Assembly (NCBI GenBank): GCA_029309925.1
Contig: JARKND010000001.1
Coordinates: forward strand, 868,001 to 932,000
Direction of reading: 5' to 3'
DNA: 64,000 nt
DNA from: Fulvivirgaceae bacterium JP3-4
GTDB lineage: Bacteria; Bacteroidota; Bacteroidia; Cytophagales; Cyclobacteriaceae
Shown: positions 1 to 64,000 of the stretch, piece by piece
Position numbering within the stretch: position 1 is the first letter of the stretch
Layout of the letters: each line of letters opens with the position of its first letter
Notes under the pieces: generated by a model
The model's database searches: none
What the model saw: the letters and a program-made list of their open reading frames with translations, nothing else
What the model was told of the DNA's origin: nothing
Program-made: the position numbers and the translations under genes

Positions 1-320
1 CTGCGTTTTCGTGCACAAAAGAGCAGAAAAGAAAGCCGGATTATATTTTGTCACATCAGCAGATGGTGCAGGCACTTGCCGAAGTTTACCTGGCAGAACA
101 AAAGGTTAACCGCCTGTCGCTGAACGCAGATTCGGCTGCGTTGGTATTCGGTAGTATGGAAAAGAAGGTGTTCGCGAACCTTAAGGTGCCTGATTCTGTT
201 TTCCGGGCGTCAGTAGATTATTATATGGACCATCCCAAAGAGATGGAAGTTATTTATGCCACCCTCATCGACTCCCTGCAGCTGCGGGAGCAGCGGGTGC
301 CACGCGATCATCAGCAATGA
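1..320 (+). CDS. DUF4296 lipoprotein, 5' end outside the window
   Basis: The frame is open from the window edge, so the start lies upstream. The first visible residues read AFSC followed by a Lys/Glu-rich stretch, which looks like the end of a lipoprotein signal peptide with Cys as the lipidated residue. The next segment (LSHQQMVQAL, then VYLAEQKVN) matches the start of DUF4296, a small Bacteroidota family of unknown function. A TTG about 16 codons downstream could be read as a start but would remove the lipobox. The stop overlaps the mutS2 start by 4 bases, so the two genes are probably translated together. Function unknown; probably anchored in the envelope. Confidence 0.75.
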   Translation, partial: AFSCTKEQKRKPDYILSHQQMVQALAEVYLAEQKVNRLSLNADSAALVFGSMEKKVFANLKVPDSVFRASVDYYMDHPKEMEVIYATLIDSLQLREQRVPRDHQQ

Positions 321-2683
321 TTTTCCCAGAAACATTAGAAGAAAAGCTTGGTGTTGACCAGATCCGTCAACGACTCAAATCGTATTGTCTCTCCATTGCA
401 GGTGCCGGGTGGATAGATCGCATGCGCTTCAGCACCGATGCTGAGTTCATCAAGATTTTATTGCGGCAAAATCTCGAGTTTAAGCAGATTCTCGAGAAGG
501 GTGAAAACTTTCCGTCACAGCATTTTTTTGATGGAGAAGAGTGGATGAAACGCATCTCGCTTGAGGGCAATTACCTTGAAGCGGAGGAGTTTCTTAAACT
601 TGCCCAGGCGCTTGACACAATCATCAGCAGCCGTTCTTTTCTCGCCAAATCAAAAGAAATTTATCCGCAGCTCCACAAGCTTAGCGAGCCTGTTACTATC
701 ACGAGCCAGGTGCCACAACAGATTTACGATAAAATCGATGATCGTGCGCTCGTGAAAGATTCTGCGAGCCCGGATCTTGGCAAGCTCCGCAAAAAATTGC
801 GCGAGGAGCAGACACGTCTCCGCAGACTTGCCGATCATCTCTTCAGACAGGCAGTCAAACAAAAATGGGTGCCCGAAGGTGCGCTGCCTACCATTCGCGA
901 TGGCAGACTCGTTATTCCGATCCAGGCAGAGCACAAACGCAAGTTGAAAGGTTTTATCCTGGATGAATCAGCAACGGGTCAGACCGTTTTTATGGAGCCG
1001 ACCGAGATGCTCGAAACCAACAATGAGATCCGCGATCTTGAGCATTCTGAAAAACGCGAAGTGATCAGGATACTGAAAGCGCTTACCGACCAGATGCGGG
1101 AGCGATTGAATGAGCTAAAACTGTCATTTCAGTTCCTCGCCCAGATTGATTTCATTCGCGCGAAAGCGAAGTTCTCATTAGAAGTCGGAGCGGATATGCC
1201 TGTGATTGAATCTAAGCCTGCGCTGACCTGGTATACTGCCAGACACCCGTTGCTCTACCTGAGCCTGAAAGGTAAAAGAGAGATCGTCCCGCTGAATATT
1301 GACCTTGATCCGGTAGACAGACTGCTGCTGGTATCGGGACCGAACGCGGGAGGAAAGTCTGTAACGTTAAAAACGGTTGGCTTGCTACAGTACATGGTGC
1401 AGTGCGGTATGCTGATTCCAGTTTCGGACCGGTCACACGTTGGAATTTTCAATGACATATTTCTTGACATTGGTGATCAGCAGTCTATCGAAAATGATCT
1501 GAGCACGTATAGCAGTCACCTGAAGAATATGGGAGCATTCATCCAGCATGCCACGGATCGCTCTCTGATTTTGATGGACGAACTTGGCTCCGGCACCGAT
1601 CCAAACTTCGGTGGCGCAATTGCCCAGGCTGTGTTGGATGCCTTGTTAAAAAAGCGTGTCTGGGGCGTGGCAACAACCCACTATTACAATCTTAAACTTT
1701 TTGCCGGGCAACGTCAGGGCATCCGCAACGCTGCGATGCGTTTTGATGACAAGAATCTTGTGCCCCTCTACATGCTCGACATCGGTAAACCTGGAAGTTC
1801 GTTTGCGCTTGAAATTGCGCGAAAAACCGGCTTACCACAACAAACGCTGATGCAGGCGGAGCAACTCGTAGGAAAGGATCTGGCAGGCTTTGAAACTTTA
1901 GTGCGCTCACTCGAAAAAGAGCGCCAGGAACTCAGCGAAAAGATCAAACGCATGGAGCGACAGGAAACTGAACTCAAGGCTTCGCTGGCGAAATACCAGA
2001 CACTTTCCAGCGAACTCGAATCGAAAAAGAAAGAGATACTCAACAAAGCGAAGGAAGAGGCTGCAGGGATTTTGAAAGAAACGAACCGTGAAATTGAAAA
2101 GACGATCCGCCATATCCGCGCCAATCAGGCCGAGCGAAAAGAAACGCTTAAGGTGCGAAAGGGACTGGAATCGCTGACGCAGAAAGTGCTTTCACCAAAA
2201 AAAGAAGCAGCAGAAAAATCCAAACAGGATATTGCTGAAGGAGACCGCGTCCGAATCGTAGGTCAGGATAGCAGCGGAGTTGTGCTTTCTGTCAAGGGCA
2301 AGACAGCCTCAGTGCAGTTTGGCGAGTTGAAGTCGTTGATTGCCCTCGACCGGCTCGAGAAAGTAACGGGAGCAATTCAAAAAGAGATTTCCGCAAGACT
2401 TCGTTCAGTGGGCCTCAACATCCACGAAAAACAATCACAATTCAACAGCACACTTGACGTGCGTGGTAAGCGGGTGGACGAAGTTATCGCTATCCTTGAT
2501 CAGTTTATTGATACCGCAATTCTGCTGGGGCAGGGTGAACTGCGCATCCTTCACGGGAAGGGAGAGGGCGTGCTGCGCAAGGTCATTCGCGATCATCTCA
2601 GAAAGTACAAACAAGTTGCCTCAGTCAGCGATGAGCATGTAGAGCGGGGCGGAGACGGAATCACACTTGTAGTACTCAAATAA
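317..2683 (+). CDS. mutS2: Endonuclease MutS2
   Basis: MutS2 is a MutS-family ATPase without the mismatch-recognition domain. It acts on branched DNA or, in some bacteria, on collided ribosomes. The 788 residues match the family length. The core ATPase carries a Walker A motif GPNAGGKS at residues 341-348 and a Walker B/signature region around LILMDELGSGTDP. A long charged coiled coil follows (about 520-630). The last 76 residues form an Smr domain that begins LDVRG and contains the HGKG motif of the nuclease. The start ATG overlaps the stop of the upstream lipoprotein gene. A hairpin terminator follows directly after the stop. Confidence 0.96.
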   Translation: MIFPETLEEKLGVDQIRQRLKSYCLSIAGAGWIDRMRFSTDAEFIKILLRQNLEFKQILEKGENFPSQHFFDGEEWMKRISLEGNYLEAEEFLKLAQALDTIISSRSFLAKSKEIYPQLHKLSEPVTITSQVPQQIYDKIDDRALVKDSASPDLGKLRKKLREEQTRLRRLADHLFRQAVKQKWVPEGALPTIRDGRLVIPIQAEHKRKLKGFILDESATGQTVFMEPTEMLETNNEIRDLEHSEKREVIRILKALTDQMRERLNELKLSFQFLAQIDFIRAKAKFSLEVGADMPVIESKPALTWYTARHPLLYLSLKGKREIVPLNIDLDPVDRLLLVSGPNAGGKSVTLKTVGLLQYMVQCGMLIPVSDRSHVGIFNDIFLDIGDQQSIENDLSTYSSHLKNMGAFIQHATDRSLILMDELGSGTDPNFGGAIAQAVLDALLKKRVWGVATTHYYNLKLFAGQRQGIRNAAMRFDDKNLVPLYMLDIGKPGSSFALEIARKTGLPQQTLMQAEQLVGKDLAGFETLVRSLEKERQELSEKIKRMERQETELKASLAKYQTLSSELESKKKEILNKAKEEAAGILKETNREIEKTIRHIRANQAERKETLKVRKGLESLTQKVLSPKKEAAEKSKQDIAEGDRVRIVGQDSSGVVLSVKGKTASVQFGELKSLIALDRLEKVTGAIQKEISARLRSVGLNIHEKQSQFNSTLDVRGKRVDEVIAILDQFIDTAILLGQGELRILHGKGEGVLRKVIRDHLRKYKQVASVSDEHVERGGDGITLVVLK

Positions 2684-2714
2684 AAAAAGGCTCGTTGACT
2701 TACGAGCCTTTTGA
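2682..2714. terminator. Bidirectional intrinsic terminator after mutS2
   Basis: An 8-base stem (AGGCTCGT at 2688-2695 pairing with ACGAGCCT at 2702-2709) has a 6-base loop. It is flanked by seven A on the left and four T on the right. It can end mutS2 and the convergent lipoprotein gene. Confidence 0.85.
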
Positions 2715-2732
2715 TTTTATGTCTTGTGTGAT

Positions 2733-3206
2733 TTACTGCTTCACGAAATTGAATGTCCAGGTACCACTCACGGATTGTGTACGCCCGCCAACCCAGTTGT
2801 CTGGAATAACGAAGACAATTTCGAGGTCAGTTGCAGATACTTCATAAGTCGCATCGATCTCGATATCATCACCGGGGTCGCGGATAATCTGGGTCAAAGG
2901 GTCGGTTCCAAACTTCCACGTGCCGGATGCTGGCCAGGGGCTAGGGTTCGGACGAGTGCCTGTCAGGCTGTAGTTATACGTGCCGCCCTGACTAAAGCTA
3001 CCGGCAACCGTCAAAACAAGGTTTGAAAAGTCTGAAGTCCTGTCGTTGCCGTCATTTGCCGACACCATTGCCCACGTTCCTTTCAACTGATCGAGCTGTT
3101 TCTCTTCCGTTGTGCGGTTATCCGTTGGTTCTTTGCCGCAACCAGAATAGAACACGGCAAGTCCGACAAAAGCGAAGAGGGTTAGAAATCTTGTTGCCAC
3201 TTTCAT
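2733..3206 (-). CDS. Small lipoprotein, lipocalin-like fold possible
   Basis: The 157-residue product starts with a signal peptide ending in a lipobox (YSGC, Cys at about 23), so it should be a lipoprotein. The mature part contains LKGTW near residue 42 and several short alternating strands with SGTWKFG and SGTWTFNF, the pattern seen in small lipocalin-like proteins of Bacteroidota. I cannot assign a family or ligand. It is monocistronic, with a promoter-like sequence upstream and the shared terminator downstream. Confidence 0.75.
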   Translation of the reverse strand: MKVATRFLTLFAFVGLAVFYSGCGKEPTDNRTTEEKQLDQLKGTWAMVSANDGNDRTSDFSNLVLTVAGSFSQGGTYNYSLTGTRPNPSPWPASGTWKFGTDPLTQIIRDPGDDIEIDATYEVSATDLEIVFVIPDNWVGGRTQSVSGTWTFNFVKQ

Positions 3207-3233
3207 TTGATAAAATACTCTTTTTGTGAACTG

Positions 3234-3263
3234 TAAAAATAGTAAAAATCGATACCATTCAAA
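3234..3263 (-). promoter_or_regulatory. Bacteroidota-type promoter of the small lipoprotein gene
   Basis: Read on the minus strand: TTTG (3260-3263), an 18-base spacer, then TATTTTTA (3234-3241), which matches TAnnTTTG at seven of eight positions. The expected start of transcription is about 20 bases before the gene. Confidence 0.45.
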
Positions 3264-3366
3264 CCCTTTAGTGGGCGCCTACCGGCAGTGTATATCATGG
3301 TTTTCGGTTATGTAACCGTAAAAACGTGGAAATAACGATTTCCAGACCCACAAACGCTGTCTAAAG

Positions 3367-4008
3367 TCACTTTTTATAGGTGCGCAGATCTATGAGTTCA
3401 GTAGCATTTTCGTATTCCGCAGGGTCATTCGATCCGATAAAAACGATACTGCTGGCCGGTAGTGTGGCAAGTTGACCACGATACCATTGAAATGCCCTTT
3501 CGTCCAGGTGACTTCCAGGTTCATCCAGAAACACCACCTGCGATTCCGTGTAGATTGCCAGACCCAGTTTTAATCGCTGCCTCATGCCTGACGAAAAATT
3601 CCGGATGAACTTATCCCGATTGTCTGCAAGATACATCCTTTCGAGAATCTCATCATAAGAAAGCTTGTTGCGAACGCGTTTCAGTTTGAAGTGGAATTCA
3701 ACCATTTCGATGAGCGTGAAATCTTCGATAAGATCCATATATGGAGTGGCGATGGAAACGTGCTTGTACACCTCATCTATTGCAAGGTTTGTATTTCCGA
3801 CACGATAGCTCAACGATCCGTGTGTAGGTGGAGTCTGTCCCCAGAGCACGCTCAGCAACGTTGATTTGCCGGAGCCATTAGGTCCGGTGATAGCATAAAT
3901 ATTTCCAGGCTTGAACTGATAAGAAAAGTCCCTGAAGATCCACTCGCGGTTAAATCGCTTGGCCAGTCCTTCAATCGATATCGTGATGGGGTTCGATAGA
4001 TTTTCCAT
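3367..4008 (-). CDS. ABC transporter ATP-binding protein
   Basis: This is a single-domain ABC ATPase of about 213 residues with Walker A (GPNGSGKST), signature (NFSSGMRQRL) and Walker B (VVFLDEPGSHLD). No permease is encoded next to it, so the substrate is unknown. I prefer the ATG at 4008; a GTG six codons upstream (4026) would also be in frame. It lies 43 bases downstream of lpxA on the same strand and is probably the last gene of the lipid A operon. A role in envelope assembly is suggested only by that position. Confidence 0.85.
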   Translation of the reverse strand: MENLSNPITISIEGLAKRFNREWIFRDFSYQFKPGNIYAITGPNGSGKSTLLSVLWGQTPPTHGSLSYRVGNTNLAIDEVYKHVSIATPYMDLIEDFTLIEMVEFHFKLKRVRNKLSYDEILERMYLADNRDKFIRNFSSGMRQRLKLGLAIYTESQVVFLDEPGSHLDERAFQWYRGQLATLPASSIVFIGSNDPAEYENATELIDLRTYKK

Positions 4009-4051
4009 GGGAAGACCAGCATTCACAAACTACGCGAAGCAGACCAGGACG

Positions 4052-4840
4052 TTAGTCGTTACCGCCATAACCCTTCATGATTCCACGCTCCGAGGTCTTG
4101 ATAAAATCCAGGATATAATTCCGCTCATCGCTGCCAGCGATTTCTTTTTCGACCATCTCAAGCGCTTTTGAATTGTTTATTCCTTTAAGGAATATATAGC
4201 GATAAATTTCCTGGATTTCATTGATCTTCTCGGAACTGAAACCTCGTCTTCTGAGACCAATGGTGTTGATGCCAGCGTAAGTGAGAGGCTCCCGCGCGGC
4301 TTTCGTGAACGGAGGAATGTCCTTGCGTACAAGCGATCCACCCGAAACCATTACATGTGCACCAACCTTTACAAACTGGTGAAGCGCGCTCGCGCCTCCG
4401 ATAATTGCCCAGTCGTCAATGGTAACATGACCGGCAACCTGAACGGCATTCACAAGAATACAATTGTTGCCAATTGCACAGTCGTGCGCCACATGCACAT
4501 AGGCCATCAACAGGCAGTTCTTTCCAATGACGGTTTTGAATTTATCGGTAGTACCGCGGCTGATGGTGACGCATTCGCGGATAACCGTGTTGTCGCCAAT
4601 GTGTGTTTCGGTTTTTTCGCCCGCAAACTTGAGGTCTTGAGGGATGGATGAGACGGATGCTCCCGGATAAACTTTCACATTCTTTCCCAGCCGTGAGCCA
4701 TCCCAGATCACTGCGTTGGGACCGATCCAGCTTCCATCATCGATCACTACATCTTTTTGAACAGTCGCAAAAGGTTCGATGGTAACATTATTACCAATCT
4801 TTGCTTCGGGGTGTACGTTTGCTAATGGAAATCGGCTCAT
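4052..4840 (-). CDS. lpxA: UDP-N-acetylglucosamine O-acyltransferase
   Basis: LpxA carries out the first step of lipid A synthesis, moving a 3-hydroxyacyl chain from acyl carrier protein to UDP-GlcNAc. The 262 residues match the family. The N-terminal two thirds are hexapeptide repeats of a left-handed beta helix. The AYVHVAHDC segment holds the catalytic His (H119, equivalent to H125 of the E. coli enzyme). The C-terminal third is helical. The start overlaps the stop of lpxC/fabZ by 4 bases, indicating translational coupling. Confidence 0.97.
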   Translation of the reverse strand: MSRFPLANVHPEAKIGNNVTIEPFATVQKDVVIDDGSWIGPNAVIWDGSRLGKNVKVYPGASVSSIPQDLKFAGEKTETHIGDNTVIRECVTISRGTTDKFKTVIGKNCLLMAYVHVAHDCAIGNNCILVNAVQVAGHVTIDDWAIIGGASALHQFVKVGAHVMVSGGSLVRKDIPPFTKAAREPLTYAGINTIGLRRRGFSSEKINEIQEIYRYIFLKGINNSKALEMVEKEIAGSDERNYILDFIKTSERGIMKGYGGND

Positions 4841-6234
4841 GAATCTTTTCGAACAATACTCGCGGTCATTGTACCTTCACACACTAGTGTATTACCAACA
4901 AATGCACGACCATACATCTTTGCAATACCTCTCTTGATCGGTGCCACCAGGTCACATTGGATAACAAGTGTATCACCGGGTAACACCATCTTTCTGAACT
5001 TGATATTTTCAATGCCGAGGAAGTACGTCCAGTAATTTTCCGGATCCGGAACAGTATTCAATACCAGTATTCCACCAATCTGCGCCATAGCTTCGATCTG
5101 GAGAACACCCGGGAATACAGGATTGCCCGGAAAGTGCCCCTGGAAGAAATATTCGTTTGCTGTAACATTCTTCACACCGGCAACGCTTTCGTTGTCGAGG
5201 TAAATGATCTTGTCGATAAGCAGGAACGGATAGCGGTGCGGAAGCGTAGCGGCTATCTTGTTGATATCCATCACCGGTGGAAGGCTCGGATTGTATTTAG
5301 GTCTTCCCTGTTTGTCGGCTTCGGCCATCGCTCTCTTGAGTTTCTTCGCGAAAGCTACATTGGCTGCGTGGCCCGGTCTTGCAGCAAGCACCTGTGCCTT
5401 CAAGGGACGACCTGCAAGCGCAAGGTCACCCACGATGTCCAGCAGCTTGTGACGAGCGGGTTCATTCTTATAACGGAGTTCGATGTTGTTGAGAATACCT
5501 TCCTGCTTGACGGCAACCTTAGGCTTTCCCAGCATCTTGGCGATATTGTCGAGTTCATCATCTTTAACCACACGGTCCACAATGACGATCGCGTTGTTAA
5601 GGTCGCCTCCGCGGATGAGATTGTTTTTGTATAACATCTCAAGCTCATGAAGGAAACAAAATGTGCGGCAGCTTGCAATCTCTTTTTCGAACTGACGAAT
5701 GTCTGTGATAGATGCGTGTTGACTTCCCAGCACGGGTGAGTTGTAATCGATCATTACCGTCACCCGATAATCATCAAGCGGGAGCGCAGCAATCTCAACG
5801 TTGCGCGCAGCTTCGCGATAAAACAGCGGTTCCTGGACTTCGAAAAAATCACGGATTGCATTCTGCTCTTCAGTACCCGCCTCTTTCAGCGTCTCAACGA
5901 ACTGAATAGAACTTCCGTCCATGATTGGGCATTCTGGCCCGTCAAGCTGGATTAAAACATTATCGATTTCAAGGCCAACAAGGGCAGCCAGTGTATGTTC
6001 GATGGTGCTGACTTTTGCACCGCTTTGTTCGATCGTGGTTCCTCTCGACACATCAACCACATTATCACAATCGGCATCAATTATTGGTGATCCTGGAAGG
6101 TCGGTTCGCTGGAATTTAATACCATGGTTAGGCTTCGCTGGCAGGAATGTCATCGTTGTCTGAACCCCAGTGTGGAGGCCAACGCCTGACAGCGTCACGG
6201 ATTTCTGTATAGTCTGCTGTTTGATATTGAGCAT
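4837..6234 (-). CDS. lpxC/fabZ: Bifunctional LpxC deacetylase / FabZ dehydratase
   Basis: The 465-residue protein joins two enzymes. Residues 1 to about 300 are the zinc-dependent UDP-3-O-acyl-GlcNAc deacetylase LpxC, with the zinc ligand in STIEHTL (H80) and the second pair in RHKLLDIVGD. Residues from about 322 to the end are the 3-hydroxyacyl-ACP dehydratase FabZ, with its active-site His (H367 in GHFPGNP) and Glu (E381 in LQIEAMAQ). The fusion is typical of Bacteroidota and ties lipid A commitment to the competing fatty acid step. It sits between lpxD and lpxA. Confidence 0.97.
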   Translation of the reverse strand: MLNIKQQTIQKSVTLSGVGLHTGVQTTMTFLPAKPNHGIKFQRTDLPGSPIIDADCDNVVDVSRGTTIEQSGAKVSTIEHTLAALVGLEIDNVLIQLDGPECPIMDGSSIQFVETLKEAGTEEQNAIRDFFEVQEPLFYREAARNVEIAALPLDDYRVTVMIDYNSPVLGSQHASITDIRQFEKEIASCRTFCFLHELEMLYKNNLIRGGDLNNAIVIVDRVVKDDELDNIAKMLGKPKVAVKQEGILNNIELRYKNEPARHKLLDIVGDLALAGRPLKAQVLAARPGHAANVAFAKKLKRAMAEADKQGRPKYNPSLPPVMDINKIAATLPHRYPFLLIDKIIYLDNESVAGVKNVTANEYFFQGHFPGNPVFPGVLQIEAMAQIGGILVLNTVPDPENYWTYFLGIENIKFRKMVLPGDTLVIQCDLVAPIKRGIAKMYGRAFVGNTLVCEGTMTASIVRKDS

Positions 6235-6332
6235 AAACTTGGAAAGTCGGCAAATTTAAGCGCAATTATCGGGATTACCCAATAATCGAAAAACAGCTTA
6301 CGAAAACGTTTGAGCTTGCAGAATGCCGCTTT

Positions 6333-7394
6333 TCAAGATTGAATCGGCTCCTTCCGGACCAACTCGGCCATTTTTCGTTCAAGTTCCTTGAGCCGGTGTG
6401 CGATATCCGGAAGGTTTTTGAAAACCGCATATGCCCGGTAATATTCGGTTAAACCGATGGCCGGAGATCCCATCAGTTTCTCGCCAGGCTGCGTATTCGT
6501 TTTTCCAATGCCTGACTGCGCTCCCACACTAAGATTGTTTGCCAATACCAGATGACCTCCGATTCCCACCTGTCCTCCAATGATTGAGCTTTCGCCCACC
6601 TTGGTTGAACCGGCAACACCAGCCTGCGCTGCGATCACGGTGTTTTTGCCGATCTCTACGTTGTGGGCAATCTGGATCAAGTTATCAAGCTTAACTCCCT
6701 GGCGTATGATGGTGGCGTCTCCCATCATCGTAGCACAGTCGATCACTGTGTTGGCTCCGATCGCTACATGGTCTTCAACGATTACATTGCCGAGTTGAGG
6801 AATTGTTTTGTAAGTTCCATCGGCTTGAGGAGCAAACCCGAAGCCATCGCTGCCGATCACTGTGCCTGCATGGATCAGGCAATGGTTTCCGATTTTAGTC
6901 CCTGCATAAATTTTCACCCCTGCGTGGATCACGGTATGATCACCGATCACGCAATCATCTCCGATGAATACGTTTGGGTAAATCTTGACATTTACACCGA
7001 TGGCAACGTTGTTACCGATATAGGAAAAGGCTCCGCGATAAATGCCTGCTCCTGTGGTTGACTTTTCACCAATGAACGAGGGCTGCTCAACGCCTGTCTT
7101 TTGAAAGCTGATCAGCTTATGATACTCTTCCAGCAGCGCGGTAAAACTTGAATAAGGATCTTGTACAAGAATGAGCGCACATGCCAGATCCTTTTTAGGA
7201 ACAAAATCATTCTTCACAATGACTGCGGTTGCGTTCGTTGTGTAGATGAACTGCTCGTATTTCGGGTTTGATAGAAAAGCAATCTGTCCCTTCTTCGCAT
7301 CCTGGATTTTCGCCAGCATGTTTATTTTTTCATTCCCATCGCCCTGCACTTTCCCGCCTAAAAGACCTGCTATTTGATTTACTGTAAATTCCAT
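6333..7394 (-). CDS. lpxD: UDP-3-O-acylglucosamine N-acyltransferase
   Basis: LpxD adds the second 3-hydroxyacyl chain in lipid A synthesis. The 353-residue protein has the N-terminal uridine-binding domain (about 1-100), then a long hexapeptide-repeat helix, the catalytic His in IQIAHNVEIG, and a short helical tail. The ATG at 7394 is well placed. It is the first gene of the lpxD, lpxC/fabZ, lpxA, ABC ATPase run; 98 bases separate it from lpxC/fabZ. Its upstream region is occupied by a large inverted-repeat element. Confidence 0.96.
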   Translation of the reverse strand: MEFTVNQIAGLLGGKVQGDGNEKINMLAKIQDAKKGQIAFLSNPKYEQFIYTTNATAVIVKNDFVPKKDLACALILVQDPYSSFTALLEEYHKLISFQKTGVEQPSFIGEKSTTGAGIYRGAFSYIGNNVAIGVNVKIYPNVFIGDDCVIGDHTVIHAGVKIYAGTKIGNHCLIHAGTVIGSDGFGFAPQADGTYKTIPQLGNVIVEDHVAIGANTVIDCATMMGDATIIRQGVKLDNLIQIAHNVEIGKNTVIAAQAGVAGSTKVGESSIIGGQVGIGGHLVLANNLSVGAQSGIGKTNTQPGEKLMGSPAIGLTEYYRAYAVFKNLPDIAHRLKELERKMAELVRKEPIQS

Positions 7395-7400
7395 AGATTT

Positions 7401-7557
7401 TAGTCACTAGTCATTAGTCACTAGTCATTGGGAGTAATCGGGAAATGGAAAAAAGAAAAATGGTAGTGAGGATTAGCTAATCAATTTCGTTTTGCCGTTT
7501 CCTTTTTCCCTCTTTACATATTTCTCCCAGTTACCAGTAACTAATGACTAGTTACTA
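7401..7557. repeat. Long inverted repeat built from 7-base units
   Basis: The left arm (7401-7434) begins with four 7-base units, TAGTCAC/TAGTCAT alternating, then TGGGAG. The right arm (7524-7557) is its reverse complement at 29 of 34 positions and also steps in 7s (ACCAGTA, ACTAATG, ACTAGTT). Between them are purine-rich and pyrimidine-rich halves that can pair further, with a perfect palindrome GATTAGCTAATC (7471-7482) near the centre. The whole 157 bases can fold into one hairpin. It fills the gap between lpxD and the HD hydrolase gene. Confidence 0.8.
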
Positions 7558-7559
7558 TC

Positions 7560-8786
7560 TTACAAAGATACGTTTTTAGGCCAGCACAGATAGTTTTTTT
7601 TAACGATTTTGGTGAGCGCTTTGATGTTTGGCAGGTCCGATGCCTGAGCAATATCAAGCAAGTCACCGTGCTTTGTCAGAATGTTGATCTTCTGTCCCTC
7701 GGCATAAGCTTCGTTCGATACCATCCCATATGAAAACAGATAACTAGATTCCGCTCGCAGTGTACGAAATTCCCTGCTTACAGCGGTTCGTATGCGATCG
7801 ATAGATAGTTTCTTTATCGGCTCGATGCTGAGCAAGATCTTGAAGAGGTTTCGCTGAAGAAGCATTTTCGATAGCGTAGAGAGAATCTTGTCATCGTGGT
7901 CTTTCCATAGCTTGATTGCTCCCCAGATGTCATGATCGTCCAGCTGCCCGAAGGCCAGCAGTGCCTTTCTGTTTTGCTGAAAGGTCTCGATCGTGAAATT
8001 TTCTTTCAAAAAGAATTGGAGTCCTTGTGACGATGGAACACGTTCGCCTGCCCTCACCAGTGCCTGTGCCCTGCGTATCAGATTGACCAGCATTCGCTCC
8101 GCGCTTACCGAAGCCTTGTGAAGATAAACCTGCCAGTACATAAGCCTTCTCGCATTGAGAAAATGTTCAATACTATAAATACCCTTCTCCTCAACTACGA
8201 GTTGATCTTTATACACATTGAGCATAACAATGATACGTTCGATGCCAATAGTGCCCTCGTCAACTCCCGCAAAAAACGAATCGCGGTTGAGATAATCGAG
8301 CCGGTCGATGTCGAGCTGGCTGGAAACAAGCTGATGAAAGAATTTGCGGTCGTAGCTGTTCCGGAAAATTCGCATCGCCAGTGTCAACGCGCCATTGAAC
8401 TCATCGTTCAGCTCCGACATCAGCAAATAGGAAATGCTTTCGTGCTTCACGCCCTGCAGCAAGGTTTCCTCAAGCGCATGCGAAAAAGGACCATGACCTA
8501 TGTCGTGCAGGAGAATGGCAAGCTGTGAGGCCTCATATTCCTGTTCGGAAACTTCCACGCCTTTAAAGCGCAGATGGTCAAGCACGCGGCCCATCAGATG
8601 CATCGCCCCGAGCGCGTGTTGAAAACGGGTGTGCTGGGCACCCGGGTAGACAAGTTCCGTTAGCCCCAGTTGTTTGATGTGCCGCAGCCGCTGGAAGAAT
8701 GGATGCGAAATGATGTCGAACAGGAGTTCGCTGCGGATGTGAATGAATCCGTAGACAGGGTCGTTGATTATTTTTTTCTTATTCAA
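7560..8786 (-). CDS. HD-superfamily phosphohydrolase
   Basis: The 408-residue protein has the HD-domain signature: RFQHALGAMH near residue 58 and LLHDIGHGPFSHALE near residue 92, which supply the metal-binding His and Asp. It resembles the dNTP triphosphohydrolase-like HD proteins widespread in bacteria; the substrate cannot be told from sequence. The start is TTG at 8786 (MNKKKIINDPVYG), chosen because the product begins as its relatives do. A TATTTTTA sequence at 8816-8823 on the minus strand is a weak promoter candidate. It is divergent from porX. Confidence 0.88.
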   Translation of the reverse strand: MNKKKIINDPVYGFIHIRSELLFDIISHPFFQRLRHIKQLGLTELVYPGAQHTRFQHALGAMHLMGRVLDHLRFKGVEVSEQEYEASQLAILLHDIGHGPFSHALEETLLQGVKHESISYLLMSELNDEFNGALTLAMRIFRNSYDRKFFHQLVSSQLDIDRLDYLNRDSFFAGVDEGTIGIERIIVMLNVYKDQLVVEEKGIYSIEHFLNARRLMYWQVYLHKASVSAERMLVNLIRRAQALVRAGERVPSSQGLQFFLKENFTIETFQQNRKALLAFGQLDDHDIWGAIKLWKDHDDKILSTLSKMLLQRNLFKILLSIEPIKKLSIDRIRTAVSREFRTLRAESSYLFSYGMVSNEAYAEGQKINILTKHGDLLDIAQASDLPNIKALTKIVKKNYLCWPKNVSL

Positions 8787-8966
8787 GTTCTGAGAACAAC
8801 GCTGTTAATTCACCTTAAAAATACAGCTATAAAGTTATTGCCGACCAATATTAACAGTTTTGAAACTTTTACCCGAATTCAACTAATGGACATATTATGC
8901 TTTGAATCGCTGAACCAAACCACTGCCCGAAACGTGATTATTGAGTAAATTGACGAAAATTAAGCT

Positions 8967-10523
8967 ATGCAACGCTACAGTATACTTTGGGCAGACGATG
9001 AAATCGACCTTTTGAAACCCCACATCATGTTTCTTGAACAGCGAGGTTATGATATCACGCCTGTCAACAACGGTGCTGAAGCAGTCGAGCTCTCAGATGA
9101 GAAAAATTTTGATGTTGTCTTCCTTGATGAGAATATGCCGGGTATGTCCGGTCTGGAGGCCCTGAGCCAGATCAAGAATAACAAGCCGAACCTGCCTGTC
9201 GTAATGATCACAAAGAACGAAGAGGAGCAGATCATGGAAGAAGCGATTGGTTCCAAGATTGCCGATTACCTGATCAAGCCGCTCAACCCGAGCCAAATCC
9301 TGTTGTCGATCAAGAAGATCCTCGACAACAAGCGACTGGTAATCGAGAAGACGAACCTGAACTACCAGCAGGAGTTCAGAAAGATAAGTATGGCTTTCCA
9401 GGATGTGATGAACCACGCACAATGGGCGGAGATCTATAAAAAGCTGGTGTACTGGGAGCTGCAGATGGATGACAACCAGGAGATGGCCGAAGTCCTCGAC
9501 ATGCAGAAAACGGAAGCCAATGCCAACTTTGCGAAGTTTGTGATCAGAAACTACGATGCGTGGCTGAATGACCCGAAAGCAGAAAGGCCGTTGCTTTCCC
9601 ATCAGATCATGAAGCGCAAGGTTTTTCCGGAGCTCGGAAAACGCAAACCAGTCTTTGTGGTGCTCATTGACAACCTTCGTTTCGATCAGTGGAAAGTGAT
9701 CGAGCCCATCGTGAGTGAATATTTTAACATCGAGCAGGAAGATCATTATTATTCGATCCTCCCAACGACTACGGCATACGCACGGAACGCAATCTTCTCA
9801 GGTCAGCTTCCGTCTGAGATGGCCAAAAGTCATCCAGAGTTGTGGGTTGGTGAAGACGAAGACGAGGGTAAGAACAATTTCGAGCAGGAGTTCCTCGATA
9901 AGCAGTTGCGCAGAAATAACCTGCAGGTGAAGATGTCATATCACAAGATCAAAAACATGGAAGAGGGTAGAAACCTTTCCGATACGGTGAACAACCTCTT
10001 CAAAAACGACCTCAATGTTATCGTCTACAACTTCGTTGATATGCTATCGCATGCACGGACGGATATGGCGATGATCCGCGAGCTCGCCCCGGACGAATCT
10101 GCCTATCGTTCGATCACCCGTTCATGGTTCCTTCATTCTCCCTTGTTCGATATTCTGAAAAAAATTGCCGAAAAAGATGTTCGGGTTGTCATCACTACCG
10201 ACCACGGAACTGTGCGCGTCAAGCGGCCTTTCAAAATTGTAGGCGATAAAACGGTCAATACCAACCTGCGGTACAAGCAAGGAAAGAATCTGGGCTACGA
10301 AGGGGATAAGGTAATGCAGGTACCGAAGCCCGAGCGGCTTTTTTTGCCTAAAATGAATGTCTCAACGTCTTATGTATTTGCCACGGAGGATCAGTTCTTC
10401 GCTTATCCGAACAACTATAACTACTATGTTAACTTCTATAAAGACACTTTTCAGCACGGTGGCGTGAGCATGGAAGAGATGATCATTCCTATAATTTTCT
10501 TAAATTCGAAGAATGTGGTCTGA
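8967..10523 (+). CDS. porX: Type IX secretion response regulator PorX (receiver + PglZ domain)
   Basis: PorX is the response regulator that, with the kinase PorY, controls type IX secretion and gliding genes. Residues 1-120 are a receiver domain with acidic residues D10-D11 and the phosphorylated Asp at D54 (VVFLDENMPG). A helical linker leads to a PglZ domain of the alkaline phosphatase superfamily (about 200-515), with metal and nucleophile motifs in VVLIDNLRFDQW, LPTTTAYARN and VITTDHGT. The 518 residues match characterised PorX proteins, whose PglZ domain hydrolyses phosphodiesters. No kinase gene adjoins it. It overlaps tsaE by 11 bases. Confidence 0.94.
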   Translation: MQRYSILWADDEIDLLKPHIMFLEQRGYDITPVNNGAEAVELSDEKNFDVVFLDENMPGMSGLEALSQIKNNKPNLPVVMITKNEEEQIMEEAIGSKIADYLIKPLNPSQILLSIKKILDNKRLVIEKTNLNYQQEFRKISMAFQDVMNHAQWAEIYKKLVYWELQMDDNQEMAEVLDMQKTEANANFAKFVIRNYDAWLNDPKAERPLLSHQIMKRKVFPELGKRKPVFVVLIDNLRFDQWKVIEPIVSEYFNIEQEDHYYSILPTTTAYARNAIFSGQLPSEMAKSHPELWVGEDEDEGKNNFEQEFLDKQLRRNNLQVKMSYHKIKNMEEGRNLSDTVNNLFKNDLNVIVYNFVDMLSHARTDMAMIRELAPDESAYRSITRSWFLHSPLFDILKKIAEKDVRVVITTDHGTVRVKRPFKIVGDKTVNTNLRYKQGKNLGYEGDKVMQVPKPERLFLPKMNVSTSYVFATEDQFFAYPNNYNYYVNFYKDTFQHGGVSMEEMIIPIIFLNSKNVV

Positions 10524-10959
10524 GGATGGCGGTTTGGTCTTCCATGAAGCCAGCCAAAGCGACTTGCTTGAAATTGCCCGAACATTCCTGCAGAAAGCCG
10601 GTGACAAGAGGATCTGGCTTTTGAAAGGTGAAATGGGCTCAGGAAAAACAACATTTATCAAGGTAATGGGCGATGCTCTTGGCGTTACTGACCACATGAG
10701 CAGTCCGACTTTTTCTATTGTGAACGAGTACCTTGCCAGACATGACGAGCGGGTCTACCATTTTGACTTTTACAGGATAAAAAACGAAGCGGAAGCTTAT
10801 GATATCGGAACAGAAGAATATTTTTACTCCGGGAATTATTGTTTCATTGAATGGCCGGAAAAAATTCCCTCATTGTTGCCGGCTGAACGAGTTGAAGTGA
10901 TCATTACACCAGAAAATCAAACGCATAGAACTTTAGCCCTTTCTGTTCATGACAGATAA
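10513..10959 (+). CDS. tsaE: tRNA threonylcarbamoyladenosine synthesis ATPase TsaE
   Basis: TsaE is the ATPase that supports TsaB-TsaD in making t6A37 on tRNAs that read ANN codons. The 148-residue product has the P-loop GEMGSGKTT (residues 39-47), the SSPTFSIVNEY segment, a conserved HFDFYR motif and the C-terminal FIEWPEK motif. It overlaps porX upstream and ald downstream by 11 bases each, so the three genes form a tightly coupled operon. Confidence 0.94.
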   Translation: MWSEDGGLVFHEASQSDLLEIARTFLQKAGDKRIWLLKGEMGSGKTTFIKVMGDALGVTDHMSSPTFSIVNEYLARHDERVYHFDFYRIKNEAEAYDIGTEEYFYSGNYCFIEWPEKIPSLLPAERVEVIITPENQTHRTLALSVHDR

Positions 10960-12175
10960 GAAGAAAACCGGATTTGAAGCGCTTGCCACCAAGACCAGCC
11001 TGTACCCACAGGAGCAGTTGCAGCGAGTCAGCACGGGAAAACACTCATTTTTTATTGGTCTGCCCAAAGAAATATCACTGCAGGAAAACAGGATCAGCCT
11101 CACACCAGACGCGGTGGCTTTGTTGGTGAACAACGGTCACGAGGTATGGGTCGAGACGAAGGCGGGCATCGGCTCCAAGTTTTCTGACAAGCTTTACAGC
11201 GATGCAGGAGCAAAGATTGTGTATTCCGCCCAGGAAGTTTACAAAGCGGAAGTCATCTTAAAGATTGAACCGCCAACAGTGGAGGAGATCGAGATGATGC
11301 GCCCAGGCCAGGCGTTGATCTCTGCCATCCAGCTTGGCCATCTCAAAGCCGAATATGTTCAGGCGCTGCTCAAGAAGAAAGTTACAGCGCTGGCGTACGA
11401 GTTCATTGAAGATAAAGTCGGAGGTATGCCGATCATCCGCGCAATGAGCGAAATTGCCGGAAGCACCGTGATGCTGATCGCGTCAGAATGGCTGAGCACG
11501 GCCAACAATGGCAAAGGTGTAATCCTGGGAGGGATAACCGGAGTACCGCCAACAAAAGTGGTGATCATTGGAGCAGGAACAGTGGCCGAGTACGCAGCAC
11601 GCGCTGCCCTGGGGCTTGGCGCTGACGTTCAGATATTTGATAATCATCTGTACAAGCTAAGGCGGGTAAAGCACCTGTTAGGCCAACAGTTGTATACGTC
11701 AACCATCGATACAATAACCCTTAGCGAAACGTTACGCACAGCTGATGTTGTGATAGGAGCCCTGCGCGCTGAAAAAGGCCGCGCACGACATGTCGTCACC
11801 GAAGAAATGGTGAGCAAGATGAAACAGGATTCCCTGATCATCGACCTCAGTATCGACCAGGGCGGATGTATCGAAACTTCGGAAATTACAACGTTGAGCA
11901 AACCTGTCTTCCGCAAGCATGGCGTTATCCATTATTGCGTGCCGAACGTTGCTTCACGCGTAGCGCACACAGCCACGACCGCACTAAGCAACATCTTCAC
12001 GCCAACCATTCTGCGAGCAGCGGAAGAAGGTGGAATTGAAGAGATGATCTTCACCCACAAATGGTTTATGAAAGGCGTCTATACCTATAAAGGCGGCCTT
12101 ACCAAAGAGCACGTGGCGAAAAAGTTTGGATTGAAGTATAAGAATATAGATCTGTTGATTGCTGCAAGGTTTTAA
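10949..12175 (+). CDS. ald: Alanine dehydrogenase
   Basis: This NAD-dependent enzyme converts L-alanine to pyruvate and ammonia, or the reverse. The 408 residues have a Bacteroidota-type extension of about 35 residues before the usual start region (GLPKEISLQENRISLTP). The dinucleotide-binding motif is VVIIGAGTVAEYAARAALGLGADV near residue 205, and the product-side motif SIDQGGCIETS follows. It is the last gene of the porX-tsaE-ald operon. No terminator is obvious before the toxin-antitoxin operator. Confidence 0.92.
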   Translation: MTDKKKTGFEALATKTSLYPQEQLQRVSTGKHSFFIGLPKEISLQENRISLTPDAVALLVNNGHEVWVETKAGIGSKFSDKLYSDAGAKIVYSAQEVYKAEVILKIEPPTVEEIEMMRPGQALISAIQLGHLKAEYVQALLKKKVTALAYEFIEDKVGGMPIIRAMSEIAGSTVMLIASEWLSTANNGKGVILGGITGVPPTKVVIIGAGTVAEYAARAALGLGADVQIFDNHLYKLRRVKHLLGQQLYTSTIDTITLSETLRTADVVIGALRAEKGRARHVVTEEMVSKMKQDSLIIDLSIDQGGCIETSEITTLSKPVFRKHGVIHYCVPNVASRVAHTATTALSNIFTPTILRAAEEGGIEEMIFTHKWFMKGVYTYKGGLTKEHVAKKFGLKYKNIDLLIAARF

Positions 12176-12182
12176 AAGATTA

Positions 12183-12215
12183 GTACAACGTTTTGTACGT
12201 TTTTACGTACATTTG
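12183..12215 (+). promoter_or_regulatory. Two overlapping palindromes (operator) and -7 box of the yefM-yoeB-like module
   Basis: Two perfect inverted repeats overlap: GTACAA-CGTT-TTGTAC (12183-12198) and TGTACGT-TTTT-ACGTACA (12194-12211). The TGTAC half-sites resemble the TGTACA core bound by YefM-YoeB in E. coli. TACATTTG (12208-12215) fits the -7 box TAnnTTTG and overlaps the second palindrome, so a bound antitoxin would cover the promoter. No TTTG sits at the usual distance upstream. The antitoxin ATG is only 8 bases after the box. Confidence 0.7.
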
Positions 12216-12222
12216 ACATATA

Positions 12223-12474
12223 ATGAAAACCGCAACTGTAAGCGACTTTAGAGCTAATTTGAAAGAGCACCTTGAATCAATCAAAAACGATCAGGATATT
12301 TTGATTATTTCGGGCTCTAAGAAGAGCGATTTTGTCGTTTTAACGTTGGAGCAGTTTGAATCGATGGAAGAGACCGCGCATTTACTGTCCTCCCCCGCAA
12401 ATGCAGCTCGTCTGGCAAAAGGTGTAAAGCAGGCTAGACTAGGGAAAATTTCCTTGAAAAAAATTAAAATTTAA
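12223..12474 (+). CDS. Antitoxin of the YefM/Phd family
   Basis: The 83-residue protein fits the YefM/Phd antitoxin family. The N-terminal half (MKTATVSDFRANLKEHLESI) is the dimeric DNA-binding fold and also contains VVLTLEQFESMEET, the conserved centre of the family. The Lys-rich C-terminal tail would wrap the toxin. It should neutralise the YoeB-like toxin encoded 14 bases downstream and repress the operon through the palindromes before its start. Confidence 0.92.
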   Translation: MKTATVSDFRANLKEHLESIKNDQDILIISGSKKSDFVVLTLEQFESMEETAHLLSSPANAARLAKGVKQARLGKISLKKIKI

Positions 12475-12488
12475 CAGCAACTCAATCC

Positions 12489-12755
12489 ATGACAATCGCC
12501 TTTACCGAAACGGGCTGGCAGGATTATGAGTATTGGCGAAAAAGTGATGAAGGGACGATCCAGAAAATCCACGACCTCATTAAAGACATAAGCCGGGAAC
12601 CCTTCAAGGGGTTGGGAAAGCCCGAACCACTTCGCGGCAATCTTGCTGGTTTTTGGTCAAGACGGATAACAGCTGAGCATCGCATCGTCTACTGCGTCAG
12701 CGGGACCAGGCCAAATCAGATGATCACAATCATCCAATTACGCTACCATTACTGA
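12489..12755 (+). CDS. yoeB: YoeB/Txe-family mRNA interferase toxin
   Basis: YoeB toxins are RelE-fold ribonucleases that cut mRNA in the ribosomal A site. The 88 residues show the family pattern: FTETGWQDYEYW at the start, the conserved E46, R65 in EHRIVY, and the C-terminal RYHY in which H87 and Y88 match the catalytic H83 and Y84 of E. coli YoeB. All key residues are present, so the toxin should be active. It is convergent with valS, with 6 bases between the stops. Confidence 0.94.
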   Translation: MTIAFTETGWQDYEYWRKSDEGTIQKIHDLIKDISREPFKGLGKPEPLRGNLAGFWSRRITAEHRIVYCVSGTRPNQMITIIQLRYHY

Positions 12756-12761
12756 CACTTC

Positions 12762-15398
12762 TTACGCCAACCTTGCGAGTGACTCTTCCAGCGATTTAAT
12801 CTTCGCCTCGGCATCAGCTTTTTTCTTGCGTTCGTTCTCTAACACCTGGGGAGGTGCTCCTGAAACGAATTTTTCATTCGACAACTTCTTCTCAACGCTG
12901 GCTAAAAATCCTTTCTGATAATCAATGTCTTTGAGGATTGTCTCGCGTTCTTTTGCAGTATCTACCTTTCCCTCCATCGGAATAAAGAACTCCGTAGACT
13001 TCACCACGAATGGTGTTGAGGGCGTAGCGGGTGCTTCCTTGACGAATGTCACTTCACTCACATTCGACAATTTCTTAACGATGCCCCAGAAAGATCTGAT
13101 CGGTGCATGCTCACCGTTCTTCACCAGAAGCTTCATTGCTTCTTTTGGAGAAATTCCCTTGGCATTGCGCGTGTTCCGGACCTCGGTGATCACTTCAAAA
13201 CTGGTCACCGCTTCATCCAGAATTTTCTGATCAAATTGTCCCGGCTGCGGAGCAGGTGCAACAATGATTGCGTCTTTCCCTCCGCGATCCTTCAACTCAT
13301 GCCACAGCTCTTCGGTGATAAATGGCATGAACGGATGAAGTGCCTTCAATAATGTCTCAAAGAAAACAATAGTCTGTTCATATGTGGTCTGATCGATCGG
13401 TTTGCCAAATTCCGGCTTAACCATCTCCAGGTACCACGAACAGAAGTCGTCCCACACGAGTTTGTATATCGCGTGAAGCGCATCAGAAATTCTAAACTTG
13501 CTGAAGTGGTCTTCAATTTCTATCAGCGATTGATTCAGCTGCGACTGAAACCACTGGATCGCAATCTTGTTTTCTTCAGGCTGACTTGCTCCCGTGGTCC
13601 AGCCTTTCACAAGACGAAAAGCATTCCAGATCTTGTTTGCAAAATTTCTCCCCTGCTCGATCAGTTTCTCATCGTAAAGCAAATCATTTCCGGCAGGCGC
13701 AGAGAACAGCATCCCCGTTCGCACCGCGTCTGCACCATGGGTGGCAATGAGGTCGAGCGGATCGGGCGAGTTACCCAACGACTTAGACATCTTTCGTCCT
13801 TGCTTGTCGCGTACGATTCCCGTGAGATAGACATTGCTGAATGGTTTTTCACCACGGTACTCATACCCCGCAATGATCATCCTCGCTACCCAGAAGAACA
13901 AGATCTCAGGAGCAGTAACCAGGTCGTTTGTTGGATAGTAATAATTGAGGTCTTTGTTTCCTTTGTTGTATGGAGCTTTGAAAACAGTGGTATCGAATAC
14001 CGCTATCGGCCAGAGCCAGCTCGAAAACCACGTATCCATCACATCCGGATCTTGCGTCAGCTTTTGGCTTTTGGAATTTGGATATTGGCGCTTGTATTTT
14101 TCCTGAGCCTCTTGCTCTGTTTTGGCAACGACAAAATTTCCCTCTTCATCAAACCAAGCTGGGATTCGGTGACCCCACCACAGCTGACGCGAAATGCACC
14201 AGTCGCGTACGTTCGACATCCAATGGTTGTACGTGTTCTTGAATTTCGGTGGCAGAAGCTGGATCGTGTCGTCCATCACATGCTTGTGTGCAGGCCGGGT
14301 GATCTCGCCCATTGTCAAAAACCATTGCAGCGACAAGCGCGGCTCAATCACTGCATCAGTTCGTTCTGAAAACCCAACATGGCTAGTGTAGTCTTCGACT
14401 TTTGCAAGATGGTCTTCTGCTTCAAGCATCTTTGCAATTTTCTTACGTGCAACAAAACGATCTTCACCCACGAGTATCTGCGCATTTGAATTGAGTGTCG
14501 CGTCCTCATTGAGAATATCGATCACCGGAAGGTTGTGTTTCTTTCCGAGTTCGTTGTCGTTCATGTCGTGGGCAGGTGTTACTTTTAAACAGCCCGTACC
14601 GAAATCCATAGCGACATAGTCGTCTTCAATGATTGGGATTGCGCGGTTGATCAGCGGGATCAGCACTTTCTTCCCCTTCAGGTGTTTGTAACGGTCGTCA
14701 TTCGGATTAACGCAGATGGCAGTATCCGCCATAATCGTTTCGGGGCGAACGGTCGCGATCGTTACAAAGTCGTTCGAGCCCTCGATTTTGTATTTGATGT
14801 AATACAGCTTCGAGGCAACGTCTTTGTGAATCACTTCATCGTCTGAGAGCGCGGTTTTACCAACCGGGTCCCAGTTGACCATCCGAAGGCCCCTGTAAAT
14901 ATTTCCTTTGTTATAGAGATCGATGAAAACGTCAATGACGGCATCGTAGTAGTCGGGATCCATCGTGAACGTAGTGCGATCCCAGTCGCATGAGGCACCG
15001 AGTTTCTTTAACTGTTCGAGGATAATCCCACCGTATTTCTCTTTCCACTCCCACGCGTATTTTAGAAAGTCTTCACGCGAGAGATCGGATTTTTTGATTC
15101 CCCGCTCGCGCAGCATGGCAACAACTTTGGCTTCGGTTGCAATAGACGCGTGGTCGGTACCGGGTACCCAGCATGCCTCTTTTCCCTGCATTCGCGCCCT
15201 GCGCACAAGAATATCCTGAATGGTATTGTTGAGCATGTGGCCCATGTGCAATACCCCGGTTACGTTTGGCGGGGGAATCACAATACAGAAAGGCTCTTTA
15301 TCCGGGTTGGGTTCCGAATGAAAAAAACCATGCTGTAGCCAGTAGCTATACCATTTGTTCTCTACTTCCTGTGGGTTGTACTTGGTTGATAAAGACAT
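12762..15398 (-). CDS. valS: Valyl-tRNA synthetase
   Basis: This class I synthetase charges tRNA-Val. With the start at 15398 it has 878 residues. The HIGH motif is HMGH at residues 51-54, and [10 protein letters not shown] is the KMSKS loop. Anticodon-binding and C-terminal coiled-coil regions complete it. A longer frame (to 15470) exists, but a clear Shine-Dalgarno at 15406-15411 supports the inner start. Residues about 437-446 ([10 protein letters not shown]) are encoded by a 7-base periodic array and look like an insertion in a variable stretch before [18 protein letters not shown]. Confidence 0.96.
14063..14090 (-). repeat. 7-base periodic array inside valS
   Basis: On the plus strand four consecutive units read TTTGGCT, TTTGGAA, TTTGGAT, ATTGGCG. 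On the coding strand this gives CCAAAT/CCAAAA-like steps, very close to the intergenic arrays at 59211-59346. It encodes residues from R437 of ValRS. Confidence 0.75.
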
Positions 15399-15405
15399 GC
15401 TGAAA

Positions 15406-15411
15406 CTCCTT
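15406..15411 (-). promoter_or_regulatory. Shine-Dalgarno sequence of valS
   Basis: The minus strand reads AAGGAG, 7 bases before the ATG at 15398. Such a strong site is rare among the other genes here, and it decides the valS start. Confidence 0.65.
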
Positions 15412-15440
15412 AAAACACCCCTTTTAGGGCAATGAAGGGG

Positions 15441-15448
15441 CAAAAATA
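15441..15448 (-). promoter_or_regulatory. Candidate -7 box of valS
   Basis: The minus strand reads TATTTTTG, a full match to TAnnTTTG, about 43 bases before the start. No TTTG is found at the normal 19-base distance, so the promoter call is tentative. Confidence 0.35.
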
Positions 15449-15534
15449 AAGAAATTCGAACAAAAGCCACTTTTTACTTACACTCCAATCCAACCGGCTT
15501 GCTGTATTCGTAAATTGTACAAACTAAGGAAGAA

Positions 15535-15620
15535 TTTAAGATTTGAGATTTTAGATTTTAGATTCTAGAATCAATCCAAAGTCCGAAATCTTAAATCTTA
15601 AATCTTGAATCTTAAATCAA
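15535..15620. repeat. Inverted repeat of 7-base units (AAATCTT family)
   Basis: The left arm has five units: TTTAAGA, TTTGAGA, TTTTAGA, TTTTAGA, TTCTAGA (15535-15569). The right arm has AAATCTT three times, then GAATCTT and AAATCAA (15586-15620). The arms are nearly reverse complements, with a loop of about 16 bases. The element ends 4 bases before the MFS gene start. Confidence 0.85.
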
Positions 15621-15624
15621 TTTA

Positions 15625-16761
15625 ATGGAAACCGTATCGATCCCTAAAACCGAAGTCCGCCAGTCAGATGCTATTCATTGGAAACAACTTTGGAGTCTTG
15701 CTGCACTTTACGCTTCGATCATCATCGGATGGATTGCCTACCAGAACTATCAGCCGAAGTTGCTGATCCAGTTCGGGTTTACGGACTTTGCATTTTTTCT
15801 TGCGGTGTCACAGGCCATTATCCTGGTAGTAACGCCACCGATCGCAGGAAAGATGGGCGACCGTTTTCGCTTTGAGAAAGGACACAGGCTTCCTGTAATT
15901 TCTTCCGGGATAAGTTTTGCCGCGATGGTGTTCATGGCGGTAGCCTTCACGTTGTTTTCAAACCCCGGTGAAGTATTCAAGTGGGCGCTGCCGGTTATGA
16001 TTGTGTTGTGGTTGGTGGCCATGAGCATTTTTACAAGCCCGGCTTTGTCGACAGTCGAGTTGTTTACGCCCATTGACAAGCTTCCTAAGGCAATGGCATT
16101 ACTAACCATCGTAGCAAACCTCGTGTATGCCATCGAACCGGTGATTGTCGACATCATCGACTTTCTTGGAGCGCCACTCACATTTGTTGTCGGAGGTGTT
16201 GTCACGCTCGCATCCGGTTACGCGATGAAGAAGAACTCGCTTGGCCTTTTCAAACAGACCGGAAACAAAGAAGTTGCTCCAAACAAGAACCAGGAAAAAA
16301 CAACTGCTTCATCTTTTGCTTTTATTTTTCTTCTTGGAATAATTCTCGGAATCGGAACCACTGTAATGTTCAACATTTTTCCTGACGTACTTGCCACCAA
16401 GCTTTCTTCGATCCTGAATAATACGAGTGGGAAATTAATTCTTGTCGGGATGCTGATATTTTCTGCGATACTTTCGTGGCCGATCAGCACTTACATCAAC
16501 AAGTATAGTATGGACAATGTATTCTGGACAAGCGCTGCTTTGATCGCACTGAGCATGGGCGGGATCTTTTTATTTGACATCAGCTGGGTTGTACTTGCCC
16601 TCGTTGTGCTCTTTACAGTGATGATGACGGCCTTGTCGGTGAGCTCGCTTCCACTGGCAATCAATCGCTCAGGCTTCTACGACAAAGTATTTTGTGTCGG
16701 AATTTTCTTCAGCGGAGTAGCGGTTCCCGAAGGAATTTTTGAATCGATCCAGGTTTGGTGA
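15625..16761 (+). CDS. Major facilitator superfamily transporter
   Basis: The 378-residue inner membrane protein has ten or more hydrophobic segments. The loop after the second segment reads GKMGDRFRFEKGHR, the MFS motif between helices 2 and 3 (GxxxDRxxxxxxR). The central loop (KQTGNKEVAPNKNQEK) is charged and divides the two halves. The substrate cannot be inferred. It is a single gene between two 7-base repeat arrays. Confidence 0.82.
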   Translation: METVSIPKTEVRQSDAIHWKQLWSLAALYASIIIGWIAYQNYQPKLLIQFGFTDFAFFLAVSQAIILVVTPPIAGKMGDRFRFEKGHRLPVISSGISFAAMVFMAVAFTLFSNPGEVFKWALPVMIVLWLVAMSIFTSPALSTVELFTPIDKLPKAMALLTIVANLVYAIEPVIVDIIDFLGAPLTFVVGGVVTLASGYAMKKNSLGLFKQTGNKEVAPNKNQEKTTASSFAFIFLLGIILGIGTTVMFNIFPDVLATKLSSILNNTSGKLILVGMLIFSAILSWPISTYINKYSMDNVFWTSAALIALSMGGIFLFDISWVVLALVVLFTVMMTALSVSSLPLAINRSGFYDKVFCVGIFFSGVAVPEGIFESIQVW

Positions 16762-16766
16762 AATTC

Positions 16767-16850
16767 AGGTTCAAGGTTCAAGGTTTAAGGTTTAAGGTTT
16801 AAGGTTTAAGGGTTCGTGTTCCGTGTTTCGTGTTCAGGGGTTCGGGTTGC
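16767..16850. repeat. Twelve consecutive 7-base units
   Basis: From 16767 the sequence steps in exact 7s without a break: AGGTTCA twice, AGGTTTA four times, AGGGTTC, GTGTTCC, GTGTTTC, GTGTTCA, GGGGTTC, GGGTTGC. The unit drifts gradually along the array while the period stays fixed. It lies between the convergent MFS and rsmF-like genes. Confidence 0.9.
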
Positions 16851-16867
16851 GGTAGACTTGTTGAAAG

Positions 16868-18214
16868 TTAGACTTTAAGATTGGTACGGATGCGCCAGTC
16901 GATCGGGTAGAGGTTGTTGAAACGGTTCCCGAGGCTATTGATCCAGCCCAAGGGGACGCCTTCGAATGTGACCAGCTGAAAACCTCTTTCCTTATCAGTC
17001 CATGAAAATGTTTCACGTCTCAGATATTGAATTGCTTCATCGAAGCTTAGTTCTGCCGTGTCGAAATTTTCTTTGTTGATATGAATGCTCATCGCGGACG
17101 CATGTTCGGGAACCACTTTATCGTGCTTGAGTGATGCGAGCGTTGTGCCTGCCTGACCGAGTCTTAAGTTTTGTTTAACCAACTCCAAAATTTCATTCTT
17201 TGCTTTCGGAAAAATGAAGACGTACTCCTGATGCTGAAAGAAGTCAAAAGTTTCCGCGCGGCTGATCCAGCTTGTCAACGTTTCCTGAACTTTTTTTGAA
17301 GGAGTGGTAACTGTCTTTTTTATTTTATGGATACCGGTTGTCGATTCTTTCTTGCGTATTGCGGAGATGAAAAAGCCTTCACCTTTAACCCGATGCGGAT
17401 AAAAGCGATATCCTTTAATCGCATTGTTAACCTCTACAACACCCCATGCCGGATCAAGACGCATCCGCAGGAATTCCACAGCATGATTTTGCTGAAGCCA
17501 CAGCAGGTTCTCTTCGTTCTCCTTTTCGTTATATGTGCACGTTGAGTACACCAATATTCCGTTTTCTTTCAGCGCGGGCCAAACGTCTGCCAGAATTCTT
17601 TTTTGCCTGCTTGCACAGAGGTTGACATTGTCGGGTGACCATTCATTCATCGCGTCAGGTTCTTTACGAAAAAGTCCTTCGCCTGAGCAGGGAGCGTCAA
17701 CCAGAATCACATCAAAGAGTCCAGGAAGCCTTTCAAAATCTTTCGGATCGTTGTTTGTGACGAGGCTGTTGGGATGACCCCATTTCAGAATATTCTCAGC
17801 GAGTATTGTAGCGCGCGCCCGGATGACTTCATTTGAAATCAAAATACTCTCAACATCGATCAGGCTGAGGATGTGCGTTGACTTTCCACCGGGTGCCGCG
17901 GACAAATCGAGAATATTTAAGCCGGTTGAATTGACGTGCTGCCGGAGAACCTGTTCTAGGAACATGGAGCTCGCTTCCTGTACGTAATAGGTTCCTGCAT
18001 GGAACAGCGGGTCAAAAGTAAATTTCGGGCGCTCGTTCAGGTAGTAACCAAATTCAGTCCATGGTACTCTATCGGCTGACGGAATAGAATTTCGCTTTCG
18101 CGGATTGATACGTACGCTGACAGGAGAATGTTCGTTGAGGCTCTCGCGAAACGCGTTAAACTCGCTGCCAAGTTTCTCTTTGATCTTGTTCTCAAACTCA
18201 TCCGGGATCGTCAT
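16868..18214 (-). CDS. RsmF/Nop2/Sun-family RNA cytosine-5 methyltransferase
   Basis: The 448-residue protein has the SAM-binding motif DLSAAPGGKSTH, the DAPCSGEGLFRK motif with one catalytic Cys, and the YSTCTYN motif with the other, as in m5C methyltransferases. The C-terminal domain of about 150 residues resembles that of RsmF/YebU, which modifies 16S rRNA; the exact target base is inferred. It is divergent from fahA, with 74 bases between the two starts. Confidence 0.88.
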   Translation of the reverse strand: MTIPDEFENKIKEKLGSEFNAFRESLNEHSPVSVRINPRKRNSIPSADRVPWTEFGYYLNERPKFTFDPLFHAGTYYVQEASSMFLEQVLRQHVNSTGLNILDLSAAPGGKSTHILSLIDVESILISNEVIRARATILAENILKWGHPNSLVTNNDPKDFERLPGLFDVILVDAPCSGEGLFRKEPDAMNEWSPDNVNLCASRQKRILADVWPALKENGILVYSTCTYNEKENEENLLWLQQNHAVEFLRMRLDPAWGVVEVNNAIKGYRFYPHRVKGEGFFISAIRKKESTTGIHKIKKTVTTPSKKVQETLTSWISRAETFDFFQHQEYVFIFPKAKNEILELVKQNLRLGQAGTTLASLKHDKVVPEHASAMSIHINKENFDTAELSFDEAIQYLRRETFSWTDKERGFQLVTFEGVPLGWINSLGNRFNNLYPIDWRIRTNLKV

Positions 18215-18288
18215 GATGCAAGTTAAAATTTCTATTCGGCTTGCTGCCTTGGGTCGAAAAATATAGGTTTACCCTTTCTTTTTCCAAT

Positions 18289-19557
18289 ATGCTCAAATCG
18301 AATGATCCGGGGTTGAAGAGCTGGGTGCATGTGCCCAAAGGTTCTGACTTTCCTATTCAAAATCTCCCATTTGGTATTTTCAAAACGAAGTATCTCAGTC
18401 CTGTGGCAGGTGTTGCCATTGGAGATTATGTTGTCGACCTCGTGTACCTTCATGAAAACAGCTATCTGGATGGCCTGGGACTTCCCGCAGGTATCTTCAA
18501 TCAAAAATATCTCAATGATTTTTTTGCGCTTGGGAAAAAAAAGGTTCGTGATGTGCGCGAGCGCCTGTCGGAATTGTTGCGTGACTCCAATGACGAGATG
18601 AACAAAGCGGCCCGCGAGATCGCCCTGATTCACATGGACGAAGTGCAGATGATGATGCCGGTGAAGGTGCAAAACTATTCAGATTTTTACAGCAGCGAGG
18701 AACATGCAACCAATGTCGGTTCGATGTTTCGTGATCCAAAAAATGCATTACTGCCAAACTGGAAACATATCCCGGTAGGCTATCACGGACGTGCATCGTC
18801 AATTGTCGTCTCAGGAACGGCAATTCACAGACCGAAGGGACAGATCAAATCACCAGATCAGGAATTGCCTACATTCTCGGCCAGCAAAAAACTTGATTTC
18901 GAACTGGAGGTCGCTTTCATCACCTGTGGAGAAACGAAACTTGGTGAATCGATATCGACAAAGGCTGCTGACGATTTTATTGTGGGCTTTGTTTTGTTCA
19001 ACGACTGGTCTGCACGCGATATTCAGCAGTGGGAGTATGTGCCGCTTGGACCTTTCCTTGCGAAAAACTTTGCCTCAACCATTTCACCCTGGGTGGTAAC
19101 GATGGATGCGCTGGAGCCTTTTCGCGTGGAGGGACCACAGCAAGTGCCGCAAGTACTTCCTTATCTTGCATTTGAAGGCAAAAAGAATTTTGATATCGTT
19201 CTCGAAGTGGCGTTAAAACCTGAAGGATCAGAAGAGACCGTGGTGTGTCGATCGAATTTTAAATACATGTATTGGAATGTCAATCAGCAACTCGCACATC
19301 ATACTGTGAATGGCTGTAACATACAGGTGGCCGATATGTATGCCTCAGGAACAATAAGCGGTCCTTCACCCGGATCTTATGGTTCGATGCTTGAACTGAG
19401 CTGGAACGGGCAAAAGCCGTTGCAGATGCCTGACGGAACAGAGCGTATTTTTATAAACGATGGGGACACCGTTGTGATGAGGGGACACGCTGAAAGGGAT
19501 GGTGTCCGGATCGGATTCGGAAATTGTAAAGGAAAAATTCTCCCTGCGACTCACTGA
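18289..19557 (+). CDS. fahA: Fumarylacetoacetase
   Basis: This enzyme hydrolyses fumarylacetoacetate to fumarate and acetoacetate, the last step of tyrosine and homogentisate breakdown. With the ATG at 18289 the product has 422 residues, normal for the family; a TTG 16 codons upstream is less likely. Visible motifs are the N-terminal domain (SWVHVPKGSDFPIQN), YSDFYSSEEHATNVG, YHGRASSI, the metal ligands in DFELEVAF and FNDWSARDIQQWE, and SGTISGP. The flavin reductase gene starts 5 bases after its stop. Genes for earlier pathway steps are not in this window. Confidence 0.95.
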   Translation: MLKSNDPGLKSWVHVPKGSDFPIQNLPFGIFKTKYLSPVAGVAIGDYVVDLVYLHENSYLDGLGLPAGIFNQKYLNDFFALGKKKVRDVRERLSELLRDSNDEMNKAAREIALIHMDEVQMMMPVKVQNYSDFYSSEEHATNVGSMFRDPKNALLPNWKHIPVGYHGRASSIVVSGTAIHRPKGQIKSPDQELPTFSASKKLDFELEVAFITCGETKLGESISTKAADDFIVGFVLFNDWSARDIQQWEYVPLGPFLAKNFASTISPWVVTMDALEPFRVEGPQQVPQVLPYLAFEGKKNFDIVLEVALKPEGSEETVVCRSNFKYMYWNVNQQLAHHTVNGCNIQVADMYASGTISGPSPGSYGSMLELSWNGQKPLQMPDGTERIFINDGDTVVMRGHAERDGVRIGFGNCKGKILPATH

Positions 19558-19561
19558 CCTT

Positions 19562-20383
19562 ATGCTTACGATCAATCCCAAGGAAATCCCGTTCGCAAAG
19601 ATGCACAGCTATTTACTTGGCGCGGTAACGCCACGTCCGATCGCATTCGCGAGTACGGTTGACAAGGCCGGAAATGTAAACCTGAGCCCTTTTAGTTTTT
19701 TTAATTGTTTCGGAGCAAATCCACCGATCCTTATTTTTTCTCCTGCAAGGCGTGGCCGTGATAACACAACCAAGCATACTTATGAAAACGTTCGTGAAGT
19801 ATCAGAGGTTGTGATAAATGTTGTCAACTACAGCATGGTGCAGCAGACTTCTTTGGCCAGTACAGAGTTCCCAAAAGGTGTAAATGAGTTTATTAAAGCC
19901 GGCTTCACACAGGTTCCTTCAACATTGGTAAAGCCACCACGCGTAGGCGAGGCCCCGATCGCAATGGAATGTAAAGTGTTGCAGATCATACAAACGGGTG
20001 ATCAGGGTGCTGCCGGAAATCTGGTAATCTGTGAGATCGTTTTGATGCACATCCACGAAAGTGTGCTCGATGCTGAAGGAAAAATTGATCCATGGAAACT
20101 TGATGCGGTGGCGAGGTTAGGGGGTGATTATTATTGCCGTGTTCAGGGAGACATGATTTTTAAAGTTCCAAAACCGCTGGATAAAGTGGGAATTGGAATA
20201 GACCAGTTACCCGATACAATCCGCAATAGCAAAATTTTGACAGGGAACGACCTTGGTATGTTGGCGAATATTGAGAAGCTCCCATCGGGGCCACATTCTG
20301 CGGATGAATCAGTTCACAAAAATGCACACCTCTTGCTCCAAAAGGGCATGATTGAAGAGGCATGGAAGGTTCTGTCACAGTAG
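19562..20383 (+). CDS. Flavin reductase-like FMN-binding protein
   Basis: The 273-residue product from the ATG at 19562 has the FMN-binding split-barrel fold of the flavin reductase family (LGAVTPRPIAFASTVDKAGNVNLSPFSFFN, then PPILIFSPARRG). A start inside fahA (19499) is possible but unlikely. Relatives of this longer type commonly sit beside homogentisate pathway genes in Bacteroidota, though their reaction is unknown. It is probably co-transcribed with fahA. Confidence 0.85.
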   Translation: MLTINPKEIPFAKMHSYLLGAVTPRPIAFASTVDKAGNVNLSPFSFFNCFGANPPILIFSPARRGRDNTTKHTYENVREVSEVVINVVNYSMVQQTSLASTEFPKGVNEFIKAGFTQVPSTLVKPPRVGEAPIAMECKVLQIIQTGDQGAAGNLVICEIVLMHIHESVLDAEGKIDPWKLDAVARLGGDYYCRVQGDMIFKVPKPLDKVGIGIDQLPDTIRNSKILTGNDLGMLANIEKLPSGPHSADESVHKNAHLLLQKGMIEEAWKVLSQ

Positions 20384-20525
20384 TTATAACATCAGACTGC
20401 CACTCCGCGAAATAGACCTGTTTTCCGTTGTAAGCAGTCCAATCCTTGTTCTCTCGCGTCCAACTAGCCAGACGTTGAGTTACTCTGCTTTTACTTTGTA
20501 AATAAAGGCAAACGGTAATCGCGTC

Positions 20526-22394
20526 ATGAACATTATTCAGAAACAGATCGCTGGCGTTCTGCGCCCTCCCCGTCATAACTCTTCACCGGAGGGTTCGTCC
20601 CGCAGTCTGCTTATCTCACTTGCCGCCCTGATGTCTTTTGGAGGAATTGTCTGGGGTTCCCTTCTTGTGTACTTCAAGATTTACGCAGCTTCGGCTATTC
20701 CCTACGGATATGTTGTGTTGTCGGTCCTGAACATCCAGCTCGTGTCGGGACGGTACCTGCCGTTGGCCCGATCAATTCAAATACTCATTAGCATGTTACT
20801 TCCCTTTGGGCTGCAATGGATGTTGGGCGGATATTTCTCATCAGGGATCGTGATGCTTTGGTCAACGTTGTCGCTGGTCGGTGCGATAACACTTTTGCGC
20901 GGACAATTTGTGTATCCCTGGCTTATATTCTTTATTGTGCTTACGCTTTTTTCTGCATGGATCGAACCACTCCTGTTGCCATTTAAACCACCGATTCTCA
21001 CCGAAGAGATTTCGCAAATTCTCCTTTTGATCAATGTGTTGATGATCAGTACAATTGTTTTTGTTTTGTCGAAAAATAAGACAGACCATGATCTCGAATT
21101 AAACAAACAATTGGAGAATGCCAACAGCGAACTCGAGCGAAACCGGGACAAACTTGAACTGGCAGTCCGGGAGCGCACCGAACAGCTTGAAGTAAACATC
21201 GAGTTGCTGAAAGTAATTCAGGAGGACATGAAGCACGCCAAAGAAGAAGCGGAGAAAGCAAACGAAGCGAAATCCCAATTCCTCGCAAATATGAGTCACG
21301 AAATCCGTTCGCCCTTGAATGCGATTTTAGGGTTCAGTCAGATCATGAGCATGAGTGCGAAAGCCGTAAATCTCAACAGTGATTTCAGGCAGTATCTGGA
21401 CAATATCAAGCTAAGTGGTGAGAACCTTCTCGAACTCATCAATAACATCCTCGACCTATCCAAGATCGAGGCGGGGAAGGTGCACCTGTCTTTTGAGACG
21501 ATCAACATCAAACAGCTTTTTAAGGGGATCTTTCAGATCAACAAGGGTAAGGCAGAGGAAAAAGACATTCAATTCTCCTATGAGATCGATCACCGTGTTC
21601 CCGATTGCATTGAAGGTGACCGGACAAAGATCAATCAGATCCTGATGAACCTGACGACCAATGCCATAAAATTCACGCCTGCCGGCAAATCTGTTCACAT
21701 GAAGATGTACCGCGAAAATGATTCACTCGTGTTTGAGATAATTGATACCGGTGTTGGTATCGCTGCTGACAGAATTGGATATATTTTTGACCCGTTTGAG
21801 CAGGCGGACAATTCAATTACTAGACAGTTCGGAGGTACGGGGCTTGGCCTGACCATTACGAAAAAGATGACAGACCTCATGCGCGGAAAAATCACAGTGC
21901 ACAGCGTTGAAAAAGTTGGCTCGACCTTCACTGTCAGCCTTCCGATGGTAAACGCAACACCTTCTGCTGAACCTGAATCCGGTTTATCACTTGACAGCCT
22001 GAAGTTCACGGAAAAACTCACTGTTATCGTGGTTGAAGATAATGAGATCAACCAGCAGCTTTTAAAAATTCTCCTGACGCAACTCGGAATAAATGTATTG
22101 CAGGCCTATAACGGAAGGGATGGCATTGAGCTTATTGCTGAACATCATCCGGACATGATCATCATGGATATTCACATGCCTGTAATGGACGGGATGGAAG
22201 CGATCAGAAAGGTTCGCGAGGTAAAGGCCTTTAATAATATTCCAATCATTTGCCTGACCGCAGACGCGTTCACGAATCAGCAAAAGAAGGCGATGATACT
22301 AGGTGCGAACGACTACCTGACGAAGCCAATCGAATTGGTTAAACTCACACAGGTGTTCTCCAAATACTTCGCATCGAAGATTCAGCAGAATTAA
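20526..22394 (+). CDS. Hybrid sensor histidine kinase / response regulator
   Basis: The 622-residue protein begins with about six membrane segments (residues 25-185) and no large periplasmic domain, so it may sense the membrane or an internal signal. A coiled coil (about 190-245) leads to a HisKA domain with the phosphorylated His H258 (MSHEIRSPLNAI), an ATPase domain with the N box MNLTTNAIKF and G boxes DTGVGIA and GGTGLGLTI, and a C-terminal receiver (about 500-615) with D548. No DNA-binding partner is encoded nearby, so it is an orphan kinase. Confidence 0.92.
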   Translation: MNIIQKQIAGVLRPPRHNSSPEGSSRSLLISLAALMSFGGIVWGSLLVYFKIYAASAIPYGYVVLSVLNIQLVSGRYLPLARSIQILISMLLPFGLQWMLGGYFSSGIVMLWSTLSLVGAITLLRGQFVYPWLIFFIVLTLFSAWIEPLLLPFKPPILTEEISQILLLINVLMISTIVFVLSKNKTDHDLELNKQLENANSELERNRDKLELAVRERTEQLEVNIELLKVIQEDMKHAKEEAEKANEAKSQFLANMSHEIRSPLNAILGFSQIMSMSAKAVNLNSDFRQYLDNIKLSGENLLELINNILDLSKIEAGKVHLSFETINIKQLFKGIFQINKGKAEEKDIQFSYEIDHRVPDCIEGDRTKINQILMNLTTNAIKFTPAGKSVHMKMYRENDSLVFEIIDTGVGIAADRIGYIFDPFEQADNSITRQFGGTGLGLTITKKMTDLMRGKITVHSVEKVGSTFTVSLPMVNATPSAEPESGLSLDSLKFTEKLTVIVVEDNEINQQLLKILLTQLGINVLQAYNGRDGIELIAEHHPDMIIMDIHMPVMDGMEAIRKVREVKAFNNIPIICLTADAFTNQQKKAMILGANDYLTKPIELVKLTQVFSKYFASKIQQN

Positions 22395-22404
22395 TGTCAA
22401 TTGC

Positions 22405-23529
22405 TCATCTGAACTTTGCCCGCATGTGGGTTGGCAGAATATACTGTCCGCCAATGGTAAAGAGGAATAGCATGTCTTTGTCATTCTTGCTGCCGCGGAT
22501 ATTTGTCTGAAGTTCTGAACCGAATCCGGCCTCCACCATGTATTGGTTTCCGTCACGGCCTGTATAAGCCTGTGGTCGCATAAGGGGCACATCATTTCCC
22601 CGATAGGAGAGCGCCCTGGCCACCTCATTATCAAAAACGCCAAGATCAACGTAGTTCCTGCTCACATCATCCAGGTAGTCTGTGAATGTATACCGGAAGG
22701 TGACTTCGCAGAAAATATTGATCTGGCTCCTGTATTTGAATCTTGCGCCAACCCCAAATGGTATTGACGGCTGAATTCGTTTATACGGCTTGATACCATA
22801 ATTGGCATCGGTTTCAAGCAAGGTTGCGTGCTGCCCTTCTGTCCCGATTGGTTGAAGTTCTATCCATTCGCCAGCGCCAGGCAGCGGATTGCCATGAACA
22901 TCTTGTCCTGGAATTTTAGCTTTGGGATTATGATGGAATACACTGATGCCGGAAAAAATATAAGGAGCAAACGAAGGCCTGCGCATATAATAGTTGTTGT
23001 TCTCGAACAAATCAAAAACAAAAGTCACCGACAGATCTTTGATATGATTTTTGAACGACACATTTCTACGATACCGATAATATGAGTCATTGAACCGATC
23101 ATTCGCAAGTGCCTCGTCCACATCATCACTCAGCCGTGCATCTGCCGCCCTGATCGTTCCATAAGCGAAGGCAGCGCGATACGAAAACCTAGGCCCTTTG
23201 CGATGTTCGAAACTGAAGGCGTAGGAAGGTCGTGTCTGGCCCAGATCAGTACTGATCCTGTCTGGCGCAGGAGCAACATCGCCAAAGTAGTTCATGGAAC
23301 TCACCGAAAATCCAATGCTCTTGTAGGCAAACTTCTTAAACGATTTCCGCATCGTGTAGGTAGCCTGCTTGTGTGTGTTCTGACGAGCCGACTGAGCATT
23401 GATACTTGTTGTGTTGGCAACAGTGAGCATTACAAATACAAGCGTAATAATTCTCACCAGCAAATTCCCGAAGAGTGTCGATTCGCACTGCGGACTTGAG
23501 TGTGCAAAGACGAAAATTTTCGATCGCAT
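22405..23529 (-). CDS. PorG-like outer membrane protein (DUF6089 type)
   Basis: The mature protein of about 330 residues is rich in alternating strands and ends in a beta-barrel-like pattern. The opening segment (GFSVSSMNYFGDVAP, later SYRAAFAYGTIRAADAR, VSFKNHIKDLSVTFVFDLFEN) resembles DUF6089 proteins, the family of PorG, an outer membrane part of type IX secretion. The ATG at 23529 gives a long leader; a GTG at 23457 would give a compact signal peptide ending in INAQ. A GTG at 23559 is also in frame. Whether this is PorG itself or a paralogue is not decided. Confidence 0.7.
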   Translation of the reverse strand: MRSKIFVFAHSSPQCESTLFGNLLVRIITLVFVMLTVANTTSINAQSARQNTHKQATYTMRKSFKKFAYKSIGFSVSSMNYFGDVAPAPDRISTDLGQTRPSYAFSFEHRKGPRFSYRAAFAYGTIRAADARLSDDVDEALANDRFNDSYYRYRRNVSFKNHIKDLSVTFVFDLFENNNYYMRRPSFAPYIFSGISVFHHNPKAKIPGQDVHGNPLPGAGEWIELQPIGTEGQHATLLETDANYGIKPYKRIQPSIPFGVGARFKYRSQINIFCEVTFRYTFTDYLDDVSRNYVDLGVFDNEVARALSYRGNDVPLMRPQAYTGRDGNQYMVEAGFGSELQTNIRGSKNDKDMLFLFTIGGQYILPTHMRAKFR

Positions 23530-23662
23530 TTCTGTTCTGAGTGAAGGGGCTTTTTTCACTCTCAGCTAATTTATCGACAAGGAATTCGCTGTGATAGCGT
23601 GTGAACTTCACGCCATATAATCTGAATGTCAGAGGATATGAATTCCTCAGAAACTGGGGAGT

Positions 23663-24661
23663 TCACATACCATCGAGGTGTTGTTTTAAGAACGTCAACG
23701 TCCTCGCCTGTGCTATGGTGCTCTCAGGCTCGTCATTCGAATCAAAGCCGTGCACAGCATCCTGATATCGTTCAACCACCGCAGTTCCACCACCAAGTCT
23801 GCGCATCGTTGCGATGAGGCAATCTGTATTGTCAGTGAGCGGATCGTCAGTGGCGAGATGAAACAAGATGTCGCAGTATGATTGATAGATCGCTGCCTCG
23901 CTGCAGATGTTGCCGTAGTAACCATTTTGATATGATCCCGGATAATAAGCAACGGCAACTTTAAATCGTGGGTCCGTTGGTGCAGCAGGAGGTCGGATTT
24001 CTTTTTTGTAAACAACACCATCGAATGATTGTTGCCAGGTCCAGTTATCAGGCGTTGCGCGCACATTGTACACTGTCGACAAGACTGCCGTGCCGCCATC
24101 AGAAAATCCTAACAGCGCGACATTGTTAATATCGACAACAGGTGTGCCTGTATCCTGCCACACCAGCTTGTCAAGAAGCGCAAGTGTTCCAATGGCGTCC
24201 TGGTTCCTGATAAAGGTACCGCTGATCGCGAACCGAAGCGGAGGCACTTTATACGCCCCTTCGTTTTCACAGGTGTTTCGTGAAGAATAGCTATCGGGAA
24301 ATGCCACGGCATAGCCCTCAGCACGTAACGCCTTTTCCCAATTTTCAAATTGCATTTCAAGGGAACCTAAGTTACAGACGTCATCAACACCATCTCCATT
24401 TGAATCCCGGCTCGTCCACAGTCCTCCTGAGCCATGCAGCACTACGACCGCCTTCGCGGGAGATTGTTTCGACTCCGGAAATGAAAAATACACTGGAATG
24501 CGCGTACCGTCTGCAGTGCTCTGAAATTCGAGCATGATGCCGCAGATGTCTCTCGAGATAGAGATTGTTTGTGTGGCGCAATCCTCGTTGCAGGACAACA
24601 TGATGGAAAGGAATATGTGAAAAGAAATGATACCTTGTTTTGCCTTGATCAGTTTTGCCAT
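23663..24661 (-). CDS. Dienelactone hydrolase-like lipoprotein
   Basis: From the ATG at 24661 the 332-residue product has a signal peptide ending in a lipobox (SIMLSC). The rest is an alpha/beta hydrolase: VVVLHGSGGLW is the oxyanion strand, GFSDGG holds the nucleophile Ser, and DAVHGFD holds the His, as in dienelactone hydrolases. Several Cys pairs (for example NTCENE, NICSE, YCD, DCL) suggest disulfides outside the cytoplasm. The substrate is unknown; a cell-surface esterase is the best guess. Confidence 0.8.
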   Translation of the reverse strand: MAKLIKAKQGIISFHIFLSIMLSCNEDCATQTISISRDICGIMLEFQSTADGTRIPVYFSFPESKQSPAKAVVVLHGSGGLWTSRDSNGDGVDDVCNLGSLEMQFENWEKALRAEGYAVAFPDSYSSRNTCENEGAYKVPPLRFAISGTFIRNQDAIGTLALLDKLVWQDTGTPVVDINNVALLGFSDGGTAVLSTVYNVRATPDNWTWQQSFDGVVYKKEIRPPAAPTDPRFKVAVAYYPGSYQNGYYGNICSEAAIYQSYCDILFHLATDDPLTDNTDCLIATMRRLGGGTAVVERYQDAVHGFDSNDEPESTIAQARTLTFLKQHLDGM

Positions 24662-24786
24662 TGAACGCAGTTTTAGGATCACACAATAACCACTGCAAGG
24701 TGACACTTTCGGAAGGTGTAAAGTGTTGCTGAATGTTCAATCAGTATTACGCGATGATCGCCCCGCCAATCAGGCAGGCAAAAAAA

Positions 24787-24814
24787 AAACCGTGATGATT
24801 TCGCACCACGGTTT
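24787..24814 (-). terminator. Intrinsic terminator of pdhB
   Basis: The stem AAACCGTG (24787-24794) pairs with CACGGTTT (24807-24814). On the minus strand it is followed by an uninterrupted run of T (24781-24789). Confidence 0.88.
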
Positions 24815-24840
24815 CTCCGAAATTAAACTAAAACTTTTCT

Positions 24841-25821
24841 TTAGTCTCTATACAACACTGCTTTTACCGCCTTCACTGTGCGTGCAACATTTGGCAGAAT
24901 AGCTTCGATTAATGTGGGAGCATAAGGAAGAGGAGCATCCCAGCTGTTTATGCGATGAACCGGTGCGTCAAGGTAATCGAACGCATGCTTTTGAATATGG
25001 TAGGTGATCTCTGAAGAGATCGCAGCCAATGGCCACGCTTCTTCAACGACAACTAGTCGATTGGTCTTCTTAACAGATTCAACCACGGTTGCGTAGTCGA
25101 TTGGTTTTACAGAGCGCAGATCGATCACCTCGGCAGAGATACCTTCCTTCTCAAGTTCTGCTGCAGCAGCAAGTGCTACCTTCATAATCTTGCCGAACGA
25201 AACGATCGTTACGTCAGTGCCCTGACGCTTTACGTCCGCCACTCCGATTGGAATGAGATATTCTTCCTGTGGCACCTGTCCCTTGTCACCATACATCAAT
25301 TCAGACTCCATGAAAATAACAGGATCATCATCGCGAATGGCAGATTTCAGGAGGCCTTTTGCATCGTATGGATTTGAAGGCACCAGCACTTTCAGACCAG
25401 GCGTGTTGGCAAACCAGTTCTCAAAGTTCTGCGAGTGTTGTGAACTCAGCATTCCTGCGTTTCCGGTCGGACCGCGAAACACGATCGGTACACTGAACTG
25501 ACCACCCGACATTGACATCATTTTCGCGGCAGAGTTGATGATCTGGTCGATTGCCACCAGTGAAAAGTTGAACGTCATGAACTCAACGATCGGCCTAATG
25601 CCATTCATCGCTGCTCCAACACCGATTCCCGCGAATCCAAGTTCAGCGATCGGGGTATCCAACACCCGTTCCGGCCCGAATTCGTCAAGCATGCCCTGGC
25701 TGACCTTGTAAGCGCCATTGTATTCGGCAACTTCTTCACCCATCAGGAAAACACGTGGATCTCTCCGCATTTCTTCATTCATGGCCTCTCTGAGGGCTTC
25801 ACGGAATTGAATTTCTCTCAT
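24841..25821 (-). CDS. pdhB: Pyruvate dehydrogenase E1 component, beta subunit
   Basis: The 326 residues match the beta subunit of the heterotetrameric pyruvate dehydrogenase E1 (MREIQFREALREAMNEEM, FLMGEEVAEYNGAYKVSQG, then DTPIAELGFAGIGVGAAM). It binds thiamine diphosphate together with the alpha subunit and feeds acetyl groups to E2. It has its own promoter and terminator, and no pdhA or E2 gene is adjacent. A related branched-chain 2-oxoacid E1 beta is the main alternative. Confidence 0.92.
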   Translation of the reverse strand: MREIQFREALREAMNEEMRRDPRVFLMGEEVAEYNGAYKVSQGMLDEFGPERVLDTPIAELGFAGIGVGAAMNGIRPIVEFMTFNFSLVAIDQIINSAAKMMSMSGGQFSVPIVFRGPTGNAGMLSSQHSQNFENWFANTPGLKVLVPSNPYDAKGLLKSAIRDDDPVIFMESELMYGDKGQVPQEEYLIPIGVADVKRQGTDVTIVSFGKIMKVALAAAAELEKEGISAEVIDLRSVKPIDYATVVESVKKTNRLVVVEEAWPLAAISSEITYHIQKHAFDYLDAPVHRINSWDAPLPYAPTLIEAILPNVARTVKAVKAVLYRD

Positions 25822-25870
25822 AATTCGTTTGAAAACGCCCGCCTACATTAAACTTCGGTGGGGCAGGCCG

Positions 25871-25901
25871 TAAAAATAGTATCTCAGGTGGGATTGGCAA
25901 A
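25871..25901 (-). promoter_or_regulatory. Promoter of pdhB
   Basis: The minus strand reads TTTG (25898-25901), a 19-base spacer, then TATTTTTA (25871-25878), a near match to the Bacteroidota TTTG/TAnnTTTG promoter. Transcription would start about 45 bases before the gene. Confidence 0.6.
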
Positions 25902-25915
25902 ACCTCGGGAAATAA

Positions 25916-25947
25916 AAAACCCTGTCTCCCGAGGGAAACAGGGTTTT
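25916..25947 (-). terminator. Intrinsic terminator of the OmpA/TPR lipoprotein gene
   Basis: AAAACCCTGT (25916-25925) pairs with ACAGGGTTTT (25938-25947) across a loop of 12 bases. It lies 22 bases beyond the stop, with A/T runs on both sides. Confidence 0.85.
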
Positions 25948-25968
25948 CTAAAAATCCAATGAGTTATC

Positions 25969-27744
25969 TTATTTAAGCGCGTTTCTGAAAGGTTCAGTTG
26001 CTGACCACTTAGCGAACTCAAGGTCGCTGAGGGCTGCTTCTTTCAGGGTCGGATCCGCTTTCACAGCGTTAGTAAGATTGCTTACTACACCATCAGCATT
26101 ACCGAGACGGGCCGATGCGATTGCAGCGCCATAAAATGCTACTGCCAGGTTGCTGTTCTTGCGACCGGCTTCGTTGAATGAAGTCAATGCATTCTGGTAG
26201 TCTTTATTCAACACCTGAGCAAGACCTTTGTTGAACAGGTTGTCAGCGTTGTCAGAAGCAGAAGATGTCGAGCGAACTGCATCGGCATATTTTGCCATCT
26301 TGATTTCTGCGGCACCTTTCACACCATTTACACCGGCAGCGTTGTCACCGCTCAACCCTGAGCTAAGTGATTTTGAGGCGTGGTTGTAAGCAGCATAATG
26401 ATTTCCTTTCATCATGTGTACAGATGCAAGGTTTGCGCTTACTTCAGGAGACTGCTGAATTCTAGCGGCAAGTTCAAGCTGAGCTAAAGCCTTGTCAGCA
26501 AGTGATGCAGCGTTTGCTGAGTTTTCCATAGCCTGCGCTATGTAAACTGCACCAAGGTTATTGTGTGCCTGCCAGTGCTGACCTTTCTTGGTAGCAGCTT
26601 CGTAGATGGCAGCTTTTTCTTCAAGAGAAGGAGTAAGTGTAGCACCGTACATCATTTCTTCATATGAAAGTGTGTCAGCGTTAACCTGGCCCTGTGTTAC
26701 CTGCTTAGCAAGTACAGAGATCTCTGCATCTGTCTTCTTATCCTTAATGGTAAGGATTTCAGTTTTAGCTGTTCTCAACTTAGGATAAACATCTTTGAAA
26801 ACTTTTCTGTATGAAGGAAGTCTCTTCATAGCCTTTTCCTGGCTTTCGAAAGTTCCACCACCGTTAATGATGTTCTGGTATTCTGTCTTCTCGTCTGCAG
26901 TGATGCCTTCATATGAAGCCAGAACAGTCTTGAACTCAGTCCAGTCCTGGATCACTGGCTTAAGGATAAACTTCACTGAATCAGCCATGCCTTTGTAGTC
27001 ATACTTCTTCATTTGCTGACGATAGTATTTTTCGATTGCGGCTGCTCGATCCGGAGATAGTCTGCTGTTGATACGCTCGGCACCTTCAGGTGAGTGGGTA
27101 CCGGTGATCGTTACAGTGCGGGTAGCATTCTTAGAAGCGATGAACGCATCAAGTTGCTTTCCTTTTGTGCTTCTGGTTTCAGAAGTTCTGAGAACTGATC
27201 TTCCTTGCTCGAAGATGAAATCAGGGATGATTACAGGCTCAAGCTCTTCCTGGTTGTTGTAACCGTGCTCAGCATAGGCTGCGTAGAACACAGGCTTCAC
27301 AAGCTTTGAAGTTGTGATCACACCGGTTGCAACCTGCATACGAGGTGAGTTCTTCGACTTAGAACCTTTGGATGCAACACCTTCAATCTCCAACACACCC
27401 TGCTTCATTGCAGGTGCATACGGGAATGAGAAAGTTTTCGTCACCTTAGGCTGTTCAGTGCTTGAGTTTGGATAATCTTCTGCCTTGAATGGAATCGGGT
27501 CAAGAGCAAGCTCCTGCTCTCCGTACTTGTAGAAGGTATTCATCGTGTAGACGGTACCTTTTTTTAACATCTTAACAGGAAGATTGGCTGCAACGTCAAA
27601 GGCAACAGTGTCTTTGTGTACTTCTAGTGGGTTTGGTGTAACCGTTAACTGTTGGTCTTTTGACATCTTCACCATCTTTGGAAGTGTACAGCTTCCAAAG
27701 GTCAATGCACCGATAACCAGTAATGAGTAAACGCTTTTTCTCAT
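25969..27744 (-). CDS. OmpA-domain and TPR lipoprotein
   Basis: The 591-residue protein begins with a signal peptide and lipobox (FGSC, Cys19). Residues about 165-300 resemble an OmpA-like peptidoglycan-binding domain (FEQGRSVLRTSE, then VTITGTHSPEGAERINSRLSPDRAAAIEKYY), with an unusual long insertion after it. Residues from about 370 are tetratricopeptide repeats (WQAHNNLGAVYIAQAM, SPEVSANLASVHMMKGNHYAAYNHA). Such proteins tie outer membrane complexes to peptidoglycan in Bacteroidota; PorE of type IX secretion has a loosely comparable mix, but I do not claim identity. Confidence 0.8.
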   Translation of the reverse strand: MRKSVYSLLVIGALTFGSCTLPKMVKMSKDQQLTVTPNPLEVHKDTVAFDVAANLPVKMLKKGTVYTMNTFYKYGEQELALDPIPFKAEDYPNSSTEQPKVTKTFSFPYAPAMKQGVLEIEGVASKGSKSKNSPRMQVATGVITTSKLVKPVFYAAYAEHGYNNQEELEPVIIPDFIFEQGRSVLRTSETRSTKGKQLDAFIASKNATRTVTITGTHSPEGAERINSRLSPDRAAAIEKYYRQQMKKYDYKGMADSVKFILKPVIQDWTEFKTVLASYEGITADEKTEYQNIINGGGTFESQEKAMKRLPSYRKVFKDVYPKLRTAKTEILTIKDKKTDAEISVLAKQVTQGQVNADTLSYEEMMYGATLTPSLEEKAAIYEAATKKGQHWQAHNNLGAVYIAQAMENSANAASLADKALAQLELAARIQQSPEVSANLASVHMMKGNHYAAYNHASKSLSSGLSGDNAAGVNGVKGAAEIKMAKYADAVRSTSSASDNADNLFNKGLAQVLNKDYQNALTSFNEAGRKNSNLAVAFYGAAIASARLGNADGVVSNLTNAVKADPTLKEAALSDLEFAKWSATEPFRNALK

Positions 27745-27934
27745 TGGATTTTGAGTTATGTTGTTTATAATCAGGGTTTAAAACTAAACTTATGTGTATT
27801 TTTTTGCAATAATAGTCAAAAAAATAAGATTCCAGCGATAACATTACAGAGTCCATGGCCTTATATTTGTGAGCCGGATTTTTGGTCGATGAATCAACTT
27901 TTTAGAGAGTTGAAAGTTAAAATATGACAGCAGT

Positions 27935-28162
27935 ATGAGTCCAGCAATGAATAAAATCCAGCATTTTTTTGAAGCCTACGCTTTTGGGGTGTGTACACGT
28001 CTCGGTGAGAAATTGGGGATGGCAACATCGAGCATTCGATTGTTTTTCATTTATGCCTCATTTATTACATTCGGATCGCCAGTAATCATTTACCTGGCGC
28101 TGGCGTTCATCATGAACATCAGGAAGCATCTCCGGAAAAGAAGCCCCATCTGGGATTATTAG
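27935..28162 (+). CDS. Small PspC-domain membrane protein
   Basis: The 75-residue product has the PspC pattern: a short amphipathic start, GVCTRLGEKLGMATSSIRLFF, then a single strongly hydrophobic region, ending in basic residues. PspC domains sit in the inner membrane and are linked to envelope stress. A second ATG four codons in is possible. It ends 4 bases inside the convergent glycosyltransferase gene. Confidence 0.75.
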   Translation: MSPAMNKIQHFFEAYAFGVCTRLGEKLGMATSSIRLFFIYASFITFGSPVIIYLALAFIMNIRKHLRKRSPIWDY

Positions 28163-29163
28163 ATCAGTCTTCTACGCCTTTTGAGGTAGTAATCAAACAA
28201 GATAAGACCGCTATACACGGTGTTTCTGTGGTAGGAGGGATAGCGTGTGTGTATATCAACACGTTTTACTTTATGCAAGCTGCGTTGCTTGATGAAATCC
28301 ACGTGGGCGCGAACAACTGCCGATGCGCTCTTGAATTTTCCCTGAAAGATAAAAAACAAGGCGGCTACCCAGTCGAGCACAAGCCTGAACGGCAGTTTAT
28401 ACCAGAGCTCTCGTCCGTCAAGATGCTTGTAGATTAAGATCAATCCGTTGCGGAAATTGAGATAGACTTTACGAGGATTGTCGTACCCGAGAGTGCCCGC
28501 TCCAAGATGATAGACTGAGCTGCTTCCGGCATACATAACTTTTTGAGACGTTCGGTGAATCTTCCAGCAAAGGTCAATTTCCTCCATATGGGCAAATAAG
28601 TCCTCATCCAGGCCACCAAATTGCCGATAGATGTTTGACCTTATGATAAAGCATGCACCTGTCGCCCAGAAAATCTCCCGTTCATCGTCATACTGGTGCA
28701 TGTCTTTCTCCACGTAATTAAAGATGCGTCCCCGGCAGAAGGGGTAGCCCAGCGCGTCAATAAATCCGCCACCGGCACCGGCATGTTCGAACTTTGTGCG
28801 GTTGCGATAGGAAAGAATTTTTGGCTGCACTGCCGCCACATCCGGTTGTGAATCGAGCATCGCTACCAAGGGCTGAAGCCAGCCATCAGTGACTTCAATG
28901 TCTGAATTCAGCAGCACATAATATTCAGCATTAATGGAAGCGAGAGCGCGGTTGTATCCTCCGCAGAAGCCGAAGTTTTTTTCCAGCGCAATAATTTTCA
29001 CCGAAGGAAACTGACGCTGCAGCAGCGCGAGGGAGTTGTCTGTCGATGCATTGTCTGCTACATAGATGTCAGCACCACTGGAATGCTGTATTACGGAAGG
29101 GAGAAATTCAGGTAGTAATTTTTCTCCGTTGAAATTCAGAATCACAACCGCAGTTTTCGTCAT
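28159..29163 (-). CDS. Family 2 glycosyltransferase
   Basis: The 334-residue protein has a GT-A fold: VVILNFNG at the start, VADNASTDNSLALL, and the sugar-nucleotide metal motif in YYVLLNSDIEV. ATGACFIIRSNIYRQFGGLDEDLFAHMEEIDLCWK is the acceptor-side region typical of rhamnosyltransferase-like GT2 enzymes. A hydrophobic patch near residue 260 may touch the membrane. The start overlaps the stop of ybaB by 4 bases. Donor and acceptor are unknown. Confidence 0.9.
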   Translation of the reverse strand: MTKTAVVILNFNGEKLLPEFLPSVIQHSSGADIYVADNASTDNSLALLQRQFPSVKIIALEKNFGFCGGYNRALASINAEYYVLLNSDIEVTDGWLQPLVAMLDSQPDVAAVQPKILSYRNRTKFEHAGAGGGFIDALGYPFCRGRIFNYVEKDMHQYDDEREIFWATGACFIIRSNIYRQFGGLDEDLFAHMEEIDLCWKIHRTSQKVMYAGSSSVYHLGAGTLGYDNPRKVYLNFRNGLILIYKHLDGRELWYKLPFRLVLDWVAALFFIFQGKFKSASAVVRAHVDFIKQRSLHKVKRVDIHTRYPSYHRNTVYSGLILFDYYLKRRRRLI

Positions 29164-29495
29164 CCCATCATGCCGCTAAGGTCGAGTCCGGGAATGTTAG
29201 GTAATAAGCCTTCTGTACTTTTCTTCATCTCTTCCTTCGCCTTCACTTCGGCTTCTTCTGCTGCTTTGTTGACCGCAGCCACCACGAGATCTTCAAGAAC
29301 ACTTTTATCTTCAGGCTTGAAGAGCACCGGGTCAATATCGAGTTGCAGCAGCTGACGCTTTCCATTCACCGTAGCCTTCACCATTCCTCCGCCCGATTCA
29401 CCGGTTGCCGTAATCTTCCCGACATTTTCCTGAGCTTCTTTCATGCGGGCCTGGATTTCCTTCATCTTGCCCATCATTTTCATCATATCGAACAT
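29160..29495 (-). CDS. ybaB: YbaB/EbfC nucleoid-associated protein
   Basis: Starting at the ATG at 29495 (MFDMMKMMGKM) the product has 111 residues, the family length; the frame upstream opens only with TTG. The pattern MKEIQARMKEAQENV, TATGESGGGMVKATVNGKRQLLQLDIDP and the Lys/Glu-rich helix are characteristic. YbaB dimers bind DNA without strong sequence preference. It is coupled to the glycosyltransferase gene downstream. Confidence 0.93.
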   Translation of the reverse strand: MFDMMKMMGKMKEIQARMKEAQENVGKITATGESGGGMVKATVNGKRQLLQLDIDPVLFKPEDKSVLEDLVVAAVNKAAEEAEVKAKEEMKKSTEGLLPNIPGLDLSGMMG

Positions 29496-29574
29496 AGTCA
29501 GCCTGGTTAATTTGTGATCGTTTTTAGACAACGAATATGCCGTAAAAATAGACGAAGGTTTTTAACCGAAAAAT

Positions 29575-31467
29575 TTAATTTTTTCGCAGGAGCAGCACTG
29601 AACCGGACTCCTTGATATGACGGCCTGCACGATCCTGGATCCGCACGATGAACGTGTAAGTCCCTTCCGGCATCTGATTACCTTTAAACGTTCCGTCCCA
29701 GCCTTCGGTTATCTCCGTGGTGGTATACATCAGTTCGCCCCAACGGTTAAAGATGCTTAGTTCAAACTCGTCAATAAACTGTCCGAATAAGTTGAAAACG
29801 TCATTCAGATTGTCGCCATTGGGCGTGAACGCCCGCGGATAAAAAAGATTTGGATTCTTGATGATGGTAATGCGGTTTGAGATAGAGGGTGTCACCCCCG
29901 CTTGCACAGGATTCGCGCGTACAACATATACCAGCGCCTGATGCAACAGATCATCCGTATTGTCTGTGAATGTTGTCGATGTGCCAGCATCGAATGTCTG
30001 AAGCAGCGCACCTTCAAGTGTATATTTCTGAACGGTATAACTTGCCACGCCATTCACCCAGCCGTTGTAGGGTGTCCAGGTTAAAGAGATGCCGTTGTCT
30101 TTCTCGAGCGTCCCCGTGAGTCGGATCGGACACACCTCGATGCTCGGATCACTCTGGTTGCCACAAACATCTTTGTACGAAATACGATAACAAGTCTCAA
30201 CATCTGTTGAATAGCTCTGATCAGTGTAGAAAGTTGTGTTTGTATTGTCGAGCGCGTTCAGCCCCTTGTTTATGAACTTCTGAATCGAATAAGTTTCGGC
30301 TGTAAATAACGGATTTGCCTGCCAGATGAGGTCAGCCGTAACGGTATTAACAACTGAAGATATGTTTTCGATTGCTTCCGGAGTGTCGTTGGAAATTGCC
30401 GTGCCGCATTTGATGAGCGAAGTGCTCTGACTTCCGTTCGGGTAATTTGTTGTGAGCTGATAGCAGTAATCCTGACCGCATCGAACATCCGTATCGATGT
30501 GCGGTGACACGACTGATGTCGTAATCAGGCTACTCCCGGAAGTCGTGCGTGTCACACGAAAGTTCGATACACCTGTTGTGCGTGTCTGCCAGTTCAGAAC
30601 GTTCTGATTGTTCTGGATGGTGAGATCGGTATTCGCACTGCAGATGACTTGTGAATACTGAATTTGCCCGGTGCACGGATTAACAACGCCAAGCCGATAA
30701 CAATAGAAGTTGTCATCCGCAGTAAGATTTCTGACTGTGTCAGCCGTGACATTGTAAAGTGTTTTCACTGTCTGGAATGACGGAGCATTGTTGGGTGCGA
30801 CTTCGAGCCTGTAAACGATGTTAGGCAGTCCGTTGAATGCGAGCCTGATTGACGATGCATCCAGCACGTTAAGCTGCGTCAATGTCGGCACCGGAAGCGT
30901 GGCCATGACATTGATCTGCTGCGTTGCTGACGCGCAGTTATCAATCGCATTGTCATTGATTCCGCGCACGCTTACATCGCGCACCCCGGGAGCAGCATAC
31001 ACATGACTTCCCCGCAGTGTGATATCACGCTGAAAAGTTACCTCCGGAGATCCGTCTCCGAAATTCACAATGTAATTTTCAAAGTTTGTGTCGGTGATAT
31101 TGATAGCCACCGTGTTTGCTGCACAGGTGTAGAGTTCAAAGGCAGGTGGCGTGTTCGGACTGACTACGATTTGAACGTCATCAAAACCTGAAGTTTGAAA
31201 AAGGATGCGAAACGAGTAGGTGCCGGGTTGTGTGAACGTGAACGATGTCAGATTTTGTCCAATCGAAGTCGACCCGTTGAAGAAAGCACAAGGCGTAGAC
31301 CCGTCACAGGCGAATGGAGCTGTATAGCCTGTTACTTTGATCGTCAGTGGAGCACATCCCTTGATCTGATCGACCTGAAACCGACCCAGCCGGCTGCTGA
31401 ACTGCGCCTGCGCACAGAGAGAAATCAGCAGAAACAAAAAAGTCGTTATCCGGGCCACAAATGTCAT
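29575..31467 (-). CDS. Secreted protein with type IX C-terminal sorting domain
   Basis: The 630-residue protein has a signal peptide ending in CAQAQ, then a PKD-like domain (GCAPLTIKVTGYT, YIVNFGDGSPEVTF), fibronectin III-like repeats (about 190-540), and a C-terminal gliding-motility-type domain (FYPRAFTPNGDNLNDVFNL, FELSIFNRWGELMY, WDGTFKGNQMPEGTYTF). That last domain is the type B sorting signal used by the type IX secretion system, so the protein should be exported and attached to the surface or released. Paired Cys residues suggest disulfides. Its start overlaps the hutH stop by 4 bases. Confidence 0.9.
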   Translation of the reverse strand: MTFVARITTFLFLLISLCAQAQFSSRLGRFQVDQIKGCAPLTIKVTGYTAPFACDGSTPCAFFNGSTSIGQNLTSFTFTQPGTYSFRILFQTSGFDDVQIVVSPNTPPAFELYTCAANTVAINITDTNFENYIVNFGDGSPEVTFQRDITLRGSHVYAAPGVRDVSVRGINDNAIDNCASATQQINVMATLPVPTLTQLNVLDASSIRLAFNGLPNIVYRLEVAPNNAPSFQTVKTLYNVTADTVRNLTADDNFYCYRLGVVNPCTGQIQYSQVICSANTDLTIQNNQNVLNWQTRTTGVSNFRVTRTTSGSSLITTSVVSPHIDTDVRCGQDYCYQLTTNYPNGSQSTSLIKCGTAISNDTPEAIENISSVVNTVTADLIWQANPLFTAETYSIQKFINKGLNALDNTNTTFYTDQSYSTDVETCYRISYKDVCGNQSDPSIEVCPIRLTGTLEKDNGISLTWTPYNGWVNGVASYTVQKYTLEGALLQTFDAGTSTTFTDNTDDLLHQALVYVVRANPVQAGVTPSISNRITIIKNPNLFYPRAFTPNGDNLNDVFNLFGQFIDEFELSIFNRWGELMYTTTEITEGWDGTFKGNQMPEGTYTFIVRIQDRAGRHIKESGSVLLLRKN

Positions 31468-32957
31468 TCTACAAGATCACTGTTTTTCAGGAATTTCTCA
31501 GCACGCAGCATGTCGTCATGAAGTATCCTGTCATCTTCTATAAACGGCACCACGGACCGGAAAGTATGCACCAGTTTTTCCAACGGACCGGAAGTTTTCA
31601 TCGGGCGTCTGAAATTCAGCGCTTGTGCCGCAGTGATCAGTTCTATTGCAAGAATTGAGTAAAGGTTGTTGACAACGCGGTAGGCCTTCGTGGCAGCATT
31701 GGCGCCCATGCTCACGTGGTCTTCCTGGCCATTCGATGAAACGATGGAATCAACGGACGCGGGATACGCCAATTGCTTGTTTTGACTTACAAGCGATGCG
31801 GCTGTGTACTGGGGGATCATTAATCCTGAGTTAATACCTGGATTCGCAACAAGGTAATTGGGCAATTCGCGTGAACCGGAAACGAGCTGATAGGTTCGTC
31901 TTTCAGAGATATTTCCGAGCTCAGACAAGGCGATGGTCAGAAAATCAAGTGCCAACGCAAGAGGCTGCCCGTGAAAATTCCCTGCCGAGATGATCGTGTC
32001 TTCTTCAGGGAACACGTTCGGATTGTCGGTGACACTGTTGACTTCAGTGAGAAAAACATTGGTGACATAGTCGATGGCATCGGAGCTGGCGCCATGAACC
32101 TGGGGAATACAACGGAAGGAGTAGGGGTCCTGCACGTGTTTCTTGGGCTGACGGATCATCTCACTGCCCTCCAGCGTTTTTGCGATGTCTGCTGCAACCT
32201 GCTTTTGCCCTTTGTGTGGACGAATATCATGCACCAGACTCAGAAAAGGCTCGATGCGGCCATCAAAAACATCCAGCGAAAGCGCTCCGATCAGGTTTGA
32301 CAATTTCAGTAAGCGCTTTGCATGCAGAATACACCACGTGCCGTAAGCACTCATGAACTGCGTTCCGTTCAGAAGCGCAAGGCCTTCCTTAGCTTCTAGA
32401 TGAATTGCTTCCCACGAAAATTTTTTGTTGATGTCTTTGGATGAGTACTTTTTTCCTTCATGGGCAACTTCACCTTCGCCAATCAATGGCAAAGATAAAT
32501 GCGCGAGTGGAGCAAGATCACCCGATGCACCCAGAGACCCCATTTCAAAAATGGTCGGATAAACATGCTGGTTGAACATGTCTATGAGTCGCTGGACCGT
32601 CTGGACCTGAACGCCCGAATATCCATATGCCAGCGACTGAACCTTGAGAAATAGCATCAGGCGAACAATCTCTGGAGGGACTTCAGCACCTGTTCCGCAA
32701 GCATGCGACTTGACGAGGTTCTCCTGAAGTTTTTCGAGCTGATCGTTTGAAATATTTCTGTTGTAAAGCGACCCAAACCCAGTATTAATGCCGTAGATCG
32801 GATTGCTTGTGCTTTTTACTTTTATATCGAGGTATTCGCGGCAGCGCTGAATCTTTCTTTTCGATTCCTCTGAGAGCAACAAAGAAATCTCCCCCGAGAA
32901 GACGCGTTTCAAATCATCGAACGAAAGCTGTCGGTCAGTAATGGAGTGCGATGCCAT
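31464..32957 (-). CDS. hutH: Histidine ammonia-lyase
   Basis: The enzyme removes ammonia from L-histidine to give urocanate. The 497 residues contain the Ala-Ser-Gly triad (A144-G146 in GASGDLAPL) that forms the MIO cofactor, GINTGFGSLYN, and the C-terminal SSNGQEDHVSMG region. It lies 3 bases downstream of hisS and overlaps the next gene by 4 bases. No hutU, hutI or hutG is nearby, so it either works with distant genes or is a related aromatic amino acid lyase. Confidence 0.88.
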   Translation of the reverse strand: MASHSITDRQLSFDDLKRVFSGEISLLLSEESKRKIQRCREYLDIKVKSTSNPIYGINTGFGSLYNRNISNDQLEKLQENLVKSHACGTGAEVPPEIVRLMLFLKVQSLAYGYSGVQVQTVQRLIDMFNQHVYPTIFEMGSLGASGDLAPLAHLSLPLIGEGEVAHEGKKYSSKDINKKFSWEAIHLEAKEGLALLNGTQFMSAYGTWCILHAKRLLKLSNLIGALSLDVFDGRIEPFLSLVHDIRPHKGQKQVAADIAKTLEGSEMIRQPKKHVQDPYSFRCIPQVHGASSDAIDYVTNVFLTEVNSVTDNPNVFPEEDTIISAGNFHGQPLALALDFLTIALSELGNISERRTYQLVSGSRELPNYLVANPGINSGLMIPQYTAASLVSQNKQLAYPASVDSIVSSNGQEDHVSMGANAATKAYRVVNNLYSILAIELITAAQALNFRRPMKTSGPLEKLVHTFRSVVPFIEDDRILHDDMLRAEKFLKNSDLVE

Positions 32958-32960
32958 TCT

Positions 32961-34325
32961 TCAGAATTGTTTGATGATTTGATCGATAGTGAGTTTCTGC
33001 TGTTCACCGTTAGTCATGTTCTTAAACGCCAGCGCTCCGGTACTCACTTCTTCAGAGCCAATAACGATGGTGAACGGAATCATCTTCTTATTCGCAAAGT
33101 CAAGTTGTTTTTTGATTTTGGAAAGATCCGGGTAAATCTCTGAAGCAATGCCTGCCTGACGGAGTTTTGAAAGCACACCAAGTCCGTAACGAAAACTTTC
33201 ATCATCGAAATAGCAAATCAGAACTTTGGAGGAAACCTGCGCATCCTTCGGGAAAAGATTCAATTCTTCCATGGCATCGTAAATGCGGTCAACGCCAAAA
33301 GAGAATCCCACACCGGAGAGATTTTCCTTATCGCCAAATGCTTTCGTCAGGTTATCGTAGCGCCCACCGCCACTTACGCTTCCTATGCTCACATTGTTGA
33401 TCTTCACTTCGAAAATGCAGCCCGTGTAATAGCTTAAGCCTCGCGCGAGTGCGACATCGAGTTCGACATTGGATTCATCAGAACCGTAATCGCGCAGGAA
33501 ATCAAAAACGAGGCGCAGGTCGCGCAGGCCCTTTTGTCCGGAAGCTATGGTCTCGAATTCCTTAAACAGCACAGCAAGCTTGTTGGTGTTGGAGCCTTTG
33601 ACGTTGAGGAGTTGGAATAACTTCGTCAGTGCATTTTCCGAAAAGTTTTTTTCGCGAAGCTCTTCCTTTACTTTTTCTTCTCCGATCTTGTCAAGCTTGT
33701 CGATGGCAACAAACATCGGTGTTTCATTTCCTGCAGCACCGATTGCTTCTGCAATACCATTCAAAATGCCGCGATGATTTATTTTGATTGTATAATCTGT
33801 AATGCCAAGCCCTTTGAAAACTTCCCTGATCATGAGAATGATCTCGGCTTCGCAGATCAGTGAGTCAGTGCCAACAACGTCAGCATCGCACTGGTAGAAT
33901 TCGCGGTATCTTCCCTTCTGGGGACGATCTGCTCTCCACACGGGTTGGATCTGGCATCGCTTGAATGGAAATGCCACTTCGTTCCGGTTCATGACAACGT
34001 AGCGCGCGAACGGAACTGTCAGATCGTAGCGAAGACCTTTCTCAGAGATATCGAATGTTAACTGTTTCGAGTTTCGTGTTTCGAGTTTGGTGGCATCTGC
34101 ATTCTTGAGGTAGTCGCCCGAGTTCAAAATCTTAAACAAAAGCTGGTCGCCTTCTTCTCCGTATTTTCCGGTCAGCGTAGTGAGGTTCTCCATTGCCGGA
34201 GTTTCAAGGGGCATGAAGCCATATTTTTGAAAGACCTTTCGGATGTTATCAAGAATAAATTGCCGTTTGGCCATTGTTGCCGGGCCGAAGTCACGCGTTC
34301 CTTTTGGTAGAGTTGGCTTGTCCAT
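32961..34325 (-). CDS. hisS: Histidyl-tRNA synthetase
   Basis: This class II synthetase charges tRNA-His. From the ATG at 34325 it has 454 residues, starting MDKPTLPKGTRDFGP. Motif 1 is around FMPLETPAMEN, motif 2 holds RYDLTVPFARYV and QPVWRADRPQKGRYREFYQCDADVVG, and the histidine-specific motif is LDVALARGLSYYTGCIFEV. Residues 79-88 (TKLETRNSKQ) are encoded by a 7-base periodic array in a stretch that varies between homologues. The gene leads an operon with hutH, an unusual pairing. Confidence 0.96.
   Translation of the reverse strand: MDKPTLPKGTRDFGPATMAKRQFILDNIRKVFQKYGFMPLETPAMENLTTLTGKYGEEGDQLLFKILNSGDYLKNADATKLETRNSKQLTFDISEKGLRYDLTVPFARYVVMNRNEVAFPFKRCQIQPVWRADRPQKGRYREFYQCDADVVGTDSLICEAEIILMIREVFKGLGITDYTIKINHRGILNGIAEAIGAAGNETPMFVAIDKLDKIGEEKVKEELREKNFSENALTKLFQLLNVKGSNTNKLAVLFKEFETIASGQKGLRDLRLVFDFLRDYGSDESNVELDVALARGLSYYTGCIFEVKINNVSIGSVSGGGRYDNLTKAFGDKENLSGVGFSFGVDRIYDAMEELNLFPKDAQVSSKVLICYFDDESFRYGLGVLSKLRQAGIASEIYPDLSKIKKQLDFANKKMIPFTIVIGSEEVSTGALAFKNMTNGEQQKLTIDQIIKQF
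34064..34091 (-). repeat. 7-base periodic array inside hisS
   Basis: The plus strand reads GTTTCGA, GTTTCGT, GTTTCGA, GTTTGGT in exact 7-base steps. It resembles the GTGTTTC/GTGTTCC units at 16816-16836. It encodes residues 79-88 of HisRS. Confidence 0.75.
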
Positions 34326-34403
34326 AAAAATTGGCCGCAATTTAGTCAAATAGTCTATTAGCCAACGCGCGAAAAGATGGTTCAAAACCCCAATTTCCGA
34401 GAC

Positions 34404-34434
34404 TTTACGAGTGTTTCGTTTCGAAATACCTTTA
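34404..34434 (+). promoter_or_regulatory. Candidate promoter of the small membrane protein pair
   Basis: TTTA (34404-34407), a 19-base gap, then TACCTTTA (34427-34434). Each box has one mismatch to TTTG/TAnnTTTG. It favours the GTG start at 34453 over the GTG at 34411. Confidence 0.35.
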
Positions 34435-34452
34435 TTTCAAATCAAGAGCATC

Positions 34453-34674
34453 GTGACTGACGAAAGGAAAGAACGAATACGTTTCAATACGGAAATGATC
34501 AAATTGTTAATGTTAGTCTTCCTTGCATCAGGAGGCGGGGTAATTTCGTTACTTTTGCAGGGCGTCTCTATTGGGCGTGAGGGTATTATCCTTGCGGGAG
34601 GAATGATGTTTGCCCTGGCTTCCGGAATATCCGCCTGGGTTGTTTATCGAAACACATCAAAATTGATTAAATGA
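34453..34674 (+). CDS. Small two-helix membrane protein
   Basis: From the GTG at 34453 the product has 73 residues; another GTG at 34411 would add 14. It has a charged start (TDERKERIRFNTE), then two hydrophobic segments (LLMLVFLASGGGVISLLL and GIILAGGMMFALASGISAWVVY) joined by a short loop. I do not recognise a family. Its stop overlaps the start of a 38-codon membrane ORF, so the two are probably made together. Confidence 0.6.
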   Translation: MTDERKERIRFNTEMIKLLMLVFLASGGGVISLLLQGVSIGREGIILAGGMMFALASGISAWVVYRNTSKLIK

Positions 34675-34787
34675 AAGAGTTTTTTGAATACGTGGTAATT
34701 ATTGTCGTGATGCTATCCGGTCTTATTCCGTTGGTGGGAATTCTGGTTGATCAACTAAAGCAGAGCAGACACCTCAACAAGCGTTAA
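34671..34787 (+). CDS. 38-residue single-pass membrane peptide
   Basis: The ATG overlaps the stop of the preceding gene in the arrangement ATGA. The product starts MKEFFEYVVIIVVMLSG, has one membrane segment of about 20 residues, and ends in a basic tail (KQSRHLNKR). The overlap and the hydrophobic, positively charged-tail composition support it as a real gene. A partner subunit of the upstream protein is the simplest reading; a membrane-active toxin is possible but has no support beyond size. Confidence 0.5.
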   Translation: MKEFFEYVVIIVVMLSGLIPLVGILVDQLKQSRHLNKR

Positions 34788-34813
34788 TATTCCAGTTTTT
34801 TTAATTGGAATCA

Positions 34814-34844
34814 CTTGTAAAACCGAAATTCCGCCTTATTTTTG
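34814..34844 (+). promoter_or_regulatory. Promoter of the 53-residue basic protein gene
   Basis: CTTG (34814-34817), a 19-base gap, then TATTTTTG (34837-34844), a full match to the -7 consensus TAnnTTTG. The start codon follows 23 bases later. Confidence 0.6.
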
Positions 34845-34867
34845 CGCTCCTTTTAATAGAAAAAGCC

Positions 34868-35029
34868 ATGGCAGTAACCAGACTTAAGAGAAAGAACCGC
34901 AAAGACAAAGCAAAAGCAGCGGTGAGACGTCAGACGTTGAAAAACCAGAATTTTCAGCCTGTAATGAAGATGGTTGACATCGAAAAGATCAAAGAAGAAT
35001 TCAAGGCTAAGGCTTCAAAAAAGGCTTAA
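34868..35029 (+). CDS. Small, very basic conserved protein
   Basis: From the ATG at 34868 the product has 53 residues (MAVTRLKRKNRKDKAKAAVR to a short Lys-rich tail). About a third of the residues are Lys or Arg, and a second half reads PVMKMVDIEKIKEEFKAK. Proteins of this form are common in Bacteroidota genomes and annotated only as hypothetical. The composition, the strong own promoter and the own terminator suggest an abundant nucleic acid-binding, perhaps ribosome-associated, protein; that is inference. Confidence 0.75.
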   Translation: MAVTRLKRKNRKDKAKAAVRRQTLKNQNFQPVMKMVDIEKIKEEFKAKASKKA

Positions 35030-35057
35030 TTCGCATTGTTTTGAATGATAATATCAG

Positions 35058-35084
35058 AAAAGACCTTCAAAAGAGGTCTTTTTT
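35058..35084 (+). terminator. Intrinsic terminator of the 53-residue protein gene
   Basis: AAAAGACCT (35058-35066) pairs with AGGTCTTTT (35074-35082) with a 7-base loop, followed by more T. Confidence 0.88.
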
Positions 35085-35148
35085 GTTTTCCGGCCGGCCA
35101 TCAGTTACCTATTAGGGAATTTCCGTATTTTTCTTGCAAAACCTCACT

Positions 35149-35727
35149 ATGGAAAACTTCACGGAATGGTGGGACGGCCTCAGTTTCTCCCTGGCCGCCT
35201 ATTGGACGATTGCCATTGTTTTCTCACTTTTCTTCATTCTTCAGTTAGTACTTTCAGCATTCGGTGGCGATGGCGTTCCTGACGACCTGCCCGATTCTGA
35301 AATTGCGGCAGACACTGGTATTCCCTTTCAGTTTTTTTCAATCAAGAACTTCATCGGATTCTTCACCATTTTCGGATGGGCAGGGATTGCAGCCCTCGAT
35401 ATGGGCTTTTCGGAAATGACAGCACTTGCCATCGCGATGGCTTCAGGCCTTGTGATGATGACGGTAATGGCTTCTCTGTTTTATCTTCTCGCGAAGGCCA
35501 ATGCCGATGGAACTCTCCAGATCAGAAAAGCGATTGGCGGTGTTGGCGAAGTATACCTCACCATTCCCAAACAACGCAACAGTATTGGTAAAGTCCAGAT
35601 CAATGTCCAGGGTTCGATAAGAACACTGGATGCGATGACTGATGATGACCAGGACATTCCGACAGGAAAGCTCATCACCGTCAAGGAGGTTGTCAACTCT
35701 AATATTCTGTTAGTCTCGTCACGTTAA
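35149..35727 (+). CDS. NfeD-like membrane protein
   Basis: From the ATG at 35149 the product has 192 residues. It has an N-terminal membrane segment (about 14-36), two or three more (about 62-118), and a soluble C-terminal beta-rich domain (IGGVGEVYLTIPKQRNSIGKVQI to the end) like the OB fold of NfeD proteins. NfeD proteins pair with flotillins or stomatins in membrane microdomains, and the flotillin gene follows after 24 bases. It probably recruits or stabilises the flotillin. Confidence 0.82.
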   Translation: MENFTEWWDGLSFSLAAYWTIAIVFSLFFILQLVLSAFGGDGVPDDLPDSEIAADTGIPFQFFSIKNFIGFFTIFGWAGIAALDMGFSEMTALAIAMASGLVMMTVMASLFYLLAKANADGTLQIRKAIGGVGEVYLTIPKQRNSIGKVQINVQGSIRTLDAMTDDDQDIPTGKLITVKEVVNSNILLVSSR

Positions 35728-35751
35728 TAAACCCTATTATTTCCAAACCCC

Positions 35752-37290
35752 ATGAGTGCATTTACATTACCCATTGCGGCAATCGCAGTATCTTTTGTCT
35801 TTATTATTCTGGTTTCATTTTTCAGGCGCTACAAGCGATGCCCTTCCGACCGCATTCTTGTCGTGTATGGTAAAGTGGGAGGAGGATCTGCAAAATGTAT
35901 CCATGGTGGAGCCTCTTTCATCTGGCCGGTGTTCCAGGATTATGCTTTCATGGATCTTACGCCAACATCCATCGAAGTGAATCTCACCAACGCCCTGAGC
36001 AAGCAGAACATCCGTGTCGATGTACCATCGAAGTTTACAGTAGGTATTTCAACAGAGCACGGTGTGATGGAAAATGCCGCAGAGCGTTTGTTAGGACTTC
36101 AGCGCGCAGATGTTCACGCACTCGCGCACGACATCATCGTTGGCCAGATGCGCCTCATAGTGGCGATGATGGACATCGAAGAAATCAACAGCAACCGGGA
36201 CAAGTTTCTTTCAAACGTATCGCACAACGTTGAAGTGGAATTGAAGAAGATCGGGTTGAAGCTGATCAACGTGAACATCACGGATATCAAGGACGAAAGC
36301 GGATATATAGCTGCGTTAGGTAAAGAAGCTGCCGCGAAAGCGATTAACGAAGCGAAGATCCGCGTGGCGGAGCAGGAGCGACTTGGTGACGTTGGTAAAA
36401 CGGAAGCTGAGAAAGAACGCGACATCAAGGTAACAGAAATGCAGCGTGACCGCGATACGTCCGTTGCCTCAGCACTGAAGGACAAGGAAGTATTGATTGC
36501 TGCTGCCAAACGCGATGAAGCGATCGGTAAAGTTGAAGCGGAAAGAGATACCCGTATTAAATCAGCGGAAGCCAACGCATTGGCTGTACGCGGAGAAAAC
36601 CAGTCGAAAATTGCGATTGCGAGTTCGGATGCCGAACGAAGAGAGCGTGAAGCGGAAGCGTTGAAGAAGGCGATCGCTGCAGAAAAAGTGCAATCCGCGA
36701 AAGCGCTGGAAGAAGCGTACCTCGCTGAACAACGTGCAGAAGAGGCGCGCGCTGAACGTGAACGTGCCTCACAAAATGCAAACATTGTGATCTCGGCTGA
36801 GATCCAGAAGCAAAAGGCAATTCTCGAAGCGCAGGCTGAGGCCGAGAAAGTGCGTGAGCGCGCGCGGGGTGAGGCCGATGCAATTCTCTTAAGAAAACAG
36901 GCAGAGGCGCAGGGTATTTATGAGGTGCTTACCAAACAGGCCGAAGGTTTGAGACAGATCGTTAACTCTGCGGGCAACAATTCAAAAGATGCTGCGATGC
37001 TGATCATTGCCGACAAACTGCCTGAGCTGGTGAAGTTGCAGACAGAAGCGATCAAGAATATTCAGATCGACAAAGTTACCGTGTGGGATGGAGGACAGGG
37101 AAAGGACGGAAAAACTTCGACTGCTAACTTCATTTCAGGAATGTACCAGTCGGTGCCGCCACTCCAGGAGATTTTCAAGATGGCCGGACTGGAGTTGCCG
37201 AGCTATCTCGGATCTGAGGAAGAGAAGAAAGCAGCGCCCAAGCCGCCAACAGCATTGCCGCCTTCCGAGCCAGAGAAGCCTAAGAAATAA
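35752..37290 (+). CDS. Flotillin family protein
   Basis: The 512-residue protein has an N-terminal membrane anchor (residues 5-25), an SPFH/PHB domain (about 28-200), a long coiled coil rich in Ala, Glu and Lys (about 200-390, with AEAEKVRERARGEADAILL), and a Pro/Lys-rich tail. Bacterial flotillins (FloA/FloT/YqiK) scaffold ordered membrane regions. It is encoded with an NfeD-like partner, the standard pairing. A terminator follows directly. Confidence 0.92.
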   Translation: MSAFTLPIAAIAVSFVFIILVSFFRRYKRCPSDRILVVYGKVGGGSAKCIHGGASFIWPVFQDYAFMDLTPTSIEVNLTNALSKQNIRVDVPSKFTVGISTEHGVMENAAERLLGLQRADVHALAHDIIVGQMRLIVAMMDIEEINSNRDKFLSNVSHNVEVELKKIGLKLINVNITDIKDESGYIAALGKEAAAKAINEAKIRVAEQERLGDVGKTEAEKERDIKVTEMQRDRDTSVASALKDKEVLIAAAKRDEAIGKVEAERDTRIKSAEANALAVRGENQSKIAIASSDAERREREAEALKKAIAAEKVQSAKALEEAYLAEQRAEEARAERERASQNANIVISAEIQKQKAILEAQAEAEKVRERARGEADAILLRKQAEAQGIYEVLTKQAEGLRQIVNSAGNNSKDAAMLIIADKLPELVKLQTEAIKNIQIDKVTVWDGGQGKDGKTSTANFISGMYQSVPPLQEIFKMAGLELPSYLGSEEEKKAAPKPPTALPPSEPEKPKK

Positions 37291-37296
37291 AACTGC

Positions 37297-37322
37297 AAGT
37301 CCCGCCCGCGCGGGACTTTTTT
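37297..37322 (+). terminator. Intrinsic terminator of the nfeD-flotillin operon
   Basis: AAGTCCCGC (37297-37305) pairs with GCGGGACTT (37310-37318) with a 4-base loop, followed by a T run. Confidence 0.92.
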
Positions 37323-37367
37323 ATTTACCCGCTTTGATGCTATTTCGCATTACTTAAAATCAATTCG

Positions 37368-38144
37368 ATGGCTGAACTTCATCTCGTCAACTGGAACGTC
37401 AACGGCATCCGCTCCATCATCAAAAAAGATTTCCTGAAAGACATCAAGATCATGAATCCGGATATCCTCACCCTCCAGGAGACGAAGGCGTCAAGCGAAG
37501 AAGTGAAGTCGACCCTTGAACTGCTTCCCGATTTCAAGATGCATGTCAATTCATGCAAAACACGAAAGGGATATTCAGGAACCACCATTCTGACGAAGAT
37601 CGAACCACTTAATGTCACCTGCGATATTGGTGTTGAGGAGCACGATCAGGAGGGCCGTGTGATGACAGCAGAGTTCAACGACTTTTACCTGGTGACGGTG
37701 TATGTACCGAATGCAGGTGAAGGATTGAAGCGACTCGATTATCGCGCGAAGTGGGACGTTGATTTCAGGAATTATCTCGTCAATCTTCAGAAGAAGAAAC
37801 CGGTAATTGTGTGTGGCGACTTCAACGTTGCGCATCAGCCAATCGATATTGCGCGGGCGAAAGAAAACTACAACAAGGCAGCGGGTTACACGCAGGTGGA
37901 AATTGATGGATTCACCAAACTGCTTGAAGCGGGATTTGTAGATACGTTCAGACGCTTTTATCCTGAGGAGGTGAAGTACACATACTGGAACTATCTGTTC
38001 AATGCGCGCTCGCGCAATGTGGGCTGGCGAATTGACGGGTATCTTGTATCAGAATCGCTGATGCCGAAAGTAAAAGATGCGATGATTTACAATCAATACC
38101 TGGGTTCAGATCATTGTCCCGTAGCCCTCAGGATAGAAATTTGA
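37368..38144 (+). CDS. xth: Exodeoxyribonuclease III
   Basis: This is an AP endonuclease and 3'-5' exonuclease of base excision repair. The 258 residues have all family motifs: LVNWNVNGIRS, LTLQETKAS, the catalytic GDFNVAHQPID, YTYWNY and GSDHCPVAL at the end. It is transcribed alone or with the following secreted protein gene. Confidence 0.94.
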   Translation: MAELHLVNWNVNGIRSIIKKDFLKDIKIMNPDILTLQETKASSEEVKSTLELLPDFKMHVNSCKTRKGYSGTTILTKIEPLNVTCDIGVEEHDQEGRVMTAEFNDFYLVTVYVPNAGEGLKRLDYRAKWDVDFRNYLVNLQKKKPVIVCGDFNVAHQPIDIARAKENYNKAAGYTQVEIDGFTKLLEAGFVDTFRRFYPEEVKYTYWNYLFNARSRNVGWRIDGYLVSESLMPKVKDAMIYNQYLGSDHCPVALRIEI

Positions 38145-38234
38145 TCACCATAGATCAGCATTTTTTCCCGGCCCACCGGATTGGGTTGGTTTTATTGTGT
38201 CGATTCATTATTTTTTTTGAAAAATTCGACCGTC

Positions 38235-38942
38235 ATGCGTTCTCTTTTGCTTCTCATTGCGTGCTTTTCAGGACTTATCAGCTTTGCCCAGACCAATGCG
38301 GCAGAGACCGGGTCTACGTTGCAGTCGATGGCAGAAGGGGGCGGGATGTTCAGGTCGTTTGACAATCGCTCACGCGAAACAAAAGGTTCGCTGAAGGTAT
38401 TTGAAGAATTTCTTCCAGGTGGAATCACCATGAATGATGGGCAGGAGTTTGAATTCAATCGCATGAACTACGATGGCTTCTACGATGCGATCATTGTCAT
38501 TCGCAAAAAGCAGGAGCAGGTCGTGACAACGATGATGGTGAAGGCTTTTTACATTGTTGATGTGACTGACACATTATACTTCGACAGGTTGCTCAGGCCC
38601 GACAATCGCATGGGGTACTACCAGCGCCTGACGAGCGGAAACAAAGTAAAGCTTTACAAAAAGTTATATACTACGATTCAGCAGGCAACATACACGGGTG
38701 CGTATTCAACTGGCAGCACGCAGGCTGAACTCATCGCTAACTTTGCGTTCTACGTGCAGGATGGAACGCTTCGCCCGCAGGAGATCAAGAACAAGAAAAT
38801 GCTGTTCGAACTCTTTCCAGTCGAGAAAGAAAAGCTGCAGGATTTTATAAAGGAGAACAAGACAGATTTTAAGAAGGATAAAGATGTAATGACCCTGATC
38901 GAATATCTCGATTCGATCAGAGCCGTTGTTCCGACAAACTAA
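38235..38942 (+). CDS. Secreted protein of unknown function
   Basis: From the ATG at 38235 the 235-residue product has a signal peptide (MRSLLLLIACFSGLISFAQ) and a mature part without recognisable domains. Noticeable segments are FNRMNYDGFYDAIIVI, DTLYFDRLLRPDNRMGYYQRL and a Lys-rich end. It may be periplasmic. Its last 4 bases overlap the end of murA on the other strand. Confidence 0.7.
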   Translation: MRSLLLLIACFSGLISFAQTNAAETGSTLQSMAEGGGMFRSFDNRSRETKGSLKVFEEFLPGGITMNDGQEFEFNRMNYDGFYDAIIVIRKKQEQVVTTMMVKAFYIVDVTDTLYFDRLLRPDNRMGYYQRLTSGNKVKLYKKLYTTIQQATYTGAYSTGSTQAELIANFAFYVQDGTLRPQEIKNKKMLFELFPVEKEKLQDFIKENKTDFKKDKDVMTLIEYLDSIRAVVPTN

Positions 38943-40246
38943 GCGATGCGCTCAATGTCGGCACCGAGTGCTTTTAGTCTGGTGTCAATATTCTGGTAAC
39001 CGCGATCGATCTGATCGATGTTTGATATTTCACTTACGCCATTTGCCGACAGCGCTGCAATGAGCAACGACACACCTGCACGGATATCGGGCGAGGCCAT
39101 TTTTATTCCGCGAAGCGCAGTTCTTCTGTCGAGCCCGATTACCGTAGCCCGGTGAGGGTCACAAAGAATGATCTGTGCGCCCATGTCGATGAGCTTATCA
39201 ACAAAGAACAGACGGCTTTCGAACATTTTCTGGTGGATGAGCACAGTTCCTTTTGCCTGCGTGGCAACCACGAGCACGATGCTCAGCAAGTCTGGAGTGA
39301 ATCCTGGCCAGGGTGCATCTGCGATGGTCAGAATAGAACCGTCAATAAAAGTTTCAATCTCGTATTTATCCTGAGATGGAATGTAGATATCATCACCACG
39401 GAATTCCATCTTGATTCCAAGACGTCTGAAAATTTCGGGAATGATGCCCAGCATGTCGATGCGACAATTTTTGATGGTGATCTCGGATTGTGTCATCGCA
39501 GCAAGGCCGATGAAACTTCCGATCTCAATCATGTCAGGAAGCATGGTGTGTTCGGTGCCGCCAAGCTTGGTTACACCTTCTATCGTGATAAGGTTAGAGC
39601 CGATGCCGGAGATCTTTGCGCCCATACGGTTGAGCATCAGACAAAGTTGTTGCAAATATGGCTCACATGCTGCATTGTAGATCGTGGTCTTTCCTTTTGC
39701 AAGCACGGCAGCCATGACGATGTTAGCGGTTCCTGTTACGGAAGCCTCATCAAGCAACATGTAGGTGCCTTTCAATTCTGATGCATCAATATGAAAAAGA
39801 TGTTCGCTCGAGTCAAAATTGAATTTTGCTCCAAGTTTCTGAAAGCCGAGGAAGTGTGTGTCAAGTCTTCTTCTGCCGATCTTGTCTCCGCCAGGCTTGG
39901 GCATGGATGCTTTTCCAAAGCGCGCCAGGATCGGCCCCAACAGCATCACTGATCCGCGCAAAGCGGCTGCTTTTTTCCGATAAGCATCGGTCTCCAGAAA
40001 ATCTGTATTGATGTTGCTGGCTGTGAACCGGTATGACTCAGGTCCCACCTTCTCAACCTTGCAGCCGAGATCGCCAATAAGGTCAATCAGCTTGTTGACG
40101 TCAACAATGTTTGGAATGTTGTGGATTGTGACCGGCTCAGCCGTGAGCAACACTGCGCTTAAGATCTGCAGTGCCTCGTTCTTCGCGCCCTGAGGGATAA
40201 TTTCTCCCTTTAATTTTTTTCCTCCTCGGATCTTAAAAATACTCAT
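38939..40246 (-). CDS. murA: UDP-N-acetylglucosamine 1-carboxyvinyltransferase
   Basis: MurA makes the first committed peptidoglycan precursor from UDP-GlcNAc and phosphoenolpyruvate. The 435 residues start with the family pattern (GGKKLKGEIIPQGAKNEAL). The active-site loop reads PKPGGDKIGRRRLD, so the usual catalytic Cys (C115 of E. coli) is Asp121 here. That substitution is known to keep activity and to prevent attack by fosfomycin. It lies downstream of the DUF4290 gene on the same strand. Confidence 0.96.
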   Translation of the reverse strand: MSIFKIRGGKKLKGEIIPQGAKNEALQILSAVLLTAEPVTIHNIPNIVDVNKLIDLIGDLGCKVEKVGPESYRFTASNINTDFLETDAYRKKAAALRGSVMLLGPILARFGKASMPKPGGDKIGRRRLDTHFLGFQKLGAKFNFDSSEHLFHIDASELKGTYMLLDEASVTGTANIVMAAVLAKGKTTIYNAACEPYLQQLCLMLNRMGAKISGIGSNLITIEGVTKLGGTEHTMLPDMIEIGSFIGLAAMTQSEITIKNCRIDMLGIIPEIFRRLGIKMEFRGDDIYIPSQDKYEIETFIDGSILTIADAPWPGFTPDLLSIVLVVATQAKGTVLIHQKMFESRLFFVDKLIDMGAQIILCDPHRATVIGLDRRTALRGIKMASPDIRAGVSLLIAALSANGVSEISNIDQIDRGYQNIDTRLKALGADIERIA

Positions 40247-40357
40247 TGAAACAATTGAAAGTTATCTCCCGCCTGCACGGGAGCAATTGAAAAAAATAAT
40301 TAATGAATGAATTTATGATTGCAAGCGACTCAGTGGCAACCGAGTCGTAACACATGC

Positions 40358-41086
40358 TTACTGGTCTCTTCTCCGTTTAAAGTTGTTGCCTTTGTGACCG
40401 CCTTTACCAAAATGCTTGTGACCACCACCACCGCCACCATGACGCTGACCACCTGCCTTGCGATCGTTGCGATCGTTGCGTTCATTGCGTTCGTTGCCGC
40501 CACCGCTGCCTTTCTTCCGCTCCTTATATAGTTTTTCAAACAGATTGTCTTCCCGAACTTTTTCGATCGTCATTTTCAGAGCACCGCCAGACATATCCTG
40601 GATATCTTTCAGGATCACAGAGTCATCAATCGTCTCTTTATTCCAGTTGCCATAGAAGGTTTTCATGAGCTTGCCAAGGTAAATGATGGCATCCTCACGC
40701 TCCTGCTCGTCTTCCTTCTTGAGGGCTTCTTTCACAAGCTTCTCAATATTTTTTCCGTAATGCTTGAAGCGCACCTGGCTTTGCGGATACTCAACTTTCA
40801 ATGGCTTCTTGAAAAGAATTTCTCGTGATGGCTTTTCGTACGGACCATTTATATCGAGGTCAAAATCTGCTATGATGTACAGATCATCCCATACGCGCTG
40901 GGGATTCTCAGGTTGATCTTTGATGGTTGGCGTGAGCTGCTTGATGAGTTCGATGAGCGTAAATGCAAGCTCGGTTCTTTTTTCCTTGCTTGGGATATTG
41001 CGGATGTATTCCACAAGCTTCTGGACGTTGCGACCATATTCTTTGAGAATGATATGCGGTCGCTGGGTGTTGTAATCTGCTTCCAT
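40358..41086 (-). CDS. DUF4290 protein with repetitive basic tail
   Basis: The 242-residue protein has a conserved DUF4290 region (MEADYNTQRPHIILKEYGRN to about residue 190). A low-complexity tail of about 48 residues follows, made of Asn-Glu/Asp-Arg repeats and Gly/His/Lys-rich stretches (GGGNERNERNDRNDRKAGG). The repeats are encoded by 9-base direct repeats (GATCGTTGC twice, then variants, on the plus strand near 40460-40495). The tail resembles RNA-binding RGG-like tails. The function of DUF4290 is unknown; it is commonly found next to murA in this phylum. Confidence 0.85.
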   Translation of the reverse strand: MEADYNTQRPHIILKEYGRNVQKLVEYIRNIPSKEKRTELAFTLIELIKQLTPTIKDQPENPQRVWDDLYIIADFDLDINGPYEKPSREILFKKPLKVEYPQSQVRFKHYGKNIEKLVKEALKKEDEQEREDAIIYLGKLMKTFYGNWNKETIDDSVILKDIQDMSGGALKMTIEKVREDNLFEKLYKERKKGSGGGNERNERNDRNDRKAGGQRHGGGGGGHKHFGKGGHKGNNFKRRRDQ

Positions 41087-41126
41087 TATTGATTTTAAGC
41101 GTAAGAAAATAAATCGCTGTTGCGTT

Positions 41127-41561
41127 TTAAACAGTCCCTTGTAACGGACGTATTGTTAAAGATTTTTTTACTATGAGCGATGACATCAAAAAGTTGAGTA
41201 CACTAATTAAGCCTCCAAAAAACAGAAAACTCCAGGCTTCGGGATTGGTACTACCAAGCTTTGACGCGTCTGATAGATATGCAAATAAAATGAGAATTGA
41301 CCAGAAAAACATCAAAACCCCCGTAAGTAAATTCAGCGATTTTCGCCCAAAAAATACAAGCCCGATAAAGCCGGTTGCAATCAGGAGAGGGATTAGCCCT
41401 GTCCAAACCCCGGATTTGAGCATCGGGATGCCAATTGAACTCCAAATTGCAAAGAAGTAGAGGAAAGGAGCATTTTGAATGGTCTTTCTCACAAAATCCA
41501 TGACTGAAGGTATGAAAATCGCAGCATAAACCATCCTCCAGCCGAAGTTCATCCTACCCAT
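41127..41561 (-). CDS. Four-helix membrane protein of unknown function
   Basis: The 144-residue product has about four hydrophobic segments (around residues 30-50, 54-70, 78-95 and 108-128) with short loops. No family is recognised. It lies between uvrD and the DUF4290 gene on the same strand, 50 bases after the uvrD stop and 40 before DUF4290. Confidence 0.55.
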   Translation of the reverse strand: MGRMNFGWRMVYAAIFIPSVMDFVRKTIQNAPFLYFFAIWSSIGIPMLKSGVWTGLIPLLIATGFIGLVFFGRKSLNLLTGVLMFFWSILILFAYLSDASKLGSTNPEAWSFLFFGGLISVLNFLMSSLIVKKSLTIRPLQGTV

Positions 41562-41611
41562 TGCGCGTCAGAGCGGCATCACGGCAAAGAAATGATGCTA
41601 AGAAGCGTGGT

Positions 41612-43879
41612 TCAGGAGACAATCCGAAGCTTCGCGAAACTCAACAACAGCGTTTTTTCGCCCGCTTCCGCGAATTGAATTTTTGCCTTGCGATCTGCTC
41701 CTGACATATCCATCATTACCACCGTACCGAATCCGAACTTCGGATGCTCGACTTTCATGCCGGCCTGCAGGGCAGAGGTATCGCTCGGGACAAAGTCAAC
41801 GGGGGCCTTATGCGGCTGCTGTGCTGCTTTGCGCGGAGGCGGTGCCGAAGAAATCGTCTTGCGGATTCCATTGACAAGGTTCTTCGCGTACTGGCTCGGA
41901 GGTGGAGTTGATTCGAGGCCACCGCCAAACTTCGTACTCATCTTGATAAATCTTGGATCGATGTCATCCAGGAAGCGACTTGGTTCACAGTTCTTCAGGC
42001 GGCCAAAGCGATATCGTGTTAGCGCATAGGTGAGAATAAGTCTCTTCTGCGCCCGCGTGATGGCTACATAGAATAATCGCCTTTCTTCTTCCAGGTCTGC
42101 GCGGCTGCTGAGCATCATTTGAGAAGGGAAAAGGTCTTCCTCAAGTCCGACAATGTAGACGTATTTGAATTCAAGACCCTTTGCCATGTGGATGGTCATC
42201 AACGTGACCTTATCAGGATCTTTGTCTTTGTCTTCATCCTGGCCCGTCACGAGAGAAACTTCCTGCAGGAAAGCACCCAGCGATTTGTCTTCCTTGTCGG
42301 GATCGTCAGTAAATTCCTTGATGGCGTTCAGCAGTTCCTGCACGTTTTCATAACGACTCAGGCCTTCAACGGTTTTATCTTCGTACAATTCGCGAAGCAA
42401 ACCGGAACCTTTCGCAATTTCAAATGCAGCCTCGTACGCATCTTTCCGTCCAAGCTCAATATTAAAGCGCTTGATCATTGCCACAAAATCTTCGATCGGA
42501 CCTGCAGCCCGTCCACCCACGAACGGTGACGGGTTCTGCAAAATTTCCCAAATTGAAGTTCCATGATCGTTGGCTGCAACAACAATCTTATCAACCGTTG
42601 AATCACCGATACCGCGCTTGGGCAGATTGATGATCCTGCGGAAGGAAGCTTCATCCTGCTGATTCAATGAATACCGGAGGTACGCCAAAATATCCTTGAT
42701 CTCTTTGCGCTGATAGAATGACAATCCACCAATGATCTTGTATTTGATGTTCATTCTGCGCAGCGATTCTTCAATTGCGCGCGACTGGCTATTCGTACGA
42801 TAGAGCACTACGAAGTCACTGAACTTCAGCTGGTGCTGCATCTTTTCTTCAAAGATCGATGATGCTACAAGCCGGCCTTCTTCATTATCAGAAACAGCTT
42901 TGATCAATTCGATGAGATTGCCTTCCTCGTTGTCCGTCCACACGTTCTTTGGAATCTGCGCACGGTTTCGCTTGATAACGGAGTTAGCTGCATTAACAAT
43001 ATTCTGCGTTGAGCGGTAATTCTGTTCGAGCTTATAAACTTTCAGGTCCGGGTAGTCGCGTTCGAAGTTGAGGATGTTGGAAATATCGGCTCCGCGGAAA
43101 GCGTAGATACTTTGTGCATCATCGCCTACAACACAAATATTCTGACGGACGGCTGCAAGTTTGCGGATGATAAAATACTGGCAGAGGTTGGTATCCTGAA
43201 ACTCATCAACGAGAATGTAGTGGAAGCGATGCTGATATTTGTTAAGCACCTCGAGATGATCTTTGAAAAGCTTGTCGGTATTGAAGAGAAGATCATCGAA
43301 GTCCATTGCTCCCGATTTGAAGCAACGCATCGCGTACGTCTTATAAATTTTTCCCATCTCAGGCCGCATGTTGGCCACGTCATCGGCCATCAGCTCAGCG
43401 TTTTGCAGATAATCCTGCCAGCCGATCAGCCGGTTTTTTGCGGCTGAGATCCTGTTATATACTGTGTTGGCCTTATAGATGTTGTCATCGAGGCCGAGTT
43501 CTTTTACGATCGAGCGGATGAGAGACTTCGCGTCATCGGTGTCGTAGATCGTGAAGTTGTTCGGGTAGCCAAGGTGATGAGCTTCCGATCTCAAGATCCG
43601 GGCGAATACCGAGTGAAATGTGCCCATCCATAAATTCCGCGCATCGCTGCCTACAACGTGCTCGATCCGCTCGCGCATTTCTTTGGCTGCCTTGTTGGTG
43701 AACGTGAGCGCCATGATGTTGAATGGGTCAACGTCTTTTTCCTTCATGAGGTATGCAATGCGGAAAGTGAGCACGCGTGTCTTACCGGAACCGGCTCCGG
43801 CAATCAGCATACACGGTCCTTCCGTATTCAATACGCCCAGACGCTGGGGCTCATTCAAACTCTCAAGGTATTCAGTCAT
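41612..43879 (-). CDS. uvrD: UvrD/PcrA-family DNA helicase
   Basis: This is a superfamily 1 helicase used in nucleotide excision repair and fork processing. From the ATG at 43879 (MTEYLESLNEPQRLG) it has 755 residues. The Q motif LNEPQ, Walker A GAGSGKTRVLTFR, motif II VDEFQDTN, motif III VVGDDAQSIYAFRGA, motif IV YRSTQNI, motif V TLMTIHMAKGLEF and motif VI YVAITRAQKRL are all visible. The C-terminus has the PcrA-type tail that binds partners (MKVEHPKFGFGTVV). Confidence 0.95.
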   Translation of the reverse strand: MTEYLESLNEPQRLGVLNTEGPCMLIAGAGSGKTRVLTFRIAYLMKEKDVDPFNIMALTFTNKAAKEMRERIEHVVGSDARNLWMGTFHSVFARILRSEAHHLGYPNNFTIYDTDDAKSLIRSIVKELGLDDNIYKANTVYNRISAAKNRLIGWQDYLQNAELMADDVANMRPEMGKIYKTYAMRCFKSGAMDFDDLLFNTDKLFKDHLEVLNKYQHRFHYILVDEFQDTNLCQYFIIRKLAAVRQNICVVGDDAQSIYAFRGADISNILNFERDYPDLKVYKLEQNYRSTQNIVNAANSVIKRNRAQIPKNVWTDNEEGNLIELIKAVSDNEEGRLVASSIFEEKMQHQLKFSDFVVLYRTNSQSRAIEESLRRMNIKYKIIGGLSFYQRKEIKDILAYLRYSLNQQDEASFRRIINLPKRGIGDSTVDKIVVAANDHGTSIWEILQNPSPFVGGRAAGPIEDFVAMIKRFNIELGRKDAYEAAFEIAKGSGLLRELYEDKTVEGLSRYENVQELLNAIKEFTDDPDKEDKSLGAFLQEVSLVTGQDEDKDKDPDKVTLMTIHMAKGLEFKYVYIVGLEEDLFPSQMMLSSRADLEEERRLFYVAITRAQKRLILTYALTRYRFGRLKNCEPSRFLDDIDPRFIKMSTKFGGGLESTPPPSQYAKNLVNGIRKTISSAPPPRKAAQQPHKAPVDFVPSDTSALQAGMKVEHPKFGFGTVVMMDMSGADRKAKIQFAEAGEKTLLLSFAKLRIVS

Positions 43880-43985
43880 AACCTGCAAACTTAAACCAGA
43901 TTTTCGTTTCAATAAAGGATTCACGCGATTCTATTTCTGCTGCCTGTCTTCCGGCTTTAGCAGTTGTATTGGGAACCGCTGATAA

Positions 43986-44098
43986 TGTGCCAATTGATCA
44001 ATGTGCCAACGTGCCAATGAAGATGCGCTCGGAATACAATCGCGCGAAGCTTTGAAGGTACGCCCATTGGCAGATTGGCACATTAAAACATAACAACG
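43986..44098. repeat. Inverted repeat with an 8-base period
   Basis: The left arm steps in 8s: TGTGCCAA, TTGATCAA, TGTGCCAA, CGTGCCAA (43986-44017). The right arm also steps in 8s: TTGGCAGA, TTGGCACA, TTAAAACA, TAACAACG (44067-44098). The 20 bases at 44000-44019 and 44065-44084 are reverse complements at 18 positions. It lies between the divergent uvrD and DUF3109 genes. Confidence 0.8.
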
Positions 44099-44164
44099 TC
44101 CTGAAAAGCTTAGACGTTCCTTCCGGCAACACTCCGAAAGGACAATTATGCTTATCTTTGCTCC

Positions 44165-44770
44165 ATGCTAAAAATTGGTGAAGTTCTCGTTTCTGATGAC
44201 ATCCGCGATAAGGAGTTTGTCTGCAATCTTGAAAAATGCAAGGGTGCATGTTGTGTAGAAGGCGATTTTGGCGCACCGCTCGATGAGGATGAACTCCAAA
44301 TCCTTGAAGATATCTATCCGATTGTTAAACCTTACCTTTCAAAAGAAGGAATCAAGGTGATTGAGAAGGAGGGAACGCATACTACCGATGATGACGGTGA
44401 CCTTTGCACTCCGGTGATTGACGGCCGCGAATGCGTTTACGCAATTTATGATAAGAAAGGAATTTTGAAGTGTGGCATCGAGCAGGCGTACCTTGACGGC
44501 AAGATCACCTGGAAAAAACCAATTTCATGTCACCTTTACCCGATCAGAATTACTTCGAAGAAAAATTTCGAAGCCCTCAACTACCACAAGTGGCACATCT
44601 GCTCGCCAGCCTGCTCGCTGGGCAAGGAGTTGCAGGTGCCTGTCTATAAGTTTTTGAAGGATCCTTTGATCCGGAAATATGGCGAGAACTGGTATGGTGA
44701 ATTGGTCAAAGCTATTGAGGAGAATCCCGTTCCACTCGCACCGAAGAAAAAGTCAGTGAAGAAGGCCTGA
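44165..44770 (+). CDS. DUF3109 cysteine-rich protein
   Basis: The 201-residue cytoplasmic protein has ten Cys: C20, C25, C29 and C30 near the start, then C81, C90, C103, C122, C146 and C150. It has no signal peptide. The spacing CxxxxCxxxCC and later CxxxC suggests a metal or iron-sulfur site; the DUF3109/YkgJ-like families are described as possible zinc or iron-sulfur proteins. The C-terminal tail is Lys-rich. It is a single gene and its role is unknown. Confidence 0.85.
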
Positions 44771-44796
44771 GGATTCGCTCGCCTGTCAGCGCGATA

Positions 44797-46542
44797 CTAT
44801 ACTTTTGGCGTAAGCCACAGCGCTGCAGCTGAAATCACAAACATCAGATAAAAAAGCCACGTTGCGAACGGTTTGTATTCCCATGACGAATGCGACTGAA
44901 CTGGCTTATCAGAAGAAACTTTCTTTGTATTGCGAATCGCGTTTGCAGTAGCTAGTGATCTCCATTCAGAATCATCAGATACGTAGTAAAAAGTTTTGAC
45001 AGAGTCACCCTTGATCTGCAACTCATACCATCCCGGTTCACCTGCCCAGACTTTCGTTCTCCATAAATCATCGATGACGAGATCTTCAGCCATGGGCACT
45101 TCGATGCCGTTGTGAACGAGCGTTGGCGCAACCGTTGAACTACCTTTTACTTCAATCTGAACAGGCTGACTTTCATAAATTGGAAAATCGTTCGCGATGG
45201 AAATTTCAAAGTTTCTATTTTCCGTACGGGCATTACTATGAAGAATGCTGAGCCACAAATTACGGTACGAAGAAGAATCGCCTTGCAATGCCAGTGAGTA
45301 TGTCTCCTGCAAAAGCTGGAATCCGATTTTTCCGAATCCTTCGTAGGCATATCCCGTCAGAATCCGTTCCTTGTTTTCGATGATCGGAATAATTTTTCCT
45401 GCTGATGTCTTTGCTTCAACGGGCCAGGCTGGCAATGTCAGACGCTTGCCAAGGTGGAAGTGAGCCGTGTCTTTTTGAATTTGTCTGAAAGTAAACGGAA
45501 GAAATAATTGCGCATTGGTGCCAGGCTTCGGACTTTCAGTGAACAGGATTAAAACTCCCAATCCAGCCTTAACACTGTTTTCCAGATTCTTTCGTTCTGC
45601 AGGAGAAAGTGCAGCGAACGCATCCATGTCGATCATCACAAGATCGAATCGAGTGAGCACTTCAGATGTCAGCCTGTCAATCCGGATGTTGGGGTGATTA
45701 ATGTATTCGTATCTGAAGTTGTTCTTTGAAAGCTGGTACCTGAAGGCGAGCCGGTGATGTGATGCAAGAATATTTTTCAGGTAATTTGTTTCGAAGGTTG
45801 GAAACATCTGAATTACCAGAACCCTTTGCTGCCGCGGTGAATGTATGATAACAGGAAGTGTTTCTGTTTTTCCGTTGACGGACAACCGATATCCAACATT
45901 GCCGGCTTGCTTCGGCACAAACCCAAGGCTGAACGGTTGCAATCCTTTTCCGGCAATCGTAACAGAATCAATTCTTCCTCCAGGTCCGCTGAGCGCGAGG
46001 TTTACGCTATCTGACTGGTTATTGATAACACCTGTCAACTCGCAGTTTCGCTCGGCAATGATTTCTTTAGGCAACCTCAAATCGATAATCCCTTCAGGCA
46101 AGTCGGAGGGAAGGTAATTGAATGATTTTTCCGGCAGCACATCCAGGGCGGCCGCGTTCAAACCGTTGCCCGTAACAATGCCTATTTTCTTTTCCGCGAG
46201 TTCATGATTTGGTGAAGATGTTTTTTCCGAATTATCCAGGCCACTCCCGTGAGAAAGAATGTCTGCCCCCGGAAATTTCTCCTTCAGGCTGTCGATCACT
46301 GTTGCAGGTGTGTTATCTGTTACCAGAATCGAAAAGCCTGATGATTGTGTGCGTATGTGCGGCCTGAGGAGGATCGCAGCAAGGGATACGGTCAACACCA
46401 ACGCGGATATAACACGCAAAGTTTTGTAATGTACCGCCTTTGTGACTTCCAGCCATAGAAGAACCGCAGTCAGAATCACGAGGGCAATGCTGATCAGCCA
46501 GACGGAAGCAACGGGTTGAAATGAAAACATCGGGTCAGTCAT
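44797..46542 (-). CDS. Envelope membrane protein of the MoxR locus, gatase-like fold
   Basis: The 581-residue protein has two membrane helices near the start (about 12-32 and 42-60) and one at the end (about 557-578), so most of it should lie in the periplasm. The middle part (QRVLVIQMFPTFETNYLKNIL, FDLVMIDMDAFAALSPAERKNLENSVKAGLGVLIL) looks like a class I glutamine amidotransferase-like fold without an obvious active site, as seen in proteins of MoxR/BatA loci. Its start overlaps the end of the 758-residue gene by 8 bases. Confidence 0.7.
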   Translation of the reverse strand: MTDPMFSFQPVASVWLISIALVILTAVLLWLEVTKAVHYKTLRVISALVLTVSLAAILLRPHIRTQSSGFSILVTDNTPATVIDSLKEKFPGADILSHGSGLDNSEKTSSPNHELAEKKIGIVTGNGLNAAALDVLPEKSFNYLPSDLPEGIIDLRLPKEIIAERNCELTGVINNQSDSVNLALSGPGGRIDSVTIAGKGLQPFSLGFVPKQAGNVGYRLSVNGKTETLPVIIHSPRQQRVLVIQMFPTFETNYLKNILASHHRLAFRYQLSKNNFRYEYINHPNIRIDRLTSEVLTRFDLVMIDMDAFAALSPAERKNLENSVKAGLGVLILFTESPKPGTNAQLFLPFTFRQIQKDTAHFHLGKRLTLPAWPVEAKTSAGKIIPIIENKERILTGYAYEGFGKIGFQLLQETYSLALQGDSSSYRNLWLSILHSNARTENRNFEISIANDFPIYESQPVQIEVKGSSTVAPTLVHNGIEVPMAEDLVIDDLWRTKVWAGEPGWYELQIKGDSVKTFYYVSDDSEWRSLATANAIRNTKKVSSDKPVQSHSSWEYKPFATWLFYLMFVISAAALWLTPKV

Positions 46543-48811
46543 TTTTCAGCTTTTGCAGATTATCGATGAATGACTGATCAAGGTCGGTTGCGCGAGCGTT
46601 CGCGGCAGCTGCGGCATTTTGCTGAACGGGGAGTGCCGAATATAAGATCTTTTGAAGTGTTCGTAGGGATATCTGCAGTTCTCCTTGTTTAACCTGATTT
46701 TCCTGAATTTTTTTGATCAATGACAAGGCAGGAAGAAATGTTCCGGGGTTGCGCAGGGCAAGCGGTGTCAATTCCTGGCCAGCCCTTGTGAACGTTTCCT
46801 TTTCTTGATCTGTCATTTGAATTCTCTCGCGGAGAAGAAGTTTGTCTATTGTCGAGACTGCTTTCCTGATTTCAGGATACAAAGGACCCACCCATCGGTC
46901 GTCTTCGCGATTTGAATTCTTTATTTCTGATAAGTCCCCGGTAAGTCGCTTCTCTTCCTTGATCGGTGGCGGATCGAAGCCAGTTTTGTGCACATAGATC
47001 CGTGAGTCATTGCTCACCTCCTTAAGAAGTTTAAGAGCCTTGTACTGGTAAGGCAGAGATTTTTCAGGCTGATAAAGGCGAAGATACAGTTCTGCATCCC
47101 ACATTTCCGTCAACGCGGCTTTGAGTTTTGTTCTTACGGATTGCAGGAAGAATGTGGCTTCTTCGGCATCATCGTGCGCGTGAACAAATGCTTCGAGTGG
47201 ATCTTCTTTCGCTTCGGGATCTTTTGCTTCGTCAGCATGGTTGTGCTTTTTTTCATCTACGAGATTGTGTTCGTTTTCGGTGTCATGTGCATGTCCGAAC
47301 TTCTCAGCCAGGTTTTCTTCATCATCGTCTCCATCCTGGGCTCCAGTTTCAATCTGCTCTTCTGCTCCCTCATCGCTGGGTGCAAGTTCTGATTCGAATT
47401 CTTCGCCAAGAAATTCACCATATTTCAGTCGAAGTACTTTCTGATCATATCCGAGCTCGTTGCTCAGGAAGTTGAACTCTTTTTTCGATATCGCTTTTTT
47501 ATTTCTGAGGAGCTTTTCGGTGTCCATGATGATCTGACGCTGACTCCGGAAATACTCCGGCATCAGGTCTACTCCCAGACCAGCATCTACAACAGATTCA
47601 AGCGCAGCGGTATCAAGCAATGTAATGAAGAAGGTTTCTGTGCGTGTGCGATTTCTCGTGGGGTATTGATTGTCAAATGCCTCTGCATAGAAGTACAATT
47701 CATCACCGGGTTCAAGACCAAGTTGCCGGATATCAATAGTCCGCCTCGCCTCAACTTTCTTTCCCGATATTGTGGCAGGCTGTGAAAATTTAAGTTTCTC
47801 CTCACGGAATTTCACAGACTCACCGCTCCCTTTTGCAACGGTAGCGATAAGGTAAGCTTCTGTTATGTTGTAATCATCGGAGATTCTTGCCTTAACATCA
47901 ATTGTTGGCTTGTCCTTTAATGTCAGTTCGATCGATTGACGAAGGTCGCGAATTGTAATTTCCGGTGATTTGTCGGGAATCACCTCGAGCTGATAGAAAT
48001 CGGAAGCGTGTTTAACTCCGCTGTTGTCCGTCCAGGTAATTTGATATATCGTAGAGGTTGTTAGTTGCTTCGTTATACGAAATTGATCTGATTGAAGGTC
48101 GAAGTTGCTGCTGTCCTTACCTGCGAAATGGATAGTTGTTCGTTGCGGTGTCTCGCTGAATTTCAGTTGCCATGTAATCACACTGCCCTCAGATACTTTC
48201 AGGCTGAATGTTTCTGAACCATAAACCCGCTGCTGCGTATAGGCGGGTGGTGAGATTTTAATGGTGAAAGAAGCGAGGGATGCCGGTGGTTCTGATTTAA
48301 CTGATTCCCTGGTTTCCGAACCTCGCTTTTGCCCGGGCTGCTGAATTGAGTCAAATCGCACGTCAAGTGCAGCAAATACCAGTACGATAATTCCAGAGGC
48401 GATTAAAGCCAGCGCGGCTCTTCCGATGTGATGCGGGACATTGATCTTTGGTATCAGGTCATCTAACTGCTGAAGCGTTTTTGACAGTTGGATACGCTCG
48501 AGTGTAGTTAACGAATTGGTGTCTTTCAAGAGGAGGTCTGCGCTCTCCTGAAGCTGTGGGTACGTCATGTTGATGTAACTGACCAATAGCCCGGACGATA
48601 TTTTATGAAGCCTGAAGGCCAAAAACAGTGTGACCCAGGCAATGGTGAAGCTCAGTACAGTAGTGAGGCCTGTGAATTCCGGTTTTACAACGTAGGCAAT
48701 CGCGAATGCGAGAACAGCAACCGCCATCGACCACAGAGAAATTTCAATTCCTCTTCTGGACAGATACTCGCTTTTAAGCCTTGCGATATAATATGACGGC
48801 TGATGATTCAC
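46535..48811 (-). CDS. Large envelope protein resembling DUF4175, with a His-rich acidic segment
   Basis: The 758-residue protein has N-terminal membrane helices (about 27-70 and 127-147) followed by a long extracytoplasmic part with beta-rich domains (about 170-420) and a helical C-terminal half. Residues about 480-550 are extremely acidic and carry seven His in HAHD, NEH, KHNH and HAHD clusters, which suggests divalent metal binding. It resembles DUF4175-type proteins of MoxR loci. It overlaps its neighbours by 4 and 8 bases. Confidence 0.7.
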   Translation of the reverse strand: MNHQPSYYIARLKSEYLSRRGIEISLWSMAVAVLAFAIAYVVKPEFTGLTTVLSFTIAWVTLFLAFRLHKISSGLLVSYINMTYPQLQESADLLLKDTNSLTTLERIQLSKTLQQLDDLIPKINVPHHIGRAALALIASGIIVLVFAALDVRFDSIQQPGQKRGSETRESVKSEPPASLASFTIKISPPAYTQQRVYGSETFSLKVSEGSVITWQLKFSETPQRTTIHFAGKDSSNFDLQSDQFRITKQLTTSTIYQITWTDNSGVKHASDFYQLEVIPDKSPEITIRDLRQSIELTLKDKPTIDVKARISDDYNITEAYLIATVAKGSGESVKFREEKLKFSQPATISGKKVEARRTIDIRQLGLEPGDELYFYAEAFDNQYPTRNRTRTETFFITLLDTAALESVVDAGLGVDLMPEYFRSQRQIIMDTEKLLRNKKAISKKEFNFLSNELGYDQKVLRLKYGEFLGEEFESELAPSDEGAEEQIETGAQDGDDDEENLAEKFGHAHDTENEHNLVDEKKHNHADEAKDPEAKEDPLEAFVHAHDDAEEATFFLQSVRTKLKAALTEMWDAELYLRLYQPEKSLPYQYKALKLLKEVSNDSRIYVHKTGFDPPPIKEEKRLTGDLSEIKNSNREDDRWVGPLYPEIRKAVSTIDKLLLRERIQMTDQEKETFTRAGQELTPLALRNPGTFLPALSLIKKIQENQVKQGELQISLRTLQKILYSALPVQQNAAAAANARATDLDQSFIDNLQKLKND

Positions 48812-50091
48812 TGGTTTCTTCTGTATGCGATTATTCTTTCAGCTAACAAAATCAATAACAACAGATAGTACAATGCTGGTTCGGTTTCTGCCTCTACTTC
48901 CTTATCTCGAATCCCTGTTTGATGACTTTTAGTGTCTGTAAATACAAGATCGCTCGGTAGAGAACGTTGATCATAAGCTTCAGGTCTACCATTTCTCCGT
49001 ATGGGAAGATCCTGCGAGATAATTTTCCCTATCGATACCGCAAGCGATCCTCGCAGCGCACTTTCTTCATCTAAACGTTTTGTTATCAGCCAGTCGAAGG
49101 TGCTTGTGGGGTTACATCCTGGTACGTCATCGGTTACAATAATTAGCGGCAGATTTTCGGAGTCACACGAAAAGTATCCGATCACTTTTGGCTGTTGCAA
49201 TTGGCAGGGCTCTGTTGACAGCCAGAAGAGGAAATCACTCTGGTTATCGATGGAAGATGTGTCCCCCGTGATCCTCACCTCGATTTCTTCCGGATAGGTT
49301 TCGGATAATGCACCTAGAGCCGCCTGAACAATTTTCCGATCGTATTCGAAATCCTTGTCAAAGAAGATTGTGACGAGCATCGTGTCCAAACTATTTGTTA
49401 TCAACGAGTCAATCCTTTTCATCTGTTGCCAATCTCGTTGGCTTATCCGCTCATAGGTCAGTGAAGTTCCGACAGGTGTTGAATGAGCAACTCGCGCTGA
49501 AACAGAATCCCCTCTGATGGATGCTGAAATTGCTACGTGGAGTTCTGAGGGTTCAACAGCTACCCACTGAATTTGTTTTGGCAGTGACAGCTTTTCACCT
49601 TTGAACGCGCGTGAGAAGTTGTAGCTGAGCACAACAGCACTATCGGTGAGCGCATCCAGTTGGTAGATGAGTCTTGAATAGTTCTCCACTGGCATCAGTC
49701 CCGAGCTGTCCGCGTATGCCGGAAGAGATTCAGCAAGCCAGTGAATTTCAAATCCATTTCCGCGGACATCCTCCGAAATACGTTTGAACTCTTCACTCTT
49801 TTCAGTTCCTTTTTCTAACACGAGCCATTTTCTTGATTCATTATTTTTTAAAGCGATGTCAGATCCCGCAAGGATCAGTACCAACACAGTGATGAGAAGC
49901 AAGCGCAACATGAGCAATAGGATTTCATTGAGGCGGATGCTGCTGAATTGTGCGGTGTCAGAATCGGTGAGGTGACGAATGCTCCCGATGTAAACTGTTT
50001 TGCCTTCTTTCCGGCTGAGAAGATGAATGGCTATCGGGACGATGAGCCCAAAAAGACCATAAAGCCACGTTGGATTCGCGAAGGAGATCAT
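48808..50091 (-). CDS. BatA-like membrane protein
   Basis: The 427-residue protein starts with the aerotolerance/BatA N-terminal signature (FANPTWLYGLFGLIVPIAIHLLSRK, then IRLNEILLLMLRLLLITVLVLILAG), giving two membrane helices. A periplasmic region of about 310 residues and a C-terminal helix (ALYYLLLLILLAERIIAY) follow. No VWA metal site is evident. Genes like this follow MoxR and DUF58 genes. Start and stop overlap the neighbours by 4 bases each. Confidence 0.82.
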   Translation of the reverse strand: MISFANPTWLYGLFGLIVPIAIHLLSRKEGKTVYIGSIRHLTDSDTAQFSSIRLNEILLLMLRLLLITVLVLILAGSDIALKNNESRKWLVLEKGTEKSEEFKRISEDVRGNGFEIHWLAESLPAYADSSGLMPVENYSRLIYQLDALTDSAVVLSYNFSRAFKGEKLSLPKQIQWVAVEPSELHVAISASIRGDSVSARVAHSTPVGTSLTYERISQRDWQQMKRIDSLITNSLDTMLVTIFFDKDFEYDRKIVQAALGALSETYPEEIEVRITGDTSSIDNQSDFLFWLSTEPCQLQQPKVIGYFSCDSENLPLIIVTDDVPGCNPTSTFDWLITKRLDEESALRGSLAVSIGKIISQDLPIRRNGRPEAYDQRSLPSDLVFTDTKSHQTGIRDKEVEAETEPALYYLLLLILLAERIIAYRRNQ

Positions 50092-50981
50092 CGCATCAGC
50101 ATTTTACGGGATTTGAGAAAATCGCGAAGCACCTGCTCCGGGTTTTCGCTCATCGACACGGTGTAGTAAGAAATATTTTTCTCCAGCAGGAATGCTTTCG
50201 TTTTGCTGATCCACGCCTGGACCTTCTTTATATAGTCCTGTTGCTGCGCGACAGTGTCCACCTTGAGCGTTTGCCCAGACTCGAGATCTTTGAAAGTGAA
50301 CGAGCCGGCATGGCTGAGTTCCAGTTCATTCTTGCCCATCAGATGGAAGATGATCACTTCGTTCCTCGATGTCTTCAACCTTGAAATGAATTTCAGCAGG
50401 TCTTCGTCATCATCGTACAGATCTGTAAGGAAGATCAGGAGCTCTTTCCCGTGATGGTCGAGAAGTTGTTCTACGCCATTCTGTCGCCATGTACTTTCAG
50501 CTTTTATCGAGACGAGTTCATGAAGAAAGCGCATGAACTGTTGCTGCTCAAATCGCGGATGCACGATCGAAAGTTTTTCATTGTTCACAACATACAGGCC
50601 GAATGTGTCGCCTTGCTTTCGCGCGAGGTAGGCGAGGGCGGCAGTAAGGACTTTTGCAAACTGCAATTTTTCAAGACCGTTTTCCGTGTAATGCATCGAA
50701 CGGCTTGCATCGATCATGAACTTTACGGTAATATTCGTTTCTATCTCTGCCTGTTTGATGAAGTAACGCTCCGACCGCGCATACATCTTCCAATCGAGCT
50801 GACGAAGGTCATCGCCTGGTTCATAATTGCGGTATTGACTGAATTCCTGACCAACTCCGATTGACTGACTTCTATTGCTGCCTGACATGAATCCTTCCAC
50901 AACGATCCGGGCCACGAGTTCTAGCCCTTCCATCGTGTTGATGATTTCAGGTTTCAGCAAATCTCTCAGTCGTGCGTCCAT
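50088..50981 (-). CDS. DUF58 (VWA-like) protein
   Basis: From the ATG at 50981 the product has 297 residues (MDARLRDLLKPEIINTMEGLEL). The frame stays open to 51212, but that part overlaps moxR and its translation is Cys/Arg-rich and unlike a protein. DUF58 signatures are QEFSQYRNYEPGDDLRQLDWKMYARSERYFIKQAE and a metal-ion-dependent adhesion site FMIDASRSM. DUF58 proteins act with MoxR ATPases as substrate adaptors. The start overlaps the moxR stop by one base. Confidence 0.9.
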   Translation of the reverse strand: MDARLRDLLKPEIINTMEGLELVARIVVEGFMSGSNRSQSIGVGQEFSQYRNYEPGDDLRQLDWKMYARSERYFIKQAEIETNITVKFMIDASRSMHYTENGLEKLQFAKVLTAALAYLARKQGDTFGLYVVNNEKLSIVHPRFEQQQFMRFLHELVSIKAESTWRQNGVEQLLDHHGKELLIFLTDLYDDDEDLLKFISRLKTSRNEVIIFHLMGKNELELSHAGSFTFKDLESGQTLKVDTVAQQQDYIKKVQAWISKTKAFLLEKNISYYTVSMSENPEQVLRDFLKSRKMLMR

Positions 50982-51994
50982 TACAAATTTCTTTTGTGCA
51001 GCGTGCTTACGTGCTCTACAAGGTGCTGCGTAACAGCATCGGAGGAGATGTTCTCGGCTTCTGCTTTGAAATTCATGAGAACGCGGTGACGCAACACGGG
51101 AAGGGCCACATGTCGGATGTCGTCCATGGTCACAGCAAAGCGCCCGTTTAGCAGCGCGCGTGCTTTCGCTGTCAGGATCATAGCCTGTCCTGCGCGGGGT
51201 CCTGCACCCCATCGCACCCAGTCTTTCACCATCTTCACCTCCGTTTGATTGGGGCGTGTAGCCCTGACGATATCGCTGACGATGGCAATGAGGTCGGAGC
51301 TGATGTGCACTTCCCGGACAAGTTTTTGCGCTTCAAGAATCTTTGCTCCATCAAGGATTTTGTTTACGCCCGATGTTCGTTTACCCGTTGTGCTTTCCAG
51401 GATCGCGCGCTCTTCTTCCTGCGTGGGGTAGGAGATTCGCACGTACAGGAGAAAACGGTCAAGCTGCGCTTCCGGCAGCGGAAAGGTACCGGCTTGTTCA
51501 ATTGGATTCTGTGTTGCCAGAATAAAAAAAGGTTTTTCCAGCGGATACGTCACACCGCCATAGGTTACTTCAAACTCCTGCATTGCTTCGAGCAGTGCTG
51601 ATTGTGTTTTAGGCGAAGTACGATTTATTTCATCTGCAAGAATGATGTTTGCGAACACAGGACCTTTGTTGAATTTGAAAAAGCGTTTTCCTGTTGCGTG
51701 ATCTTCTTCCAGGATTTCCGTACCGATGATGTCCGATGGCATCAGGTCGGGTGTGAATTGTATTCTGCGGAAGCGTAAGTCGATCGCTTCGGAGAGCGTT
51801 CTGATCATCAGCGTTTTTGCCAGACCTGGCACGCCTTCAAGCAACGCATGTCCGCCAGCCATAAAGGTGATCAGTAGCTGGTCGATGGTTTCTTCCTGCC
51901 CCACAATCACTTTCTGAATTTCTTTCTTGAGTGACTGAAGCTGATCGATCAACTCCCGAACTGATTTTTCTGCAGCCTGAATACTTTGTGTCAT
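50981..51994 (-). CDS. MoxR-family AAA ATPase
   Basis: The 337-residue protein has Walker A GVPGLAKT (residues 54-61), Walker B IILADEINRTSPKTQSALLEAM, sensor FILATQNPIEQAGTFPLPEAQLDRFL and the C-terminal lid. MoxR ATPases work as chaperones with VWA or DUF58 proteins, often for metal insertion or stress tolerance. It heads the run of DUF58, BatA-like and two large membrane genes, all overlapping, so the five are one operon. Confidence 0.94.
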   Translation of the reverse strand: MTQSIQAAEKSVRELIDQLQSLKKEIQKVIVGQEETIDQLLITFMAGGHALLEGVPGLAKTLMIRTLSEAIDLRFRRIQFTPDLMPSDIIGTEILEEDHATGKRFFKFNKGPVFANIILADEINRTSPKTQSALLEAMQEFEVTYGGVTYPLEKPFFILATQNPIEQAGTFPLPEAQLDRFLLYVRISYPTQEEERAILESTTGKRTSGVNKILDGAKILEAQKLVREVHISSDLIAIVSDIVRATRPNQTEVKMVKDWVRWGAGPRAGQAMILTAKARALLNGRFAVTMDDIRHVALPVLRHRVLMNFKAEAENISSDAVTQHLVEHVSTLHKRNL

Positions 51995-52045
51995 ACTTTT
52001 CTAGTTCCTTTCAACTTTTAACCGATTCTTCAGGTTGTAGTTTTT

Positions 52046-52073
52046 TGCCTACAGCCAATTGCCTACTGCCTAC
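52046..52073. repeat. 7-base periodic array (TGCCTAC family)
   Basis: Four units: TGCCTAC, AGCCAAT, TGCCTAC, TGCCTAC. It lies in the 88-base gap between the DUF4159 gene and moxR. Confidence 0.7.
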
Positions 52074-52082
52074 TTTTTCCGG

Positions 52083-52703
52083 TCATCGCATCAGCGCATA
52101 CATCACAATGTTTACGCTGAATCGTGTGTTATCTATTCTGTAAAATCTCTTGTTTCGAAAATCATAATCCCACTCACATCCGTAATCTTTGTTACTGTAG
52201 AGAACTCCGATCCTGCCGTTCACTTCGATTGCTTTCAAATAGTCGTGAACGATGTCATCGCCCCAGCCATTCAATTCCTGTGACGTTGTAGGCGGCCCCT
52301 CAAACCTGAAGAACATTGAATACAGCATATGGTTGTTCGGAATCTTCTTTAGCGCGCCAGCTCCGAAAATCCTTTCCATCTGCGACTCGAATGATTTGGC
52401 AAACAATCCGTCAATATCATGATTGCAATCATCAACAAAAACAAAGCCTCCGTTGCGCACATACTTTTCAAAATTCTCGCGCTCCTGCGCAGTGAACTCC
52501 ACCAGTTTGTGGCCGCTGAGGTAACAGAACGGACATCGGAAAATTTCGCTGCTGGATAATGAAACTATATTCTCCTGGGTGTCCACTTTAAGCGTAGTGT
52601 ACTCAACCAGCGAATTCAGCACATTAGAGGGCATGCGCTGATCCACGTCCCAATCACCGGACTCATATTGAAGACGCGTGAAGAAGAATCGGTTATCAGC
52701 CAT
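52083..52703 (-). CDS. DUF4159 protein
   Basis: From the ATG at 52703 the product has 206 residues (MADNRFFFTRLQYESGDWDVD). The frame is open to 52790, but that part falls in a repeat. It matches DUF4159, a gatase-like fold often found in or beside BatA-type proteins (FVFVDDCNHDIDGLF, LYSNKDYGCEWDYDF). There is no membrane helix or signal peptide. It is 88 bases upstream of moxR on the same strand and probably belongs to the same locus. Confidence 0.85.
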   Translation of the reverse strand: MADNRFFFTRLQYESGDWDVDQRMPSNVLNSLVEYTTLKVDTQENIVSLSSSEIFRCPFCYLSGHKLVEFTAQERENFEKYVRNGGFVFVDDCNHDIDGLFAKSFESQMERIFGAGALKKIPNNHMLYSMFFRFEGPPTTSQELNGWGDDIVHDYLKAIEVNGRIGVLYSNKDYGCEWDYDFRNKRFYRIDNTRFSVNIVMYALMR

Positions 52704-52772
52704 GATGCAATCTGAAGTTTCTTGTTGAAAAATGGAAGGCGTATTATTCAAGCGGAGCCAAATGATCAAATT

Positions 52773-52821
52773 CCAATAATCAATAATCAATAATCAATAA
52801 TCAATAATCAAATCTCAAACA
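52773..52821. repeat. 7-base tandem array TCAATAA
   Basis: Units in exact 7s: CCAATAA, TCAATAA four times, TCAAATC, TCAAACA. The same order (CCAATAA, TCAATAA/CCAAATC, TCAAA..) recurs at 59211 and 60612. Confidence 0.88.
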
Positions 52822-52883
52822 GAGTATCCGACTCGAATACTAGCGGACGTGCAATTAACCCGATGGCGTTCATTACAATGAAA

Positions 52884-52909
52884 AATCCCCAGTTTTCACA
52901 CCAGGGATT
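52884..52909 (-). terminator. Probable terminator of tldE
   Basis: On the minus strand AATCCC (52904-52909) pairs with GGGATT (52884-52889), followed by TTTTT. The inner stem is imperfect. Confidence 0.5.
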
Positions 52910-52942
52910 AAATCTTAAATTTTAAATCTTAAATATTTACAC
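52908..52942. repeat. 7-base periodic array TTAAATC at the tldE stop
   Basis: Units TTAAATC, TTAAATT, TTAAATC, TTAAATA, TTTACAC. The tldE stop codon (52937-52939) lies inside the last unit. Confidence 0.75.
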
Positions 52943-54253
52943 TGCGTCCGAAAGACTGGTAAACGTAAAGTCCCTGATCTTCATATACGGGATCAGATCT
53001 CCGTCTACGCGAACTTGTTTTCCGAGCGTTTCCAGGTTATTCAACATGATCACCGGACTTTCATTGAACCGGAAGTTTTTAACCGGATGCTTGATTTTTC
53101 CGTTTTCGATGTAGAAGGTTCCATCGCGGGTCAAACCAGTGTACAGCAATGTTTGCGGATCAACGCTGCGGATGTACCAAAAGCGCGTGACGAGAATTCC
53201 TTTCTTCGTGTCCTTGATCATCTCTTCCAGGGATGCTGAGCCACCCTGCATGATAATATTGCCCGGGAATGGAACCGGAGCAACATTCTTCTGCGATGCC
53301 CAATAGCGATCGTAAAACATATTTTTCACGACACCACCATTAATGATATCCATTTTCCTGCGTGCCTGTCCATCGCCAGTCCATGGTGATGCAGGAACCT
53401 CAGCGTTAAACGGATCGGTGTAGATATTGACGCGCTCATCAACTAGTTTTTCGCCAAGCTTGGTTCCACCACCTTTTTTCGAAAGGAAGCTTCGTCCTTC
53501 ATCAGCCTGACGTGCACTCATGTTGAAAAACATGTTACCGAGGAGTTCAGCCGATGCTGCGGGCTCGAGGATGACGGTATACTTGCCAGGTTCGATTGCT
53601 TTCGCCTCCTTCGACATGATCGCCTTATCGATCGCCACACGAGATGCTTCAGCGGTGTCGAGCTTGCTCACATCGTTGAAATCTCGGGTTACCCAGCCGG
53701 AGCCTGTTCCATCGTTTGTTCGCATGGTTGCCGTGAAGTTCACGCTTGTGCTTTGGTTATAAGCGAACAATCCCTTGCTGTTCATCATCGAAGCAAAGTT
53801 GTGACTATCGTCAAGAAATCCTGCTGCAGTCACATCTTTCGCAGATGCCGGATTGATACTGTTGGCAGCAGCCTGTGCACGATATTCGGGTGTAATCTTA
53901 GCAGTAGCCTCCGAGAATGTTTTTGATTCTCCATAGGTTTGCTGTGGAAGCGACTCCATGAACTCGGGATTCTCCGGAGAAAGTTTCGCGAGTTCTTCAG
54001 CTCTGCGCACGACCTTCTCAAGTGATGCATCGTCAAATTCATTAATGGTCGCGGTTCCTGATTTTTTTCCGAAGTTGGACTGAACAGCAAGCGTGACGTT
54101 GCTATCCTCACCGGAAGTTGAAACCGTGTTTCGCGCATAGCGGATATTTCCGCCATTGGAACCATTGAGGTTGGCTTCAATGCCATCGGCTTTAGAGAAG
54201 CTGATCACTTTCTCGAGTATTCGTCTAGCTTCCTCTTTTGAAAATATAGCCAT
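52937..54253 (-). CDS. tldE: TldE/PmbA-family protease subunit
   Basis: The 438-residue protein matches the TldE/PmbA subunit (start AIFSKEEARRILEKVISFSKADGIEANL, then KYTVILEPAASAELLGNMFFNMSARQADEGRSFL and ILVTRFWYIRSVDPQTLLYTGLTRDG). It lacks a zinc-binding HExxxH motif, as expected for the E subunit. TldD-TldE complexes cut peptides inside a closed chamber. It has no signal sequence, whereas the two tldD genes upstream both have one. Confidence 0.9.
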   Translation of the reverse strand: MAIFSKEEARRILEKVISFSKADGIEANLNGSNGGNIRYARNTVSTSGEDSNVTLAVQSNFGKKSGTATINEFDDASLEKVVRRAEELAKLSPENPEFMESLPQQTYGESKTFSEATAKITPEYRAQAAANSINPASAKDVTAAGFLDDSHNFASMMNSKGLFAYNQSTSVNFTATMRTNDGTGSGWVTRDFNDVSKLDTAEASRVAIDKAIMSKEAKAIEPGKYTVILEPAASAELLGNMFFNMSARQADEGRSFLSKKGGGTKLGEKLVDERVNIYTDPFNAEVPASPWTGDGQARRKMDIINGGVVKNMFYDRYWASQKNVAPVPFPGNIIMQGGSASLEEMIKDTKKGILVTRFWYIRSVDPQTLLYTGLTRDGTFYIENGKIKHPVKNFRFNESPVIMLNNLETLGKQVRVDGDLIPYMKIRDFTFTSLSDAV

Positions 54254-54263
54254 AGAATAAGTT

Positions 54264-54291
54264 GGTTACAGTTTAAGGTTTAAATTGTTCG
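54264..54291. repeat. Short 7-base periodic array (GTTTAAG)
   Basis: Units GGTTACA, GTTTAAG, GTTTAAA, TTGTTCG in the 26-base gap between tldE and tldD and running into the tldD stop. It is similar to the AGGTTTA array at 16767. Weak, because only two units are close. Confidence 0.4.
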
Positions 54292-55920
54292 GGCAGTATT
54301 GATTACGTTGACTCCATTGAATCGTGCAGTAGACGAACCGTGGGAAACCGCGCTCGATTGCGAGGGCTGACCCTTGCCATCGAAGAACGATCCGTTCAGA
54401 CGGAAGTCACGCTCATCGCAGACCTGCACGCACGAATTCCAGAATTCCTGGGTATTCGACTGATAAGCCACATCTTTCAGCATCCCAGCGATCTTGCCGT
54501 TTTTGATCTCAAAGAACAGCACGCCTCCGAACTGGAAGTTGTAGCGTTGCTGATCGATAGAGTATGATCCGTCTTTCACGATGTAAACACCTTTCTCAAC
54601 ATTCGAAATCATTTGTTGCGGTGTGAGTTGCTCTTTTCCTGGTGCCAGCGAAACATTCGGCATGCGCTGGAACTGAACGCTACCCCAGTCATCAGCATAG
54701 CAGCATCCATGCGATTCTTTTTCACCGATGATGTGAGCCTGATCGCGAATAGCCTGGTAGTTGACGAGGATACCGTCTTTTACGAGATCCCAGCGTTTTG
54801 TTTTCACGCCTTCATCATCATATCCGACTGCGCCAAGTGACCCCGGCTGGATCTTATCGGCAAACAATGTTACCTGCTTGCTGCCGTAGTTGAAATTCTT
54901 CGTCTTCCACTTGTCAAGCGTAGCGAAACTTGTTCCTGCGAAGTTGGCCTCATAGCCGAGTACGCGATCGAGTTCCAACGGGTGGCCTACTGACTCGTGG
55001 ATCGTCAGCCACAAGTGAGATGGCTCGAGCACGAGATCATATTTGCCAGGCTCCACAGACTTTGCCGCAATGATCTGCTTTGCCTGTTCAGCGGCCATGG
55101 CTGCATCCTCGACAACATCGTATGAATTGTTGTACAGAATGATGTCGCCTGGCGCCTGAATTTTATCCTTCGGATTTCCATCAAGGTATTCGTAACCCAT
55201 CCCAACAGGCGCACTGAAAGATGCACGCTGCTTGAACTGCCCGGAAGTTTTATCCACTACCGTAACGGTGAAGAACGGCCATGTGCGGTGAACATCCTGA
55301 TCAATGTACGAGCCCTCCGTGGAAGCAAAATATTTTTGTTCATTGACGAGGAACAGAATGTTGTTGATGAAGCTTGCTCCTTTTTCCATGGCTTTAGCGT
55401 TTGCCTTTAATAGCAGATCCGCCTTGTCGCCAATCGGAACTTCAAATGCATTCTTTACAATAGGAGTCTTGTAAGTCTGGTCTCCATATCCCTGCACCGG
55501 CACGAGCTTCACGGGCTCTTTCTGAACCTTGGCGTTTGCCTTTGCAATTTCTACTGCTTTTTTCGTTGCCTTGTCAATTCCCTCTTTGGTTACATCGTTC
55601 GTTGACGCAAAGCCCCACGTCCCGTTGGCAATGACGCGAACACCGCAGCCGAACGATTCCGTATTTACTACGTTTTGAACTTTGTTTTCGCGTGTAACGA
55701 TAAATTGATTGAGGTAACGGCCAATGCGGATGTCAGCGTATGTTGCTCCGTTTGATTTCGCTGTGTTCAAAGCGACATCTGCGAGCTGCTTTTTCTGCTT
55801 TACATCGATCACCTGATCAAGCAGTCGCGCAGGGTCAACATTTTTTGCAAAGGGGGAAATCGGCAGCATCATTGCACCGGCCCCCATCCCCGCAAGTTGT
55901 ATAAAATCCCTTCGTTTCAT
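54280..55920 (-). CDS. tldD: TldD-family metallopeptidase with Tat-like signal (copy 1)
   Basis: The 546-residue protein has the TldD zinc motif HESVGH at residues 308-313, with GVRVIANGTWGFAST and YEANFAGTSFAT as family landmarks. It starts MKRRDFIQLAGMGAGAMM, a twin-arginine-type signal, so this copy may be exported. E. coli TldD is cytoplasmic. It is followed by tldE and preceded by a close paralogue after 18 bases. Confidence 0.9.
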   Translation of the reverse strand: MKRRDFIQLAGMGAGAMMLPISPFAKNVDPARLLDQVIDVKQKKQLADVALNTAKSNGATYADIRIGRYLNQFIVTRENKVQNVVNTESFGCGVRVIANGTWGFASTNDVTKEGIDKATKKAVEIAKANAKVQKEPVKLVPVQGYGDQTYKTPIVKNAFEVPIGDKADLLLKANAKAMEKGASFINNILFLVNEQKYFASTEGSYIDQDVHRTWPFFTVTVVDKTSGQFKQRASFSAPVGMGYEYLDGNPKDKIQAPGDIILYNNSYDVVEDAAMAAEQAKQIIAAKSVEPGKYDLVLEPSHLWLTIHESVGHPLELDRVLGYEANFAGTSFATLDKWKTKNFNYGSKQVTLFADKIQPGSLGAVGYDDEGVKTKRWDLVKDGILVNYQAIRDQAHIIGEKESHGCCYADDWGSVQFQRMPNVSLAPGKEQLTPQQMISNVEKGVYIVKDGSYSIDQQRYNFQFGGVLFFEIKNGKIAGMLKDVAYQSNTQEFWNSCVQVCDERDFRLNGSFFDGKGQPSQSSAVSHGSSTARFNGVNVINTARTI

Positions 55921-55938
55921 AATTGGGTTGTTTGCTAT

Positions 55939-57615
55939 TTAAATGGTCCTGCCAGTATTGATGACGTTGATGCCGTTGAATCGGGCGGTAGAACTTCCGT
56001 GGGATACTGCGCTCACCTGTGACGGCTGTCCCTTTCCATCGAAGAATGAACCAAATAGTCGATAGTCACTTTCATCGCAGATCTTCGTGCAGCTGTTCCA
56101 GAACTCCTGCGTGTTTGACTGGTAGGCAACATCGTTCAGCATGCCTGCGATTTGGCCGTTCCTGATTTCATAGAAAACTGTCCCGCCAAACTGGAAGTTG
56201 TAACGTTGCTGGTCGATAGAGTAGGAGCCACGGCCCGCGATGTAGATTCCCTTCTCGACATCTTTGATCATCTGGTCGATACTGTATTTGTCTTTACCCG
56301 GAGCAAGCGAGACGTTCGGCATTCGCTGGAACTGAACATCGCTCCAGCTCTGGGCATAACAGCAGCCATGTGATTCGTTCTGCCCTAGAATGTGAACCTG
56401 ATCGCGGATAGCCTGGTAGTTAACAAGAACACCATCTTTAATGAGATCCCAGCGTTTTGAAGCAACGCCCTCGTCATCATAGCCAACCGCGCCAAGCGAC
56501 CCCGGCTGAGTTTTATCAGCGAAGATGGTCACATGAGGACTACCGTACTTGAAGTTGCCGGCTTTCCACTTATCGAGTGTCGCGAAGCTTGTGCCCGCAT
56601 AGTTAGCTTCGTAGCCGAGAACACGGTCGAGTTCCAACGGATGGCCTACCGACTCGTGGATCGTCAGGCCAAGGTGATTCGGTTCAAGAACAAGGTCATA
56701 TTTTCCAGGCTCAACAGATTTGGCGGTCAGCATCTCTTTTGCCTGTTGCGCTCCAACCTTTGCATCCTCTATGATATCGTAACTGTTTTTGTACAGGATA
56801 ATTCCGTTCGGACCTTTCAGCTTATCGGCCTCTTTCGGCATCATGTATTCATAACCCATTCCCATAGGCGCACTCAACGCCTGGCGGGTTTTGAACTTTC
56901 CTGCAGCCTTGTCAACGGCAGTGACATTGAATGTGGGCCATATGCGATGAATATCCTGATCGATATAAGAGCCTTCGCTCGATGCGAAATATTTTTGCTC
57001 GTTCACCATGAACAGGTTTGAATTTGCAAACGCAGCACCATTCTGCATCGCAGCGCTGTTCGCGCTCAGCAGTAATTCTACTTTTTCAGAAACAGGAACT
57101 TCAAAGGCATTTCGCTGGATCGGAGTTTTCCAGGTGATTTCGCCATGTCCTTTTTCAGGCGCCAGCTTTACGGGTTCTTTCTGGAACTTTGAATTTGCTT
57201 TTGCGATGGCAACCGCTCTTTCAGTGGCTTTCTTCACGCCATCATTTGTTACATCATTCGTTGCGGCAAATCCCCAGGTGCCGTTGGCAATCACGCGCAC
57301 CCCTACACCAAATGACTCAGTGTTGACGGTATTCTGCACTTTGTTTTCACGCGTGGTAAGAAACTGATTGAGATATCTTCCGATGCGCACATCCGTGTAA
57401 GTTGCGCCAAGCGATCTCGCAGTGTTCAATGCAACATCTGCAAGAACTTTCTTTTGTTTAACATCTATCGGTGAGTCAAGGAGATATTCAACAGGAACAT
57501 TTTTGCTGAATGCGGGCAATGGCAGCACGAGTCCGCCCAGCGCCAATCCCGAAAGGGACACAAAATCTCGTCTCTTCAAAGTGGTAAGATTTAAGGTTTG
57601 AACAATAGCGGGCAT
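55939..57615 (-). CDS. tldD: TldD-family metallopeptidase with Tat-like signal (copy 2)
   Basis: This is a close paralogue of the downstream copy, with HESVGH at residues 320-325. The ATG at 57615 adds 12 residues before LKRRDFVSLSGLALGG; a TTG at 57579 would give 546 residues, exactly the length of copy 1, with the zinc site at the same position (308). The upstream 12 codons fall in a repeat-like stretch, so the TTG is a real alternative. Both copies keep the zinc motif and twin-arginine signal. Confidence 0.9.
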   Translation of the reverse strand: MPAIVQTLNLTTLKRRDFVSLSGLALGGLVLPLPAFSKNVPVEYLLDSPIDVKQKKVLADVALNTARSLGATYTDVRIGRYLNQFLTTRENKVQNTVNTESFGVGVRVIANGTWGFAATNDVTNDGVKKATERAVAIAKANSKFQKEPVKLAPEKGHGEITWKTPIQRNAFEVPVSEKVELLLSANSAAMQNGAAFANSNLFMVNEQKYFASSEGSYIDQDIHRIWPTFNVTAVDKAAGKFKTRQALSAPMGMGYEYMMPKEADKLKGPNGIILYKNSYDIIEDAKVGAQQAKEMLTAKSVEPGKYDLVLEPNHLGLTIHESVGHPLELDRVLGYEANYAGTSFATLDKWKAGNFKYGSPHVTIFADKTQPGSLGAVGYDDEGVASKRWDLIKDGVLVNYQAIRDQVHILGQNESHGCCYAQSWSDVQFQRMPNVSLAPGKDKYSIDQMIKDVEKGIYIAGRGSYSIDQQRYNFQFGGTVFYEIRNGQIAGMLNDVAYQSNTQEFWNSCTKICDESDYRLFGSFFDGKGQPSQVSAVSHGSSTARFNGINVINTGRTI

Positions 57616-57796
57616 AAACGCCAGCCTTCATCTTTAAAGATATTCAAAAGCCCTTCGAACCGTCAGAAAATAGTATCCTCTGCTATTAGTTTATATGAGT
57701 GGCAATTGAACCGATAGATTTTGTCCTTATCTCCCCCAAATCCAGTTGCAACGGAATAACTACTGGTTAACCGGGTATATATGCTTAAAAACAAAA

Positions 57797-57822
57797 AAAG
57801 GCACTTTTGAAAAAGTGCCTTT
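57797..57822 (-). terminator. Intrinsic terminator of accC
   Basis: AAAGGCACTTTT (57797-57808) pairs with AAAAGTGCCTTT (57811-57822). On the minus strand the stem is followed by a T run. It closes the operon that ends with accC. Confidence 0.9.
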
Positions 57823-57843
57823 GTTATTGATGCAACCGTTGCG

Positions 57844-59196
57844 CTATTTGTTCAACGTTGAAAAATCAAATGACGTTTCCAGGAACTTTGTGGTAAACTT
57901 TCCCGAGCGGAAAGTCGGATTATCCATCAAAGCAATGTGGAATGGGATTGTAGTCTTCACACCTTCAATTACGAACTCCTGAAGGGCGCGTTTCATGCGC
58001 GTGATCACTTCTTCCCGCGACTGACCACTTACTATCAGTTTGGCGATCATCGAGTCATAGTTCGGAGGAATGGTGTAACCGGCATACACGTGGCTGTCAA
58101 TTCTAACACCATGGCCACCCGGCATATGAAGGTTGGTAATTTTTCCAGGAGATGGACGGAAGCCGTTGGCAGGATCTTCTGCATTGATACGGCACTCCAT
58201 TGCAAATAGATTGGGAAAATAGTTCGTGCCTGAGATCGGAACACCGGCAGCGACCTTGATCTGCTCTTTGATAAGATCATAATCCGTCACTTCTTCAGTG
58301 ATTGGGTGCTCTACCTGGATACGCGTGTTCATTTCCATAAAGTAGAACTGTCCATGCTTATCGACAAGAAACTCGATCGTACCTGCGCCTTCATAGTTGA
58401 TAGCCATTGCACCCTTGATCGCAGCTTCTCCCATCTTTTCACGGAGTTCCTGGCTGATGATCGGAGATGGAGTCTCTTCCACAAGTTTCTGATGTCTTCT
58501 CTGGATCGAGCAATCGCGCTCAGACAAGTGACAAACTTTTCCGTACTGATCACCGACTACCTGTATTTCAATATGGCGAGGCTCTTCAACAAATTTTTCG
58601 AGGTAAAGTCCATCGTTCCCGAAGGCAGCACCAGCTTCACGTTTAGCATCATCCCAGGCTTTTTTAAATTCGCCTTCTTCGTTGATGATGCGCATACCTT
58701 TTCCACCACCGCCTGCGGTTGCTTTCACAATCACGGGATAACCGATTTTCTTGGCAAGTTTCATTCCTTCTTCAATAGAAGAAAGCAAGCCATCTGATCC
58801 AGGAATTGTTGGGACACCAGCCTTCTTCATGGTATCCTTTGCGGTGGACTTGTCACCCATCGATTGGATCATTGCAGGAGTAGGGCCAATGAACTTAATC
58901 CCGTATTCATGACAGATTGCAGAGAACTCAGCACGTTCGGACAAGAATCCATACCCAGGATGGATCGCGTCAGCATTGGTGATTTCTGCAGCTGAAATAA
59001 TGCGGGGAATGTTGAGGTAAGAATCTTTGCTTGGCGCATCACCGATACACACCGCTTCGTCAGCGAAGCGCACGTGAAGACTTTCACGATCGGCTGTAGA
59101 GTAAACTGCTACAGTTTTGATGTCCATCTCGCGGCAGGTACGAATGATACGTAACGCAATCTCACCGCGGTTTGCAATTAATATTTTTTTAAACAT
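57844..59196 (-). CDS. accC: Biotin carboxylase of acetyl-CoA carboxylase
   Basis: AccC carboxylates the biotin of BCCP using ATP and bicarbonate. From the ATG at 59196 ([18 protein letters not shown]) it has 450 residues. The ATP-grasp glycine loop is [11 protein letters not shown], and [27 protein letters not shown] and [19 protein letters not shown] are present. A longer frame to 59235 runs into a repeat and is not used. It is the last gene of the operon, with accB 150 bases upstream and a repeat element between. Confidence 0.95.
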
Positions 59197-59210
59197 GACG
59201 TTATTAAATT

Positions 59211-59346
59211 CCAATGACCAATAACCAAATCTCAAATCAAAGGCAGCGGCCTATTGGGTTTTGTTTTCAGGTTCAATTTTTACACGAAACTTCAATTTTA
59301 AACCAACTCCATTTGGAATTTGGTTATTGGAGCCTGGTTATTCTGA
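59211..59346. repeat. Inverted repeat of 7-base units between accB and accC
   Basis: The left arm has CCAATGA, CCAATAA, CCAAATC, TCAAATC (59211-59238). The right arm has TTTGGAA, TTTGGTT, ATTGGAG, CCTGGTT, ATTCTGA (59312-59346), close to the reverse complement of the left. About 73 bases lie between. The element ends at the base before the accB stop codon. Confidence 0.85.
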
Positions 59347-59925
59347 CTAGTCGGGTTCCACAACGAACAACACCTGATCGTATTCAACTGGTGAAGAGTT
59401 CTCTGCCATTACTTTCACGATTGTACCGGAGACCTCTGATTCAATTTCGTTGAACAGTTTCATCGCTTCGATGATACATACAGTCTGGCCTTTTGAAACC
59501 TTGTCTCCAACGGAAACGAATGGTGCAGCTTCCGGTCCTGATGAGCGGTAGAATGTTCCGATCATTGGTGACTTGATGTCAACCGTTTTCTTACCTGACG
59601 CAGACGCGGCCGCACTGGCCTCAGCTCTTGGCGCGGCTTGCGCTTGTGGAGCTTGTTGCTGTACAGGAGCAGACACTTGCGCAGCCATTGGTGCAACAAC
59701 AGGTGTAGATTTGAAAACTTTTTGATCTGGTTCACGCTTTACGTGAAGTTTCAATTGCTGTGTTTCGATATTTACTTCATTCAAGCCTGTCTTGGAAATA
59801 AAATCGATAAGATCTCTGATTTCAGATGTTTTCATTTCGGGTTGGGTTGACGATGCAGATCCGGAAAATGATTTAGCGGACGTTTCCTTTTTCGCTGTTG
59901 GTTTTGACGTACGTGCTTTGCTCAT
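59347..59925 (-). CDS. accB: Biotin carboxyl carrier protein of acetyl-CoA carboxylase
   Basis: AccB carries the biotin that shuttles CO2. The C-terminal 80 residues are the biotinyl domain, with the modified Lys at K156 in [16 protein letters not shown] flexible Ala/Pro/Gln-rich linker (about 75-112) precedes it. The 192 residues include an N-terminal Lys/Ser/Thr-rich extension of 30; a second ATG ([17 protein letters not shown]) would give the usual 162. Only 5 bases separate it from efp. Confidence 0.94.
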
Positions 59926-59930
59926 AAATA

Positions 59931-60494
59931 TTATTTTACACGCTCGATATATTCTCCCGTGCGGGTGTCAATTTTAACTTTCTCGCCAGTGTTGATGAAC
60001 AATGGTACGCGTACTTCCGCACCGTTTTCCAATGTTGCTGGCTTCAGTGTTCTGGTGGCAGTATCGCCTGCAAGACCAGGCTCTGTGTAGGTTATTTCCA
60101 TGACCACGTGAGCAGGTGCTTCTGCAGTGATCGGGTTTGTTCCATTCTCAAATGCAATCAGAAGTGTAACGCCTTCTTTTACATAAGCTGCCGAAAATCC
60201 AAGCAACGCTTTGTCGAGATAGATCTGATCGAACGTTTCGTTGTCCATACAAACGAGGCTATCACCATCGGAGTACAGGTATTGCATTTCTTTAGTTTCT
60301 ACGCGAAGGATCTCCACTTCATCGCCAGGACGGAAACGGTTTTCTGCAACTTTTCCATTGCGAACGTTCCTCATTTTGATCTGATAGAATGCGCGAAGGT
60401 TTCCAGGTGTTCTGTGCAGAAGTTCTTCAACCTGCACAACTTCACCGTTGTAGCGCATGTAATTTCCTTTACTGAGATCCGATACGGTTGCCAT
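59931..60494 (-). CDS. efp: Translation elongation factor P
   Basis: EF-P rescues ribosomes stalled at proline runs. The 187 residues show the three-domain pattern, from [21 protein letters not shown] to [18 protein letters not shown]. The tip loop reads RTPGNLRAF, so the position that is modified Lys34 in E. coli is Asn32 here, and no lysine is in the loop. It therefore probably works unmodified or by another modification. It lies directly upstream of accB. Confidence 0.95.
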
Positions 60495-60611
60495 AAAATT
60501 TTAAAAACGACTTTAAGTTACAAATACCTCAATTAAATACAAGTTGTAATGGATGGAAGCGCTCGGGTTGAACATTGGTTTAACTTTTCAGATGAAGTCA
60601 TTGAATAAATT

Positions 60612-60709
60612 CCAATAATCAATAACCAAATCTCAAAACCGTTGCGATCACTAATTCACTAATTCCTAGTGCCTACTTCCTAATAACCATTGACTAGTTA
60701 CTATTATAT
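60612..60709. repeat. Fourteen in-phase 7-base units reaching into fabH
   Basis: From 60612 the sequence stays in 7-base phase: CCAATAA, TCAATAA, CCAAATC, TCAAAAC, two poor units, ATTCACT, AATTCCT, AGTGCCT, ACTTCCT, AATAACC, ATTGACT, AGTTACT, ATTATAT. The last three overlap the fabH stop and final codons (60694 onward). It shares units with 59211 and, at its right end, with 7540-7560. Confidence 0.85.
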
Positions 60710-61692
60710 GCCCACTTGACATATACTGCTCCCCATGTGAATCCGCCGCCAAAGGCTGCCATGATGATGTTGTCGCCCTTCTTCAGTTTCTTTTCATAAT
60801 CCCAGAGCAGCAGCGGAATCGTGCCGGCAGTTGTGTTGCCGTAGCGCTCGATATTCATCATCACCTTATTTTCACCAATGCCCACGCGATTCGCGGTTGC
60901 ATCAATAATTCTTTTGTTCGCCTGGTGGGGTGCAAGCCACGAAATGGTATCAGCCGTGAGGTTGTTGCGCTCTGCGATCTGGGCAGAAACATCCGCCATG
61001 TTTGTGACGGCAAACTTAAACACCGCTGAGCCTTCCTGATATACAAAGTGCTGGCGCGCATTCACCGTCTCCAGGGATGCAGGTCTTCTGCTTCCACCGG
61101 CTTTCATGTGGAGGTAAGATTCTCCAGAGCCATCGCTCTTTAGAATAGAGTCCATCACCCCAACATCTTCTGTTGTCGGTTCAAGCAAAACTGCTCCTGC
61201 GCCATCGCCAAAAATGATACAGGTTGTGCGGTCTGTGTAATCGAGGATCGCTGACATTTTATCGCCACCGATCACGATAACTTTTTTATACATACCCGAC
61301 TCAATGAAACTTGCTCCTGTTGTTAATCCGAAAAGAAATCCTGAGCAGGCTGCGCCCATGTCGTAACTCCACGCGTTTGTGGCGCCAACGGCAGTGGCTA
61401 CAATGTTTGCCGTTGCCGGGAAAGTCATATCTGCAGTAACCGTGGCGAAGATGATCAGGTCAATCTCCTTCGGGTCGACTTTTGTTTTTGCCAGAAGATC
61501 CTTAACAGCATTGATTCCGAGAACTGATACGCCCAGATTGTCTCCCTTTAAAATCCTTCTCTCCTTTATCCCCGTGCGGGTGGTTATCCATTCGTCTGTC
61601 GTTTCTACCATTGTTTCGAGTTCTTTGTTGGTAAGCACGTAGTCCGGTACATAACCTCCAACGCCCGTAATGGCAGCTCTTACTTTTTTCAT
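60694..61692 (-). CDS. fabH: 3-oxoacyl-ACP synthase III
   Basis: FabH starts fatty acid synthesis by joining acetyl-CoA and malonyl-ACP. The 332 residues carry the catalytic Cys C116 ([11 protein letters not shown]), His in APHQANKRI and Asn in [12 protein letters not shown]. The protein ends [16 protein letters not shown] plus NSN; those last codons and the stop lie in a 7-base repeat array. The order rpmF-fabH-efp-accB-accC is typical of Bacteroidota. plsX, often between rpmF and fabH elsewhere, is absent. Confidence 0.95.
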
Positions 61693-61750
61693 AGTTTATT
61701 TTCTTCGGTCTTGATCGGCAGTTTGCTTGCAGATCATATAAATGAAAAAT

Positions 61751-61774
61751 GCCCGGATTCACCCGAGCAATTTT
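61751..61774. terminator. Weak hairpin between rpmF and fabH
   Basis: GCCCGG (61751-61756) pairs with CCGAGC (61763-61768, with one G-U pair), with T and A runs on both sides. On the minus strand it could attenuate transcription between rpmF and fabH. Confidence 0.5.
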
Positions 61775-61866
61775 TTATATCTCAGCTAACTAAACCACGG
61801 CAGGATTTTTCCCGCTGCAGGGTTTAGCAGAACACACATGTTTGGTGGATGTGTGGCGGCAATGCA

Positions 61867-62058
61867 TTATGCAAGTACTTCTTTTTCCATCACCACTTTA
61901 CCCTTGAAGTAAAGTTTACCCTCGTGCCAGTATGCACGGTGTGGAAGGTGATGTTCACCCGTTGTAGCATCAACCGCTAGTTCTTTAGCAAATGCTTTAT
62001 AGTGTGTTCTTCTCTTATCCCTTCGGGTTTTCGAGGTTTTTCGTTTCGGATTTGGCAT
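61867..62058 (-). CDS. rpmF: Ribosomal protein bL32
   Basis: The 63-residue product begins [21 protein letters not shown], the bL32 signature. The zinc ribbon normally formed by two Cys pairs in the second half is missing; the segment reads [19 protein letters not shown] with no Cys, so it is the zinc-free form. It lies 12 bases downstream of the DUF177 gene, the usual pairing. Confidence 0.94.
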
Positions 62059-62070
62059 ATCAACAACAGT

Positions 62071-62592
62071 TTATTTTAACTTCTTCAATTGCTCCCAGCG
62101 TGGGTCAATATCCTGCTCACCTTCGTCACCGGAGTCGCTTCCGGAACTATAGATGATCTTTCCCTCAGCTTCTTCATCGAGCTCAAGCTCGCCTTCGTAG
62201 CGCGGATGAAGCTTTTTCATCGGGATCGCAAGCGCAATGAACTCATACATATATTGTCCGAGTTCAAGGTGATCTGAGTCGCGGTGAATCATGATAATTT
62301 CATCACTCAACTCCTCGTTCGCATCGCCATATTTGAAGATGACTTTCTTATCAATCTTCAGCGGATGCTGAAACGGGTCCAGACTGCGGTCGCAGATCAG
62401 CTTTACCTTGCCACTTATTTCAAACCGGGCTTCGATCATGGTTTCGTGCTTGTCAAGCGTAACCACTGCCTTTAAATCACCTTCGGAAACAATTCCGTCT
62501 CCGTAATGCCTGAAGAACTCATCACCGATATGAAAGTCATATTGATGCTGCTTATTGCTCAGGCCAATGATATTGATCTTAAAATCCTTCAT
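62071..62592 (-). CDS. DUF177 (YceD-like) protein
   Basis: The 173-residue protein matches DUF177: FKINIIGLSNKQHQYDFHIGDEFF, a central VKLICDRSLDPFQHPL, and the acidic end (DEEAEGKIIYSSGSDSGDEGEQDIDPRWEQLKKLK). YceD is linked to 23S rRNA maturation in plants and bacteria and is almost always next to rpmF, as here. Confidence 0.9.
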   Translation of the reverse strand: MKDFKINIIGLSNKQHQYDFHIGDEFFRHYGDGIVSEGDLKAVVTLDKHETMIEARFEISGKVKLICDRSLDPFQHPLKIDKKVIFKYGDANEELSDEIIMIHRDSDHLELGQYMYEFIALAIPMKKLHPRYEGELELDEEAEGKIIYSSGSDSGDEGEQDIDPRWEQLKKLK

Positions 62593-62729
62593 TCCAACTC
62601 AACACCAGGCTTTAAAAAATAAGTCGGCAAATTTAGAAAAATTGGTTGGAAACCGCAAAAGAATTCAAAAAATGAGGGTTTGAGCGTTAAAAAGCCGGAT
62701 TCCGGGAGTGTAGACGTTCATTTTTATAG

Positions 62730-62804
62730 CCACTAAACTCCAAGACTCAAAGAAACACGAAGAATCTGGCTGAACTTTGTGTGCTGAATCTTATGGCTTT
62801 AAAG
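62730..62804. repeat. Imperfect inverted repeat with 7-base steps
   Basis: The left part CCACTAA, ACTCCAA, GACTCAA (62730-62750) and the right part up to TATGGCTTTAAAG (62774-62804) are partly reverse complementary (AGCCA, TAA, CAAAG blocks). The 7-base phase is weaker here than elsewhere. The gap upstream (62593-62729) holds nothing I recognise. Confidence 0.45.
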
Positions 62805-63194
62805 CTACACGATGAATTCCTTCACCAAATGCTGCTTGAATTCGTCACGCGTTTTTTTACCGTAATTCTCAATGATGAAATCGACCACACCCTTCTTGAA
62901 GCCGAGCTTGATAGCGATGTTCTTGCAGAAAATGATCTCACTCTCAAAGACGTTGTGATCGGCAAATACCAGCTCGATAGTTGATAAAAGGTACTCTAGT
63001 TTCTGCTCGTGCGACAGCGCGCCAAGTGTGTCAATGGGTTCCGGATTTCGAATCAGGTCGTTGACGGAGTCTTCAGGAAAGTTGCGTTCTTTTGCAATCC
63101 TGAATATCATCTCCCGCTCTGCCTTCGCGAAATGTTTATCGGCTTCCGCCAGTTGGATCAGAATATTCAGTTGCTTTTTAGTGACGATATCCAT
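62805..63194 (-). CDS. TerB-like protein
   Basis: The 129-residue all-helical protein has the TerB-like pattern: LIQLAEADKHFAKAEREMIFRIAKERNF at the start and a second repeat TIELVFADHNVFESEIIFCKNIAIKLGF. Acidic residues in both halves can bind metal in TerB relatives. It is a single gene between pdxA and the DUF177 gene, function unknown. Confidence 0.8.
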   Translation of the reverse strand: MDIVTKKQLNILIQLAEADKHFAKAEREMIFRIAKERNFPEDSVNDLIRNPEPIDTLGALSHEQKLEYLLSTIELVFADHNVFESEIIFCKNIAIKLGFKKGVVDFIIENYGKKTRDEFKQHLVKEFIV

Positions 63195-63284
63195 TTAACG
63201 ATAAGCTTGAATCCAAATTTATAAAATAAACCTTTGTTCGCGGCATGCGGCAGTTAAATGGTAGTTTGAAGTACTCAATAAAGG

Positions 63285-64000
63285 TTATTTTTCTTTGGAC
63301 GGTTCGGTTCTGTATCTGAAAATATCCCCGGCACGGTAGATGGCTTCCCGCAGGGAACTTTCACTCGCCTGGTTCTTTCCCGCGATGGCGAACGCTGTTC
63401 CGTGATCCGGTGACGTGCGGACTACCGGCAGCCCGGCAGTGAAGTTGATGCCATCATCAAATGCAATCGACTTGAACGGTATCAATCCCTGGTCGTGGTA
63501 CATTGCGAGCACTCCATCATATTTTAGATAAGAGGCGGAGCCGAAGAAACCGTCAGCGGGAAAAGGTCCAAAGACGAGTCGACCCTTATTTCGCAGATCA
63601 TTCACAACGCCCTTGACTACCTGCTCATCTTCCTGCCCGATCAGCCCATTATCTCCTGCATGCGGGTTAAGCCCAAGCACGGCAATCTTCGGCTTCACAA
63701 ATCCGAAATCTTTCTTCAAAGAATTTTCCATCAGCGCAAGCTTGGTTTCTATTCTCTCCTTTGTCAGCAGGGACGACACCTGACTCACCGGCACATGCTC
63801 CGTGACCAGGCCAACCTTAAGCTTTTCGCTTACCATAAACATGAGACTGTCCTGGCTTCCAAAAAATTGCGTGAGGTATTCCGTGTGACCTTTGAACGGG
63901 AACTCCTGGCTGTGGATCATCTTCTTATCGATAGGAGCTGTAACAAGCGCATCGAGGTAGCCGTCCTTCAAATCTTCGCAGGCATTTTTCAGCGCGGTGA
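63285..64000 (-). CDS. pdxA: 4-hydroxythreonine-4-phosphate dehydrogenase, start outside the window
   Basis: The enzyme acts in pyridoxal phosphate synthesis. The frame is open to the window edge, so the N-terminal part is missing; the visible 238 residues hold LDALVTAPIDKK, the metal-binding His in FKGHTEYL, AVLGLNPHAGDNGLIGQEDE, MYHDQGLIPFK and the C-terminal VRTSPDHGTAFAIAGKN. All match PdxA. Codons upstream of the TTG at 63971 continue the conserved sequence, so that TTG is not the start. Confidence 0.95.
   Translation of the reverse strand, partial: TALKNACEDLKDGYLDALVTAPIDKKMIHSQEFPFKGHTEYLTQFFGSQDSLMFMVSEKLKVGLVTEHVPVSQVSSLLTKERIETKLALMENSLKKDFGFVKPKIAVLGLNPHAGDNGLIGQEDEQVVKGVVNDLRNKGRLVFGPFPADGFFGSASYLKYDGVLAMYHDQGLIPFKSIAFDDGINFTAGLPVVRTSPDHGTAFAIAGKNQASESSLREAIYRAGDIFRYRTEPSKEK

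Follow-up and report, generated by a model that had tools for sequence, protein, structure and literature searches.

Short arrays that advance in exact steps of seven bases are scattered through the window analysed here (the whole stretch of 64,000 nucleotides, from a genome of 5.8 Mb), and the repeated unit differs from one site to the next. What holds the step fixed when the sequence is free to change? The preliminary description of this DNA had defined the arrays by period rather than by sequence and had proposed a copying mechanism with a fixed step. Having followed them through the genome and through relatives (Cyclobacteriaceae and other Bacteroidota), we arrive at another answer. The arrays are probably the arms of palindromic elements resembling REP/RAYT systems, with gene-bearing and gene-less copies, which would be owned by genes of the S23 (23S_rRNA_IVP) family and related to the intervening sequences of rRNA.

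Step length and location of the arrays

A local lag scan of the window (match +1, mismatch -2, cut-off score >=12) returned six arrays at lag 7, which also appear at multiples of seven, and a single array at lag 9. At score >=10, the 827 kb of genome sequence analysed contain 89 arrays at lag 7 and 14 at lag 8, of which 83 and all 14, respectively, are intergenic by approximate gene calls made for the present analysis. Other lags were nearly empty, with two arrays at lag 5, five at lag 9 (none intergenic), and one each at lags 10 and 11; shuffled sequence yielded approximately zero arrays at score >=11. The intergenic autocorrelation is highest at lag 7 (z 17), followed by lags 14 and 21 (z 12), lag 8 (z 9.6), and lag 6 (z 8.2). 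Thus, exact seven-base stepping, first described for the window, is a genome-wide property, and comparison with shuffled controls gives the excess at lag 7 that was anticipated. Among 80 named Bacteroidota loci (1.58 Mb), lag 7 again led with 53 arrays, ahead of lag 8 (12), lag 6 (nine), and lag 10 (one), and lag 5 had none; a 50-kb stretch of E. coli contained zero lag-7 arrays.

Within the window, the heptad step originally listed for a dozen sites is clear at six of them. The first is a hairpin whose left arm (7401..7459), composed of (TAGTCAY)n followed by TTGGGAG..GGAAA (lag 7, p < 0.004; inverted repeat score 32), is matched by a right arm at 7498..7557, seen in the inverted repeat and lag tests. 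The same two tests identify the arms at 15534..15564 (unit GATTTNA) and 15587..15617. The other clear arrays are GGTTCAA/GGTTTAA shading into GTTTCGT at 16767..16834 (lag-7 score 37), TGCCTAC at 52046..52074 (lag test), CAATAAT at 52774..52811 (lag-7 score 31), and TTAAATC at 52908..52934 (lag scan). The step is weak (p 0.01-0.02) at 54264, 59211, and 60612. These correspond to a short GGTTTAA array at 54264..54285 (lag-7 p 0.01), a hairpin CCAATAACCAAATC at 59218..59330 with arms at 59218-59237 and 59311-59330 (inverted repeat score 16), and degenerate arms of CCAATAATCAATAACC and CTAATTC/CTAGTGC units at 60585..60684, the last site scoring better at lag 8. The stepping in eights claimed for 43986 holds (p 0.007) and belongs to a hairpin AATGTGCC at 44000..44084, with arms at 44000-44019 and 44065-44084 and an inverted repeat score of 16. 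Site 62730 has no lag-7 signal at all (p7 = 1) and leaves the class. No Rfam 15 family matched the window above its gathering score.

The location of nearly all arrays between genes is borne out by the intergenic share of the lag-7 arrays, with the reservation that two of the listed sites, 14063 and 34064, lie inside the valyl- and histidyl-tRNA synthetase genes. These are a weak heptad array at 14060..14089 on the minus strand (family test, P 0.01) and the heptad GTTTCGA at 34064..34092, also on the minus strand (lag scan). The valyl-tRNA synthetase frame of Mucilaginibacter gilvus likewise contains heptad arms (L098:10601-10691), and the orthologous stretch of M. pankratovii (L100) has a completely different sequence. 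A perfect heptamer array of ACCCTAA, the unit of plant telomeres, was observed in Pedobacter terrae (L065:1592-1634).

Arrays as arms of inverted repeats

The arrays pair. Forty-three of 346 sampled spacers contain a strong inverted repeat (score >=18) as compared to none after shuffling, and the arms have period 7 in 30 and period 8 in seven of these cases. Conversely, for 54 of the 83 intergenic lag-7 arrays, an inverted partner was located within 300 bp (control, four), so that the original remark that several arrays form inverted arms was an understatement. The median arm length is 4.4 units in hairpins and 4.6 units at S23 genes, with a spread of two to nine units. In one spacer, the arms are better conserved than the loop. 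Between tandem genes, the elements start at a median of 3 nt past the upstream stop codon (null expectation, 31).

The two arms of an element change together. Of 68 variants that occur in a single unit only, 40 recur in the other arm in register and 11 when it is displaced by one unit (±7), and the arm-to-arm identity is 0.86 in register and 0.75 when shifted by seven. In tandem gene contexts, mismatches between arms are not biased towards G.U on the transcribed strand (39 vs. 36), and we take this as a sign of a process acting at the DNA level; on the same count, selection for an RNA hairpin was rejected. A role in providing stop codons was considered and dismissed, as stop trinucleotides are only modestly in excess (217 vs. 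~177) and equally so on both strands, which we take to be a side effect.

S23 genes between periodic arms

A gene is associated with these arms. All 12 PF05635 (S23) genes of this genome are flanked by an inverted repeat scoring at least 12, and 11 of them by one scoring at least 16. The arms have period 7 at nine genes and 8 at two, and were read as 6 at one, and their unit families differ. In a sample of 593 comparison genes, only six had a flank of at least 16. S23 and GxxExxY genes account for one each of these six, so that five of 592 genes other than S23 are flanked in this way. In other genomes, 36 of 55 S23 genes reach 16 (19 score below) and 46 of 55 read as period 7, as compared to one of 116 control ORFs with a flank of at least 16 in the same loci. 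The start codon of each S23 gene was picked for the best flank score, which introduces a slight bias towards S23, not of the observed size. The arrays adjoin these genes closely, before the start codon and after the stop codon. The encoded protein is a four-helix bundle of about 115-140 amino acids.

Plasmids provide further examples, as nearly all of 14 plasmid S23 loci, including those of Azospirillum and Gemmatirosa, have inverted arms with a step of seven or eight bases; most plasmid-borne relatives are cyanobacterial. On three cyanobacterial plasmids (L314, L318, L323), S23 genes with periodic arms are situated between cas genes, and IVP genes have been noted within cas loci in one report (PMC3936711).

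Gene-bearing copies come and go between close species. One Hymenobacter species (G105) has an S23/IVP gene between periodic arms in a spacer that lacks it in three relatives, and at another spacer an S23 element is present in one Hymenobacter species and missing in three others. This pattern, together with the dispersal of unit families described below, suggests that the elements are mobile. Measured against MITEs and IS-derived elements, which have terminal inverted repeats with target-site duplications and a known transposase, the present elements have inverted arms but unclear boundaries. Neither a duplicated target site nor a precise insertion boundary was seen, transposition was not observed, and no transposase was identified. 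The S23 fold is not known to have nuclease or transposase activity, and movement may therefore depend on the host or on a further gene. Local array density rises only weakly with the number of S23 genes (rho 0.26, p 0.09, n = 44); one congener (G001) has six S23 genes yet few arrays.

Unit families and their cognate genes

The arrays of a genome fall into families. A search for the AAGCTNC family with AAGCTNCAAGCTNCAAGC gave 81 matches in this genome, none in two congeners, and at most one in each of the other relatives searched. Triplets of AGATTTN occur 109 times here, again not in the congeners, and are also found in a few other genera. Slippage acting locus by locus does not predict families common to many loci of one genome.

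These families match the arms of S23 genes in the same genome, and period is therefore not the only property that defines the class, as the preliminary description had it. Of 44 dispersed hairpins, 43 score higher against the arms of S23 genes from their own genome than against the best-matching of 12 foreign S23 genes (mean 18.7 vs. 11.5, p 2e-13), and the sole exception (L017:15009) belongs by eye to a GxxExxY family. All 13 sites of the preliminary description have their best family in their own genome at P <= 0.015 against shuffles. Thus, the hairpin at 7401 belongs with gene L305 (score 21 vs. 12 for the next family, P < 0.005), the arrays at 16767 and 54264 with L304 (23 vs. 14 for the former), the period-8 hairpin at 44000..44084 with L308 (27 vs. 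14), the array at 52046 with L303 (24 vs. 11), and those at 52773, 59211, and 60612 with L310. The best own S23 family for the arms at 15534..15564 is that of L309, the array at 52908 is ambiguous between L309 and L304 (P 0.015), and the heptad in the histidyl-tRNA synthetase gene matches L304 weakly. The dispersed hairpins of the window have no S23 ORF. For the families AGATTTN, AAAGCTN, GCCAATA, and CCAANNN, the fit to the own S23 gene is moderate. When genomes are compared, S23 proteins that resemble each other also tend to carry similar units (Mantel r 0.23, P 0.003).

We considered a fixed core of four to five bases plus a free spacer as a general rule for the unit and rejected it, since constant columns are only weakly non-uniform (376 vs. 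363 ± 5.6); double differences are spread evenly over the positions. The pattern does fit single families such as AAGCTNC. In this family, the variable base N is T in 66, G in 83, A in 51, and C in 8 of 208 units, a count partly biased by the seed pattern, and the order of variants is shuffled between arms and loci.

A second type of gene, GxxExxY (TIGR04256), has strong inverted arms on its flanks in four of the five cases identified (scores 21-42), and the period of these arms is mostly other than 7. Such arms were noted at L137:13430-13820, L123:7910-8291, L085:2210-2621, L272:10752-11175, and 62723-62803 in the window; the inverted repeats are of the CACCAAGACACGAAG, CCGCAGAGGCGCAGAGG, and CGCTGATTTCGTGATTT types, and gene-less copies occur elsewhere. 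These genes and copies apparently constitute a parallel element system, which accounts for the off-period site 62730. Its inverted arms at 62723..62803, of the type AGCCACTAAACTCCAAGACTCAAAG, are assigned to the GxxExxY gene and fall outside the heptad class in the lag and family tests.

The palindromes are dispersed and extragenic, and the genome holds five RAYT (Y1_Tnp) genes (L193-L197), as would be expected of REP elements moved by these Y1 transposases. We checked RAYT ownership of the heptad hairpins at all five. Around each gene lie REP-like palindromes that are peculiar to it and lack a period, several of which form long tandem arrays, and a weak heptad array was found near only one, which makes ownership by RAYT genes extremely improbable.

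Turnover of units between loci and species

Gain and loss of units in sevens, which the preliminary description had proposed to look for between close strains, was observed between tandem copies and between species. At one locus (L173; G000:C1:1016800-1019300), seven tandem copies hold two to four AAGCTNC units each, and the array length differs by one unit between two Mucilaginibacter species. Unit identity is 0.79 for neighbours and drops to 0.60 with distance along the array; neighbouring units are thus the most alike, as local duplication predicts. The repeat at L173 is itself a series of seven tandem 127/134-bp units beside a tRNA-like sequence, each with part of the 3' end of that sequence. 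Whole elements have also been amplified in tandem at L131:741-1700, where approximately nine copies of a ~105-bp CCAATGA/TCAAATTCC hairpin are found.

In spacers shared by related species, the hairpin is retained and the period is usually retained, while the unit is altered on both arms together. In nine Hymenobacter species, the lpxC-lpxA spacer carries hairpins in all and the lpxD-lpxC spacer in most, with various units (CAATGAA, AATTAAT, ATTAAAA; AGTTGNC, GAAGCTA, GTTAGCT). The arms of one species pair with each other better than arms swapped between species (22.4 vs. 16.7, p 0.002; 19.7 vs. 10.6, p 0.012); the same test in Mucilaginibacter was not significant (p 0.13). Within the arms of orthologous Hymenobacter spacers, identity at lag 7 is 0.69 and at other lags 0.14-0.40, so that the period is held while the sequence drifts, as first noticed within single arrays, in other species as well. 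In a pair of Hymenobacter genomes whose lpxC coding sequences are 94.7% identical, the arms on both sides are entirely different. When four species were compared over 300 kb, period-7 hairpin sites stayed at 7 and period-8 sites mostly at 8, and some orthologous spacers switched family entirely or held an unrelated palindrome.

These comparisons bear on the possibility that S23 proteins are regulators of host functions and the hairpins their putative binding sites in transcripts or spacers, i.e., that we observe many parallel regulons rather than selfish elements. It agrees with the pairing of each gene with one family, the position of elements immediately past upstream stop codons, the closeness of arrays to S23 start and stop codons, and the single spacer where arms surpass the loop in conservation. 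A regulon is harder to reconcile with families that are species-specific and change at a site between orthologues, with gene-bearing copies present or absent between species, with arrays inside essential reading frames, and with a sense strand free of G.U bias, and we consider it unlikely.

The proposed element and its mechanism

In its full form, the S23-owned element would be an S23/23S_rRNA_IVP gene placed between inverted arrays with units of seven or, less often, eight bases, and the majority of genomic copies would be arms alone around a short loop. Each S23 gene would have one unit family, and gene-less copies would track one of the genome's own S23 genes, just as REP palindromes track their RAYT gene. 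The S23 protein is predicted to recognise its own arms and to be needed for their spread or upkeep. The step might be set by a five-membered ring in which each protomer takes one 7- or 8-base unit, an arm having four to five units. If the ring fixes the step, the spacing would remain constant even as the protein and the sequence that it recognises change together. Ring proteins of the TRAP type are a precedent in which protomer spacing sets the spacing of bound repeats; the parallel to S23 and its arms is offered as an analogy only. The PDB entries 2gsc and 2rld, both S23 relatives, have five chains each, and Xcc0516 is a ring-shaped homopentamer according to work cited in PMC4990558. The number of units would change by slippage, whole units at a time, and the complementarity of the two arms would be maintained at the DNA level.

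The copying mechanism with a fixed step thus survives in part. The retained period, the gain and loss in sevens, and the similarity of neighbours agree with it, and it may describe unit turnover; it is not the whole story, as the families match S23 arms, and copying with a fixed step would not by itself lead one to expect a linked gene. In its strong form, the arrays would be products of local replication slippage with a seven-base step preferred by the polymerase, template switching between arms would keep the hairpins, and the S23 genes would be bystanders. Gain and loss in sevens, the decay of similarity along arrays, and copying from arm to arm fit this scheme, as does the lead of period 7 across Bacteroidota and, as reported in PMC4679880, across prokaryotes. 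It does not account for unit families at tens of loci per genome that are missing in congeners, for hairpins matching S23 arms of the same genome, for S23 genes flanked by arms far above controls, or for the E. coli stretch devoid of lag-7 arrays. We therefore give slippage alone the same low probability as the regulon hypothesis and retain the S23-owned element as the probable explanation.

Comparison with known systems

The closest relatives of the elements are the rRNA intervening sequences (IVS) with an S23p ORF known from Leptospira, Coxiella, Xanthomonas, and Brucella, which are excised from the transcript by RNase III. In these, a gene of the same family is enclosed by an inverted-repeat stem. 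PMC4990558 describes the 23S rRNA IVS of Coxiella as a selfish element with an S23 ORF, an inverted stem of 28 bp, and heptamers repeated a variable number of times among strains. The gene family, the inverted stem, and the heptameric repeats are therefore already known. The placement of an S23p/IVP ORF inside an inverted stem recurs here (12/12 own genes at >=12, 36/55 foreign genes at >=16). Unlike the IVS, the present elements are located in intergenic spacers or protein genes rather than in a helix of 23S rRNA, comprise many families, and mostly occur as gene-less copies. This dispersed, multi-family, genome-wide form outside rRNA appears to be new.

The likeness to REP/REPIN palindromes and RAYT consists in dispersed extragenic palindromes, a single cognate gene in the same genome as owner of each family, and gene-less copies that outnumber the gene, with S23 in the place of RAYT. 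The differences are that the owner is a four-helix-bundle protein rather than a Y1/HUH transposase, that the arms are periodic in seven or eight bases, and that these palindromes are unrelated to the five RAYT genes of this genome, with no RAYT transposase beside a cognate heptad palindrome.

Tandem direct heptamers in intergenic DNA, as found here, are the hallmark of the cyanobacterial STRR and of the TAACTGA repeats of Beggiatoaceae, cyanobacteria, and Bacteroidetes, which overlap in taxa with the present arrays; the TCAGTTA unit also occurs at one of our loci (L097). The latter repeats are reported from five Bacteroidetes in PMC4679880, so that the earlier remark that no named counterpart was known in Bacteroidota was too strong. 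Both types have been described as direct repeats without a gene, whereas the present arrays are arms with a candidate S23 owner, and the TAACTGA paper makes no mention of S23 or four-helix proteins. As cited in PMC4679880, Mrazek (2007) found heptanucleotides to be the commonest class of long repeats with units of 5-11 bases in many prokaryotes and attributed them to polymerase slippage. Slippage of this kind may be the source of unit gain and loss; the repeats themselves, unlike the elements reported here, lack inverted arms, families, and a gene. A search of the open-access literature, with subscription journals outside its scope, found no paper linking heptamer repeats to S23 proteins.

Heptamer repeats of cyanobacteria, Beggiatoaceae, and Bacteroidota have long been on record with neither an owner nor an explanation for their seven-base unit, and proteins of the S23/four-helix-bundle type, though common, have no known function. 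Linking the two offers both a testable role, provides a candidate owner for a class of repeats known for decades, and turns the question "why seven?" into a direct question of binding. Many spacer hairpins of Bacteroidota would be accounted for by S23-linked elements. More broadly, and more tentatively than for the present genome, since we hold this extension to be possible but somewhat short of an even chance, S23/IVP genes may be the mark of a class of selfish palindromic elements that is widespread in bacteria. Each protomer of the pentameric ring would read a single unit of seven bases (eight in some lines), and the elements would preserve a spacing in place of a sequence. Such a class would include STRR, the TAACTGA repeats, and the rRNA intervening sequences, the last being one branch of a much larger assembly of elements.

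Follow-up and report, generated by a model that had tools for sequence, protein, structure and literature searches.

How does a tandem array of 7-base units come to lie in frame within the gene of an essential enzyme? The question is raised by hisS, the gene of histidyl-tRNA synthetase (HisRS), in a stretch of 64,000 nucleotides from the genome of Fulvivirgaceae bacterium JP3-4, hereafter the window. As cited in two later papers (PMC4679880, PMC4692102), Mrazek et al. (2007) described heptanucleotide repeats as the most abundant class of long simple sequence repeats in prokaryotes, located mostly outside genes, and a slippage mechanism tied to a 7-base contact of the polymerase was proposed. 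One such unit, TAACTGA, forms direct repeats in Beggiatoaceae, Cyanobacteria and some Bacteroidetes (MacGregor 2015, PMC4679880); the mechanism that generates these arrays was given as unknown, and relatives with shorter, repeat-free spacers were reported. An initial annotation of the window took the hisS array for a coding insertion, and suggested that such insertions are tolerated and may be frequent. In this study, we have compared hisS with its homologues in 80 Bacteroidota and 29 further relatives, and have scanned 2.4 of the 5.8 Mb of this genome (G000 C1:1-2400000) for arrays using a home-made gene caller, the search for coding arrays being blind to gene identity.

The hisS array and the prior state of its loop

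The features of the gene are as follows.
32961-34325, minus strand: hisS, histidyl-tRNA synthetase, 454 aa (TIGR00442 match and translation)
34064-34088, minus strand: in-frame 7-base array AAACTCGAAACACGAAACTCGAAAC, coding for K80-Q88 in loop 1 (Tandem Repeats Finder and codon alignment)
33456-33497, minus strand: loop 2 of HisRS, residues 277-290, array-free here and with arrays in six relatives (hisS comparison)

The hisS product matches TIGR00442 with 396.5 bits, above the curated cut-off of 286.75, and a gene for an aromatic amino acid lyase (PF00221; 31464-32957) lies 3 bases downstream on the same strand. Tandem Repeats Finder places the array at 34064-34088, with a period of 7, 3.6 copies of the unit GTTTCGA and a score of 43; an overlapping row with a 14-base period spans 34063-34092. 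On the hisS strand the units read CTCGAAA CACGAAA CTCGAAA, and are thus not those of the TAACTGA repeats. The initial annotation had located the array correctly and assigned it to residues 79-88, of which T79 precedes the stretch K80-Q88. Within the 300 bases around it the array has no inverted partner, the best inverted match being 5 bases. In the AlphaFold model of HisRS the pLDDT falls below 50 at residues 45-77 and 85-101, and the model therefore does not place loop 1, while loop 2 is flanked by a helix at 261-279 and a strand at 287-289.

The segment from ILNSGD to EKGL comprises 33 aa in the window as well as in G001 and G002, both of the same genus, and in the genomes G017 and G019, and the same length is found in Chryseolinea, Pseudochryseolinea, L003-L005 and many Sphingobacteriales; the nearest solved structure, PDB 6nhi_A, aligns without a gap at loop 1. 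The loop is equally long in the genus and in most Bacteroidota, and the lack of any length difference among the same-genus genomes means that whole units have not varied in copy number there. Furthermore, relatives encode a near-identical peptide (KLEARNSK) by other codons. The homologous peptide is QKLEARNSKLVT in G002, AKLEARNSKQIT in L005 and DKLEARNSQSLT in L054, with differing codons, those of L005 being AAG CTG GAG GCC AGA AAC TCC AAA CAA. About three substitutions separate the array from the relatives: 12 of 18 lag-7 matches are already present at the site in the G002 orthologue, and the 25 bases of the array are 80% identical to G002, compared with 73% for the whole gene.

Since the loop is of equal length and its peptide is conserved with other codons, the array is not an insertion, contrary to what had been claimed for HisRS. 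The initial annotation had itself proposed that homologues sharing the peptide with different codons would speak against its view, and such homologues are what the alignment contains. As judged from the aligned sequences, both the length of loop 1 and its peptide skeleton are ancestral. Two metagenome-assembled genomes, L051 (10001-11674) and L044 (236-1708), encode HisRS with ~105 and ~30 extra aa, respectively, at loop 1.

Heptamer arrays between the genes

The spacers of the window include the following arrays.
7401-7427, no strand assigned: intergenic 7-base array TAGTCAC/TAGTCAT (Tandem Repeats Finder)
15534-15618, no strand assigned: inverted array pair, ATTTNAG, a 16-base gap, then AAATCTT (Tandem Repeats Finder and spacer comparison with G002)
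16767-16811, plus strand: intergenic 7-base array AGGTTTA (Tandem Repeats Finder)
16815-16848, plus strand: intergenic array whose units GTTTCGT/GTTCCGT belong to the family seen in hisS (Tandem Repeats Finder and unit search)
52774-52811, no strand assigned: intergenic 7-base array CAATAAT (Tandem Repeats Finder)
52908-52934, no strand assigned: intergenic 7-base array TTAAATC, at a distance of 96 bases from the preceding array (Tandem Repeats Finder)

The arrays at 16767-16848 lie between an MFS gene (15625-16761, plus strand) and the gene of an RsmF-like methyltransferase (16868-18214, minus strand). The resemblance of the hisS units to those at 16816-16836, noted in the initial annotation, is real; however, the latter array is intergenic, located in this MFS/RsmF-like spacer. 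Outside hisS, doublets of the unit C-N-C-G-R-A-A are mainly intergenic, including the one at window position 16819. The inverted pair at 15534-15618 takes up 85 bases, and the spacer that holds it is exactly 85 bases longer than its counterpart in G002, although the gap in the automatic alignment does not fall cleanly on the pair.

In the 2.4 Mb scanned, 110 arrays of period 7 are intergenic, 12 lie at gene edges and 5 were called coding, most of these because of over-extended starts, and any other period yields 0-22 intergenic arrays (19 for period 8 and 22 for period 14). The variation among the units of an array concentrates at one or two of the seven positions, the top two phases holding 87% of the deviations against 65% under the null. 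Neighbouring arrays that share a spacer are inverted to one another in 47 cases, against 5.8 with permuted partners, and direct in 12, against 2.6; in addition, convergent spacers are enriched and divergent ones depleted. The commonest family, AAGCTNC, matches this genome 81 times; the two same-genus genomes lack it, and of 38 relatives two contain a single match each. Because families of this type are private to one genome and yet dispersed through it, we infer that units have been copied between sites, rather than having arisen by independent slippage at each.

Several features of the spacers were observed along the way. Period 8 forms a smaller second intergenic class, with 7 arrays of period 16 and 8 of period 24 in addition to its 19, and periods 5, 6, 9, 10 and 11 are almost missing. 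The inverted pairs, present in ~47 spacers, enclose unrelated middles of ~10-240 bases, and their arrays usually begin no more than 10 bases from a flanking gene. The idea that paired arrays bracket the conserved core of a mobile element was rejected, a single short match being found among the 47 middles. The variable base of AAGCTNC is A, G or T and never C in this genome, and at G000 C1:1017435-1018300 an array of this family is part of a ~130-base unit that is itself repeated ~6 times in tandem. A nearly perfect GATTTAA array of 180 bases lies directly at a gene end (G000 C1:1055300-1055480).

Arrays in synthetase genes and in the HisRS loops of relatives

The initial annotation had counted two synthetase arrays in the window, and the one besides hisS proves to be that of valyl-tRNA synthetase (ValRS).
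12762-15398, minus strand: valS, valyl-tRNA synthetase, with a longer ORF start at 15470 (Pfam PF00133, PF08264, PF10458)
14060-14089, minus strand: 7-base array TCCAAAT TCCAAAA GCCAAAA GC in valS (Tandem Repeats Finder), of the same length as the G002 orthologue

Apart from a few short arrays, the scan of 2.4 Mb yielded three arrays in gene interiors with close intergenic counterparts, located in the genes of HisRS, ValRS and leucyl-tRNA synthetase (LeuRS). In the LeuRS gene (G000 C1:1104380-1107184), the units GAAAGCA GAAAGCG GAAAGCA TAAAGCA stand in frame near residue 155 and match intergenic AAAGCNN arrays; over the match spans, to which the comparison is restricted, there is no net length change relative to G002. 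The best match to an intergenic array scores 18 (of 25) for HisRS, 21 for ValRS and 23 for LeuRS, and shuffled coding arrays reach at least 18 against the intergenic arrays 0.056 times per set. Two of the five matching shuffles, though, look like re-shuffles of the hisS peptide of the window itself, so that ValRS and LeuRS contribute most to this result, which is weak evidence for hisS taken by itself. Synthetases make up ~1% of coding DNA. That all three matching arrays are located in them looks unusual given this share, a pattern that was noticed after the fact.

In the 1.88 Mb of interior coding DNA, two arrays score at least 12 against 0.2 expected from synonymous shuffles, and seven score at least 10 against 1.65 expected. 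When the hisS loop peptide is shuffled synonymously with the gene's own codons, a score of at least 12 is reached in 1.4% of the shuffles. Lag-7 matching is highest of the tested lags between genes (0.286); within genes it is 0.2437, similar to nearby lags indivisible by three. A general 7-base periodicity of genes is thereby ruled out, and the suggestion that coding arrays may be frequent fails for coding DNA at large, the lag-7 autocorrelation of genes (0.244) being at background. Four coding hits (318507, 1609509, 2222357 and 855113) were discarded because their starts were over-extended or the small ORFs spurious. An array of another period, TTGCGATCG, lies at 40458-40497 of the window, with a period of 9 and 4.4 copies, within an ORF on the minus strand (40358-41086).

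The hisS comparison gave a different picture for the variable loops. Arrays of period 7 with a score of at least 9 occur in 9 of 110 hisS genes, where synonymous shuffles predict 0.69, and other lags give 0-2 arrays each; in-frame arrays in variable synthetase loops, the point from which the initial annotation had set out, are thus in excess of chance. All nine are confined to two loops, residues 75-88 (loop 1: the window, L075 and L071) and residues 277-290 (loop 2: L054, L059, L065, L067, L068 and L069); L065 and L068, being near-identical, represent a single case. In loop 1, two arrays score at least 12 against 0.037 expected from synonymous shuffles of the hisS set, and in loop 2 six score at least 10 against 0.19 expected.

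The units differ from lineage to lineage. In loop 2, CTCAATA runs perfectly over 34 bases in L059, where the loop is longer by 5 residues, and CTCATAC over 31 bases in L054, where it is longer by 3. L075 has arrays built from CAACTCN in its loop 1, the length of which is unchanged, and its loop 2, longer by 15 residues, consists of similar degenerate units; its loop 1 array spans 35 bases and is unrelated to that of the window, and the array of L071 is weaker. Doublets of such units turn up at other places of the genomes that carry them, CTCAATA at several further sites in L059, CTCATAC at three further sites in L054, and the Mucilaginibacter unit GCCAACT at three to four further sites in each of L065 and L067, the reversed-pattern control giving 0 in every case; no GCCAACT doublets were found in the genomes of L079 and L080, whose hisS genes have no array. 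In L065 and L068 (11671-14287), a large gene beside hisS in Mucilaginibacter holds an in-frame array of ACTCAAG/ACTCAGG/ACTTCAG/ACTTCGG before an ISATIGN motif.

Origin of the hisS array and its relation to known repeats

The reading that we favour, and consider reasonably probable, is that the hisS array stems from a genome-wide process which forms heptamer arrays and is tolerated, within genes, in a few synthetase loops, here with a length-neutral outcome. Such a process would build 7-base arrays and spread them, each genome having its private unit families. Nearly all arrays persist in spacers alone, many of them inversely paired; within genes, the few that are kept would be length-compatible outcomes in variable loops that tolerate almost any peptide, such as loop 1 (~75-92) and loop 2 (~277-290) of HisRS. 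In the window, loop 1 pre-existed and the array was completed inside it at constant length. Over the conserved codons of K-L-E-x-R-N-S-K this required ~3 substitutions, in which a GCC/GCG-like Ala codon became ACA and CGC/CGT became CGA. Candidate routes are correction on a misaligned template at a 7-base offset, and ectopic conversion of a partly matching sequence by an intergenic array. The data show the spread of unit families, the confinement to spacers, the inverted pairing, the recurrence in two HisRS loops and the constant length of loop 1 in the window; one mutational process may have made both the window array and the others, through misaligned or ectopic copying in a 7-base register rather than by insertion. 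Counted against it are the ~3 substitutions that suffice to derive the window array from a conserved peptide, the modest shuffle probability of the loop (1.4%) and the missing inverted partner, in which the hisS array is unlike many intergenic ones.

The main rival for the hisS array of the window, and a serious one, is chance, which we hold to be possible although clearly less probable. The conserved L-E-x-R-N-S-K would happen to be encoded with two copies of CTCGAA at a distance of 14 bases, and the unit between them would have been filled by ordinary drift towards Thr-Arg (ACA CGA), with no tie to the intergenic arrays. The ancestral peptide and loop length with their varied codons agree with this, as do the few changes on the window lineage, the same 1.4%, the lack of a general lag-7 signal in coding DNA, and a best intergenic match of just 18 of 25. 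However, loop 1 also holds the unrelated L075 array and the weaker one of L071, the arrays of the 110 hisS genes all fall in two loops, and three of this genome's interior coding arrays belong to synthetase genes and resemble arrays of its spacers. Pure coincidence is weakened because arrays appeared in the hisS genes of other lineages.

That heptamer units were recently inserted in frame into hisS is very improbable: insertions into loop 1 do occur in L051 and L044, and loop 2 is longer where its arrays are best (L059, L054 and L075), but loop 1 of the window has exactly the 33 aa of all its closest genomes and of PDB 6nhi, and its conserved peptide is written in other codons by relatives. 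We give even less credence to a selected element, in which the repeat would act in the hisS mRNA or DNA, for instance as a regulator-binding site. A post-transcriptional role has been proposed for the TAACTGA arrays upstream of start codons in Beggiatoaceae (PMC4679880); the hisS unit, however, differs between lineages, most hisS genes are array-free, and the site lies well inside the gene.

The process that we favour shares features with several described systems. The heptanucleotide repeats of Mrazek et al., as presented in the papers citing them, resemble the arrays of this genome in their 7-base units and mainly intergenic location; this genome differs in its many private unit families, the frequent inverted pairing and the in-frame copies in synthetase loops. 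TAACTGA repeats likewise form dispersed 7-base arrays, mostly intergenic with few in ORFs, but that system has one fixed unit, located upstream of starts, its 'forward' units are rich in stop codons and its copies in ORFs lie mainly at protein ends, whereas here dozens of units are seen, and internal loops of essential enzymes are involved. The GGGAATC/GGGANTN arrays of Xanthomonas and Nostoc (PMC4692102) also combine fixed and variable heptamer positions near gene ends, yet they are G-rich and quadruplex-forming, while the units here are mostly A+T-rich and lack G-runs.

Rickettsia palindromic elements are palindromic insertions of conserved sequence that lie in frame inside protein genes. 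They provide a parallel for short repeated DNA tolerated in frame in housekeeping genes, but the window array has no conserved core and adds no residues relative to array-free homologues. No description of arrays in synthetase loops or of inverted array pairs was found in the literature searched, outside which many subscription papers fall; intergenic heptamer arrays are known, and what that literature appears to lack is the recurrence of arrays in HisRS loops and their pairing in inverted orientation.

The private families bear on why 7-base repeats outnumber those of other periods in many bacteria. The process can be put to the test where homologous loops of one essential gene hold arrays, because the alignment gives the prior state and the reading frame gives the tolerated outcomes. 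More broadly, and only tentatively, it may be that in some Bacteroidota genome-private 7-base families are copied between sites, come to rest in spacers as inverted pairs that enclose unrelated middles, and also overwrite tolerant loops of essential synthetases without changing their length. If this is true, it would represent an unrecognised copying process in a 7-base register, with the HisRS loops as its natural reporter.
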